Assembly (NCBI GenBank): GCA_963556495.2
Contig: OY747717.1
Location: forward strand, 1,319,001 to 1,383,000
Direction: 5' to 3'
From: Valencia hispanica
Taxonomy: Eukaryota; Chordata; Actinopteri; Cyprinodontiformes; Valenciidae
Length of the DNA: 64,000 nucleotides
The translations under genes and the position numbers were made by a program. Each line of letters opens with the position of its first letter. Positions within the stretch are counted from its first letter, which is position 1. Positions 1 to 64,000 of this stretch are shown here, one piece after another. The notes under the pieces were generated by a model. It searched no databases. It had not been told where the DNA came from and worked only from the letters and a program-made list of their open reading frames with translations.

Positions 1-220
1 GGAGGAAGTTATGGCACATCCATCCATTGATTTGCTCGATGCATTTACTTGGGGTTTGGATGGGTTCAAAGTCACCTAGTGACATCGTAATGTAGAGCTG
101 AGTGTCATCCGCATAGTTATGGTAGCTCATCTTATTGGTTGTTATAATCTGGCCTAGTGGGATCATGTAGATATTAAATAAGAGGGGCCCCAGGATGGAG
201 CCCTGGGGAACGCCACATGT
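1..220 (-). mobile_element. LINE reverse-transcriptase fragment (L2/Rex1-like)
   Basis: Translated on the minus strand, this stretch gives the central reverse-transcriptase blocks [14 protein letters not shown] (about 180-220) and NYADDTQLY (about 92-118), the second holding the catalytic YADD box. It is the palm domain of a non-LTR retrotransposon of the L2/Rex1 type common in fish. The element runs off the left edge and decays into AT-rich sequence after about 220. C-terminal pieces of what looks like the same family occur on the same strand at 35055-35270, 48958-49690 and 58358-58985. The family name is inferred from motif style. Confidence 0.75.
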
Positions 221-585
221 AATTTCTGTTCGTTCTGATGAAAAGTTTCCTATTGAAACAAAGAAGTCCCTGTTCTTTAGGTAAGAGTACTTACCTAATA
301 TTTTTTTTTTTAATTGCATTTATTTTAACAACCGTTTTAATAGTTATCAGGTTTAAATCAATTTCTTTTTACATTGTGTTTATTCTTGAATCATTTTTAA
401 CAAATCAAATATTTTTTTCATTCTTTGTTTTACAAATGTTTTATAAACGTATTTTTTTTTAGTTATTTTTTTATTTGACTGTTCTCTTTAAATTGATTTT
501 TTAAAATTAATTTCTAACATTTTCTTATCAAATTATATATTTTCCATTCCTCTATTTATTTAATAAATGTATAGTTTTTTTATTA
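221..585. other. AT-rich non-coding stretch, no gene seen
   Basis: Mostly T-rich sequence with long T runs between the LINE scrap and the naif1 exon. It lies within the intron that follows naif1 coding exon 1 on the minus strand. Short open frames here are low-complexity artefacts. Confidence 0.5.
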
Positions 586-653
586 TTAAATTATTTTTGT
601 GTTTCCTGCAGTTGGGTTGACCCCCAGCAGGACCCCATCCTTCCCGCTGTTAC

Positions 654-1098
654 CTTCGGCCAGGGTGACGGTGGTCGCCGCGCTCACCGTCACCGGTAAG
701 GTGATCTCCGCCTCCGGGTCTCCGGCAGGTAAGCTGATGATGGTGGCCTCTCCCAGCAGGTTGCAGATCCGCTGCTGCATGGCGGTGAGGATGACCGGGA
801 CAGGAGCGCAGTCCGCGGCCGTGCCCTCGATGGCGGCCCGGGCCTGGGCCACCTTCCTGCGGACCTCGGTCTTCATGTCGGACCACTTCTTCTTGACCTC
901 GGGCAGCTCTCTGGGGCAGGTGGTGACGGCGTTCACCTTCTTCAGGATGTCCATCCAGGCGTTGTTCTTGGCCATGTGCGTGACTCCGGCGTTGAAGTGG
1001 CTCACCAGAGTCTGCTTCTGTTTCTCTATTTCCTCCACGATGATCTCCACCTCCCGCTCCGAGAAATTCATCTTCCTCTTCTTGGCGGCCGAAGCCAT
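654..1098 (-). CDS. naif1: naif1, first coding exon (partial gene)
   Basis: Encodes the N-terminal 148 residues of nuclear apoptosis-inducing factor 1. The chosen start (ATG at 1098-1096) opens with [20 protein letters not shown], closely matching the known vertebrate start. The Myb/SANT-like DNA-binding region, related to Harbinger-derived Myb-like proteins, spans about residues 8-90 and includes [21 protein letters not shown] conserved [18 protein letters not shown] segment follows at about 115-132. A likely donor (GAAG|GTAACA) ends the exon at 654 in phase 1, so the rest of the gene lies beyond the left edge. The open frame extends upstream to 1221, but that part lacks family similarity and is probably 5' UTR. 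The exon is much more GC-rich than its surroundings. The gene call is secure; the exact donor is inferred. Confidence 0.85.
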
Positions 1099-1234
1099 AC
1101 CTTCACCCGAACCTCCTAAGTCAGGTAAACGTGCGTAATGTACGCAAAAATAGTGGGATTTACTCACTTTATGAGCGCAGCGTAATGGCTTCCAGAATCG
1201 GCTTCTTCTTCCTACAAACAACGCTTACGCTAGC

Positions 1235-1320
1235 CGGGAACGAAGCTCCGCCCACTGCGCCTCTATTGGCTGGGCGTCCTATGAGTGTTTAGAGATCTGT
1301 GTTCCTATTGGCTACAAAGG
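1235..1320 (-). promoter_or_regulatory. naif1 proximal promoter: GC box and two CCAAT boxes
   Basis: Upstream of the naif1 start there is a CTCCGCCC block (GC box on the minus strand, near 1246) and two ATTGG sequences, i.e. CCAAT on the minus strand, at 1265-1269 and 1307-1311. The GC-rich island ends at about 1330, where AT-rich repeats begin. Motifs are seen directly; promoter function is inferred from position. Confidence 0.45.
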
Positions 1321-1404
1321 ACGCCACCAAGTTTCTTCCTGAGCAGCATGTAAACATGTTGTAGCTGAAGCGGCTCCAAAGTTTCCACAACAATGATTAA
1401 AACT

Positions 1405-2345
1405 GACATCTAACATTTAAAATGAATAAAAATATAGAAGATACAAACATTTTAATGTGAGAATTATGACTTCTAAAGTTTGGACTAATCTTATTCCTGT
1501 ATTTAATAACTTTTTAGGCAATTAAAACTTTTCTTTATTTTTTGACTTTACATCAAATTGTTTTAAAACGTTTAAGATACAAAGTATGTGTGATTAAGTT
1601 ATAATTTCAGGACGTAGTGTTTAAGCATCAAGATGTTTATGATCCGTTTATTGACGTGTTTGGTGGTAACCAGATTGTTAGTTTAAGCTACCAAGGATGT
1701 TGGGTTGAACATTTTCCAGATAACTCATCTGTGACATTTAAAAGGAATAAAAAAACATTTTAATGTCAGAATTATGACTTATGTTTCACTTATTCTGACT
1801 TCTTATCTTATTCCTGTATTTAAGAACTTTATAGACAATTAAAACGTATTCATTTATAACCTTACATCGAATTCAAATGGTTTTAAACGTATTAGATCCA
1901 AAGTATGTGTGATTTAGTCATAATTCCAGGACGTACTGTTTAGGCATCAAGATGTTTATGATCCGTTTGGTGGTAACCAGATTATTGTCACAGTTGAAGC
2001 TACCAATGATGTTGGGTTGAACATTTTCCAGATGATGAAAACAGATCTGTGACATTTAAAAGGAATAAAAAACAACATTTTAATGTCAGAATTATGACAT
2101 GTTTAAATTATTCTGACTTCTTATCTTATTCCTGTAGTTAAGAACTTTATAGGCAATTAAAACGTTTTCATTTTTTATGACTCGACATCGAATTCAAAAT
2201 GTTTTAAAACATATAAGCTACAAAGTTAGTGTGATTTAGTTCTAATTCCAGGACGTAGCGTTTAAGCATCAAGATGTTTATGATCCGTTTATTGACACGT
2301 TTGGTGGTAACCAGTATGAAGATGTTGGGTTGAACATTTTCCAGC
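1405..2345. repeat. Three degenerate ~320-bp tandem units
   Basis: Three consecutive units share the same order of landmarks: ACATTTTAATGT(C/G)AGAATTATGAC, CTTATTCCTGTA, TTCCAGGACGTA or a close variant, CATCAAGATGTTTATGATCC, GGTGGTAACCAG and GTTGGGTTGAACATTTTCCAG. Units begin near 1405, 1731 and 2050 and differ by scattered substitutions and small indels, so the duplication is not recent. No coding frame persists through the units. Confidence 0.85.
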
Positions 2346-3478
2346 TGCAAATCACGGATCCCTGCAGGAAGAGTTCAAACTGGAAATGGGAGACACATTT
2401 TTGGGAGATTCTGTTGATTTTCTTTTTTTTTTTTTATTAGTGGCACCATAATCATCAAATAAACCCATCATTTCAATATTTTCAGTCCTGTTTCTGCAGC
2501 CAGAAGCCCCTCCACCGATGAGAAATATCCAGGGCAGGACTTCAGGGATAAATTCATGGAATTAATGCATCAATAACACATCCATTACTCGAAGTGTGTA
2601 GTTAGAAAAAGCAGGTCGTTCAGCAAGTTGTATTACTTTCAACCCAGTAAACAATCACTCACAGAAATAATTAAAGAAAAACTGGGATGTTTTTGAACTT
2701 TTTCTGAACTAATAAAGCAGGGATTATTGTTCATCACACCAGATTGAGATAAATGTTTGGAATATTTAATTTTTCTTATATTATTCAATTATTATTTTTA
2801 GATAAAGCACAGATTGGATTTTCTTCCAAAGTCTGAGTGCAGCTGAGGAAGTGCAGTACCTCTCACCACCTGTAGACGTCAGGATGATCATTTAAATTAA
2901 GGCTGGTTTAAATAAACTGGACATGAACCGGATCAGAACTCCTCAGATGGCATCAGTGTTGGGATCTGATTCACAGCAAGAAGGAAAAATCAGCCCCGAT
3001 GTGGCAATCTGGAGGCGGAGCTTCCAGTTCCCACTGGTTCTGGTTCCAGTTCAACCTGCAGCTGTTTGTGGATCGAGGGTTCTGCACCGGTGACCCGTCC
3101 TGTAGAGGTCAGCGGTTCAGGTAAACACATTCAGCTTCCAGTAAGACTGAAAAACACATTAGCAACACGTCTGTAAGGCTGTGAGTGAAGCTGGAGCTGG
3201 CCCGGTCCAAACAGAACCGCTTTCTGAAGGGTATCGGTTCTAAAGGTGAGCCGGGTCACAGTACAGTTCTTGGTTTTGTTGGGTTTAGACAGAGCTTGAA
3301 TAAAGAGTGACTTCACCTGTCAGAACCTCCTGGGATTATCCAGTGTTCTGATACCTGGAGGTCCGTTTGGTGTGTGAGGACCTACAGTACCTGGACAGAA
3401 CTCTCCTCGGTGCAGCTAAACCCCACCTGGAAAGTCCAGGTGTTCCCAGTCGGGAAACCAAGCAGCACCGACCCGGAC
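2346..3478. other. fpgs 3' flank and probable 3' UTR
   Basis: This stretch follows the fpgs stop codon on the minus strand and should contain its 3' UTR. Candidate minus-strand poly(A) signals exist (TTTATT on the plus strand near 2433, TTTAAT near 2764), but none can be chosen with confidence. Short open frames here resemble nothing recognised. Confidence 0.4.
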
Positions 3479-6400
3479 TCATTTGGCCGACTCCGGGTTC
3501 AGGTGTTTCAGGACTCCTCCCACCAGGTGGAGGCTCCCGGTCACCAGGACGTGGATCTCAGCAGCTTCCCGTAGAGGAGTGGCCTTGGCAGAGACGCTGG
3601 GTTTAACCGGCAGCACCGTCTTGGCCGGGTCCGTCAGAACCGAGTCCCTGCCCTGGCTGATCCACCGGAGGGCGCTGAGGATGCAGGGGAACACCAGGGT
3701 GTCGGTTCTCCTCTCGGCGAGCAGCGGCAGGCCGTCGTCGATCAGCAGCGGCGGCGACGCCTCCTCCTCGTCTCCCCGCCTCTCCCCGTTGTGGAGGCGC
3801 CAACTCCGCTCGTTGTCCAGGCAACGGGTCAGCATGTTCTCCACGGACACGTTAAAGTTCTGCTGGTCTGAGGAGAGAAAACACAGGATCCAGGAATGAA
3901 AGGAGACTTTTCCACGCTGCGAGTATCGGTCTGATTAGTGAAACTGGGCCGATATTAGCAACCCGTGTTTCAGGAGGAGGGGGAGGTCAATGTTTCATTG
4001 AGTGGAACGATGGACTGTATATAAAGATGGGCGGAGCCTCTGTGACGTCACCCGTAGGTTTCTGAGGAGCTGAACTGAAGCACAGTGGGCGGTTCCCACC
4101 ACCGCCATCTTGGTCGCCACTCCCAGAAAATACCAAAAAAACGGTCCAAGAGGCGGAGCTGAGAGTGGGGCTGTGAGGGTGGGGGCGGATGATTGAAACC
4201 CATCAAACTCTGTGCCGATGTAGCTACGAGCTAACTGAGCTAACCTGGCGCTAACCGAAGCTAACGGAGGTTAGCGGGCGCTTTTAGCCAGAAAACAGCA
4301 GCTGAGTGACTCTGCTGCCCCTCTGCCTTCTAGGCTGATTCAGTAATTTAGACAAAGCAGCGTTATCTTAAATCCACAGCAGAAAAAAAAAATGGAGCAG
4401 AGACTTCTTGGTCGTTGTGTTAGTGCGATCATTACCACAGGAAGAGCACGATTAACAGTCGAACACAAACATTGCAGACGCAACTGATGGTCAAGTTCAG
4501 AAAAACAAAATGGCCTTAAAATGGCTGACGGCTAATCTGGGACATGTCAATCAAAAGGACATGACCGGGGCGTCGCATGGCGTAGTGGTTAGTGCAGGCG
4601 GTGGATGGCCTCAGCCCTCGTCCCGTCCTCGTGGACCTTTGCATGTCATTTCCCGCTTCTCTATGCTATCCACTTTCAATTAAAAAAGGTCACTACGGCC
4701 ACAAAACCTTGAAAAAATTAAAACAAAAACACACGACCCTTATTATTCGTAGTTTCAAGCTTAAATTACATCTAAACGGATGAGTTTAAAAAGATTCTCC
4801 CCCCTCAGAGTCGTCATGACGATAAACCTGACCGATTAAACCTAAAATGTTTTTTTGAACCAGGCTGTAAACATGTTTATTTCTGCAGTGAAGTTGGCCT
4901 TTTTAACATGGGAGTCAATGGGAGCCAGCCCCTAGTGGATGAGGGGAGTAACTGCAGTCTTAGTCACTTCCACATTGGATTCAGATTTGGCCGACGGAGT
5001 TTGCCAATTGACTGGAACTGATAGGTAAACAAGACAGGGTCAGGAAAAGGTCAGCTAACATCTCTGCAGACCCCACACATCCTGGACACCATCCTGGCTC
5101 CTGATTGGTTCATTAGGACCCGGATGATCTGACCTGCGTTACAGGAGGCGACAGCTTCCGTGATGTTGGGGCAGAACACGGCAAAGTCGAAGAGACACGG
5201 CTGGGAGGAGACAGAGAGGATGGAGTCACCGGTTCTGTCCGATCTGGACCTACAATGAATACAGGTTCTGTGGGGAGCGCGGTCAGGTTCGGACTCACCA
5301 CCAGCAGCTTCAGCATAGCAGCAGAGTCCCTCTCTCCGGTGGCGTTGAACAGCAGAACCCGGACCACGGCGCCACTGAAACACATCGGTGGGTTTACAGC
5401 AACACTTTCACACAGCGACCCTAGTCGGTACCGGTCCGGTCCTGCTCACCTGGCGGTCCTCTCGTGCTGGGCGGCGGCCTCTCTGAACCACTGGACGCAG
5501 GCCTGCATGCTGCGCCTGGTGTGAGCTCCGTCTAGGAAGTAGGTCAGCGTGCCGTGTCTCAAAGTCTGGTTCCGGCCGGCCCACTCCGTTTCCGCCAGGC
5601 CTGAAACCAAACACAGGGACCGTGATCCGGCCTGCTGGTTCTCGGGGTAGGACCGGCTGTTTGCCGCATTTACCTTTGACCATGACGGAGCTGGGCTGGA
5701 AGGAATCTGCCTGGGACACGCAGCTGTTCTCTCGATCAGTGAGGGGGGAACTTTTATCTACTGGAGGTGGAAAGGTTAAGTCCAAACGGGCTTTTCCACA
5801 CAGAACCCCCACTGTGCTAAGTGTCAGGAGGGAGGTCCAGTCCACAACTGGACAACAGCTGCTTCAGAACTACAAACACCTAAAAACTTCAAACCTTACA
5901 GGAACAACACATCCGTCAGTGTTTCAACATTCTGGATGGTTGGATGGACGGACGGATGGTTAGATGCATGGATGGTTGGATGGATGTGTGGATGGTTGGA
6001 CGCATGGATGGATGGTTGGATGGACGGACGGACGGACGGATGGACGCATGGATGGTTGGACGCGTGGCTGGACGGACGAATGGATGGTTGGATGGATGCA
6101 TGGATGATGGACAGACGAATTGATGGTTGGATGGATGGATGCATGGATGGTTGGATGCATGGATGGATGGTCGGTTGGATGCATGGATGGATGGTTGGAC
6201 GGACGACGAATGGTTGGATGCATGGATGGATGGATGGTTGCAGGGTGGGATGGATGGATGCATGGTGGGATGGACAGACGAATGGATGGTTGGACGGACG
6301 GACGAATGGTTGCATGGTTGGATGGACAGACGAATGGATGGGCGGGCGGACGGACAAATGGTTGGATGGACGGATGAATGGTTGGATGGACGGACGAACG

Positions 6401-9400
6401 GTTGGATGGACGGACGAGCGGTTGGATGGACGGACGAGCGGTTGGATGGACGGACGAGCGGTTGGATGGACGGACGAGCGGTTGGATGGACGGACGAACG
6501 GTTGTCCAGACTCCAGGAATGTTGTTATTGAACCAAAATGGCGACTACAGTCTTCGGCGTTCCCGTCTCACCTGGTCCACATCTCCTCTGCAGCCAGGTG
6601 TGACTGAGCTGCAGGGCCAGGGAGGCGTTGGAGCGCTGGTGCTGTCCCGCCAGGCCCAGCTGTAAAGGTCCGGAGTCCGTGGAGTATTCTTCTAGGTCGG
6701 GACACACCCACAGAGGACACTGGAAGCGCAGACAGGAGAACATGAAGCGGCGCGGCTGCAGGCGGAGCCGCTCCCCTCCGGACACGGATCCTCACCTTCG
6801 TCTCTCCGGCTCGCTCCCTCAGCACCGCCATGGCGTCCTCCGGCTGTTGGACCGTGAACGCCGGAACGCCCGGCTGCCAAAAACGGGACAAATTTCAACC
6901 CATGAGTGCCAAGCTGAAGCCGGAGTCTGGAGCTCCATGCCGGTTCCATCCGGAACCAAACGCACCTTGAAGATTCCCGCTTTCTGCCAGGCGATCTTCT
7001 CCATGGTGTCTCCTAAAATCTGGGTGTGGTCGATGCCCAGGGAGGAGATTCCACAGACCCACGGCCTCCTGGGAACACAGGAGACAGTCAGCAGCCGGAT
7101 CCCAGACCCCCAATCCAGGCTGGAAAACAGGAGAATCCCACCTGATGATGTTGGTGCAGTCGTACGCTCCTCCGATGCCGACCTCGATTACAGCCAAATC
7201 CACCTGGACACAGACAGCAGCCAATCAGATTCAAGCAGAGGGACGTTCCTCGGGTTCATCATCATCGCGTCCTCCAGGTGGACGCAGCTCCAGCCGAGGA
7301 CTCACCTTCTCCTGGAGGAAGACGTGGAAGGCCAGGATGGTGAGAAATCGGAAGTACGCCGGCATCGTCCCTCCGTGGGCCTCCTGAGGAGGTCAGAAGG
7401 TCAGAGTTGAGCTAACGTGACGTTTAAAGCGTCACCTCAGAGAAGCAGAAAATTAAATTATTAAATCTAATGAAAAAGAATTGGGACTCCAGGAAGTCTG
7501 ATCCTGAGGCCCATACCATGAACCCTCCACCACCATGCCTTGTAGTTATGGAGGATTTGGTCCAAGACGTTCTCCTTCGGTCCTTCCAGCGACATCATGC
7601 TGCCCCCAGCGTTTCCCCCAATTGCCCTTTCGTGACCTTTGACCTTTAACCTAAGAGATTGTGGCTCCTCTGGGTTTTTGTCATTTCAGGCTGACCCTGG
7701 GCCATGACCATCAGAATTATTATTAAATATTTATATATAAGGATTCATCTGGACTGCAGAGTCAATAAAAGCCAAACGTGTTTCAAGCTGAAAACCTCCA
7801 TCAGGCTGTTGGCTAAGAAGCACCATTAACATCCACATCGTAGCACAAACAATGTTGCCTACATTAATAATAATATTTGTGACTAGTAACTAAGTATTTC
7901 ACAGAGAAGTACCAGATAAACGATGCGTAGAAATCACAAATCAGGCCGATATAACCGATTCAGTAGAGCTGATTGGGCATTACGACTTTTTTTTTTTTTT
8001 TTTAGAGATCTGCTCAAAAAAAATGACATGCCTGTAATTAAATTAGTATATTTCTGTAACCTCAAGGTTTATTTGATTACTTTTGGTCAAATAATAAAGG
8101 GAACCTTTGTGAGAATCGTTAATATGTGTAAATATCAGTTTGTTAAACGACGTATTCTGACAAAAGAACTAGTTTCCACATTAAATCTGTCTAATATTAA
8201 TACTCAAGAATATCAGAGATCACTATTAAGGATATAAAAAAGTTCTGGCACACGCACAGCATGAAAACATGCATTTTATTTTTGTGATCTGATCAAAATG
8301 ACAAAAAACAAAACAACAACAAACTATTACTGAATAGTTTTGGTTCAAATATTTACACTGAATAGAAGATGGATGCAGAAAATAAGACCCAAAACATCTG
8401 TATAATACTTTTCTAGTGTATGGGATTTCCTATGACCCCTGAATGCAACACAAGTGCACACATCTGCTGGCGTGAAAGGAGTCTCAAATTCCCTGTGATT
8501 ACTTGTAACCCTGATTTGTGAGTAAATGTGGTTTTTTCTGTGTGTATCAGGCAGTTGGTGCGTACGCTACGTATTTAATGATTTGTACACATAGGAGGCG
8601 TTTTGAATTCCTACTCACTTTTAAGTTGATGTAATTTCAAATTGTCCGTGTGTAGAAGTATTTTGTACTTGTAACTGTATTGCTAGTACCCAAGGTTACA
8701 CACAAAATGCTATTTTACGGTTTACAAATCGTGTTTTACACACACGTGTTTTGAGTCCATTTTCCCTCAATAGATGCATTACAAAAATACTAACGATAAC
8801 TATTTAATTTGTTCAGTCATTTCTGCCTGATTGCTCAACGGAAGTGAAATCCAGCATTCTTAATATTTAACCGTTTTGTATATTTAATACTTAATGATTT
8901 TCCTGATTAAATGTTTGATTTTAATACTCTACAGTGCATCAAGTTAAGATTCAAAATGTTGGTTGAGTTCAGTGTTCAGAAACTGATCGGGTTCACAAAT
9001 GTTGTGCGTCTACTGAAGTCATCAGTCGGACATTTTAGCAGCAAATAAAAAACGGGAAAACGTTTAGATATCGGGCAGAAAAATTGGCGTCGCCAATAGA
9101 AAAACCCACAATCGCTCCATCTCTAATACGTAGTTTACATTTGTCAGGCTTTGATTAACTACTTCCACACCTCAACCAATAACTAACGAACATCCTAAAC
9201 GACCCAAAAAACATCTATAAAAAAGGAACATAAATTGGAGACTGAGTAAAATCCTGTTATGTGGGGTTGCTGGACCCACTTGAATCTTTTGTGGATAAAG
9301 TAGGGGAGACCGGGTATAGCTGAAACACGGGGAGAGTTGTAACGCTACCAATTCCACGAATCAGGGATAAGATAGGGGTCATGTGACATTTTCAGTTTCT

Positions 9401-12400
9401 TCAGGCTTCCCTAAAAATCACACAGATTTTCCAGTCGGTCTTGTAATCTCTCCAGAAGCTACAACAGAAAATCGAATTCTGAGGTAAGAAAGTAAAAAAA
9501 TAAAAACAAGATAATATTTTGTTTAGTACCTCTACCGTTGTAGATGATGTTGTATGAGTTATATCAGGTTAAACTGTAGTTTCTCTAGTAAAGAATGGGG
9601 TTTCAACCTCCTGCTAATTTCAAAGCACCATGCTAATACAGCTAGCTAAACAACGGGTGACAGTGGCGGGGGAGGTTGAAACACGCGTTTTGAAAGTGTT
9701 ACAACCATCCCCTTTATATACAACTAAGAACATTTTTGTGATTTTATTAATTCTACAGAATGCCTAGAAAATGGGTGAGAAAAACAAATCGTGGAGTCGA
9801 TGCCAATGTTTCAAAAAAGAGCAGCAGAGGAAGTTAGGAAAGGAAAGTCTGTCAGGGCAGTGGCAAAGTCCAAAGGAATCTGCCATTTAAAGTCAGATAA
9901 AAAAAGTTAAATAAACACAAACACATACATTTAGACAATTTCTAAAAAATGTTTCTCCCTACTCAGACATTGTGTTATGATTTTATTTAGATCAGAAAGT
10001 TTGCCTATCAACTCTCGGTGGAATACAACATACTCCATCCACAAACCTGGGATGGTAAATAAAATGGCGGGGCCTGATTGTTTTACCTCGTTTATGAAGC
10101 GGAACCCCAGACTTTCAGTGAGGAGTCCCCAGGCAACTAGCCTATCAAGAGCCACCAGTTTCAATCGTGCTAATGTGAAACTCTTCTTCAGTCGACTGGG
10201 GGAGGTGATTGAAAAAAAAATGGGTTCGAGTCATCCCGAGTCGTAGCACGCCGCGGTGTGAAGCGGGACGGTGCCATGACGTCGGGGGAGAGGGGCACAC
10301 TTGTTTCCGTTGCATATGCTGTTCAAGCTCTGGGGAATACCATTCCTCCATTCTTTGTGTTCCCTCGTAAGAATTTTAAAGATCACTTTGTTCAGAGCGG
10401 GAAGTGCTAATGCATCAGGCTGGATGCAGGAAGAAGATTTCCTATCATTCCTTGTTCACTTTGTGAAGCGTACAAAGGTCAGTCCAGAAAGAAAGGTGTT
10501 GCTCCTGCTTGACAACCACTCTCCCACATCTCTGTGAGCTGTGGGATTTTAAAAAGGCCAGGGAATTGTACTACTTACATTCCCACCACATTGCAGCCAT
10601 AAACTCCAACCACTTGATCGTAGTGTGTTTGGTCCATTTAAAAAGATGGTGAATTCGGCGAGCGATGACTGGATGAGGGGGAATCCAGGGAAAACTATGA
10701 GTATTTACGACATTCCAGACATTGTGAGGATCGCGCTGCCTGCAGCCGCAACACAGTGTGCAGCCATATGGCCTTACAATTCCAGGATTTTTCAGGACTG
10801 TGACTTTGCGCCTTCTCAAGTCACAGATCTTCCTGATCCTTCTGGCGCTCTTCAATAGAACTCCACTGCAGCTCACCTGCCTCCCGGCTCCACTGCAGCT
10901 CACCTCACTGCCGCCCGGCTCCACTGCAGCTCACCTCACTGCCGCCCGGCTCCACTGCAGCTCACCTCACTGCCGCCCGGCTCCACTGCAGCCCACCTCA
11001 CTGCAGCTCACCTCACTGCCGCCCGGCTCCACTGCAGCTCACCTCACTGCAGCTCACCTCACTGCAGCTCATCTGCCACCCGGGTCCTCTCCTCCTTACC
11101 TGCCGCCCAGTTCCTCTCCAGCCATTCATGCCGTCAACCTGCACCCCGATGAGATGGCAAACACTTCGGGGTCCATCGTAGGTCAGTTGTTCAGTCCATC
11201 ACTCATTAGGCCATTTCCCAAAGCAGGCCCAAGGAAAGAGACAGGTAATGGGAAGGAAGAAAAGGCGCTCGGAAATCCTCACTGATACACCAGTGAAGCT
11301 GGCATTGGAAAAGGAGGAGCGTCAAAAAGGGAAAAACATCAGAAAAAAAAATCTTGGGGAGTGATAAAAGCAAGAAGGTAAAGAAATCTGCCAGAAAAAA
11401 GGTGAAGGCTGATAACTCCTCTTCAGAAGAGGAAGATTTCTGTGTCGTTTGCATGGAACCATTCGGAAATTCAAAACCCAAGGAAGTGTGGGTCAAGTGT
11501 GTTTTATGTAGCTTTTGGGCCCAGCAGGCATGCACTCCAGGCCTGACCAATTTCATATGTCAGCATTGTGACTCTGATTAACGGAGTTAATTTTTTTGGT
11601 TTGACATTTGTTAGCAGTTGTCACCATTGTGACAGATAAAGAATGCATTTCAGTTGTTTGTTATGTGGAATGGGGGTAAATATGTTTATTAATTTGCTCT
11701 GACTCACACACAAACGCACATGTGCATGCACATACAGTCCCAATATTCACATATATTGTATTGTTGCAGTCATTCATTTACAATAAAACTGTTTTTGTGG
11801 CATATCAATTGTAGAACCCTTAAGGCCGGTTTATACTTCTGCGTCGTGTCCCTCGCATAGGGTACGCCGTAACCGCCGTAGCCTCTGCGTAGGTCCGCAG
11901 AGGCTTGACGTGCAGCCCGGCGACGCGACGCAGAAGTACTCCCTTGTGATTGGTCAGTGAGATTACGTATGCACATACCACCTTCTACGTCTCAGTCTTC
12001 TCATTTGCTTGCATTGCAAAGTGTTCAAAAGAAGGATAATTTGTTTGTCTGCTTCCACAATCTCGTTGAGACACTGCACAAAGGCCACCATCGTTGTTCT
12101 AAAACAGGAAATACTTGTCGGAACTGAAGCAAACATAAGCAAACCATCAGGAAAAACTCCGCCCTGTTGAGTTTGCCGACTGATACCAGCCTACTGACAC
12201 CTGCAGGTCTGGAAAGGAAACAGCAACACGACGCTTTCAGCCCTACGCAGAAGTATAAACAGCAGTGGGTACGGCGGTTACAGCGTAACCTACGCGACTG
12301 ACGCGACGCAGAAGTATAAACAGCAGTGGGTACGGCGGTTAAAGCGTAACCTACGCGACTGACGCGACGCAGAAGTATAAACAGCAGTGGGTACGGCGGT

Positions 12401-13182
12401 TAAAGCGTAACCTACGCGACTGACGCGACGCAGAAGTATAAACAGCAGTGGGTACGGCGGTTAAAGCGTAACCTACGCGACTGACGCGACGCAGAAGTAT
12501 AAACCAAGCTTTCGTTTTTGTGCATTTTGTCTAGCTGTTACAACCTACCCCAGTAGTGGGGCAGGTTGTAACAAATGACCACTTTGTATTTGTCATCATC
12601 TCACAAAGTCTGTGATATAGTTTAAGAAATTTTAATTGTTGCCATTTGTAGTAGACAAATGTGGGTACTTTACCTAAAGGTTTCAGACATGTAGCTAAAA
12701 AAAAAGGAAGTTTTAGGTGCTAAAGAAAAATTGTGTTACAATCATCCCCGGTCTCCCGTACACATTTAGACTTTGAAATGCTGATCCAGAAGGGTCATAT
12801 GGATGCAGGCTGTTCATGCATGCAGCAGGTGACGTTGGCGGTTTTTATCTAGGGGTGTCAAATTATCGCGTTAATTGCGATCAATTAATTACAGCTTTAT
12901 TTAGCGCGCTATGTTCTTTAATCGCGTTAATCTAATTTTTAATCTTTAATTTTACAGTTTCTGCATGCAAGTTCCCCTTAAATAAAACCCATTTTATGCA
13001 CTGGGCTTCTTGTGCTTGAGTTGCTCGTGGTTAACCACACCCTGAAGTGGACATCTATTGGCTGTAAACTCATCAGAAGATGACCGGCTTCCATCGTGGT
13101 GAGGAGGAACGCTGAGTTGCCGACAGTGTTGCCAACTTTGCTATATTTGGCAAGTTTTTAGACGCCTCTAGCGATTCTTTCC

Positions 13183-13214
<32 letters not shown>

Positions 13215-16200
13215 AACTAGCGGCAAATCTAGCAAATGTTTATGGGGTTATTGGAAACTTTTGGGTGAAGCATGTAACGTTGTTCCTCTTCTCACCGAGC
13301 AGCGGGGCGCTCTCCTGTCTCACCGCACACTGCAGCTCCACTCGGCCGCCCAGGTCCACCGGTATGGCAAGCCATCGGTATCAAAAATAACGCGCATGTT
13401 ACGTGTTGTTTTAACCCATCATGGTGCGTTCACACCGCACACTTTGTCTGCGTCAGGCAACGCTCTCAACGCATCTAGTTTGACGCATGTACGTTGAGCA
13501 AAAAAGAGCGCGAAGAAGAAACGTGTGGTGACGTCGCTACAGTGAGACGCTCTGATTGGTTGGCGGACTGCGTCAAGTCCGTCAAAAGTTCAGCTAGCTG
13601 AACTTCTGTGTTGCTTGCATTTGCTACGTTGCCGCTTGAAACGCAGGTAACTGGAGGACGTTTGGGACGGTGTGAACGCACCATAATACAGCTGGACTCA
13701 GAGAAGATATTTACCCCACTGCGTCCAGAACGCTAATGAATCGCGCATGGGACTGAATCTGTTCAAGTCTGTTAAATACAATAAATGACTTCATAAAGCC
13801 AGGTTTTTAAAATTACATGTATCAAACTTTTGTTCTACCACAACAATGTACTGAATTTAAAAGAAAATACCTCAAGATGAGGGCTTTTCTCAGCAATTAT
13901 TAGGTAATATTAATAAGATTAATTACAGATCATAATTAATTAATCTCAACGTTTTTTTAATCTCATGACAGCACTAACTTTATCATCTAAAAGTAGCAGG
14001 AGACGGCTGGAACCAAATAGATCCATGATTCTCAAACTGTGGTACGCAAGCTCCCCCTAGTGGTACTTGGAGAAAAGTCAAATATATTTTGAAAATAAAA
14101 TTTAAATGTACAATTAAATCAAAATAGTACAAAACGTTTAATTAAAATACACAAAGTATATTAAATTCATAATTAAAATAGCCTAAGCATTGTCTTCCCT
14201 TTGCTTTTTGCTTCAATATAAGCCTGCTACGGTGTCGAACCTTGTTGCTACCGTTTTGTACAGTGTGGCCGGCAACAATTACCAATAAATAATTCTTATT
14301 AGGAGTAATCATGCCTCCTTTGTGAATTGTCCATAGTTAAAAGGGTAAGCCTTCTCTACTCTATGTTCAGTTTGGTCATGATGGTGGTACTTGGAGAGCT
14401 CGACATTTTCTCAGGTGGTACATATTGTAAAAAGTTTGAGAAACACTGAACTAGATAAACCTCCAGATCTACAGGCTGCAGCACGCGGCTGCGTGTCTTT
14501 TAAATGAACGGATTCCGTGAGATGTTCCTCTGAGGGCCCAACGCGAAGCTCAACGCCTCCAATAAACCAGAGGGCGGAGTCACATGGAGGTCACGCTCTG
14601 ACTCATTAGCGTTTCCTCCCTGCCGCTGCTTCACTCAGAACCAGAGATGCACCGATCAGCCGGACCGCCTCGGCCCAATCGGCTCTGCAGGGCCACACTG
14701 AAAAATCGGACGTTCTCCCTCTTATTTAAACGCATCATCCAGCAGCGTTGACTGGTTGGGAGTTTATCACAGGTCAGATTAGGGCTGGGGAATATATCAA
14801 TTATATCGATTAATCGAATTATTCTATTTATGAACACTGAATTTTTGGTGATTGTCCCCCCCTCGATGTTCCCGCCCGAGGTCTTCCATTTTGTTTTACA
14901 GTTGTTATTCGAATTCAAGTCAACTCCATGAAGGAATAAGTGAAAAAAAAGAAGCAGCGAGTTCTTTTTTTTATTCTGTCATTTGTAATTTCTTTTTAAG
15001 AATAGAAAAGAGAAAAATAAATCCATATCAAAAATTGAATTCAGCATGAATTCATTTTTATTTTTTGTCAATATCGCCCAGCCCTAACCTCCTTTGATAT
15101 TTACAAAACGGTTGCATAATGTCCAATGACATGTTCAGCTTTTGAAAACAAATATTTAAATAAAAAATAACTGGATAGCAAACAATACCAGGAAACGTAA
15201 AAGAGCAACTCACCCCCTGATAAACTGTATAAATGAGCTCCTAATAGCGCTGTCTACATGTCTGGTCGTTATTTTTTGGGTATTTTAGTTTAAAAAATAT
15301 ATTAATTTTCTACCCAAAACCATCAGTGTGGCGCCCTCTTCAGGTTCTGGTCTCACCTTGGTTTCGTCCAGGCGTCCATAAACCTGCCAGAAGTATTTGG
15401 TGAAGAGCTCCTTGCTGATGGGTCGGCCGTTGATCCGGATCCTCTCCCTGACCTGGACCAGGTGTGGGGAGCTGCAGTCGGAAAACACAGCGGTGAAGTT
15501 AGAAGTCTGGCTGCTGCCTGTGAGATGTCCTACAGGGCAGTGAAGGCATCACTCAAGAGCTGGAAACCAGGGAGCCACCTCTAGTCAGTTTCAGCTCCAG
15601 CTGTGAAGCTGGGCGATATGGCCTCAAACCGATATGATGAAGCGTGTTGCGACATATTCTTTTCTTCTGTTTATAAACTCAGCAAAAAAAGAAACGTCCC
15701 TTTTTCAGGACCGTGTATTTGAACAATAATGTTGTAATAATCCAAATAACTTTACAGATCTTCATTGTAAAGGGTTTAAATAATGTTTTCCATGCATGTT
15801 CAATTAACCATAATCAATTAATTACCATGCACCTGTGGAATGGTCGGTAAGAGCTTAACCGCTTACAGAAAGTAGGCATTTAAGGTCACAGTTCTAAAAA
15901 CGCAGGACACTAAAGAGTCTTGTCTACCGACTGTGAAAAACACCCAAAGAAAGATGCCCAGGGTCCCTGCTCATCTGCGTGAACGTGCATTAGGCATGCT
16001 GCCGGGAGGCATGAGGACTGCTGATGTGGCTAATGTCCGCACTGTGAGACGCCTAAGACAGCGCTACAGGGAGACAGGAAGGACAGCTGGTCATCCTCGC
16101 AGTGGAAGACCACGTGTAACAACACCTGCACAGGATTGCTACATCCGAATATCACACCTGTGTGACAGGTACAGGATGGCCACAACAACTGCACGAGTCA

Positions 16201-19200
16201 CACCAGGAACACACAATCCCTCCATCAGTGCTCAGACTGTCCGCAATAGGCTGAGAGAGGCTGGACTGAGGCCTTGTAGGCCTGTTGTAAGGCAGGTCCT
16301 TACCAGACATCACCAGCAACAACGCCGCCTATGGGCACAAACCCACCTTCGCTGGACCACACAGGAGAGGCAAAAAGTGCTCTTCACTGATGAGTCACGG
16401 TTTTGTCTCACCAGGGGTGATGGACGGATTCGTGTTTATCGTCGAAGGAATGAGCATTACACCGAGGCCTGTACCCTGGAGCGGGATCGATTTGGAGGTG
16501 GGGGGTCCGTCATGGTCTGGGGCGGTATATCACATCACCATCGGACTGAGCTTGTTGTCATTGCAGGCGATCTCAATGCCTTGTGGTACAGGGAAGACCT
16601 CCTCCTCCCTCATGTGGTACCCTTTATGCATGCTCATCCGGACATGATCCTCCAGCAGGACAATGCCACCAGCCATGCTGCTCGTTCTGTGCGTGAGTTT
16701 CTGCATGACAGCAATGTCAGTGTTCTGCCATGGCCAGCGAAGAGCCCGGATCTCAATCCCATTGAGCACGTCTGGGACCTGTTGGATCGCAGGGTGAGGG
16801 CTAGGGCCATTCCCCCCAGAAATGTCCAGGAACCTGCAAGTTCCTTGGTGGAAGAGTGGGGTAACATCTCACAGCAAGAACTGACCAATCTGGTCCATGA
16901 GGAGGAGATGCACTGCAGTACTTCAAGCAGCTGGTGGCCACACCAGATACTGACTGGTACTTTTGATTTTGAGCCTCCCTTCATTCAAGGACACATTATT
17001 CTATTTCTGTTAGTCACATGTCTGTGAAACATTTTTAGTTTATGTCTTATGGTGTTGACTCTTTTAGTGTTCATACAAATATTTACACACATTAAGTTTA
17101 CTGAAAGTAAAAACTGTTGAAAGTCAGAGGATGTTTCTTTTTTGCTGAGTTTACATGTCAAAATGACAGTTTATGAACAGTCTCACATTCCAGATAGTTG
17201 CAGCAGAACAAAAACTTTTAAAAAAAGGTATAGAATGCCGTTTAAAGAACATTCATTTTGCAAAATGCATTTTTTTTATTTTAAATATTCAAATCTTTTT
17301 TTCAAAAACTGCAACACAAAACTTCTGACAATATAAAGATGACGATATTTTATGTTGAGAAAACACAAAGTTCACTTTGGGTTTTTTTAACTGAAGTGCA
17401 AAATGTGAAAAGAGAAATTACATTTCTTTTTGCTTTCCTTGTAACTTATTTTAAAATTTAATAATCACACAAACGTAAAGCTGCACATGTGTGTTCAACA
17501 GGTTTCTTTTACGTAAAATAGAAAACAAATTTTTAACTTGCAATATCTAGAGTAAATAGGAACACTGAGCATCAGTACGTTTCCTCCTTTGGTACCTGGT
17601 ACAAAGTAGACACAGCTTGATGACATCATCAAAATGCGCAATCACTGTAGGCATCGTTGGCTAAATTTATGTCATTTCTTCCTTATACCATTTAGAAGGG
17701 CCCACTACTAGCCCCTCTAGAAGGCCCAATCAGTGTTTAAGGAACGGTCACATGACATTAGAACTCCTGGTCTGATTGGGTAGAGATGATCTGTAACCAA
17801 TCAAGAGTCTAAAATGGGTTAAAAGGTCTTTTTCCATTGCATATTTCTATCAGTGTGCAGTTCTTTTTGTATATTAATATTTTATATTTTATTTTTACTT
17901 CCACCAGTGCTTACTGCACTTCGTCCTGTTCTTGTTTGTGTACGCTGCTGTAGCATGTGAATTTCCCCACTGTGGGATCAATAAAGTATTTTTAATTCAA
18001 TTAAGATGAAAAAAAGATTCAGTCACTTCTTTCCTAGCTGACTGGTGTAACCCCAGTTTCCTCCCAGTAACCAGTCAGAACTGACCAAGACCAGAACTGG
18101 GCCTTATTTCTAGGTTTGCAGCTAACGGGATCCACATGCACCGGATCGTTAAGCGACCCGGTTCCTCTCAGCGCGTGAACGACTCGCCTGTAGAAGCCGG
18201 TCCGGAAGCCGTAGGTTCTGAGGATCTGCTCGGTGAAAGCACACGTGGATCCCTGCAACACAGAAGCGCTCGGGTCAGACGGGTCGCAGCTCCTCCGGGG
18301 GAACCTGTTTACACAACCTCCTGAGCAGAGGTACCGGCCCTTTAAGAGCCACCCACCTTGCCCTTTGTCCCCGTGACGTGGATGATATTGAGATGATCGA
18401 GCTGCTCCACCTTAAAAACAAACCCACACACAGATAAGCTGAAAGGAAACAACAACAGCCGCAGCAGATGTTGGGGGCGGTCCGGTTGACCCGGCGGACT
18501 CACCGTGAGCCCGGCCCGCTCCAGGAAGCCGTTCATGGCCTGCAGCTGCAGCTGAGGATGACTCCGGCCTCGGCGGACCTGCTCCAGGGCGCTGGCGTTG
18601 GTCTGCAGCGTGTTCAGGGTGCAAACCGCATCCTGGGACGGAAAGCTTGTTGACATCATCACACATCATTCGAGGAAAAACAGCCCACAGATATTATGGG
18701 ATGGCTTAGATGAAAGCAGATTCATGGGTTAGAATGGCCTAGTCAAAGTCCAGACCTAAAGCCACCTGAGAATATTTGCATAGACTTGAAAGCTGATGTT
18801 CTCCGTCCAGTCTGACTGAGCTGGAGATGTTTCATAGAGAAAAATAATTCAAACTAGATCCACGTCACTGCAGAGGTCCAATCAGAGCTGGTTCTGTTAG
18901 AACCCAAACTACCCGACCCGACAGCAGGCTGAGTCCACCGGTCAGATCCAGAGAACCGCGGTACCAGCGAGCCTGCATTAATCCAGCCCCTCTGCTGTTA
19001 TTCGCCAGCTCACACTACCCTGGTTCTGGTTCTCCCACGTAATAAATCAGCTGGGTCCAAGCACAGCAGCTGTCAGCCATGTTTGTTTCTTCAACCCAAT
19101 TAAAAGTTACGCTTTTAGTTCCAAACTTGTCAGCCTGCAGCCGCCGCTGCCCGGATTTCTGCTGGTTCGGCTAGCCGCCTAGCGGCAGCTGGAGCAGCTA

Positions 19201-19364
19201 TGTCGCCTCCCTACCTGGTATTCCATGCCGGGGATCTGAGGAGCCGTCTGGGTGCTGTGGTACCGGCCTGCCAGGCCCGCCAACCCGAACATCGAGTCCC
19301 GCTCTCTGAACGGGGCGCCAAACCGGGAGCGCAGCTGCAGCACGCGCCACAGACACGCCATCAT
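3479..19364 (-). CDS. fpgs: fpgs, folylpolyglutamate synthase, complete, 15 coding exons
   Basis: FPGS adds gamma-linked glutamates to folates using ATP, which retains them in cytosol and mitochondria. Exons (minus strand): 19364-19215, 18632-18504, 18410-18357, 18252-18188, 15471-15357, 7383-7306, 7203-7142, 7068-6966, 6873-6796, 6719-6572, 5760-5674, 5600-5450, 5374-5299, 5200-5134, 3867-3479. Together they make 1752 nt, or 583 residues plus stop, close to human (587), and every junction keeps phase. The P-loop [11 protein letters not shown] (residues 104-114) spans exons 3/4; [43 protein letters not shown] and DGAHT (380-384) are intact. Residues 1-46 form an Arg-rich, mitochondrial-type leader. 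Met47 (GMEYQ) matches the cytosolic start known in mammals. Intron 4 has a GC donor. Exon 11 is the least conserved. The first Met of the leader is a choice between adjacent candidates. Confidence 0.95.
4010..5000. mobile_element. Non-autonomous interspersed repeat in fpgs intron 14
   Basis: The left edge reads GGACTGTATATAAAGATGG followed by CTGTGACGTCACCC and a CGCCATCTTGG block. The right part has ATGGGAGTCAATGGGAGCC and TCACTTCCACATTGG. This combination is familiar from a repeat dispersed in many fish genomes. It lies wholly within the fpgs intron at 3868-5133 and has a SINE-like insert at about 4566-4725. No coding frame. Class is not determined. Confidence 0.55.
4566..4725 (+). mobile_element. 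tRNA-derived SINE
   Basis: Starts with a tRNA-like A-box region (TGGCGTAGTGGTTAGTGC), followed by GGACCTTTGCATGTCATTTC and a tail of AAAACCTTGAAAAAATTAAA type. This order matches a tRNA-related fish SINE. It sits inside the larger repeat at 4010-5000. It is not a tRNA gene: no acceptor stem or cloverleaf closes. Confidence 0.6.
5936..6510. repeat. TGGA/CGGA minisatellite in fpgs intron 10
   Basis: An array of GGATGGTTGGATGGACGGACG-type repeats fills most of the intron between exon 11 (5674-5760) and exon 10 (6572-6719). The right end (about 6361-6510) becomes a regular 20-bp unit, GTTGGATGGACGGACGAGCG, repeated with few changes; the left part is a looser 4-bp mosaic. It leaves open frames on both strands that are not genes. 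Confidence 0.9.
7384..9302. other. fpgs intron 5, left part, nothing recognised
   Basis: AT-rich intronic sequence with a T run near 7987-8004. No coding frame with family resemblance, no inverted ends and no known repeat could be supported. Confidence 0.4.
9760..11581 (+). pseudogene. Pogo/Tigger-like transposase, frameshifted
   Basis: Pieces in several frames together cover an N-terminal helix-turn-helix, a DDE-type core and a C-terminal Cys-rich finger. The long surviving frames are 9977-10246, 10301-10537, 10758-11285 and 11354-11581. The DNHS block near 10516 should hold the second catalytic Asp. Internal stops (for example after the HTH and after DNHSPTSL) make it inactive. The C-terminal finger keeps its CxxC pairs although the core is broken. 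It lies on the strand opposite fpgs transcription. Confidence 0.7.
10860..11085. repeat. 31-bp tandem repeat within the pogo-like transposase
   Basis: Unit CTCCACTGCAGCTCACCTCA followed by CTGCCGCCCGG (31 bp) repeats about seven times, with shortened variants of the CTGCAGCTCACCTCA part at the right end. Because 31 is not a multiple of three, each unit shifts the reading frame. The array lies between the DDE core and the C-terminal finger. Confidence 0.8.
11822..12507. mobile_element. Harbinger-like non-autonomous element nested in the pogo element
   Basis: Both ends carry the 18-bp sequence GTTTATACTTCTGCGTCG in inverted orientation (near 11828 and near 12503). The right end is preceded by a 61-bp tandem repeat. 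No transposase is present. Assignment to Harbinger rests on the resemblance of the end sequence to fish elements of that group; the target-site duplication is not clear. Confidence 0.65.
12247..12505. repeat. 61-bp tandem repeat, four units plus a partial
   Basis: Units begin at 12247, 12308, 12369 and 12430, each opening with GCAGAAGTATAAACAGCAGT, with a partial fifth unit at 12491. They are almost identical, with one base change in the first, so the expansion is recent. Each unit contains the terminal motif of the surrounding Harbinger-like element, suggesting that the array grew from the element end. Confidence 0.9.
12852..13978. mobile_element. hAT-like non-autonomous element with a nested MITE
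   Basis: Left end TAGGGGTGTCAAATTATCGC, right end AATCTCATGACAGCACTAA; the two are imperfect inverted repeats. Flanks TTTTTATC and CTTTATCA agree in 6 of 8 positions, as expected for an old 8-bp hAT target duplication. The interior has a long A run (13185-13213) and a separate MITE at 13421-13684. No coding capacity. Confidence 0.55.
13421..13684. mobile_element. 264-bp MITE with perfect 17-bp terminal inverted repeats
   Basis: ATGGTGCGTTCACACCG at 13421-13437 is matched exactly in inverted form at 13668-13684. The element is inserted in the hAT-like repeat and is therefore the younger of the two. The superfamily is probably PIF/Harbinger, judged from the end sequence, but the flanking duplication is not clear. 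Confidence 0.75.
14023..14449. mobile_element. hAT-like (Charlie-type ends) non-autonomous element
   Basis: Left end CATGATTCTCAAACTGTGGTA and right end AAAAGTTTGAGAAACACTG form inverted repeats of the CAGTGTTTCTCAAA type. Flanks AAATAGAT and AACTAGAT match in 7 of 8 positions, as for an 8-bp target duplication. It lies in fpgs intron 5. Confidence 0.6.
14780..15086. mobile_element. Short TAGGGCTGGG-ended MITE in fpgs intron 5
   Basis: TAGGGCTGGGGAATATATC at the left and ATATCGCCCAGCCCTA at the right are inverted versions of one another. The interior is AT-rich without coding capacity. It is 270 bp from fpgs exon 5. The class is probably hAT-like. Confidence 0.6.
15676..17151 (+). mobile_element. 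Tc1-like DNA transposon, nearly full length, in fpgs intron 4
   Basis: Inverted ends AACTCAGCAAAAAAAGAAAC (left) and its complement at the right are each bordered by TA, the Tc1/mariner target duplication. It carries one long transposase frame at 15933-17027. A second copy, internally deleted and inverted, is at 22656-23402 in cdk9 intron 1; the shared regions look nearly identical, so both insertions are recent. Confidence 0.92.
15933..17027 (+). CDS. Tc1-family transposase, DD34E, N- and C-terminally altered
   Basis: The 364-residue frame encodes a Tc1-type cut-and-paste transposase. All three catalytic positions are visible: Asp in VLFTDESRF, Asp in [11 protein letters not shown], and Glu in [14 protein letters not shown], with exactly 34 residues between the last two. 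The bipartite DNA-binding region is at the N-terminus (GRPRVTT linker near residue 60), but the stretch [14 protein letters not shown] looks about seven residues shorter than usual, touching a helix-turn-helix. Near the C-terminus the frame shifts: the family ending [18 protein letters not shown] can be read in the neighbouring frame, and a novel tail replaces it. The sister copy at 22656-23402 has the same two changes. Activity is doubtful. Confidence 0.85.
   Translation: MKNTQRKMPRVPAHLRERALGMLPGGMRTADVANVRTVRRLRQRYRETGRTAGHPRSGRPRVTTPAQDCYIRISHLCDRYRMATTTARVTPGTHNPSISAQTVRNRLREAGLRPCRPVVRQVLTRHHQQQRRLWAQTHLRWTTQERQKVLFTDESRFCLTRGDGRIRVYRRRNEHYTEACTLERDRFGGGGSVMVWGGISHHHRTELVVIAGDLNALWYREDLLLPHVVPFMHAHPDMILQQDNATSHAARSVREFLHDSNVSVLPWPAKSPDLNPIEHVWDLLDRRVRARAIPPRNVQEPASSLVEEWGNISQQELTNLVHEEEMHCSTSSSWWPHQILTGTFDFEPPFIQGHIILFLLVTCL
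17890..18005 (+). mobile_element. Retroelement 3' tail (non-LTR type)
   Basis: GTGAATTTCCCCACTGTGGG followed by ATCAATAAAGTATTTTTAATT is the typical 3' end of fish non-LTR elements and their SINEs. Only the tail is present, in fpgs intron 4. Confidence 0.5.
18700..18850 (+). mobile_element. Tc1-like transposase 3' scrap in fpgs intron 1
   Basis: Translation gives [20 protein letters not shown], a decayed form of the Tc1 SPDLNPIEN block. It is short, bordered by nothing recognisable, and lies in the 18633-19214 intron. Confidence 0.55.
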
Positions 19365-19423
19365 GAGGCGGCGAGAGTCACAGGAATCTATGACCAAATA
19401 TGGGAGGTTGCTTTCACGGGCGT

Positions 19424-19448
19424 AATGACGTCACGGCACGCCCCTTCT
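19424..19448 (-). promoter_or_regulatory. fpgs proximal promoter: full CRE and GC-rich box
   Basis: The palindrome TGACGTCA (19426-19433) is a complete cAMP-response/ATF element 62 bp upstream of the fpgs start codon. It is followed by CACGCCCCTT (Sp/KLF-type box). AT-rich repeats begin about 30 bp further out, so the usable proximal promoter is very short. Function is inferred from position and motif. Confidence 0.5.
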
Positions 19449-19494
19449 ACAACTCCACACGTTTGGATGACAAAATAATACATAAACCATTTTT

Positions 19495-20268
19495 TGGTGG
19501 ATAAAAAATAGATTAACTAATGAATGGAAAATTTTAAAGTTTGATAAACTATAAAAATATAATGAATGAACAGATAAAAAAACCGATAAAAATGAAATAT
19601 ATTAAATAATCGTTAATGTAAAAAATACAATAAATAACAAAATTTGATTGATTAAAAATCAACACAAAATATCTAATTAGATGAATAGATCGAATAAATT
19701 AATTAAAAGTATAAAAACATGTATAAACTAATAAATGGAGTATTAAAAAATGGATGAAAATAGATAGTTTGATAAATAAACTATAAAAAATACAATAAAT
19801 GAATAGATAAATCTAAGATAAAAATAAAAATGTATTAAATAATCATTAATGTAACAATACAATAAATAACAAAAATTGGTTTGATTAAAAATCAACACAA
19901 AATAGCTAATTACATGGATAGATCTAATAAATTAATCAAAAGAATAAAAGCATGTATAAACTAATGAATGGAGAATTTAAAAATGGATAAAAATAGATTG
20001 TTTGATAAATAACCTATAAAAATACAATAAATCAATAGATAATGATAAAAATAAAATGTATTAAATAATCATTAAGATACAATAAATAACTAAACTTGGT
20101 TTGATTAAAAATCAACACAAAATAGCTAATTACATGGATAGATCTAATAAATTAATCAAAAGAATAAAAGCATGTATAAACTAATGAATGGAGAATTTAA
20201 AAATGGATAAAAATAGATTGCTTGATAAATAACCTATAAAAATACAATAAATGAATAGATAAAACTTT
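19495..20268. repeat. AT-rich ~225-bp tandem array between fpgs and cdk9
   Basis: Three full units and one partial unit share ATAAACTA(A/T)TGAATGGA, GGTTTGATTAAAAATCAACA, GATAGATCTAATAAATTAAT and AGCATGTATAAACTA, with starts near 19500, 19731, 19964 and 20183. Units 2-4 are close to identical; unit 1 is more diverged. The array occupies most of the divergent promoter interval. No coding capacity. Confidence 0.9.
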
Positions 20269-20930
20269 ACACAGCCCAGATGGTGACCAAAGTGCTTCAC
20301 AGTTAACATCAGATATACAATTGCAGACTCCCTAGAAGACAGAAATAGAAATAATTTAGTCATTAAAATGTTGCTAAACATGTACATAAACAACACGAAA
20401 AATGCATGGCGAATAAAACGACAAAATAGATACAAAACAACCTCAGAACATCACACTACATTTCTAAGAGTTAAAAGCCCAATGGAAAATATAAATTTTA
20501 AGATGAGGTTTGAAAATCCTTAAAAGAGCGTTGTATCTAGTCCTGAGGGCCCCATAGAGCTTCACACTACATTAGGTCATTCAATCATTCACACACTGGT
20601 GATCTATGATGTTCCTCCTGACTTGCGTAACATCACATATAGGCTAGTAATAGCATTCATATATAATTTTAATAATTAGTTTCATTTATATTATTAAATT
20701 AATAGATCAATTTCATTTAAAAAAATTAACAAACCAAAAACAACTAATAAAAAGGTAAATCATTCCATTTTTAATATGTGAATATTTTCTTTTTTTTTAA
20801 AGGTCTAAAATACTTTCAGAAGCTTTAATAATCATAACCAATTATTTAAAGTAGCTTTTTTCCTCTCTGAGAGCAAACAGAGAAAAATGTAGACATTAGT
20901 AAAGCTTTTTAGTGGTTAACAGGTTGTAGT
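20269..20930. other. Repeat remnant and AT-rich sequence upstream of cdk9
   Basis: TTTACACAGCCCAGATGGTG and GACCAAAGTGCTTCACAGTT near 20265 look like the end of a fish retroelement reaching to about 20600. The remainder is AT-rich. No gene is seen. Confidence 0.35.
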
Positions 20931-20939
20931 TTCACCATC

Positions 20940-21060
20940 TCTCCAGCTGGTGGCGGTGGTGCTCCTAGTTTTAACGCGATCTGCCATCGGATCAAAGAAG
21001 AAGAGCGTCCGGTGCCGAAATGCAGCGAGAAAAAACAAGCAACGCCGCTGCGGCTGAAAA
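20940..21060 (+). promoter_or_regulatory. cdk9 5' exon and proximal promoter
   Basis: After 1.5 kb of AT-rich sequence the composition turns GC-rich at about 20940 (CTGGTGGCGGTGGTGCTCC). An exon can be defined by its donor AAAA|GTGAGA at 21061; the matching acceptor is TCCCACAG at 21208. An ATG at 21020 opens a frame that runs through this junction into CDK9. The transcription start is not determined. Confidence 0.55.
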
Positions 21061-21230
21061 GTGAGAATTATTCTGATTTTTGTCTAAAAATCCTTTTACT
21101 GTTTTTAATCATATCGTTTATAGATGTTGTAGTTTATCGTCTCTAGCTCGCTGTTCGGCCGAACTCCCCTTAATGTGGTGAAAAACGGCTTTTGTTTCCG
21201 TCCCACAGGCCCGACCGGGAGGCCGCCATC

Positions 21231-27906
<6,676 letters not shown>

Positions 27907-27915
27907 AGCGGAGCC

Positions 27916-27992
27916 GGACGTTCTCCGGACGTTCTCCGGACGTTCTCCGGACGTTCTCCGGACGTTCTCCGGACGTTCTCCGGACGTTCTCC
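27916..27992 (+). repeat. 11-bp x 7 perfect tandem repeat at the start of the cdk9 3' UTR
   Basis: GGACGTTCTCC is repeated exactly seven times, starting 10 bp after the TAG stop codon. All units are identical, so the array is young and probably variable in copy number. It would be transcribed in the cdk9 mRNA. Confidence 0.95.
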
Positions 27993-28256
27993 AGTTCCCT
28001 GCAGGATTCTCCTGCTGCTTCCCGTTTACCCCCAGAGGAACCAGGGTGGTTGGGTCAACCCGCGGTTCTGCTCAGGGTTCTGCATCAGGGGGTCAGCCTC
28101 CATCCATAAGCAGACTTTTATGTTGCCTACCTGTGTTCATGTACAGTTTAGAGAGGATGACATGGGTTCGTTGCTTCCAGGTGGTTCTGTCTCTGATTAT
28201 TTATGAGAATAAGTGGTTCTGGTTCTGAACGCTCCACTGAGCCACAACTCTACGCC

Positions 28257-28262
28257 AATAAA
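28257..28262 (+). terminator. cdk9 poly(A) signal
   Basis: AATAAA lies 350 bp after the stop codon; a second AATAAA follows within TTTAATAAACTTG near 28280. Either could direct cleavage, giving a short 3' UTR of about 0.4 kb. Confidence 0.6.
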
Positions 28263-28339
28263 ATGTTTTTTGTTTTTTTTAATAAACTTGTTTGTCTGAT
28301 TGTTTGATCAGGGGGAACCGAAGAGAAACCAGGGTGTGT

Positions 28340-28354
28340 CCACTAGATGGCAGC
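28340..28354 (+). promoter_or_regulatory. Candidate CTCF-type site downstream of cdk9
   Basis: CCACTAGATGGCAGC resembles the CTCF core (CCASYAGRKGGCRSY). It lies just after the cdk9 poly(A) signal, between the gene-dense left part and the gene-poor right part. It is a single motif; binding is not shown. Confidence 0.35.
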
Positions 28355-28529
28355 AGACGCCTTAATAAAGAAACACGCAGCAGATTTTATTCTCATTCAC
28401 TTTGCAGTTTAAGTGATTTATGTGGAGGTTTCTCCAAACATGCAGCTGGAACCAGGATCCCAGGTTAGACTGAAATATAAGCAGACATGGTTTAAATTTT
28501 TATTATATTTTTTTATAAATCTTTATATC

Positions 28530-29170
28530 CATATTATCCAAACAAGGCATAGGGGAACAAATTCTGCATCAAACACCAAAATGGGTTGAATCATCTGCAA
28601 GTAAATAAAATACACAAAAGTAAATAAAATAACATGGTAACTGCTTGTGTGGGATCGGATAAGACAAATATCTCTTTCTCTTTTAAGTTGGTAAGGATAA
28701 AAGTGAGAAGTCAGAATCTTCCGAGTAAATTTATTAGAAAATTCTTTGCTGCCTAAACCGACTCCTTCAACACACAGTGATCTCATCTCCAACACATGAG
28801 CATGCATCACTAATCATTGATTCATTGTTTTAACCTGGATTGGAATGGATTTAATCACTTTATTGTATTCATTTATCGAACACTTTTAAGATTAAATATC
28901 CTGCACAAAGTCTTATGCTCTAAGAAGTTGACATGTTCATTCATGAAATGGGAAACGGCCCAAACTCCTTTATCTGGCCAAGTTTTTCAAAAAAGTATCT
29001 ATTATTCCGCATTGGTGAATTGTGTGGGGCAGACGTGGTTGAATGGTAACTTTATTGTCCCCAGAGGGAAATAATTCACAGTATCTCCACTGGTGCATGC
29101 GTTGGAAAAAACAAGTATCAACAGAGTCCAATGAGCAGCAGTGCAGGCAGCTTCTGGTTTCAGCAGCAGC
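28530..29170 (-). mobile_element. L1-like LINE remnants plus a non-LTR tail
   Basis: Between 28820 and 29010 the text GGCCCAAACTCCTTTATCTG and following bases parallel the LINE at 21889 (GGCCCAAACACCTTTATCCA), on the same strand. At 29045-29085 ACTTTATTGTCCCCAGAGGG is a reversed non-LTR tail. The 28523-28810 open frame may belong to the same degraded element. Boundaries are uncertain. Confidence 0.4.
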
Positions 29171-29214
29171 TATAAAGAAAGAAAGGTACGGAGTGCAATG
29201 GGTCAAAAAGTAAC

Positions 29215-29515
29215 ACCCAATAATCTGGATTATTTAGATTTTCATAAAAAACAAAGTATGTGTCCATGTTAAAAATGTATTAATAAATGTCACAGTTTCA
29301 AACTAAATATTAGGTTTGTGAGTTATGTAGCTTGCTAATTACATATTTTGGTTTAAACTGTGACATTTATAGATAATGTGGTTCAAAAAAAAAAAGAAGT
29401 GACTTGGAAAAATGAGCCCCCATGTTTTTCTCTTATGACAGGCTAAATAACCCAAATTATTGGATGTTGTATTTTTGGCTGTGTAACTACACCATAGACT
29501 GTATTTCCAGTTCAC
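29215..29515. mobile_element. TAGC foldback family, copy 1 (short)
   Basis: It contains the family end signature in decayed form (TAATAAATGTCACAGTTTCA at left, TTATGACAGGCTAAATAACC near 29436) around a very short interior. See the copy at 30405-33585 for the full structure. Confidence 0.5.
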
Positions 29516-30404
29516 AGCGAGCGCTTTCCAAGAAAGGAGGTTCTGTGCCAAAAATCGACATGGTAGTGGTAGCATCATGCTGTGGGGCTCATCTTGAGTT
29601 CTCCTAAAATGATCCACTGATCTTCCCAAAAGTCGGTTCTGTGCAGGAACCCGACCAGTTGAAACAAGCTCTACCCAGAACGATGCCTTCCAGACTTCCC
29701 TGGTTTACTGAATAAAACGTTCCTTCTGGAAACTTCTGACCAAACCGGTTTCCTCAGCAGGACGATTCTTGGTCTTTGAGCGCGGCGTTCAGACAGGATT
29801 TATCTGTGTGTGAGGGAATTGTCGCAGCACCTCCGGCTCTCCCTTCCCTTCCCTTCCCTCCCCTCGGTTTGTGTCACGCCGCAGCTTCCCTCAGATGATG
29901 GATTGCTATTTTAGTTCCAGAGTCGCTCCGCTGTCACTCCTGCTGAAGAGGAGGCAGAGTGTGTGTGCCGACAGGGATGACAACAAGCGGCAGAAATTAG
30001 AAAGCAATCCAACGGACAGATGGGCCTCCGAGTGCTGGAGCCACCTGCATGCAAATAGACCTGCAGCTCCGAACCCGGCCTGGTGATGGAGGCTGGAGAA
30101 CTCAGAGCGGACATTTGGGTCATCTGATGGTTTGTTTGGTCCAGATTGGACAGGTAGAACCGTCACTTTGAACTCAGAGCGGTTTGTTTGTGGCATAGAT
30201 GGATGCGTTCCTTAAAGCCGCTTTAATATGAATTCAGGTGTATTATTGAATGTGTGACATCACAGAACTGGAGCTGCAAAATAAGCAACAAAATGACTCC
30301 AGTCCTGATTCCTTCCTACTGTTTTCTCAGTTGGACAGAAGTTCTTGACGTTCTCTAAAATGGTTTTGATCAATAGTTCTCCAGACTTTCTGAAGATTTT
30401 CTCA
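29516..30404. other. TE-poor interval, candidate regulatory block
   Basis: No gene. 29880-30080 is unique-looking and of balanced composition, and includes an octamer-like ATGCAAAT near 30050. A CCCTTCC run lies near 29840. Conservation cannot be judged here. Confidence 0.3.
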
Positions 30405-33400
30405 TGGGATGCCGTTTGTAAAGTCACACAACTTTGAAACTTTAACAACAATGCTTTGGGTTATTTAGCCGGTCATAAGAGGAAAAATAGGGGTTCATTT
30501 GTCAGTCATATTATCTTCTAAAGTTTATAAACGTCACAGTTTATAACTAAAAATATTTACCTAGCAAGCTAAACTGGCCAGCTATAGCTTTGAACTAAAT
30601 GCTTAACTCAGAGCTAAATATTTAGCTAATATGCAAATTTACTTGCCGGACTATCAAAATAAAAGCTAGTTCTGCAAACCTCTACATATACTTCTACTGC
30701 TGGTGCATCACCGTTGCTTTAAATCCATCGGTTAACGTCTGTATTGCGGTTAAAATGGCTTCGCCTACGTTTTAAGCAGAAATGTTGGAAAAAATAAAAG
30801 GTGATTTAGCCTATATTCTGGTAGTCCACCTCTGGTTTTAGCAAGTATATTTGCAAGTGTAAACATTTAGCTCAGATCTAAATGTTTGTTCTACGCTAAA
30901 TGTTTAGCTAGCTAATTTAGCTTGCTAGCTAAAAGGTTAGCTTTAGTTCAAAGCTAAAAGGTTAGCTTTAGTTCAAAGCTAAATATTTAATTTCTAAACT
31001 AAATATTTAGCTAGCTAGTTTAGCTTGCTAGCTAAATGGTTAGCTTTAGTTCAGCGCTAAATATTAAATTTCTAAACTAAATATTTAGCTAGCTACTTTA
31101 GCTTGCTACCTAAATGGTTAGCTTTAGTTCAGCGCTAAATATTTTATTTCTAAACAAAAATTTTAGCTAGCCAATTTAGCTTGCTAGCTAAAAGGTTAGC
31201 TTTAGTTCAAAGCTAAATATTTAATTTCTAAACAAAAAAAGTTAGCTAGCCAATTTAGCTTGCTAGCTAAAAGGTTAGCTTTAGTTCAGCGCTAAATATT
31301 TTATTTCTAAACAAAAAAATTTAGCTAGCCAATTTAGCTTGCTAGCTAAAAGGTTAGCTTTAGTTCAAAGCTAAATATTTAATTTCTAAACTAAATGTTT
31401 AGCTAGCTAATTTAGCTTGCTAGCTAAAAGGTTAGCTTTAGTTCAGCGCTAAATATTTTATTTCTAAACAAAAAAATTTAGCTAGCCAATTTAGCTTGCT
31501 AGCTAAAAGGTTAGCTTTAGTTCAAAGCTAAATATTTAATTTCTAAACTAAATGTTTAGCTAGCTAATTTAGCTTGCTAGCTAAAAGGTTAGCTTTAGTT
31601 CAGCGCTAAATATTTTATTTCTAAACAAAAAAATTTAGCTAGCCAATTTAGCTTGCTAGCTAAAAGGTTAGCTTTAGTTCAAAGCTAAATATTTAATTTC
31701 TAAACTAAATGTTTAGCTAGCTAATTTAGCTTGCTAGCTAAAAGGTTACCTTTAGTTCAGCGCTAAATATTTTATTTCTAAACAAAAAAATTTAGCTAGC
31801 CAATTTAGCTTGCTAGTTAAAAGGTTAGCTTTAGTTCAAAGCTAAATATTTAATTTCTAAACTAAATGTTTAGCTAGCTAATTCAGCTTGCTAGCTAAAT
31901 GGTTAGCTTTAGTTCAGCGCTAAATATTTTATTTCTAAACAAAAATTTTAGCTAGCCAATTTAGCTTGCTAGCTAAAAGGTTAGCTTTAGTTCAAAGCTA
32001 AATATTTAATTTCTAAACTAAATGTTTAGCTAGCTAATTTAGCTTGCTAGCTAAAAGGTTAGCTTTAGTTCAGCGTTAAATATTTTATTTCTAAACAAAA
32101 AAATTTAGCTAGCCAATTTAGCTTGCTAGCTAAAAGGTTAGCTTTAGTTCAGCGCTAAATATTTTATTTCTAAACAAAAATTTTAGCTAGCCAATTTAGC
32201 TTGCTAGCTAAAAGGTTAGCTTTAGTTCAAAGCTAAATATTTAATTTCTAAACTAAATGTTTAGCTAGCTAATTTAGCTTGCTAACTAAAAGGTTAGGTT
32301 TAGTTCAGACCTAAATATTAAATTTCTAAACTAAATATTTAGCTAGCTAGTTCAGCTTGCTAGCTAAATGGTTAGCTTTAGTTCAGCGCTAAATATTTTA
32401 TTTCTAAACAAAAAAATTTAGCTAGCCAATTTAGCTTGCTAGTTAAAAGGTTAGCTTTAGTTCAAAGCTAAATATTTAATTTCTAAACTAAATATTTAGC
32501 TAGCTAATTTAGCTTGCTAGCTAAAAGGTTAGCTTTAGTTCAAAGCTAAATATTTTATTTCTAAACAAAAAAATTTAGCTAGCCAATTTAGCTTGCTAGT
32601 TAAAAGGTTAGGTTTAGTTCAGACCTAAATATTAAATTTCTAAACTAAATATTTAGCTAGCTAGTTTAGCTTGCTAGCTAAATGGTTAGCTTTAGTTCAG
32701 CGCTAAATATTTTATTTCTAAACTAAATGTTTAGCTAGCTAATTTAGCTTGCTAACTAAAAGGTTAGGTTTAGTTCAGCGCTAAATATTTTATTTCTAAA
32801 CAAAAAAATTTAGCTAGCCAATTTAGCTTGCTAGTTAAAAGGTTAGCTTTAGTTCAAAGCTAAATATTTAATTTCTAAACTAAATATTTAGCTAGCTAAT
32901 TTAGCTTGCTAGCTAAAAGGTTAGCTTTAGTTCAAAGCTAAATATTTTATTTCTAAACAAAAAAATTTAGCTAGCCAATTTAGCTTGCTAGTTAAAAGGT
33001 TAGGTTTAGTTCAGACCTAAATATTAAATTTCTAAACTAAATATTTAGCTAGCTAGTTTAGCTTGCTAGCTAAATGGTTAGCTTTAGTTCAGCGCTAAAT
33101 ATTTTATTTCTAAACAAAAATTTTAGCTAGCCAATTTAGCTTGCTAGCTAAAAGGTTAGCTTTAGTTCAAAGCTAAATATTTAATTTCTAAACTAAATGT
33201 TTAGCTAGCTAATTTAGCTTGCTAGCTAAAAGGTTAGCTTTAGTTCAGCGCTAAATATTTTATTTCTAAACAAAAAAATTTAGCTAGCCAATTTAGCTTG
33301 CTAGTTAAAAGGTTAGCTTTAGTTCAAAGCTAAATATTTAATTTCTAAAATAAATTTTCAGCTAGCTAGTTTAGCTTGCTAGCTAAATGGTTAGCTTTAG

Positions 33401-33585
33401 TTCAAAGCTAAATATTAAATTTTATTAACTAATGTTTTTGAAACTATTACATTTATGAATAAACAAATAACATGAAGACAAATATGACTTAGAAAAATGG
33501 AGCCCCATTTTTTTCTCTGACAGGCTAAATAACCCAAATAATTGCTGTTTATTTTTGACTGTAACTTTACAAACGGCTCCCCATG
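30405..33585. mobile_element. TAGC foldback family, copy 2 (largest, with expanded array)
   Basis: The left end starts CATGGGATGCCGTTTGTAA and the right end is the inverted CATGGGGAGCCGTTTGTAAA. Each end continues for about 150 bp through TTTGGGTTATTTAGCC, ATGGGG and TTTATAAA(T/C)GTCACAG-type blocks. The element is flanked on both sides by TTTTCT, a possible target duplication. The interior has a conserved module (ATCCATCGGTTAACGTCTGT, near 30725) and then the 2.5-kb repeat array. No protein is encoded. The family is not one I can name; long inverted ends plus a 6-8 bp duplication would suit a hAT-like foldback element. Confidence 0.7.
30890..33420. repeat. Higher-order satellite array of ~78-bp TTAGCTAGC monomers
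   Basis: About 32 monomers of ~78 bp share TTTAGCTTGCTAGCTAAA and GGTTAGCTTTAGTTCA. Two main types alternate: A (AATTTCTAAACTAAATGTTT) and B (TTATTTCTAAACAAAAAAAT), giving a ~157-bp dimer repeated several times from about 31340. A third type with CAGACCTAAATATTAAATTT appears near 32310, 32620 and 33010, marking a longer-period duplication. The monomer contains many short palindromes (TAGCTAGCTA, AGCTAAATATTTAGCT). Confidence 0.9.
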
Positions 33586-33711
33586 TTTTCTGGGTTGTTT
33601 TGGACGTTGGCTGGTTTTTCCCTCCCTATCAGTTCAGTCCTCATTCGTGTCCATTTTAAGTGGAATGTCTTTTATTTTTGAACTCCAGTTTTCCTCTAAA
33701 GCAATCATTTG

Positions 33712-34329
33712 TACGGTGGCCCTGAAAGGTCACAGCACACAACTTAAGAAAACACATGCAAAAAGACAAAACACAAGCAAATTGTGAAAACATTTTCATC
33801 AAATTGACAACACGTGTGCAGCATTTAGAAAGACTACACAACATAATAGAAAAACACGCTGCAAAGACCACAACAAAACACATTAGAAAAACGCGCTGCA
33901 AAGACCACCACACAAAGGAAGTGTTTCCAGGGGACACTTAAATGTGATGCACACGGCCGGACATGCTTGTTGTTGACACAGATTTCGAGTCACAGCTCAG
34001 TCACCATCTCTGTCCGTCAGTGGTGTTGGAAAACGAGATAAAAAGTAATTGTTTGTTTTTATTTTAACATCGTGATCGCATGATTCAGCCTATTGCAGTG
34101 ACCTGCTGCTGAACTATTGTTAGCCATTAGCCGTGTGCATCACATTTAGATGTCCCCTGGAAACACTTCCGTTGTGTTGTGGTCTATTTGCAGCACGTTT
34201 TTCTAATGTGTTGTGTCGTTTTTCTAAATGCTGCACACGTGTTGTCACATTGATGAAAATGTTTTCTCAATTTGCTTGTGTTTTGTCTTTTTGCAAGTGT
34301 TTTCTTAAGTTGCGTGCTGTGACCTTCAG
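33712..34329. mobile_element. TACGGTGGCCCTGAA foldback element, copy 1
   Basis: Arms of about 200-240 bp (33712-33955 and 34127-34329) are inverted copies of each other around a ~170-bp loop. The left end begins TACGGTGGCCCTGAA; the right end lacks these last bases. The left arm holds an extra internal duplication with CGCTGCAAAGACCAC. A second member with intact ends is at 59091-59500. No coding capacity. Confidence 0.8.
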
Positions 34330-34366
34330 AAAAATTTATAGTAAACATGATCCAGGTTCACAGCTA

Positions 34367-35050
34367 CAGTGGGGCAAAAATTATTTGGCAGCCAACGATT
34401 GTGCAAGTTGTCCCACCTAAATAGATGAGCGAGGTCTGTAAATGTCCTCATGGTCTCAGTCGTTGTGTCCTATGGCAAGACACTTCACCCCTCTGCCTAC
34501 TGGTGGCGCCAGTGTTCGGCAGCCTTGCTTCTGTCAGCTTCTGTTAGCTCTGGCTACAATGGAGCTTGGCATCACCAGTGTGTGAATGAATGAACGACGG
34601 GTTCTCAAGGACTAAATAAAGAGCTATACAAGTACAGGCCATTTACCATATCATAGTGATACCTCAACTATGAGTGTAAAAAAAAAAATCAAGATGATTT
34701 TTAAGAATTTATTTGTATAATGGTGCAAAAAATAGTATTTGGTCAAGAACAAAAGTTCACCTCAATCCTTTTTAATGTAACCTTGGTTGGCAGTGACAAA
34801 GGTCAAAGGTCACCTGTAGGTCTTCACCAGGTTCTCACACCCTGTAGCTGGTATTTTGGCCCATTCCTCCATGCAGATCTTCTCTAGAGCTGGGATGTTT
34901 TGGGACGTTCATCTCCCTCCACAGATTCTCTACAGGATTGAGATCTGGAGACTGGCTAGGCCGCTCCAGGACCTTGAAATGATTTTTACGTAGCCACTTC
35001 TTCATTGCCTAGGCGACGTGTTTGGGATAATTGTCATGCTGGAAGATCCA
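34367..35050 (-). mobile_element. Tc1-like element fragment, interrupted by a SINE
   Basis: After a TA, the end CAGTGGGGCAAAAATTATTT matches the Tc1-like element at 61636 (CAGTGGGGATAAAAAGTATT). Minus-strand transposase 3' sequence follows from about 34780 to 35050 (CCAGTCTCCAGATCTCAATC-type block in complement). The SINE at 34440-34655 is inserted into it. The element is cut off at the right where a LINE tail begins. Confidence 0.7.
34440..34655 (+). mobile_element. SINE (fish type) inside a Tc1-like fragment
   Basis: GGCAAGACACTTCACCC, GGTGGCGCCAGTGTTCGGCA, ATCACCAGTGTGTGAATGAA and AAGAGCTATACAAGTACAGG followed by CCATTTACCAT occur in the order of a widespread teleost SINE. Confidence 0.75.
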
Positions 35051-35054
35051 TCTT

Positions 35055-35270
35055 TATTTGTATGGCACACTGTCAGCAACGACGCAGTTCAATGTGCTTT
35101 GGGCGATTAAGGAATAAAATAAAAGCAGCAATACAACTAAAATAAAATTAAAAGACACAACATCGAAGACATAAAGAACATTAAAACATACTACAGTTAT
35201 GACATTCCAGCTATTAATCACTTTGCAGTTTTCTGGAAGTTTGTTCCAGATAAGAGGAGCATAGAAACTG
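35055..35270 (-). mobile_element. L2/Rex1-like LINE 3' fragment
   Basis: TTTTCTGGAAGTTTGTTCCA and GATAAGAGGAGCATAGAAAC near 35230 match the larger copies at 48958 and 58358. Only the 3' end survives. Confidence 0.65.
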
Positions 35271-35465
35271 AAAGCTAAATGTTTGCTTGGTAACTAAAAT
35301 ATTTAGTTTCAAATTGTGACATTTATAAATGAATAAATAACATGGACACAAATATGACTTTGAAAAATGAACACATTTCTTTCTCTTATGACAGGCTAAA
35401 TAACCCCAGTTATTGCAGTTAGTTTTTGACTCTGTAACTTTACAAATGGCCGCCCATAGTTCATT
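35271..35465. mobile_element. TAGC foldback family, right half only
   Basis: GTGACATTTATAAATGAATA, TATGACAGGCTAAATAACCC and AACTTTACAAATGGCCGCCC reproduce the right end of the family. No left end is found, as the LINE fragment abuts it. Confidence 0.65.
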
Positions 35466-37007
35466 AATAGGTGAGTAATCCAGGTGAGTTTATTGCTGCA
35501 GGAGTTTTATTTGGTCAGGTTTTTTAAAGAGGATCCCAGAAGAAACCCAGAAGGAAGGCAAGGTAAGTAAGTAAGAGGCTGCTGACTCCTGCATACAATT
35601 GACTCTGAAAGTTCGTCAGGCAGCTCCTTACATCCAGGTGTCCAGTAATGTTCCTGCTGAGGAATGAACCACCTGAGAACCGTGACCCATTTATTGGGTC
35701 TCCTGCACGGCTTGTTGCAAACTGCGAACAGGACGACTTCTGGGGCTTTCTTTCAACAACGTCTGTCTTCTTACCACTCTTCCATAAAGGACAGATTTGA
35801 GGAACCCTCCAGGTTCTCCTACCTGAGCTGTGGATCTCTGCAGCTCCTTCAGAGTCTAGGTGGACGTCCATGTCCTGGTAGGTCTGCAGGGTCCTAATGC
35901 CCTCATCACGACACAGAGGAAGACTCTTACTAACTAGAGGGCATCTGACTGCTCTGGATTTCTTTTAGGGGTGTCAGAGGTGGAATACAAATGCATGCCA
36001 CACATTTCAGATTTTTTATTTAGAAAATGTTAATTTTTAATCCTGGTCCCAGTTTTTTTCTGTACGTTGTGTTGGTTGACAGTAGAATGGAGGGAGGTCC
36101 AGGTGTGAGTGCCTCTGCAGAGATCTGAGTGTGTTTTTCTTCTGTCGGACTGAAACTCTTCCTGCAAACTTTTATATTATTATTGTTATTATTATCATTC
36201 CTGTGCTGCTCCTGTTTTACATTTGGAAAGCTTGGGGGCAGAAGCAGCCAGGCGAGGCCTCAGAATACTCCTTTTCCTCCTCTCCAACACCTCCTCAGCT
36301 CCAGCCAGCGGCGGCTGTTTTTGGCTGATGGCATCCGGCGTGCAGGGCAGCAGACATGAAAGGGGTCCTGTCACTCACTGGAGGCGGCCATATGCGTGCC
36401 TGCGTGAGCTCTGTGCCAGCTGCAGGCAGCCTCTGCCAGAAGACATTAGGGAAGCAGCAGGGTGTCATTAAGGCGGCTCCATGATTGATTAACCGTAAAT
36501 CTGCAGCATGAGACCTACAAATCCCTGCTTCTACCTCCCCACACACACCTTCACATCTACACAGCCTCACAAAGAGAGCAGCGGGCTGAGGTGGGGATGG
36601 AGACAGAGGGAGCCCCCTGCAGATATGACTGTGTAATTGCGTTAGCTGCCCAGTAGGAATGGGATGAGCTTGGGTTGTTCTGCGATGAACACAGTGAGGG
36701 GCTCCCATCATGCCATAAGAAGCTCTGCAGCCTCCGGCTCCCCGACACATTTCACATGCAGCGACTCAAAGAGGCGGTTTATCCCGACTGCTTCTACTGT
36801 GCTGGAACCTGAACATGAGCCACTGGGAGTTTTTACTGCTAGCATCTGTAAAAATCACAGAAATGAACAGAATCTCAACTGAAGACGGAGACCAAGTAGC
36901 TGTTGATGTGGGGGGGGGGGGGGCTTCTGACTCTGATGAGACAAGGAAACTTTATTGATAAACATGATTATTGTAGTAAAGTCACAAACACCATAACTGG
37001 TAAATGG
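35466..37007. other. No gene; unique-looking and repeat-remnant sequence
   Basis: 35800-36080 shares CTGAGCTGTGGATCTCTGCA with a copy near 57985 and is probably an old transposon remnant. 36380-36880 is TE-poor and contains ATTAAGGCGGCTCCATGATT, a candidate regulatory block. A G run lies at 36910-36923. No coding frame with family resemblance. Confidence 0.35.
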
Positions 37008-37155
37008 GCTGAACTCACAGCGCTTTTCTAGTCATGCTGACCACTGCAGCCACATTCCCCAATTCATACACAAATATGTAGTGCAGTAGGGAACTTGGGG
37101 TTAAGTGCCTTGCCCAGTGGCACATCGACATGTGACAGGCTGGAATCGATCCCAC
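37008..37155. mobile_element. Short interspersed repeat
   Basis: AGCGCTTTTCTAGTCATGCT, CACTTGGGGTTAAGTGCCTTGCCC-type text and GGAATCGATCCCACAAGC follow a common fish short repeat with a tRNA-like B-box region. Orientation is not certain. Confidence 0.5.
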
Positions 37156-37164
37156 AAGCCTAGC

Positions 37165-38290
37165 GAGCCACAACCGCAATTAATTCTAGGACCTGATCTA
37201 GGGGCAAACTCCGCCGGCCAAATCTGAAGCCAACGCAGAAGTGACAACTGCAGTTCCCTCCACAACCACTAGGGCCTGGCTGCAGAAAGGTGCAAGTTCC
37301 TATTGACTCCACCTTATCGTGGTGGAGGGGTTTGAGTGTCCCAATGATCCTAAGAGCTAAGTTGTAGGGGCTTTCTGCCCCTGGGAGGGTCACCCATAGC
37401 AAACTGGTCCTAGGTGAGGGATCAGACAAAGTGCACCCCGAAGACCCCTATGATGAGTACCACAAATGGACTTAGTGTTCCCTCGCCCCGGACACAAATC
37501 ACCGTGGGCCCCCCTCTGGAGCCAGGCCTGGAAGTGGGGCACATTGGCAAACGCCTGGTGGCCCATGGGGCCTTGCCGGGCTCAGCCCAAAGAGGTAACA
37601 TGGGTCCCCCTTCCCATGAGTTCACCACCTGTGGGAGGGGCCATAAGGGTCGGGTGCAGTGTAGGATGGGTGGTGGCCGAAGGCGGGGACCTTGGCGGTC
37701 CGATCCTCGGCTGCAGAAGCTGGCTCTTGGGATGTGGAACTTCACCTCTCTGGTGGCAGGGTATGCGAGGTTGAGAGGTTTCGACTAGACATCGTCAGAC
37801 TCACCTCGATGCACGGCCCTGGCTCTGGAACCCGTCTTCTCGAGAGGGGGTTGGACTCTTTTCCACTATGGAGTTGCCCCCGCTGAGAGGCGCCGAGCTG
37901 TTGCCCCCCCATCTCTGCGCCTGTACGTTGAGGTTTACCTCGGCGAACGAGAGGGGAGCCTTCCTTCTCCTACGGGTGGGTGAAAGGTCCTGACTATCTT
38001 TTGTGCCTTTGCGCCAAACGGCAGATCAGATTACCCACCCTTTTAGGAGTCCTTGGAGGGGGTGCTGGAGAGTGCGGCTTTCGGGGACTCCCTAGTTCTG
38101 CTGGGGGACTTCAACGCTCATGTGGGCAATGACATGTCAAGCACCTTAAATTACGTTGTTGTTAAAATTGTGCTATACAAATAAAATTGCCTTGCCTTGA
38201 CAGCGAGACCTGGAGAGGTGTGGTTGGGCGGAATGCCCCAGCCTCCTCCCCCCTGTTCTGAACCCGAGTGGTGCCACCAGGACACCCTAG
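37165..38290 (+). mobile_element. Non-LTR retrotransposon 5'/endonuclease region, decayed
   Basis: Plus-strand pieces in shifting frames give GMWNFTSLVAG (near 37730), REVERFRLDIVRLTSMHGPG (near 37765), GLLERG-type text, VLLGDFNAHVGND (near 38095, the apurinic-endonuclease GDFN motif) and ETWRGVVGRNA (near 38205). This is the endonuclease part of a fish LINE. Several frameshifts break it. A short retroelement tail is inserted near 38130-38198. The reverse-transcriptase part is absent. Confidence 0.65.
38130..38198 (+). mobile_element. Minimal retroelement tail insertion with target duplication
   Basis: A ~65-bp piece ending AAATAAAATTGCCTTGCCT interrupts the GDFNAHVGND / ETWRG continuity of the surrounding LINE. 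TGACA occurs at both borders, as for a target-site duplication. Confidence 0.55.
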
Positions 38291-39568
38291 GCCGCGACAA
38301 GACGATGACATCGCTGAGGCTCCGTCCGTCTTATTTATACAGTCTATGGTCCCGAACAAGGAACAATCAGGACATTCTGGGCTCCAAGGAGCAGAGCGTT
38401 TGGTAGAGGTGGGGAGTAAGTACTTACATTTGCTTGTAGACGTGGTTTTACTGCACAGTACTTTTTACTTTTACTTGAATAATACTACTATGAAGTAGCG
38501 CTACTTGTACTTGAGTACAGTTTCTGGATACTATCCCACCTCTAGTTCCTTTGCTGAATGAAGAACAAACCATAAATCCACCAGACGCAGAAACACAATC
38601 TATGTTAAAATGAGACATAAAAAAATCCTTGACGTTTATTTTGATATTGAATAAAAATGTTACACAGCTGGGAATAAAAAGCAGACGGATGGTTTCTGAT
38701 GATTTCTGATCTCATAAGACAATTAAAAGTGTTGATAAATTAATAATGGTTCCATGTTTGAACTGGACCCCAGAGTAATGAGACAGAACAACAACCCAAC
38801 GCTGATCCGTCACATGTTGACCTCTATTATATTATGCATCCAAAGCTGCATAATGAACACCGGCTCCCTCCCAGTCATCCATCATCTCCTTTCAGGTTTC
38901 ATTTCTCCAGGAGTTTCAGACCTTTTTACATTTCATTTACTCACAAACTGAATCATTTCATCAGTTCGGAGACAGATCCAGACTCCCTGAGCTCAGCGAC
39001 AGTTTCTGCAGACATAATGATGATCATGATGATGACTTGATGAGGGTAAAAATAAATGCCTGTAATGGAGGCGGCTTCTCCTTCCTTCTTCCATCTCTTG
39101 CCCTGAAGTCCCGTGGCGCCTCAGAGAGATGAGAGATGAAGCGAGCAGAAGGGGAGTCAGCAGTGGGACCTCGCTCACTAATGTTAGGCTTGGTATTAAC
39201 ATGCACAAGGCACTTAAACTCCCACTGATTCGGATGAAAAACATTTAGGAGAAGAGGCATCAATCAAAGGGCTCACACTCAGGAGCTGTCAGAGTCCCGG
39301 GGAGCTCTGTGTGTGTCGGATGGCTCCGAGGAATTGGTGTTTTAACGGAGGGAGAGTATTCCTGCACACAGAGCCTAATGACCCGTTGAAGCAGTGTTTT
39401 CATGCTGGAGGCTGGAGAAGGACTGGGAGCATGCTGATGATGACCCTGCTGCACCTCACACCACATTCTGTTCATCCCAAACGCACGAGCAGCTGATGAG
39501 CATGGTGGAAGTTACAGCAGAGGCAATACAGAGGACCGCAGTACTGCACCTAAACACCAGGGGTCCAC
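38291..39568. other. No gene; TE-poor block with regulatory look
   Basis: 38405-38540 is a fish-type TACTTGAGTA repeat. 38830-39330 is unique-looking, with TCATGATGATGACTTGATGA and CCTCGCTCACTAATGTTAGG, and free of recognisable transposons. No coding frame is supported. Confidence 0.3.

Positions 39569-39652
<84 letters not shown>
39569..39652. repeat. (GATA)n microsatellite
   Basis: About 21 uninterrupted GATA units, ending where the left end of a TAGC foldback copy begins. Confidence 0.97.
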
Positions 39653-39653
<1 letters not shown>

Positions 39654-39654
39654 A

Positions 39655-40605
39655 ATTAACAGCAATAATTTGAGTTATCAGGTAATTTAGTCATAAGAGA
39701 AAGAAAATGGTTCATTTTTCAAAGTCATATTTTCACCATTTTTTATTTATACATGTCACAGTTTCTAATTAAATATTTTGTTTACAAATTAAAGATTAAG
39801 TTTGAAGCTAAATATTTAGCTAGCGAGCAAAAGTGGCTTGTTAAATATATAGCTTTAAAAAAAGACCTTAACTCAAAAAGTTTGAAAAGCTGTCTTCCCA
39901 CGAACCTCTATATAACCTCCTCCTGCAGTAAACGTCTATATTAGTGTTAAAACAGCTCGTCCTACGTTTTCAGCTGAAATCTTGGATCTAAACATTTAGC
40001 TCTGAGCTAAATGTTTAGTTTGAAGCTAAATATTTATTTAGCTTGCTAACTAAGTATTTAGTTCAAAGTTAAATATTTAGTTGACAAACTAAACATTTAG
40101 CTCAGAGCTAAATGTTTAGTTTGAAGCTAAATATTTAGCTAGCCAGTTTAGCTTGATGGCTGAATATTTACTTAGCTTCCTAACTAAGTATTTAGTTCAA
40201 AGTTAAATATTTAGTTTACGAATTAAATATTTAGCTTTAGTTCAAAGCTAAATATTTAGCTAGCCAGTTTAGCTTGATGGCTAATTGAAGCCAGCAAAAT
40301 ATTCAGCTTCAAACTAAATATTGAGCTTGCTTAAAAAAAAACATAAATAAAAAATAATAATATTGAGCTTCCTAAATAAGTAGTCGAGTTTAAAGTTAAA
40401 TATTTAGTTTTTTTAACTGGATATTTATCTGTTTACTTTGCTAGCTAAATATTTAGTTTACAAATGGTGACATTTTTAAATGACTACATAAGATGGACGC
40501 AAATATGACTTTGGAAAATGAACCCCCATTTATTTATTCATGACAGGCTAAATAACCGAAATGATTACTGTTACCTTTTGACCGTTTATCTACAAACAGC
40601 TTCCC
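39655..40605. mobile_element. TAGC foldback family, copy with unexpanded interior
   Basis: The left end starts within the signature at TTAACAGCAATAATTTGAGT, having lost its first ~40 bp next to the GATA tract. The right end is complete to CAAACAGCTTCCCATA. The interior has a dozen or more TTTAGCTAGC-type blocks but no regular array, and may represent the state before expansion. Confidence 0.65.
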
Positions 40606-42059
40606 ATATCAGCCTGTTAGCTCAAATCTACCAGCCTAAACAACATTGAGATTAATCATATTTGGATGTTGTTCAGATTTAAAGCCCAGTTTTCTCCGCC
40701 TCCTCTGATGAAATGTGACCCGAGGGGTCGCAGCTCCTCCCGACGACGGACACAGAGTGAAGATAAAACTTTCACCTTTACAGAAAGTAAATGTATGCGG
40801 TGAAAGAGGAGCGTTTGTTTTGGTGACCTCTGGTTTTGTCCCTGATGGGTAAACACGCTGGCGTTGAATGCTAAGCCGCAGCTCCAGGTCCGGGCTAAAA
40901 GGTCCAAAGACACATGCAGTGAAAGTATGGCGGTTCTGTTGGCGGGTCCAGCTGGCCACAGACATCACAGCTGATAAACATCTGCACTGACATTTTCCTC
41001 TCCTTTCAGAAAGGAACAGCCTCGCTGACATGAGCTAAAGGCTTCAGAATCAAGTCAAATTGGTCTTTTTGACAGCAGTCAGGGAGAGAGGAGAGGACAG
41101 GGAGCGTCTCAGATTGGGGACAGATCTGAACAAAGAGATGGACCAATAAGATCTGATCGCTATGAGCTCATCTGCTGATATAATAAAGGCCACATTCTCT
41201 CCTGATCTGCAGATCTGTGTGTGGAAAGGGTGGAGAGCAGAGGCCTTGTGTGCCATTAGGCAAGGCAGGTATTTGCTTGGGGCCACCAGGGGCCCCCAGA
41301 GGTCCAACAAACTTTGCACCAGTTCAGAACCCCAACAATGGGGAGATGGTAAAAAGTCTGCATTGACACTGTGGGCCGTATCACAAGCCTTCCCTCTCTC
41401 ACTATCTGTGCCAGTGTGCGGTGCAAAGTAAATAAACACGAGCATGAGCTAAGCTCCGTCATGAAACGCACTTATCCCTCTAGAAGTGAAAAAAAATGGA
41501 AGAAAAGAAAACAAGACACAGTTGAGTGTGATAGCTTAATGTGGTCTTTTTTTAGCTCAAAGTATTTGGCTATTTATGCCATTTTAACTTAGCTGTTAAT
41601 GCTTGTTTGGTGATTAGCAAGAATGGTTTACATAAAATAAAAAACAGTCCACTCAAACAACAGCTCGCCCTTTTTTTATCAAATTAAAATCTTGTTAAGA
41701 CAGCTAAGCTAAGAAGGCTAATTGAATTTATGTGCAATAATGCTTAGTACTACTAATACATAAAGACCCATGTTGTGCAGTACCTGTGAAGTTGCAGTAA
41801 GTGTTATGGTTTTACAGTACTAAGTACATATTTTTCTATTATGCAAAATGCAAAAGTAATCAGAGTATTCTACTGTTTTTGAACTAAATTAAACTAATGT
41901 TGCATTTGTAATACAAATTTTAAAACAGCATCATTTATGTGTTGCTCTTTATATACTTTTGTAATTTCTTTGTTCAGGGTCATTAAGAAAGTTTTTACAC
42001 CTAGAGTAAAATATGTTAACGCGTTTGAAGCGTCATGAACGTCAGGTTTACACGTGAAG
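40606..42059. other. No gene recognised
   Basis: Mixed sequence. 41250-41345 includes GGGGCCACCAGGGGCCCCCA, GC-rich and partly self-complementary. The remainder is AT-rich. No repeat end or coding frame is supported. Confidence 0.35.
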
Positions 42060-42302
42060 TCAATGCAGAAGCAACATTCTCACCTGAGTTAACAAGACGA
42101 TGACTGAAATGATCTCAGCAGGTCCTTTAATGACAGCAATGAAATGCAGTGGAATTTTCATGGCAAAGAAGGACTATGCAATTCATCTGATCCCTGTTCA
42201 TTACATTCTGGAGTAAATGCAAATTGCTGTTATAAAAACTTAGGCAGCAACTTTTCCAATTTCCAATATTTATGTAATTCTCAAAACTTTTGGCCACGAC
42301 TG
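42060..42302. mobile_element. Tc1-like terminal fragment
   Basis: It ends CTCAAAACTTTTGGCCACGAC then TGTA, the inverse of the CAGTCGTGGCCAAAAGTTTT end known from fish Tc1-like elements, and borders TA at 42303-42304. The transposase part is missing. Confidence 0.6.
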
Positions 42303-42304
42303 TA

Positions 42305-42600
42305 GATTCTGGGATGGAGCTCCTGGGTTTCTGGTCACTTCTTTGAGCTTCCCGCTCTGACCTTGGCCTGAATCTGCTGGGACGTCTGAGATCTTCTCCT
42401 CTCTGGAGGACTTTAGATGGTTTGGAGATGACCTTTGACCCTTCACAAACTGATGGACAGCTACAGTTGCATCTCCAAGGTTATTGCTGATGTCTTTCCA
42501 TCTTGGCATCATGTCAGATCACACCTGGATGCTCCAGAGCAGCAAACTGACAGAACTCCTGCTCTCCTCTCTGTGATGCATTTAGTCAGGATTCACAAAG
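42305..42600. repeat. ~300-bp dispersed repeat, copy 1 (inverted copy at 60485-60790)
   Basis: CTTCCCGCTCTGACC, GCTGGGACGTCTGAGATCTT, CTCTCTGGAGGACT and CACACCTGGATGCTCCAGAG occur here and, in reverse complement and same order, near 60500-60780. Class unknown. Confidence 0.6.
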
Positions 42601-42750
42601 TGAATGTTGCTTTTTCTTCCTGAAGTTAGGATGGATGTAGATTTTAGTTATTTGATCTTCATTACTGAAACCATCACATTGTTCCCTTAGTGGTTCTTTA
42701 CCTTGGTTCTGCAAAGGTTTGAGTTCTTTTCTGCCTTTAGTGCAGGAACC

Positions 42751-43551
42751 TATGGAGGGGAGTGTTTTTAAAGTTACACAGTCAAAAGTTAGCAACAATA
42801 ATTTGGGTTATTTAGCCTGGCATAAGTTAAAACTCATATTTGCATAAATGTTATTTATTCATTTATAAATGTCACAATTTCGAACTAAATGTTTAGTTTA
42901 CAAATTTTTTATTTAGCTCCAAACTAAACATTTAGCTTATCAACTAAATATTTAATCTACAATCTAAATATTTCACTTCGAAATAATAATATTTAGTTAG
43001 CGAGCTAACTTTTAGCTAGCAAGCTAAATATTTAGCTCAAAGCTAAATGTTTAGCTAGCAAGCTAAACGGGCTAGCTAAATATTTAACTAAACATTTAGC
43101 TCAGAGCTAAATGTTTGGTTAATATGCTAATGTACTTGCCGAGAAGAGGAAATGGACTATCAAAATAAAAGCTGGATCTTGCAAACCCTCTGTACAAGCT
43201 GCTGGCAGACCAAATGTCTCCTCTTCATTATTGTTTATTTTGGTCCCAACATGTCCAACATTTCAGTTTTAATGACAACACAGACATTTACTGATGGATT
43301 TACTGTATCAGTGATGCACCAGCAGCAGGAGGTTTTATAGAGGTTAGCAAGACCCGGCTTTTTTTTGATAGTCCAATTACTGTTCTCGGGAAGTGAATTA
43401 GCGAAATATTTAGCTCTGTGTTAAATGTTTAGCTCGAAGTTATATATCTAGCTAGCCAGTTTAGCTTGATAGCTAACCCCATTGATTTCTCTTATGACAG
43501 GCTAAATATTGCTTTTAACTTTTGACTGTGTAACAAACAAACAGCTCCCCA
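42751..43551. mobile_element. TAGC foldback family, copy with clear target duplication
   Basis: It begins TATGGAGGGGAGTG with AAAGTTACACAGTCAAAA and ends ACAAACAGCTCCCC. AGGAACC flanks both ends (42744-42750 and about 43553-43559). The interior carries a short run of TTAGCTAGC blocks and the conserved module with CAACATTTCAG and GATGGATTTACTG. Confidence 0.7.
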
Positions 43552-43559
43552 AAGGAACC

Positions 43560-45079
43560 AAGCAGCAGAATTCACCTTCAGACCCACATATCTATTTTAA
43601 TCTAGTTTATTTGTTATCAAACAGGTATTTATGTTCCACAGTAATAAAATATTCAGCTGCTCTGTGAGAAAGATCTTTCTGGACATGTTGTGATTGTAAT
43701 GAGATTACTGACGCCTCTATGTGGGAGTGAGGTGGCTGTGGATGCAGCAGTCAACAGAAGGATCCCCAACGTTGGAGAATTTTAACAGCTTTAATTATTT
43801 CGCGCCCTGCTGACGGCTGAACCTTAAAAAGAGACTTGAAACGTTGCAGAAACGCAGCGTTCCTCCTTCCTGAGCTGCACACTCATCTGCTCGCCCAGCT
43901 GCTTCCTCTCATAACGCCTCGCTGGCTTTTGATGCTCACAAGCAATTTCCTACAGATGACTATCACATTACATCAAATTAAATTGCATTACCTCACACCC
44001 AGCGAGGAGGTTTATTTACTCAACAGATGGCAGCTTTATCCCGCCGTAATATGAAACGTGCCTCCACGGGTCCTGCAGTGTTTCCTCACTTTTTTAATGA
44101 CTTTATTCTTAAATTAGGAGACAACTAGCTCATATATTTTAAGGTCAACGGAGTGAATTCAAGGTGAATGTTAAGCTTCAGTTATCCTCTCTAGAGTAAG
44201 TAACAGGCAGGATTTATGGGTTTATTCGACGTTCATTTGCAGTGATCAACATCGGGGCTGAGTCCGTTTCAGTAAAACAAGGTTGGGTAAATCTGGAGGG
44301 AATGTTTTTTAAGGAGTGGGGATGAAAACATGTTCCAGGAAGCATGATGCATGTTTTCCCTCCCGTGAATGGTCTCTTTGTGGCCTCGATCGGCTCAGCG
44401 TGTGAACGCCTCTCTGAAGTCTCCTGACCTGCTCTCTCTGTCCGAGGGGCTGCAGACGCTGCCTGGCAGATAAAGACGGAGGAGTGGAAATAATGACCTC
44501 CTCAGAGAGCGAGCTGCCTTATTATCTCCTCTTTAGTCACAGACGGCTCGGTCGGGCCTGCCGGGGTTCAATGAGACGCTTGTTCTGGGCAGGAAGATCT
44601 GCGGCGGCGTGACAGGTGGACGCAGAAAACTACGTTTCCTCTCCTCGGACAGGGAAAATCCTTTCTGCTGATTCTCTGCTTCAGACCAGATCATCAACAC
44701 AGAGCTCGTCTGGACCACCGGGTCTCATGGGGGCCCGGTTCTGGTCGCAGCAGTGAAAAAAGACACGACACACAGTCGGACATGAATCAGTGTTTATGGA
44801 TCTATTCCCTATTTCCTCCATCATTTAAAGCTGATCTGCAGGCTCCTGCTTTTCATAAATAATGTTCACATTTATCAATAAGAAACATTTCTGTGGATCT
44901 GTTTCAAGGCCACAATCTCAAGCTTCTGCTTCCTTGGAAAAAAAGATCTCTGGAGGAAAATGGTGGACCTCCACCAGTTTCCAGATGGCTGACGGTTCCA
45001 CGTTCCTCTGTTCTACCGGCTACATGCAGACGTCACAGGAACGTCCAGCCATCGTACGGATCAGGAAGGAGACGGGTTC
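43560..45079. other. No gene; candidate regulatory blocks
   Basis: 43790-44060 is TE-poor, with AACAGCTTTAATTATTTCGC and ACATCAAATTAAATTGCATT. 44380-44720 is GC-richer and unique-looking. No coding frame is supported. An enhancer role is only a guess. Confidence 0.3.
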
Positions 45080-45717
45080 TGGGTCCCAGAGACGAACCGG
45101 TTCTGGTTTGAACAACAGCTGAAGACCTGGTGAAGATGCTGCTGAAACGAGTTCCTGTACCAACATGGACTGAAAGGCCGCTCAGAGAGGAAGAAGCCAC
45201 GACTCCAGAAGCGTCATAAGAAGCCAGTTTACAACAAAAAAAAAAGCACTTGGACACAAAGACCTTCAAATTTGGAGACGTGTCCTCTGGTCTGATCTGA
45301 GTGTTTGGTCACGATGAGCGTCGCTGCATTTAGAGGAAAAAAGGAGGATGGTTAAAGCCTGGGAACACCATCCTAACTGTGAAGTACGGAGGTGGCAGCA
45401 TCATGCTGACTGGAGCTCTTCACAGAATAAATGGCATCAAGAGGAAATCCAGAGAAGAAGTTAAACTTCTAGAAGGACGACGTCCCTCAGCAGACCTCTG
45501 GATTGGTTAGAAACTGGTCCAATGGGGAGGTTGCTGAAAATGTGTGTGTGTGAGCAAACCTGGTCCAGTTCTACCGGTTCTGTCAGGAGGAATGGGCCAG
45601 AACTCCAGCAAACTGTGGTCAGAAGCTTGTGATTCTGACGTTTAGGACATAAAGACGATTCTAATAATCCAAAATTTAGCTGAAACAGGAAAGTTTTAAT
45701 CTGATTTAACCATCAAA
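45080..45717 (+). mobile_element. Tc1-like transposon remnant
   Basis: GGAGACGTGTCCTCTGGTCT, GTGAAGTACGGAGGTGGCAG followed by CATCATGCTG, and CTGTCAGGAGGAATGGGCCA occur in the order of a fish Tc1 transposase gene, with large deletions. Not coding. Confidence 0.65.
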
Positions 45718-46103
45718 CTATGGAGTGCCGTTTGTAAAGTTACACAGTCAAAAACTAACAGTAATAATTTGGGTTATTTAGCCTGACATAAGAGAAAGAA
45801 ATGGGGGTTCATTTCTCAAACTCATATTTGCATACATGTTATTTATTCATTTATAAATTTTAGTGAAAAGCAGATGCAGGAGAGAGAGAAGCAGAATGAA
45901 GAGGAGGAAACCGAAGAAGATAAAAGTACAAGCCTAAAACAGAAGATGAGACTAGACAGAAAATAATCTTAAATGCATAAGGTAAGACTAACACAGAGGG
46001 GTAACCAAGTAAATAAAGAAGAATAAAGAAGCACAAGAGAAACTCAAAGTAAAAGCATGAATGAATATAACAGGAAGGAGAGGAGGAAAAAGAACATGAT
46101 GCT

Positions 46104-47287
46104 CTTGAGAGTTTAAATAAAGTTACCTGGACTTTTTTTGTTGTCTTGAAAACATTTCGTCTCTCATCCAAGAAGCTTCTTCAGTTCTGAAAACTGGATC
46201 AGGAGAATCAGATTGATCAGTCTAAGGTTAAGGCTCACTAATGGGGGCTATGGTTATACCTAACGAGGCTATCAGGGTAGCGTAAGCTTCTAAGCACTAA
46301 GCAATCTTGGTGATGTAAGAGTCGTTAACAGTGAGCTGCTTTGGTCACATGACTCAATATGTGAGTTTTCCTCCTCTCTCAAACCATCTGTCTTCTCTAT
46401 CAAAAATGTGAACATTATTGTCTTTGAAAGAGTGACCTTTGACCTTTAGATGTAGATGGACTGCTGAGCCGTCCTTTTGTCAGGTTGCTGTTTCGTTTCT
46501 CCAACGTACAGCTCTGAACATTCCTCACTGGGCTGCATACACCTCTGAGCTTGTGTTGGGGTGTTTCGTCCTTAGGATGAACCAGTCTTTGCCTGAGAGT
46601 GTTGCCAGATTCAAAATGCACTGGGATGTTTGGAAAATATCCTTGTTAGTTTCTCAGAGCCTCCAGCCACATATAGGATAACTATGTTTCCCCGTCTCCT
46701 CTTCTCCTCCCCTACACCGGCCTGAGTCGACTGTTTCCTTGATGCTTTGACACAACGTCCAATTAGGCTATCCACAAGTTAGGAGTGCCCTCTTTATATG
46801 TTTGTGTTCTTTATCCTTTCCTTCTCTCTTTGTGGGGACATGTTCAGCTCTGTGTTGCAGTGTACCGATGACCGATTCCAGTGGGTGGTGTGAGTCAAAT
46901 AGTAGGTACTGGTCCGTATGTGTGGGTTTCCTAAAGACTTCTGTGATAAGCGGTTTAAGATTCCCCCTTTCAAACACACACAAAGCAGCCTTGAGTTGCC
47001 TACCCAAGAAGTTTCGCCAAAAACTCATACGTGTGACCAAAACAGCACATAGTTACATAACTGGGGTCGTTTCATCACCAAGACTGCTTAGTGCTTAGAA
47101 GCTTACGCTACCCTGATAGCCTCGTTAGGTATAACCATATTCCATTAGTGGGCCTTAACCTTAGACTTATAAATCCGATTCTCCCAATCCAGTTTTCAGA
47201 ACTGAAGAATCCTCTTTGATGAGAGACGAAACGTTTTCAAGACAACAAGAAACGTCCTGTTGCCTTTATTTAAACTCTCAAGAACAC
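46104..47287 (-). mobile_element. Penelope-like retroelement with inverted terminal repeats
   Basis: The minus strand encodes a decayed reverse-transcriptase tail, [20 protein letters not shown] (about 46950-46860), with [20 protein letters not shown], then a GIY-YIG-type endonuclease stretch, QHKLRG ... VYAAQ ... EECSELYVGETKQ (about 46570-46480). A 1-base shift splits the endonuclease. The flanks, about 46104-46335 and 47065-47287, are inverted copies of each other (shared blocks: GAGAGTTTAAATAAAG, GAAACATTTCGTCTCTCATC-type text, AGCGTAAGCTTCTAAGCACT). Inverted terminal repeats are known in Penelope-like elements. 5' truncated; not functional. Confidence 0.75.
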
Positions 47288-47294
47288 AGGATAG

Positions 47295-47662
47295 AAAGAA
47301 ACTCAAATCAGAGAACCATGATCCTAATGTGAGAAATAAAGTGAAACAGAACTAACACAGAGGAAAATGATACAATAAGAAAATAATAAAAAGATCAAAA
47401 CAACCCAAAAACAATGAAACAAAGGTAGAAATGTCTGAGGATCATAACAGTCACTGTTTCACACCAAATAAACAAAATATTTAGCTTCGAACTAAACTTT
47501 TAACTCAGAGCTAAATATTTAGCTAATATCTAAATTTACCTGCTGATAAGCAGAAGTTGACTACCAAAATAAAAGCTGGGACTTGTGAACCTGCTGGTGA
47601 GACTGAACGTTTCCTCTTCATCGTCGTTAATTTTCCTCCCAACATTTCAGCTAAAAACATAG
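47295..47662. repeat. Inverted duplication, arm 1
   Basis: This ~368-bp segment is repeated in reverse complement at 50870-51238 with only a handful of mismatches by eye. It starts with GAAACTCAAATCAGAGAACC and includes the interior module of the TAGC family (CAACATTTCAGCTAAAAACA). Confidence 0.9.
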
Positions 47663-47915
47663 CTAAGCTAAATATTTAGCTTGCTAGCTAAATATTTAGC
47701 TTGCTAGCTAAATATTTAGCTAAGCTAAATATTTAGGTTGGAGCAAAATATTTCATTTTTAACCTAAACATTTAGCTTTCTTACTAAATATTTATCTGAA
47801 ACTGTCACATTTATAAATAAAATGGATGCAAATATGACTGAATAATGAACCTCAATGAATCCAAATTATTGCTGTTAGTTTTTGACTTTGTAACTTTACA
47901 CACGGCAGGAGCCCA

Positions 47916-48957
47916 TATCAGGCTGCAGCAGAAACTGCTTGTTGTTTATAGAGGGCAAATATCTGGTTTCAGCTGAGTATAGTTTATGAAAGAAATGAAA
48001 TAAAACATTAGACATGGCTTTAAACGTTGCTGAGTCACCATAAGGTGCACCAACCTGAAGGATGATGCATCTCTCAGGTCTTTAAGCTGCTGCCTATCTG
48101 CTGCAGATATCGGAGCGTCCTCTGTCCTCGGACACATTCATCAGATTATTTAAGGACACAGTTCACGCCAGCGGACCTAAGGCAGGAGAACAAATCAGTC
48201 AGAACCTCTGAGAGACCTCCAGAAAACCATCTGAACTGCTGAACCAGAGATTACAAGCTGCTTGGAGGGGAACCAGAAGGAGGCGAGGGCTGGATCGGGA
48301 CTTTCTGCACAGTTCTGGGGGAGCTGTCGGCCACCAGGTGCAGCATCTACGTCAACAAATGACTCTCAAGCTATTCTCAGCTCTGTGTCCTCATTAAAAC
48401 ATTCCCCAAAGTGCCCCTCCATAAATCGCCCTTGGCTTCATGTTTAGGTGTCTAATTAGGCAGCTCCCTTCAGCCTTGGTCCTGGCTTGTGTGTCGGTTT
48501 AATGAGGCAATTAGAGATATTAGGGATATTGTATCTGGACCATCAGGAGGCTTTTTCGGGGAACTGGGAAGTGTGGTGGAGGCTGTGGGGGCATTGAGAG
48601 GACAGAGGTGTAGGGTTGCAGGTATGTTGGTCCTCTGCAACTAAGAAAACAAAGTGAGCTGATTGAGGAAAGGTTAGAGAAACACACCTTAATTCAGCTT
48701 CTGTGGAAAAGTAATAAAATAATATTGAAAGAACAGCAGAGTTGGGCTCATGTGGTTGAACAAAGGCTGGGGAGAAACGTCTCAGGTTCCCATTAAACCC
48801 AGCAGAAGAGAATCTGTGGCTGGGATCAGTAAACCTTCTGTCTGAACAGGAACAAGGAACACCATGAAGACGTCCGATCTTCTTGTTTTATCGATCTAAA
48901 CGAGAACGGTGTGAGGAAGCAGCCGGTTGCTGGTGCTACAGCTGAATTTCCCCAATG
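47916..48957. other. No gene; TE-poor
   Basis: 48330-48560 includes GTCTAATTAGGCAGCTCCCT and TTTAATGAGGCAATTAGAGA, homeodomain-type sites in unique-looking sequence. No repeat or coding frame is supported. Confidence 0.3.
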
Positions 48958-49690
48958 GCGAGGCGAGGCGATTTTATTAGTATAGCAACACTTTCAACAA
49001 CAAGGTGATTCAAGCTGCTTTACATGATTAAGAGGTAAAATAGAAATAGCAGTAAAACACAGACAAAGCATATAAAGTAAAAACAGCAATAAAACATAAA
49101 ACACACACAAAACATGATACATGAAATGATTACTCTAAAGCAGCTCTAAACAGAAACATTTTTATTTATGATTTAAAGGAACTCCGTGTTTCAGCAGTTT
49201 TGCAGTTTTCTGGAAGTTTGTTCCAGATTAGAGGAGCATAAAAACTGAAAGCTGCTTCTCCATGTTTGGTTCTGATTCTAGGGATGTTGAGTCGACTGGA
49301 ATTAGAGGACCTGATTGGTCTGGGGGGGGTTGCTATAGTAACAGTAGATCTTCAACATACTTTGGTGCTAAGCCATGTAATGATTTATAAACTAGTAGAC
49401 GTATTTAGAAGTCTATTCTCTGAGCTACAGGGAGCCAGTGTAAGGACTTTAGAACTGGGGTGATGTGCTCTACTTTCCTGGTTCTAGTGAGGAACACGAG
49501 CAGCAGCGTTCTGGATCAGCTGCAGCTGTCTGATTGACTTTTTAGGCAGACCTGTGAAGACGCTGTTGCAGTAATCAATCCGACTAAAGATAAACGCATG
49601 GATGAGTTTTTCTAGGTCCTGTTGTGACATCAGTCCTTTAATCCTAGAAATGTTCTTCAGGTGATAGAAGGCTGTGGGACAATAAAGGAT
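48958..49690 (-). mobile_element. L2/Rex1-like LINE C-terminal fragment
   Basis: Minus-strand pieces read AFYHLKNISRIKGLMSQQDL, FSRIDYCNSVFTGLPKKSIR, QLQLIQNAAAR and, after a frameshift, LTRTRKVEHITPVLKSLHWL-like text, ending in the 3' tail near 48975. This is the conserved C-terminus of an L2/Rex1-type reverse transcriptase. Confidence 0.8.
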
Positions 49691-50389
49691 TATTTAATTC
49701 TTCTAGCCCCCCTCTTGCTGTCACATGGTTCTCTTTAGGTCATTTATTGGTTCCAGAGGTCAGCCAGTAATCAGGTCTGGACGTGGCTGGTGAAGCAGAA
49801 CCGAATCCTTTTTGCTGGTGCTCGGTTTGGACATGTTGAGAGCGTGGAGAGAGGATATAATATACATATATATATATATATATATATTTATTCTGCAACC
49901 ATCTTAAATCTGCAGTAAAACTGGCCTCATCTTCCACAACTGTGTGTAGATATTCCAGCCTAAACCATAATATTCTGCTTGTTTTGCCTGAGTAGAAGCA
50001 GAAGCGAGCTTCCTGTCGGTGCTGGCCGTTGATGTTTGCAGCTTTTTCTCTGTGACTCACGGCGAGAGTCGAGCGCCGGGCTGCATACTGCATCTGTTCC
50101 TAATTAAAGAGTGCTAATGAAAACCCGTTCTCCTGGTGGGCCTTGTGGGCCCGCTGATGACCAGCCCGGCGTGTCGCCTCCGACGCTCCGTAGAAGGAGG
50201 AGGAGACGACACCTGCAGAACACAGCGAAACGAGCAGCGACTGAAGGTCAGCTGATCTATCTGTCTGTGCTTCATCGCTGCAGAAAAACCCAAACGACCT
50301 TTGACCTGCAGCGGACAGGACTCTGAGCTGTTTCCTTTGGTAAATATAATAATAATACATTAAACAGTTTACCATAAAAATGAATTTTT
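49691..50389. other. No gene; short (TA)n and mixed sequence
   Basis: A short TA tract lies at about 49862-49889. 50010-50330 is GC-richer and unique-looking. Nothing else is recognised. Confidence 0.35.
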
Positions 50390-51999
50390 ATTTAGTTAGT
50401 AAACCAAATATCTAGTTTGCACGCTAAATATGTAGCTTTAATCTACGTATTTACCTCAGAGCTAAATATTTAGCTAATATGCAAATTCACTTGCAGAGAA
50501 GCGGAAATAGATTCTCAAAATAAAAGCTGGGTCTTGCTAACCTCTATGAAACATGCTGCTGTAAATCCATCAGAGGGAAACAATGATTCAGCCTTTATTT
50601 TGGTAGTCCACTTCTGCTTGTCGGCAAGTATATTTGCATATTAGCTAAGCATTTTGCTCTGAGCTAAATATTTAGTTAAAGGCAAAATTTTTAAGCTGGC
50701 AAGTTTAGCTTGTCAACTAAATATTTAGCTAATATGCAGAGAAGCAGAAGTTGACTGCCAAAATAAAAGCTGGGTCTTGCTAACCTCTATATAACCTCCT
50801 GCTGCTGGTGCGTCACCGTTGTTGTAAATCCATCGGTGAACGTCTGTGTTGCCGTTAAAACGTCTCATCCTATGTTTTTAGCTGAAATGTTGGGAGGAAA
50901 ATAAACGACGATGAAGAGGAAACGTTCAGTCTCACCAGCAGGTTCACAAGTCCCAGCTTTTATTTTGGTAGTCAACTTCTGCTTATCAGCAGGTAAATTT
51001 AGATATTAGCTAAATATTTAGCTCTGAGTTAAAAGTTTAGTTCGAAGCTAAATATTTTGTTTATTTGGTGTGAAACAGTGACTGTTATGATCCTCAGACA
51101 TTTCTACTTTTGTTTCATTGTTTTTGGGTTGTTTTGATCTTTTTATTATTTTCTCATCGTATTATTTTCCTCTGTGTTAGTTCTGTTTCACTTTATTTCT
51201 CTCATTAGGATCATGGTTCTCTGATTTGAGTTTCTTTTAATCCGTGTCTAAACGTATGTTTTCCTTCCGGTCGCCCGTGGGTCTCCTGACTGAAAATCAA
51301 AGGAGCGATAAAAGTTATTTTCTGCTTCGCTTTGCCCTGAATCACACATATTCTGTACCTCATTTTAAATGATAACTAATGATGTGCGTTTCCACTGTGT
51401 TTGTCATGTGATTTCTGATTTATTAGCTAGCACTTGAAATCCTCACAGAGACAGAGCTGCTACTTTCCACATTCATGGTGGTTTTCTCCACGTTTAACGC
51501 TCCTTCCTTCGTCCTGGAGGAAGGAGGCGGAGCCGGCTAATCTCACCGCCATTTTTCTTCTTCTTCAGTTGTAGTCCACTAAGTGTTTTCACACAAAACC
51601 TAAAGTAACTTTTGCCGCCTGTTGAAAATGAGCGTTTTCTCTGCATCGAAATGCGTCTTTAAAATTCACGGACATCATGGCGCATTTCAAACGGGATCAG
51701 AAAATAACTTTTATGGCTCCATTGACTCTCATTCTTTTTTTTCATAGTAGGAGGCGACCCATGGACAGGAAGTAGATGGGCGTGTGGCTTAGGCTCCCCA
51801 TCGGCAAGTAAATTAGCATATAAGCTAAATATTTAGCTCTTAGCTAAATGTTTGGTTTGAAACTGTGACATTTATAAATGAATACATAACATGGACACAC
51901 ATATGACTGACAAATGAACACCCATTTTTTTTCTCTCCTCTAACAGGCTAAATAATCCAAATTATTGCTGTTAATTTTGCAGGGGTCTCCTCCTTTTGG
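50390..51999. mobile_element. TAGC foldback family, rearranged copy
   Basis: It contains two interior modules (AAATCCATCAGAGGGAAACA near 50565 and AAATCCATCGGTGAACGTCT near 50828), TTAGCTAGC-like blocks and a right end (51860-51995, TAACAGGCTAAATAATCCAA). The left end is missing. Arm 2 of the inverted duplication (50870-51238) lies within it, followed by about 500 bp of unrelated sequence. Confidence 0.5.
50870..51238. repeat. Inverted duplication, arm 2
   Basis: Reverse complement of 47295-47662, with very few differences. The two arms point towards each other across about 3.2 kb. Confidence 0.9.
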
Positions 52000-52289
52000 G
52001 ATCTCCAAAGGAGGAGTTCCAGCTCCTTCTTCTTCTCCACCACCACAGACCAGAGCAGAACCCTCAGTCCTGCAGACGAAGCTCTTATCTGTCGTCACTC
52101 GGAAGCAAGACACCAGCAGAAACTAGGATCTTTTCTAACGCAGATCGTCCCCCATGAGGAGCTCCATGCGTGCTAACAACCAGCAGGAAGAACCTGAGGA
52201 GCAGAACTGTTCTGCAGGGTCAGGGTGTGTGTCTAGATCCTTCCCCCCTCCTCCTCCTCCAGGAGAATAATGGCGGCTAACTGGGAGCT

Positions 52290-52630
52290 TTGCTCTGGGA
52301 GCCGTGGAGTAAAACTCAGGCAGGGACCCTTAATGTTGCAAATTCATTTGCAGGTTTAATTAGACGGATGGAGCCGGGCCCGTTATTAAAGCGGGGAGGG
52401 AGAGGACGCTGCCAGCACTACAGGACTTTTTAATTACAACTCCACATCCCCGCTTGCTGACGTCTGGGGAACCGCTTAATTAAAATCCTCATTATTTTAC
52501 TTTTAATTAGTTCCCCCCTTCTTTTGTTTCCTCGCGCCATATGGCTCTGTTCTCTGGTCAAATCAACTTAATTGAGCTAATTAAGTTGATCAGTTTAATT
52601 ATTCAAAGTGCTCTGATTGGATGGAGGAGT
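52290..52630. promoter_or_regulatory. Candidate regulatory block with TAATTA sites and a palindrome
   Basis: TE-free, with TTTAATTACAACTCC, CTTTTAATTAGTTCCC and a perfect 12-bp inverted repeat ATCAACTTAATT (52562-52573) / AATTAAGTTGAT (52579-52590) around GAGCT. Such homeodomain-site clusters resemble vertebrate conserved non-coding elements. Conservation is not shown here. A C run (about 52634-52653) follows. Confidence 0.35.
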
Positions 52631-53127
52631 TACCCCCCCCCCCCCCCCCCCCCTCTTTATCACCTAACAACACAGACCTAATTCAGATTCCCTCTTTATG
52701 ATCAAACTCCCAGTGAATCCGTTTAACCCGACAGCACCAGAACCACACGGATCCATTGTGGACCCACCGAGTGGATCTCTCACCCACTGGGACTGTTGGA
52801 TGGAACCGGGCCACATTAATGGGAAAATCCTGCGTCATATCCTTCCGCCTTGCAGCGGCGCTTTGTCCTAAAGTAGTCCCTACTCTTAATCGGCTCCAGC
52901 AATTCCTTCATGTTACTTATTATTTTCATTTGCAATCGATGTGATTTATTGAGGTCGCCAGGAATGATGAGGATCATCATTGAGTAATTTTCATGACGTT
53001 TGCACACAAAATGATAGCTGTTACCATTCACTTCCATTGTTTATGCTAAGCTAAAGCAGACGGACAGGGCTGGTAACAAAATGCTTTTTCTCACTCATCT
53101 AACTCTGGGGAAGATGGAGACAGACTA

Positions 53128-54192
53128 AGACCGTGTTCACACGTAGCCGGGTTTTAAAAAAACGAATATCATCACCACCTCGTTTAAAAACAAACTCCGT
53201 CCACACCTAACCTCATCAGTGCGTTGTTAAGTACATTCATAGACATGCCAAACCTGTAGGGGGCAGTAGTTCCCCCAAATCCTATCCACTCAGAGTAACT
53301 TTGTACTTTCTAACTATTACACAGAGTAGTAAAAACAAGCAAACAGAAAGCACTTGGACATGGAGCTGGTTGCCGGCGGAGCCTGTGGGCTCGTCACTGC
53401 GTCCCACCCTGCATTGTAGCTCCTGGATGTTCCCCCAGGGTTCTCCTCTGCTTCTCTCTTGGAGGTGCGGTCAGCCCTTCGTTGGTCCGCCTGGGGCTCT
53501 TGTCCTCTGGGGGTTCTTTGGGTTTCCATGGCTTCGATCTCCTTCATGTCTGCATCGATTCCTGGGAGGCGGATCGATGGCTCCTCACACCAGATATTGA
53601 ACACTCGTATGGAGAAACCTTATATGCACCAGCATGCTCACACACACACACACAGGTGTGGAGATTCAGGTGTTTACAGATACATTCTTGGGCTGAGGTT
53701 ACCATTACTAAATCTTGTAATAATCGGTACCAGGAGCTTTTCAGTGACGCTGTTATTGTATTCATATATCTATTTGTGGGTTGTGGTTGTGTTTGTTTTC
53801 TTGTTTATTTCCCTCTCCCTGCCGTCCTGCTGGTATAGAGGGAGACTGGGATGTTTTCTTTGTTCCCCTTCCTTTCTTGTATCTTCAGCTCTCCCTCTTA
53901 ACCTTTTTTTCCCTACCTCTCTTCATCTACTTTCTTTTTTTCCCTTTATTTTCCGTCTCCATGTCCCTGTTGCATCAAAAGAAAAAACAACAAACCTACA
54001 GTAATTTCAAATCAAGATTTTTCAAAAATAAAATAAAAAAAATGGAGAAAACGCAAATCGTCACTCTGGCCGGAGTTTTAAAAAAGATTTATTTTCGGTG
54101 GCGTAAATCTGCGTTTTCATGTGGATGACGGGCCGAACCGTAGAAACATATCTTGGTTTTGTGAGATACTGCAGCTACGTGCGGACAAGGCA
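53128..54192. mobile_element. hAT-like non-autonomous element with a nested repeat
   Basis: The left end GTGTTCACACGTAGCCGGGT and right end CAGCTACGTGCGGACAAGGC are inverted, with GTTTTAAAAA-type blocks beside each. Inside, 53380-54000 is a different fish repeat (TCTGGGGGTTCTTTGGGTTT, CCAGATATTGAACACTCGTA, GGGCTGAGGTTACCATTACT). Confidence 0.55.
53380..54000 (+). mobile_element. Nested fish interspersed repeat
   Basis: GGGTTTCCATGGCTTCGATC, GGAGGCGGATCGATGGCTCC, ACAGATACATTCTTGGGCTG and a pyrimidine-rich end are characteristic of a repeat seen widely in teleost genomes. It includes a short (CA)n at 53640. Its long open frames are not supported as genes. Confidence 0.5.
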
Positions 54193-54377
54193 TTCATTTC
54201 ACTTAGGGGTGGAATATCCCTTTAAAGGGCTTGAGGGCCTCAGACCTCCGAGATGTAGCAGGATGTTCTGGTAGAACCTCGTCTCTCTGAAGGTCCAGCT
54301 GCAGCTCTTCATCTCTACCAGCTCAGTCAGACTGGATGGAGAACATCTGAACTCATCAGCTTTCACACACGGCCTCA

Positions 54378-54990
54378 GATCTGTGCTGCCATATAATCTA
54401 AAGCGTGTGCTGTAACCATATCTACTGTGATATTTTCTTTTCATTATATATGCCAGAATTACAGTTTTTGGACATTCTCACTTTCCAGATACGTTACAGC
54501 AGAACAACAACTTCAAAAAGTTTAGAATCTCATTTAAAGAACATTTATTGTGCAAAATGCATTTAAAAAAATATTCTAACGTTTTTTTCAAAAAATGCAA
54601 CACAAAAATTCTCACAACATAAAGATGAAGATATTTTAAATAAAAGCTAAATGTTATTAAAAAAAACACACAAAGTTCAAAATTATCCGCTTTCCTGGTT
54701 ACTTATTTATAAATTTAATATCCCACAAAAATAAAGCTGCACATATTTGAATCAATGTTTCAAGTTCAACTGGGTTTTTTTCTCTCTCTGTTAAATGGAA
54801 AACAAAAATTTTAAAACTTGCGATATGTCGTGTAAAGACGAACGCTGAACATCAGTATTTATCCTCCTTGATGACAGCTTGATGACGTCATCAAAATGCG
54901 CCATCGTGGCAGGCCGGTATAATCCAAATCTCTACCTTTGACTAAATTTATATAATTTCTACCTCATACCTTTAATATATCGCCCACCAC
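54378..54990. repeat. GCTGGGCGATA repeat, copy 2 (uninterrupted)
   Basis: It parallels the split copy at 15606-17710: CTTTCCAGATACGTTACAGC, CATTTATTGTGCAAAATGCA, GATGACGTCATCAAAATGCG and an end TATATCGCCCACCAC. It serves as the empty-site reference for the Tc1-like insertion in copy 1. Confidence 0.65.
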
Positions 54991-54994
54991 TAAT

Positions 54995-55240
54995 TTCAAG
55001 TCCTGCCACAGATTCTCGGTTGGATTCAGGTCTGGACTTTGACTAGGCCGTTCTAACCCATGAATCTGCTCTAATCTGAACCATCTCATAATACCTCTGG
55101 CTGGATGTTCAAGGTGGTCGTCCTGCTGGAAGCTGAACCTCCATTCCAGTCTGCAGCCTCTGTCAGGGACAAGCTTCACCACAGCATGACGCTGCCACCA
55201 CCGTGCTTTCGTGTGGGGAGATTGTGTGTAATGCAATCCC
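54995..55240 (-). mobile_element. Tc1-like transposase C-terminal fragment
   Basis: Minus-strand translation gives FSFQQDDHLEHPARGIMRWF and [20 protein letters not shown], the second Asp and the Glu regions of a Tc1 transposase. Truncated at both ends. Confidence 0.75.
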
Positions 55241-57089
55241 TGTCATTTTAAATCCACCGATGCTGGAGTCGTCATTTATGTGATAGTAATGAGTAAGAAT
55301 CAGTTTGGGTCAAACATCAGTTTTCCATCATGTAAGTTAAAATAGTTTTATTTGTTCTGTAACTTTTAACGGCATATCTGAAGCCTTTTCGTTGCCGCTC
55401 AATGTGTGCTTAAAAATAAATGTAAATGGTACATATGGTGTTTTTAGTGTCCGCGCCAACATGAACCAAAGCAGCTGCATTTTTTTTGTCAGTTTGGTGA
55501 ATGTTACTTATCACTGAAGTTTGCATCCCTTGCCAAGCGAAGCGAGGTGTGTTTTACTGCAACTCTGTGTTGTGCCTCGGTTTACCTTTGTAACTTTGTA
55601 TGATAGTTTGTGATAATCCTGTAAGTGTACATTGAACACCGGGAGCATCAACTGTTTTTTTTTTGTTTCGTTTGTTCTTTTTCGTAGTTTTCACGGTGCT
55701 TGATGAGGCAGAACGAGGGAAGACAAAGAAAACTTGGATGTTCCAAAAGAATGAACAAGAGCTCTGCACCCATCAGAGACCGTTTGGACGTCGAGGGCTG
55801 CTGTAGTGGGGTTAGGGTGATGCACAGTGTCACAATATCGGCCTGGAAGTTCTGTTTCGGCTTGAAGAAAACTGCAAACGGGCACTGATGTTCTGACTGT
55901 CCGTCTTTCCTCTTGCTGCTCCTCCATGAAGGCCAGAGTCACCATGTTTCCTCCAGAGCTACCATGATTAAAGCTGTCCCGCTGCTCCATCCTCTCTCCA
56001 GGTCCAGATGATGGATTGATCAGAGTAGAACCTACGCCTGCTTTAGACCGGACCAGAACCTCCTCCCTGACCAGCTTCTGGATTCATGATGTTAGATGTT
56101 CTCTGCCGGGAGCTTTACGACACCAGCTGCTTTCTCTACAGAGACGGGAATAAAAAGGAGCTCGTTTGGAGGAATAGAAGTGAGGAGATACGGCAACCTG
56201 GTAAGTTCATTTTACTTTTGAAAGTTTTAACTGAGCCTGCAAACCTGCGCTTGGTACTCTCCACAGTAAATCAAGAATGGAGACTCTTCTAACGCTAGAT
56301 AAACAGCTGCCATCTTGCAAAAAAACACCGTCTGGCACTAGCTCCTCCCACATGTTGCGTATTTGCGGCTTGACGCGCATTGAGGTGCGAATGTTGAAGC
56401 GTCCTACTTTGGCGTGCGGCGCGATTCTGACGCTTTGGTGTTGAATAACTAATAACTGTAGTATCAAGCTACCCGATAGGCTGTAATGAAAAAGAAACTT
56501 TCTTTCTTGACCCTTTTTCTTGAGTTATCATAAGGGGCTTCCTGGGTTACACTGACAGAAGCGAGGCTGCCGAACACACAGGAACCACCGGGTCCTCTGA
56601 GCCATGTGTCTTGCCCAAGGACACAACGACCGAGATGAACAGACAACCCACCGGTTACGAGACGAACTCCTTGCACCTTGAGTCCGAGTCCAGGAGGATC
56701 TCATCAGAGGATCATCATCATCATCATCATCATATTTTCTCTTCAACCGCTCCTGGATTATTTCTACTTGATCTAATTTAAATAAAAAGGTAAATAATCA
56801 GATTCTTCTTTAAGTTTAGGTCACTTTTTGATCTTTCTCACCAGTTACAGTCTTTGCTTTCAGGTCTTCCCTTTGTTACTGGGTCCTGGGTCTGAACCTC
56901 AGGTCTTTACTCCCGTGCAGTAAAAACTCATTTAAACGGATTATTGTTGAATCAAAGGTCTAAATGTGTGCTACGGACAGCAGACAGGAGCCGGCTGAGA
57001 TGTTTCTGGATCGTTTTTGGGTCTTCAGAGGACGACCAGAACCTTCAGTGGATCACCGGCGGAGACAGAACCAGAGACGGGCTCTCAGC
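55241..57089. other. No gene; scattered repeat remnants
   Basis: 56715-56733 is a short (ATC)n. 56340-56430 has GCGTATTTGCGGCTTGACGC, possibly an old Harbinger-like end. 55900-55990 (CTCCAGAGCTACCATG) is probably a transposon scrap. No coding frame is supported. Confidence 0.3.
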
Positions 57090-57300
57090 TCGCTGACATG
57101 AAGGCAGCAGAATCAATTATTTACTCGGCGTCTGCGCTCATGAAAAGCATAAGACAAATTCATTAAAGCATGCAAATCAGTTTAATTGCAATTATCTTCA
57201 TATGTAGAGAAGCCGCGACGACGGGGGGACATCTAATGAACCCAGCCTCTAATTAACTCCAGGAGTTAAGAACTAATTAGCAACAACCCAAAGATACACA
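57090..57300. promoter_or_regulatory. Candidate regulatory block with octamer and TAATTA sites
   Basis: Unique-looking sequence with AGAATCAATTATTTACTC, an octamer ATGCAAAT (57172-57179), CAGTTTAATTGCAATTATCT, CCTCTAATTAACTCC and AGAACTAATTAGC within 200 bp. The density of POU/homeodomain sites suggests a developmental enhancer. This is inference only. Confidence 0.35.
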
Positions 57301-58357
57301 GAATAAAAAGTTTTCAAGGTTAAAGTTCAGACTCACAGTGAAACTGATCCGCAGAATAAACCCACTTTTTAAATAAAAACAGAAATACCGGTAATCTGCG
57401 TTTAAGCAATTTCTTTATGTCTTTCCAAATGAATTGAAAGATTAACATTTGCTCTATAAAAACATCAGTGCTTTATTTAAATGGTTTCGGTCTTTACAGG
57501 ATTGAGGAGAATTTAGAGACTCAGTGATCTCGTTCTTCTGTTCTCTACCCAGAGCTCGTGACACACACAGATTAGGGTAGGAACGTGGACGGATCAGTAC
57601 TGGGATACTTATCTACTCTGGGATACTTGGGCTCCTCCCCTGGGGTAGGATCTCCTCTCCGACCCGGAGAAAGACACTCTGTGGTCCCTTTGGAGAAAAA
57701 CCTCTACGCCTTAGTTATCCTTGGAGCCCAAATAGATCCCTGCAAATAAACACGCTGCAACTCATATAACCTTAATTGCTGAATCATCCGCAGCCGTAGT
57801 CCGATCTGTACGTTTTGATTCATCTTAGAAACAGTTTTTTGGGGCGTTTTTGTCAGAATCGCGCCCCGTTTCATCTAGGTAAGGAAGAAATCTAATCTAT
57901 GGAGGGCAGAGTTTGATGCTGGTTTTTCATTGGAATCAATTATTTTTATTTTGATGCCATAATTCAGAGCTCTGCATTCTCCCACCTGAGCTGCGGACCT
58001 CTGCAGCTCATCCAGAGTCACATCTTGGCTGCTTCCAGATTTCATTTATGTACAGCAGAGTAAAGGGGGAAGAAAGCAGGCAGAGGTTTTCCTTCCTTGT
58101 CACATTCATGTTCCACTTCCCGATGGTCGACGGTGAGAACAGCAGCGGAGGAGATGAGAGGCGATGTGTCAGGTCAAAGGTCACCCTACAAGTTTTTGTT
58201 GGGGTCAAAAAAAAAAACCCGGTTATAATCTATAGTTACCCGTCAATTTTTAAAATTACAATAATGACTTATTCAGTGGTGTTTAATTTTCCTCTATTTT
58301 AATTAATATTAATACTGAACAAACTGAACAGAGAATCCACATCGAGCAGATTAATGG

Positions 58358-58985
58358 GAGAGGCAACTTTATTTATATAGCAACACTTTCAACAACAAGG
58401 TGATTCAAGGTGCTTTACATGATTAGGGGATAAAATAAAATAGCAATAAAGGATGAAGCACACATATGATATATGAAATGATTACTCAAAGGCAGCTCTA
58501 AACAGATCCGTTTTTAGTTCTGATTTAAAAGAACTCAGTGTTTCAGCAGTTTTGCAGTCATCAGGAAGTTTGTTCCAGATTAGAGGAGCATAGAAACTGA
58601 AAGCTGCTTCTCCATGTTTGGTTCTGATTCTAGGGATGCTGAGTCGACTGGAATTAGAGGACCTGAGTGGTCTGGTGCTAAGCCATGTAATGATTTATAA
58701 ACTAGTAAAAGTATTTACTCGTCTATTCTCTGAGCTACAGGGAGCCAGTGTAAGGACTTTAGAACTGGGGTGATGTGCTCTACTTTCCTGGTTCTAGTGA
58801 GGAACACGAGCAGCAGCGTTCTGGATCAGCTGCAGCTGTCTGATTGACTTTTTAGGCAGACCTGTGAAGACGCTGTTGCAGTAATCAATCCGACTAAAGA
58901 TAAACGCATGGATGAGTTTTTCTAGGTCGTGTTGCGACATCAGTCCTTTAATCCTAGAAATGTTCTTCAGATGATAGAACGCTGA
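58358..58985 (-). mobile_element. L2/Rex1-like LINE C-terminal fragment, second copy
   Basis: Minus-strand pieces read AFYHLKNISRIKGLMSQHDL, IHAFIFSRIDYCNSVFTGLP and SIRQLQLIQNAAAR, then shift frame to TRTRKVEHITPVLK. It is very similar to 48958-49690, including the same frame break region and tail. Confidence 0.8.
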
Positions 58986-59090
58986 CCTTGTGATTGACCT
59001 TTATGTGACCCTGGAGGTTCAGGCTTTGTGTATTAAATAAAAATATATTAAATGTGAACCTTTGTGGTTAAGTGGTCAGATGCTCTTATG

Positions 59091-59500
59091 TACGGTGGCC
59101 CTGAAGTGCAAACCACATCAACAAATCAAAAAACGCTACAAGAAATTCAAAAGCACAAGGGGCGGGAATTAATCTTGAGGCTAGACCGTCCAAATTCACA
59201 GCCGTTAACATCCGGTCTACCCGGTCCATGAAGGAGCCGTCCTCTGTACACCGAGGAGGACGGGTCCTTCGAAGGATGCAGACCCTGAATTTGGACACAG
59301 CTAACTTCTGGTTAAAAGATGAGCGGCTCCATCATCCAATCAGTGATGCCTCATGTTGGACACAGTGGTACCTACCTCTTCCGGTTTGTTAGTGTTGTAG
59401 TGTTTTTTGAATTTGTTGTGTTTAGTTATTTGTTATGTTTTTGAAATTGCTGTAGCGTTTTTTGATTTGTTGATGTGGTTTGCACTTCAGGGCCACCGTA
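59091..59500. mobile_element. TACGGTGGCCCTGAA foldback element, copy 2 (intact ends)
   Basis: The first 51 bp (starting TACGGTGGCCCTGAAGTGCA) are repeated exactly in inverted form at the right end (finishing ...CAGGGCCACCGTA at 59500), with weaker similarity continuing inwards. The centre holds unrelated sequence. No coding capacity. Confidence 0.8.
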
Positions 59501-60484
59501 CTTCTGGGAATCATTTTCTGTACTGATTTAGTTACCTGTACTCCATCCGTAAGGTTGAAAACGTCTGTGCATCTGCACCAAGGGGTCAGGGTTGTGTATT
59601 GCAATTAGTCAAAATGGCCGACGGCCTTCAGATTTTTCCCTCACAGTTTTGTTTTTAAACGGTCAAATATGGAAAACATTGGGTTAAGGCGACCCACTGG
59701 GTCAGGTGGAAACCAGAGGAATGCTGCGTCCGCTTGGAGCTCCGAGGGAGCCGCTCGGTCCTGCAGGTCCGTTACTGTGACGAGTCTCAGCTGCCCGGGT
59801 TCCTCTCTAAGGTTCCTGATGTAAAGAAGTTTCTGGTCCCACAAACAAAACCCGAGGACGTTTTCAAGCTCAGTTTTTATGGTTGAAAACATTTCAGCTG
59901 CCCACACAGGACCTCCCCTCCGCTCTAATTAGACCAGCTCACCAGATTAGAGCTCATTAGGCTGCAACACAGGAGCGCATCTGAAGCCTCCAGAAGCGTC
60001 CCGCTTTAATTGGTTCTGTAATGGTCTCGGCTCAGGCCTTTGAAATCCCCTTCCTGTGGGTAATCAGCCATGTTTGCGTTTCTTTCTGAGCCGTCGGCCT
60101 GGAGCGGCTCCGGCTCGCTGCTGAAGCCTCACTCACACAGAGAGACGGAATCGTTTCTTTTCTGCTTTACCATGTTTAGAGCAACACCCCCGCTGCAAAA
60201 AAAAAGCTCTTGTGGAGCCTGAGAAAGTGAACAGGAGCAGCCATCATGTGCTGCACGAACAAAAAGCAGTTTATGGAATATTGGAGCTTAATGGTCAGAC
60301 AAAAAGAAAAGGGCAAACATCGGTTCATCCGAGAAGAAAAACACATTATTTAAAAGGAGTTTTTAATGGAGACGATTTGACAGATCTGCATGAAAGATTC
60401 AAAAATTAAACCAAATTACGAAAAACAATCACTTTGGATGATTTCAGAAGGTAAATGACCAAATAATCAACAGTAAATAACTGA
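59501..60484. other. No gene; TE-poor block
   Basis: 59895-60150 is unique-looking, with CCGCTCTAATTAGACCAGCT, GATTAGAGCTCATTAGGC and CCCGCTTTAATTGGTTCTG. No coding frame is supported. Confidence 0.3.
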
Positions 60485-60790
60485 TCATCATCAGTGTGAG
60501 AACGTCTGTGAAAGCATGGAGCTCTGTTCGCTTGCTGCTCCAGAGCATCCAGGTGTTTGCTAACCCAATGCCAGAGTGGGAAGACATCAGCACTGAGTCT
60601 AACGAAGCAAATGTTGCTGGGAAGGGTCAAAGGTCATCTCCAGGCCATCTGTAGTCCATCGTCCTCCAGAGAGGAGAACATTTCAGACGTCCCAGCAGGT
60701 TCAGCCCGAGATCAGAGCGGGAAGCTCAGAGAAATGACCAGAAACCCCAGGGCTCCATCTCAGACTCTAACAGACCTCAGTCAGCAGGTT
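60485..60790. repeat. ~300-bp dispersed repeat, copy 2 (inverted relative to 42305-42600)
   Basis: CTCCAGAGCATCCAGGTGTT, CCTCCAGAGAGGAG, CAGACGTCCCAGCAGGTTCA and ATCAGAGCGGGAAGCTCAGA mirror the 42305-42600 copy. Confidence 0.6.
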
Positions 60791-60879
60791 AAAGGTTAAA
60801 GGTCATGACTCTGAACCAGCATGGCTGCAGGGAAGGGTTGAAGGAGAAACAAGATGGCGGCAGGACGGCGTTTAGACTT

Positions 60880-61100
60880 CTGGGACAGAGGAAACCAGAG
60901 TGGAGATGATGGACCATGGTACGCACAAACACCTCAGATCTACTGTTGAGCATGGAGGTGGAGGTGTGATGATCTGGGCTCCTTACAGTCATCGACTGAT
61001 ACAGGATCTCCTCTGTAGACCAAAGTGTCTCACGGCTGAGGCTGCTGGAACGGCCTAGTCAAAGTTCAAACCTCAACTTGAAGCTCCGTAGTTTTCCTGA
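60880..61100 (+). mobile_element. Tc1-like remnant
   Basis: CATGGAGGTGGAGGTGTGAT followed by GATCTGGGCT, and CGGCCTAGTCAAAGTTCAAA with CCTCAAC, correspond to the middle and third-catalytic regions of a Tc1 transposase gene. Short and broken. Confidence 0.55.
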
Positions 61101-61547
61101 CTTCCTGCTGAATCAGACCTCAGAGGATTTTGTTCTGCTGCCTCCTGGACTGACGAAGGAAACCAGCGAACATACAAAGTCTGGATCAGGTTTGTGTCTG
61201 CCTGCAGCCGTCTCCACGGTGACCTGCAGCAGCTGCAGTCTTCATCACCTTCCAGCATCACTATGGACCGGTCCGTCTCAGCAGGAAGCAGGTCACTGGG
61301 TTAGAGGAGGAGCAGGAGGGTTTAATGGTTGTGAGGATGAAGATCAGGAGGGAAGGAGAAGGCACATGTGGTTTCCCCCATCATCTTCTTCAGCACACCT
61401 GTAAACAGAGATCAGAGATGAGCCTCAACCAGAGGCACCAACACATGATGATGGAAAGATCCGCCTCCAGCTCCAGAACCTCCTACAGGTCCTAAAGTCA
61501 CACTCAGAACCTAAGAACCTGATTTCACCAAGGACCTAGAGCTGGGC

Positions 61548-61635
61548 GATACGGCCTCAAATCAAAATTGCCAAATAATCTGAAGCATGTGAAGTAACGA
61601 TATTTAATGCGATATATTCTTTTCGTCTGTTTATA
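61548..61635. repeat. GCTGGGCGATA repeat, copy 3, left part
   Basis: AGCTGGGCGATACGGCCTCA to TTCTTTTCGTCTGTTTATA matches the left part of copy 1 and, like it, breaks off at a TA, where a Tc1-like element begins. Confidence 0.6.
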
Positions 61636-62890
61636 CAGTGGGGATAAAAAGTATTTGGCAGCCACCGATTGGTCAAGTTGTCCCACTTAAAAAGATGAGA
61701 GTTCTGTCATTTAACTCATAGTTACACTTCAACTGTAATCCAGGAAATCACATTGTATGAATATATTCGTATAAAAGGTGCAGAAAATAAGTATTTAGCT
61801 CCTACAAACAAGCAATAATTCTGTCCCTCACAGACCTGTTACTTCTTCTTTAAGAAGCTCTTCTATCCTCCACTCGTTATCTGTAATAATGGCTCCTGTT
61901 TGAACTGGTTATCTGTATAAAGACACCTGTCCACCTTCAGACAGTCAGACTCCAACCTCCAACCATGGCCAAGACCAGAGATCTGTCCAAGGACACGATT
62001 GTAGACCTGCACAAGACTGGGATGAACCAATCTACAATAGGCAAGCAGCTTGGTGAGAAGAGATCAACTGTTGGAGCAATTATTAGAAAATGGAATAAAT
62101 ACAAGATCACTGACAATCTCCCTCTACCTGGGGCTCCATGCTAGATCTCACCTGGTGGGGAACCCATGATCCAGAGAACGGTGAGGAAACATCCCAGAAC
62201 TACACGGGGGAACTGGTCAATGACCTGAAGAGAGCTGGGACCACAGTAACAAAGGTTACTATAGTAACACACTACGTTGTCCTGGATTAAAATCCTGCTG
62301 CGCTCCAAAGGTCCCCCTGCTTAAGCCAGTACGTGTCCAGGCCCGTCTAAAGTTTACCAGAGACCATCTGGACGATCCAGAGGAGGATTGGGAGAATGTC
62401 ATGTGGTCAGATGAGACCAAAACAGAACTTTTTTGGTAAAAACTCTAGTTGTCGTGTTTGGAGGGGGAAGAATGCTGAGTTGCATCCCAAGGACACCATA
62501 CCTACTGTTAAGCACGGGGGTGGAAGCATCATGCTGTGGGGCTGTTTTTCTGCAAAGGGGACAGGACGACTGATTCGTATTAATGAAATGGTGAATGGAG
62601 CCATGTATGGTGAGATTTTGGACAAAAACCTCCTTCCATCAGTGAGAGCGTTGAAGATGAAACGTGGCTGGATCTTTCAGCATGACAATGATCCCAAACA
62701 CGTCGCCTAGGCAACGAAGGAGTGGCTACGTAAAAAGCATTTCAAGGTCCTTGAGTGGCCTAGCCAGTCTCCAGACCTCAATCCCATAGAGAATCTGTGG
62801 AGGGAGATGAAAGTCCCAAAACATCCCAGCTCTAGAGAAAATTTGGATGGAGGAATGGGCCAAAATAGCAGCTACAGGGTGTGCGAACCT
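61636..62890 (+). mobile_element. Tc1-like transposon, 3' truncated, pseudogene inside
   Basis: After TA the end CAGTGGGGATAAAAAGTATT opens the element. A transposase starts at about 61965 ([20 protein letters not shown]) and breaks near residue 60. A later frame (62396-62710) keeps [17 protein letters not shown] and [12 protein letters not shown] before a stop, then [20 protein letters not shown] near 62755. The right end is missing after about 62890. Same family as 34367-35050. Confidence 0.8.
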
Positions 62891-62929
62891 GGTGAAGACA
62901 AAACAACACGACGGGCGAGTTCTATTCCA

Positions 62930-63055
62930 TCGACTCGCCCCTTTTAAGGCAAACAAAAGCTGCTTTGATTGCAAGTGATCAGAAGAAGCGATTGGACAAT
63001 GTAACAATCTGCAGCGACCACTTCACATCAGCTAAGCCTTGGCTAACAAACAAGC
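62930..63055 (+). other. Possible THAP-domain remnant
   Basis: One frame reads QKKRLDNVTICSDHFTSAKP and then a stop. The ICSDHF block resembles the third zinc-ligand region of THAP domains, found in P-element-type transposases. Only this block is visible, so the call is weak. Confidence 0.25.
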
Positions 63056-63174
63056 TAACATAGCTAACCAACACTGCAGCTGCAAGATAACTGCAAATAA
63101 CAACAGTAGGATCCAGGGAGCAATGTAAAGGTTCGGTGTTGAAAAACAAAGAATCCCTCTATTATTCAGAAAAA

Positions 63175-63420
63175 TTCAATTCAATAATCTTTTATTGATC
63201 CCAGAGAGAAATTAAGTGTTGTTGTAGCTCATACTAATGAACTCTTCAAGGAGTTTGTTAGTGTAGATTCTCAGTCATCCGGGACATGATATTCTGGAGA
63301 GTTTAAATGAACACAACTGGACTTTTCTTGTTGTCTTGTCTTGCTTAGTGCTTAGAAGCTTACGCAACCCTGGTAGCCTGGTTAGGTAGAGTGATAGCCC
63401 CATTAATGAGCTTTAAAGTG
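63175..63420. mobile_element. Non-LTR tail and Penelope terminal-repeat remnant
   Basis: 63175-63225 (TTTTATTGATCCCAGAGAGA) is a reversed retroelement tail. 63295-63420 (GAGAGTTTAAATGAACACAA, GCTTAGTGCTTAGAAGCTTA) matches the terminal repeat of the Penelope-like element at 46104-47287. Confidence 0.55.
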
Positions 63421-63654
63421 TAACTGAACCCCATGAAAAATCATAACCCCGGCCCCAGACAACATTTGAAAAATTCTACAAAGTGGGCGGTGTCAGGAAG
63501 AACGGAGGGGCGTGGCCAAGTGTGGAGAATGAGCGTAGGGGGGAACGTGGGGGTGTGGTCAGGAGGACAGTGACAGCTCGCTTAATCTGACACTGAAACA
63601 TGGACATTGACCAAAGCGACGTTGGCAGTTTTGCGACTGATTGACGTTCATCTG

Positions 63655-63985
63655 TTTTGAATGTTAGCCTATGTTAGCATCACCACTCAGAGACCGGACT
63701 CCTCCCGTCTCCCTCTGCCTCAGGAACAGCAGCAGTGCAGGTGTTCTGACGATCTGCACGGATTGAGGGGGTGGCACAGATAGTCTGAACACCGGCCTCA
63801 TGCAGCGCTGACTCAGCGCCCTGAGCCAGCGGATCTCCTCCACCGTCACCATGAGGAGGTAGAGGAGTAGAGGGAGGCTTTATGGAGGCCAGCGGCCCGA
63901 GGCTGGCGCTGCTGCTGAGGCAGAGAGAGACAGGATGGGTCCGGTCTCTGAGTGGTGATGCTAACATAGGCTAACGTTCAAAACA
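63655..63985. mobile_element. Short inverted-repeat element at the right edge
   Basis: GTTTTGAATGTTAGCCTATG at 63655 onward is repeated in inverted form ending at about 63984, with one mismatch in the first 45 bp and weaker pairing to about 85 bp. The 95-residue minus-strand frame inside is an effect of the repeat, not a recognisable gene. Confidence 0.55.
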
Positions 63986-64000
63986 GCATGTTAGCTATGC

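Follow-up and report, generated by a model that had tools for sequence, protein, structure and literature searches.

The window analysed here, a stretch of 64,000 nucleotides, corresponds to C20:1319001-1383000 of the genome of Valencia hispanica, which comprises 1.29 Gb in 29 contigs, of which 24 exceed 30 Mb and one, with a length of 16,558 bp, is probably mitochondrial. Positions 27295-27903 match CDK9 structures with an E value of 2.5e-99, which confirms that the cluster of unnamed foldback elements described in an earlier note lies downstream of cdk9. The terminal repeat of the family was found at seven places, all between 29.2 and 52.0 kb, by BLAST with a 166-base terminal-repeat query at E <= 1e-4, and the same search gave zero matches in the rest of the 64-kb window. 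These are the seven copies and fragments that had been listed before; each of them has the family terminal repeat and two are flanked by perfect 6-bp duplications (Table 1). In the small copy at 29202-29488, which has a self-inverted coverage of 0.61, the match to the terminal repeat lacks the outermost 28 and 19 bp. The copy at 45719-47916 is without a target-site duplication (one of six bases matches), and for the copy ending at 51978 the start was taken from the earlier note. The string TTTAGCTAGC occurs 35 times on the plus strand of the window, every time inside the family; on the minus strand there is one exact match outside the family, at 9641.

Table 1. Family copies, duplications, and arrays, and candidate partner elements. 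Positions refer to the window unless a contig is given.
Feature	Position	Strand	Remarks
Small foldback copy	29202..29488		Left arm 29202-29311, right arm 29340-29488; terminal-repeat BLAST
Target-site duplication TTTTCT, left	30397..30402		
Full-length copy, 3183 bp, inverted ends	30403..33585		Self-inverted coverage 0.91
Private internal array of the 30403-33585 copy	30952..33422		Read by TRF: 78-bp unit x 31.5, alternatively 157 bp x 15.8
Target-site duplication TTTTCT, right	33586..33591		
Right arm only	35271..35458		Terminal repeat 35297-35458 by BLAST; start at 35271 from the earlier note
Copy, left end abutting (ATAG)n tract, right end complete	39653..40608		TRF, terminal-repeat BLAST
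Target-site duplication GGAACC, left	42745..42750		
Full-length copy, 803 bp	42751..43553		Fold z -20.0 for 42757-43559
Target-site duplication GGAACC, right	43554..43559		
Copy, both ends present, large unrelated insertion between (by eye)	45719..47916		
Inverted-repeat arm, 379 bp, 97.6%, common to two neighbouring copies	47284..47662	+	
Copy with internal inverted parts and unrelated insertion (by eye)	50390..51978		Right terminal repeat 51844-51978
Other arm of the 97.6% inverted repeat	50870..51247	-	
Element L091, 1,218 bp	C1:47144298-47145515		Duplication GTTACC; 46 motif places
Array in L084			63 bp x 23.5
Array in L085			73 bp x 17.1
Array in L086			52 bp and related periods
Array in L087			72 bp x 5.7
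Array in L088			71 bp x 4.5
Candidate partner	C17:5097034-5110546		Facing terminal repeats 13.5 kb apart
Candidate partner	C15:39207321-39224632		Facing terminal repeats 17.3 kb apart
Candidate partner	C26:36537975-36557641		Facing terminal repeats 18-20 kb apart

A search for the same ends elsewhere showed the family to be genome-wide. The commonest end found, TATGGGGTGCCGTTTGTAA, has 220 exact matches (109 forward and 111 reverse) and the reversed pattern used as a control has zero; the end which had been given in the earlier note, CATGGGGAGCCGTTTGTAA, proved to be a variant form with four exact genome matches. A 142-base end query yielded 2,817 first-look candidates, 40 of which were scored. 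Conservation at the boundary was then counted in 48 ends, leaving out loci L001-L008 because these had been chosen by the end pattern; most of the remaining loci had been chosen by overall similarity to the 142-base end query. The T, A, and T of TATGGGG are conserved in 35, 37, and 37 of the 48 ends, and the best-conserved position outside the terminus is a C in 20 of the 48. A terminal repeat of about 145 bp is common to both arms, the identity between arms ranging from 0.785 to 0.986 in 19 elements.

Target duplications were scored in 22 end pairs. Five are perfect, and ten match at five or six of six bases where 0.15 would be expected. At length 6 the flanks match in 0.591 of the bases, whereas 200 shuffles average 26.9% and reach 0.386 at most; all other lengths from 2 to 11 stay inside the shuffle range. 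Twelve of the 22 pairs have no convincing duplication. The terminus had been fixed after a look by eye at pairs which included four of the five perfect ones; when these four are set aside, six of 18 pairs match at five bases or more. Three pairs scored later, both ends of which are exact and which come from 100 listed TATGGGGTGCCGTTTGTAA places, match at six, five, and three of six bases.

Palindromic interiors and private arrays

The self-inverted coverage of 17 elements ranges from 0.24 to 0.98, compared with at most 0.12 in any of ten shuffles of each, and the self-complementarity is thus far beyond chance. The shorter copies fold with z scores of -20.0 (20 shuffles) and -13.8 (100 shuffles). 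The long inverted ends and the folding into a single hairpin which had been proposed from the window were thereby borne out. Between the arms of about 145 bp, the interior of the short copies consists of arrays in which the palindrome TAAATATTTA and variants related to it are repeated. Motifs were counted at 844 places in 46 sequences, most often with a spacing of 20 bp (214), 19 bp (203), or 33 bp (61). A spacing of 19 or 20 bp is thus found 417 times, and one shuffled set gave 26 motifs with zero spacings of 18-21 bp. The 46 sequences are L001, L002, L004-L008, L030-L058, and L084-L088 together with five pieces of the window; L010-L029 were omitted as parts of L039-L058, and L003 and L009 as lying inside the window.

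Among 19 elements, L091 has the highest identity between its arms (0.986), and it is therefore probably the youngest of the set. Its self-complementarity extends along the full length (87.4%, and 98.3% in the outer 360 bases), and its predicted fold, calculated without shuffles at that length, is one long hairpin. The terminal repeat of L091 shows no more than 82-83% similarity to that obtained from the window-type copies. Some longer copies are less palindromic, as seen from the self-inverted coverage of L050 (0.26) and L051 (0.24), and fragments of retroelement genes are present in L047 and L055. Six open reading frames from longer copies or unpaired loci were compared with Pfam and yielded two reverse transcriptases, one retroelement-type endonuclease domain, one sub-threshold match to DUF3226, and two frames without a match. 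No transposase gene was found among the open reading frames listed for the family copies examined. As a general rule, homogenisation between the arms of one element was rejected: the mean identity is 0.862 within and 0.839 between elements, and seven of 38 arms are closest to their own partner, L091 and L014 (0.947) being the exceptions in arm similarity.

Another finding was that the tandem arrays are private to single copies. A 159-base array query is 92-100% identical along the array at 30952-33422; elsewhere, no alignment of more than 100 bases exceeds 84% identity, and values of 86-93% are confined to short pieces. Periods of 52, 63, 71-73, and 78 bp occur across the arrays, the units of which are related, and terminal-repeat matches adjoin four of the five arrays fetched, L085 being the one without. 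Short copies consist internally of hardly more than palindromes placed 19-20 bp apart and should therefore be able to self-pair in many registers. Such self-pairing DNA would be expected to slip, and single copies would in this way grow private tandem arrays. The different periods are consistent with palindromes which slip or recombine, arrays starting afresh in single insertions. The phased palindromes of the interior and the private arrays, like the genome-wide spread, had been missed in the earlier interpretation.

Chromosomal distribution

On most chromosomes the best-scoring copies are concentrated at one end. When the rich end is set by an end pattern, the rich half holds 30 of 35 matches of the 142-base end query (four unassignable) and 34 of 36 matches of a centre-segment query (three unassignable). 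When it is set by the centre-segment query, 64 of 87 listed exact TATGGGGTGCCGTTTGTAA ends on C1-C12 fall into the fifth nearest the rich end, 11 of 98 being unassignable and two listed ends on C14 unused. These queries are not independent because they partly match the same elements, and on C9 the end pattern and the centre-segment query point to opposite ends. As controls, an unrelated foldback of the window (33731-33930) is flat, with 21 of 40 matches on the rich half, and a Tc1 element of the window has 37 of 39 matches on the family-rich half. A chromosome bias specific to the family is ruled out by this Tc1 element, and since it is equally polar the bias belongs to the compartment and not to the family. 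The cluster in the window belongs to a compartment of megabase scale that occupies one end of most chromosomes. The local concentration of copies described before thus holds within the window, where they occupy 29.2-52.0 kb only, and mapping their positions did reveal clustering, but the clustering is not local and its chromosome-scale compartment is common to the Tc1 element.

The opposite lean is seen for places matching the integrase core PF24764, with 11, 16, 9, 24, and 60 of 120 in successive fifths from the rich end, and a weakly opposite one for retroelement-type integrase matches (15, 8, 8, 10, and 21 of 62). The rich end would be the end away from pericentromeric DNA. As a centromere marker, a 189-bp satellite taken from the beginning of C25 was discarded: most of its scored matches lie at 4.0-4.3 Mb of C19 and the others at 1.5 Mb of C11, at the end of C7, and at the start of C25, so that two of the four sites are family-poor ends and two are family-rich ends.

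A candidate autonomous partner

The earlier note had suggested looking for an autonomous partner with the same ends, and a strong candidate was found. PF24764 (integrase core, rva_4) gave 159 genome matches among 150 scored of 477 candidates, from which 126 places were used, most rows resembling second pieces of one gene being left out. None lies within 22 kb of the 206 family positions known before the end of L091 was used as a query. The L091-end query yielded ten pairs of a terminal repeat and a PF24764 match within 7 kb, with terminal-repeat identities of 87-98%, where 0.05 pairs would be expected. In nine of the ten the terminal repeat lies 5' of the transposase in the same orientation at 2.4-6.5 kb, and in one the orientation is wrong. 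Facing terminal repeats define three candidate partners (Table 1), the lengths of which are taken from the match coordinates of these repeats; on C25 the facing repeat is 53 kb away. The transposase reading frame in C17:5106500-5108360 encodes 397 amino acids with matches to PF24764 (E 3e-70) and rve (3e-9) and a sub-threshold helix-turn-helix match. Aspartate 160 and glutamate 250 are invariant and aspartate 217 nearly so in 12 transposase sequences. Among 120 listed of 2,337 relatives are proteins of Oryzias melastigma (86% identical) and Nothobranchius furzeri (80%), as well as of corals and a nemertean, and there is a distant match to the integrase of HTLV-2 (E about 2e-4). The predicted structure of the transposase is poor, with a mean pLDDT of 49.3. 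A further bait, NF033577 (IS481 transposase), was abandoned. Its 64 scored matches were taken as mainly retroelement integrases because L061 shows a reverse transcriptase beside the integrase (four loci fetched, plus-strand frames only), and none of the 64 lies within 58 kb of the family positions known at that stage.

The C17 transposase is faced by the end of a HECT-domain reading frame (E 3e-10). With 129 scored of 251 HECT candidates, a HECT match lies within 5 kb at 26 of the 126 PF24764 places, all 26 being convergent where 0.13 pairs would be expected, and the other 100 places have no such match within 5 kb. HECT-paired transposases with an upstream terminal repeat are those on C15, C17 (5.1 Mb), C19 (5.9 Mb), C25, and C26. 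In these five top-scoring pairs the HECT match lies at a nearly constant distance from the transposase match, with hit starts 526-561 or 885-888 bases apart, depending on strand, and the other four of the nine well-placed pairs have no HECT match within 5 kb.

This arrangement has to be weighed against the alternative that terminal repeats, transposase, and HECT gene do not belong to one element, the foldbacks sitting by chance in transposase-rich DNA and being moved by another transposase. The variable distance between facing repeats around a PF24764 match (13.5-53 kb) and the four pairs without HECT would suit it, as would the enrichment of PF24764 places, and weakly of retroelement integrases, at the ends opposite the foldback copies, such DNA therefore being dense there. 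It is nevertheless unlikely, given the common order and orientation of nine of the ten pairs and the near-constant distance of the convergent HECT gene in the five top pairs.

Relation to IS3EU-type transposons

Complete IS3EU families are described in the available passages of PMC10045372 as having TA..TA termini and usually 6-bp duplications, and the fungal ones in those of PMC12730594 as ending in TAYGG..CCRTA. The present family has TATGG..CCATA ends, terminal inverted repeats of about 145 bp and thus longer than 30 bp, and 6 bp as the only duplication length which stands out in 22 pairs; it fits IS3EU because these ends and duplications match the published signature. Its candidate partner encodes a PF24764 core with conserved D, D, and E, which may be of the IS3EU lineage, and a second gene in opposite orientation is in character because an alpha-kinase gene that runs against the transposase is reported for those fungal IS3EU elements which have TET/JBP genes (PMC12730594, in the part available). 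The differences from these excerpts are a HECT gene in place of an alpha-kinase or TET/JBP gene, and a non-autonomous foldback family with a palindrome-array interior. A link of HECT with IS3EU was not found in the literature searched, and the word HECT does not occur in the available text of PMC10045372 and PMC12730594. The family had been called unrecognised; of its strings only TTTAGCTAGC indeed occurs in the literature searched, and never in connection with transposons, but the IS3EU-type signature of TA..TA ends and a 6-bp duplication had been overlooked.

For Tc1/mariner and Harbinger the same excerpts (PMC10045372, PMC12730594) give duplications of 2 bp (TA) or 0-4 bp, compared with length 6 only in this family. 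The duplication of hAT elements is usually 8 bp, and a length of 6 also fits the existing hAT6 families (PMC12730594, available part); the transposase linked here is of the integrase type. The long inverted arms built from repeats and the one-hairpin folding are those of foldback elements. As far as the excerpts describe them, Tetris of Drosophila virilis (PMC4079207) is a similar foldback with non-autonomous copies and internal tandem repeats seeding longer arrays; its arrays grew from TIR-220 repeats and no autonomous copy was found, in contrast to the palindromes 19-20 bp apart, copy-specific periods, and candidate partner seen here. Galileo of Drosophila, a member of the P superfamily, likewise has long, internally repetitive inverted ends resembling Foldback, but uses a P-element transposase (PMC3573991 and PMC4168063, in excerpts) instead of an integrase-type transposase with a 6-bp duplication. 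By description, the Angel MITE of zebrafish and the Xstir and miDNA4 MITEs of Xenopus are comparable as foldbacks or as satellite-forming arrays, miDNA4 belonging to Tc1/mariner (PMC12628747, in part). CgiSat35 and CgiSat47 of the oyster, two satellites entered under DNA/IS3EU, are comparable as IS3EU-linked satellites, and a palindrome array is not mentioned for them in the available text of PMC8268682.

Taken together, the family is most probably (about 0.82) a non-autonomous foldback-type derivative of IS3EU-type DNA transposons, moved in trans by the PF24764 transposase. An integrase-core transposase provided in trans would cut and join the TATGGGG..CCCCATA ends with their terminal repeat of about 145 bp and leave a 6-bp target duplication. 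The source would be larger elements of the same genome with terminal repeats upstream of the PF24764 transposase, several of them with the convergent HECT ubiquitin-ligase gene adjoining it. The HECT protein may shield the element from silencing or regulate the transposase.

Polintons (Mavericks) end in AG..CT, are about 15-20 kb long, and carry an integrase. If they were the parents, the window family would be a non-autonomous derivative of them, and the 13.5-20 kb of the candidate parents, their integrase-core transposase, and the 6-bp duplication would all be in keeping, 6 bp being given for Polinton in the available part of PMC10045372. The ends of the family are TA..TA, however, and the best transposase family is PF24764, accompanied by a sub-threshold helix-turn-helix match; this parentage is unlikely. 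Spread of a palindromic minisatellite by slippage and recombination without transposition, in favour of which one may quote the same palindrome in arrays of different period and the lack of recognisable terminal repeats at L085, has next to no probability in view of the sharp common termini, the 220 exact ends genome-wide, and the single duplication length; the duplications refute it for the family as a whole, and for single arrays it may hold.

The derivation from IS3EU-type transposons would also permit a wider, tentative reading, which we consider rather doubtful at present: animal IS3EU transposons might be two-gene elements with HECT as a conserved partner of the transposase, acting against host silencing or for transposase turnover. 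Their foldback offspring might be nurseries of satellites, in which a palindrome array becomes a private tandem repeat, parents and offspring being sorted to opposite chromosome ends.

IS3EU is a little-studied superfamily. With a foldback family and the probable source of its transposase both named in one fish genome, direct tests become possible of mobilisation in trans and of whether a DNA transposon makes use of a ubiquitin ligase. The one-ended distribution common to the Tc1 element illustrates that what looks like a local cluster in one window can be a chromosome-scale compartment. Finally, private arrays with periods of 52-78 bp within one family constitute replicated natural experiments on the origin of satellite DNA.

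Inverted repeats among the foldback copies

Two adjacent members of the main foldback family, the non-autonomous repeats with ends TATGG..CCATA, carry between them a pair of inverted-repeat arms with 97.6% identity. Because this is far above the identity usual from copy to copy, the pair is read from sequence comparison as a recent event, an inverted duplication or a gene conversion. Inspection by eye of the copy at 45719-47916 revealed a further inverted-repeat insertion inside it, with alike sequences in opposite orientation near 46150 and 47230.

Features in the window
Feature	Position	Length	Source
Perfect (AG)n run, a little ahead of the first cdk9 exon found	23403-23690	288 bp	Tandem-repeat scan
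Tc1-like transposase frame	15876-17024	383 aa	Pfam: DDE_3, HTH_Tnp_Tc3_2
Foldback element distinct from the main family	33731-34330		
Insertion in the 45719 copy	46100-47300		By eye
Inverted-repeat arms	47284-47662 and 50870-51247	379 bp	Self-comparison of window copies

Genomic distribution of the other repeats

The Tc1-like element has 98% identity in 39 other scored genome copies, and the crowding towards one chromosome end is also seen for it. Copies of the second foldback element are scattered across chromosome interiors, and elsewhere it forms tandem arrays of about 74 bp (e.g., C27:29.948-29.954 Mb). The majority of scored copies of a 189-bp satellite, possibly a centromere repeat, were found at G000:C19:4038675-4278304, with others located 1.5 Mb along C11, 59.57 Mb along C7 and at the beginning of C25.

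PF24764 transposases

Matches to the integrase-core profile PF24764 in the genome searched seem to group into several subfamilies. Some are broken near profile position 103-105, as if an intron were there, and many of the places paired with a HECT domain belong to other subfamilies than the one studied as candidate partner of the main family.
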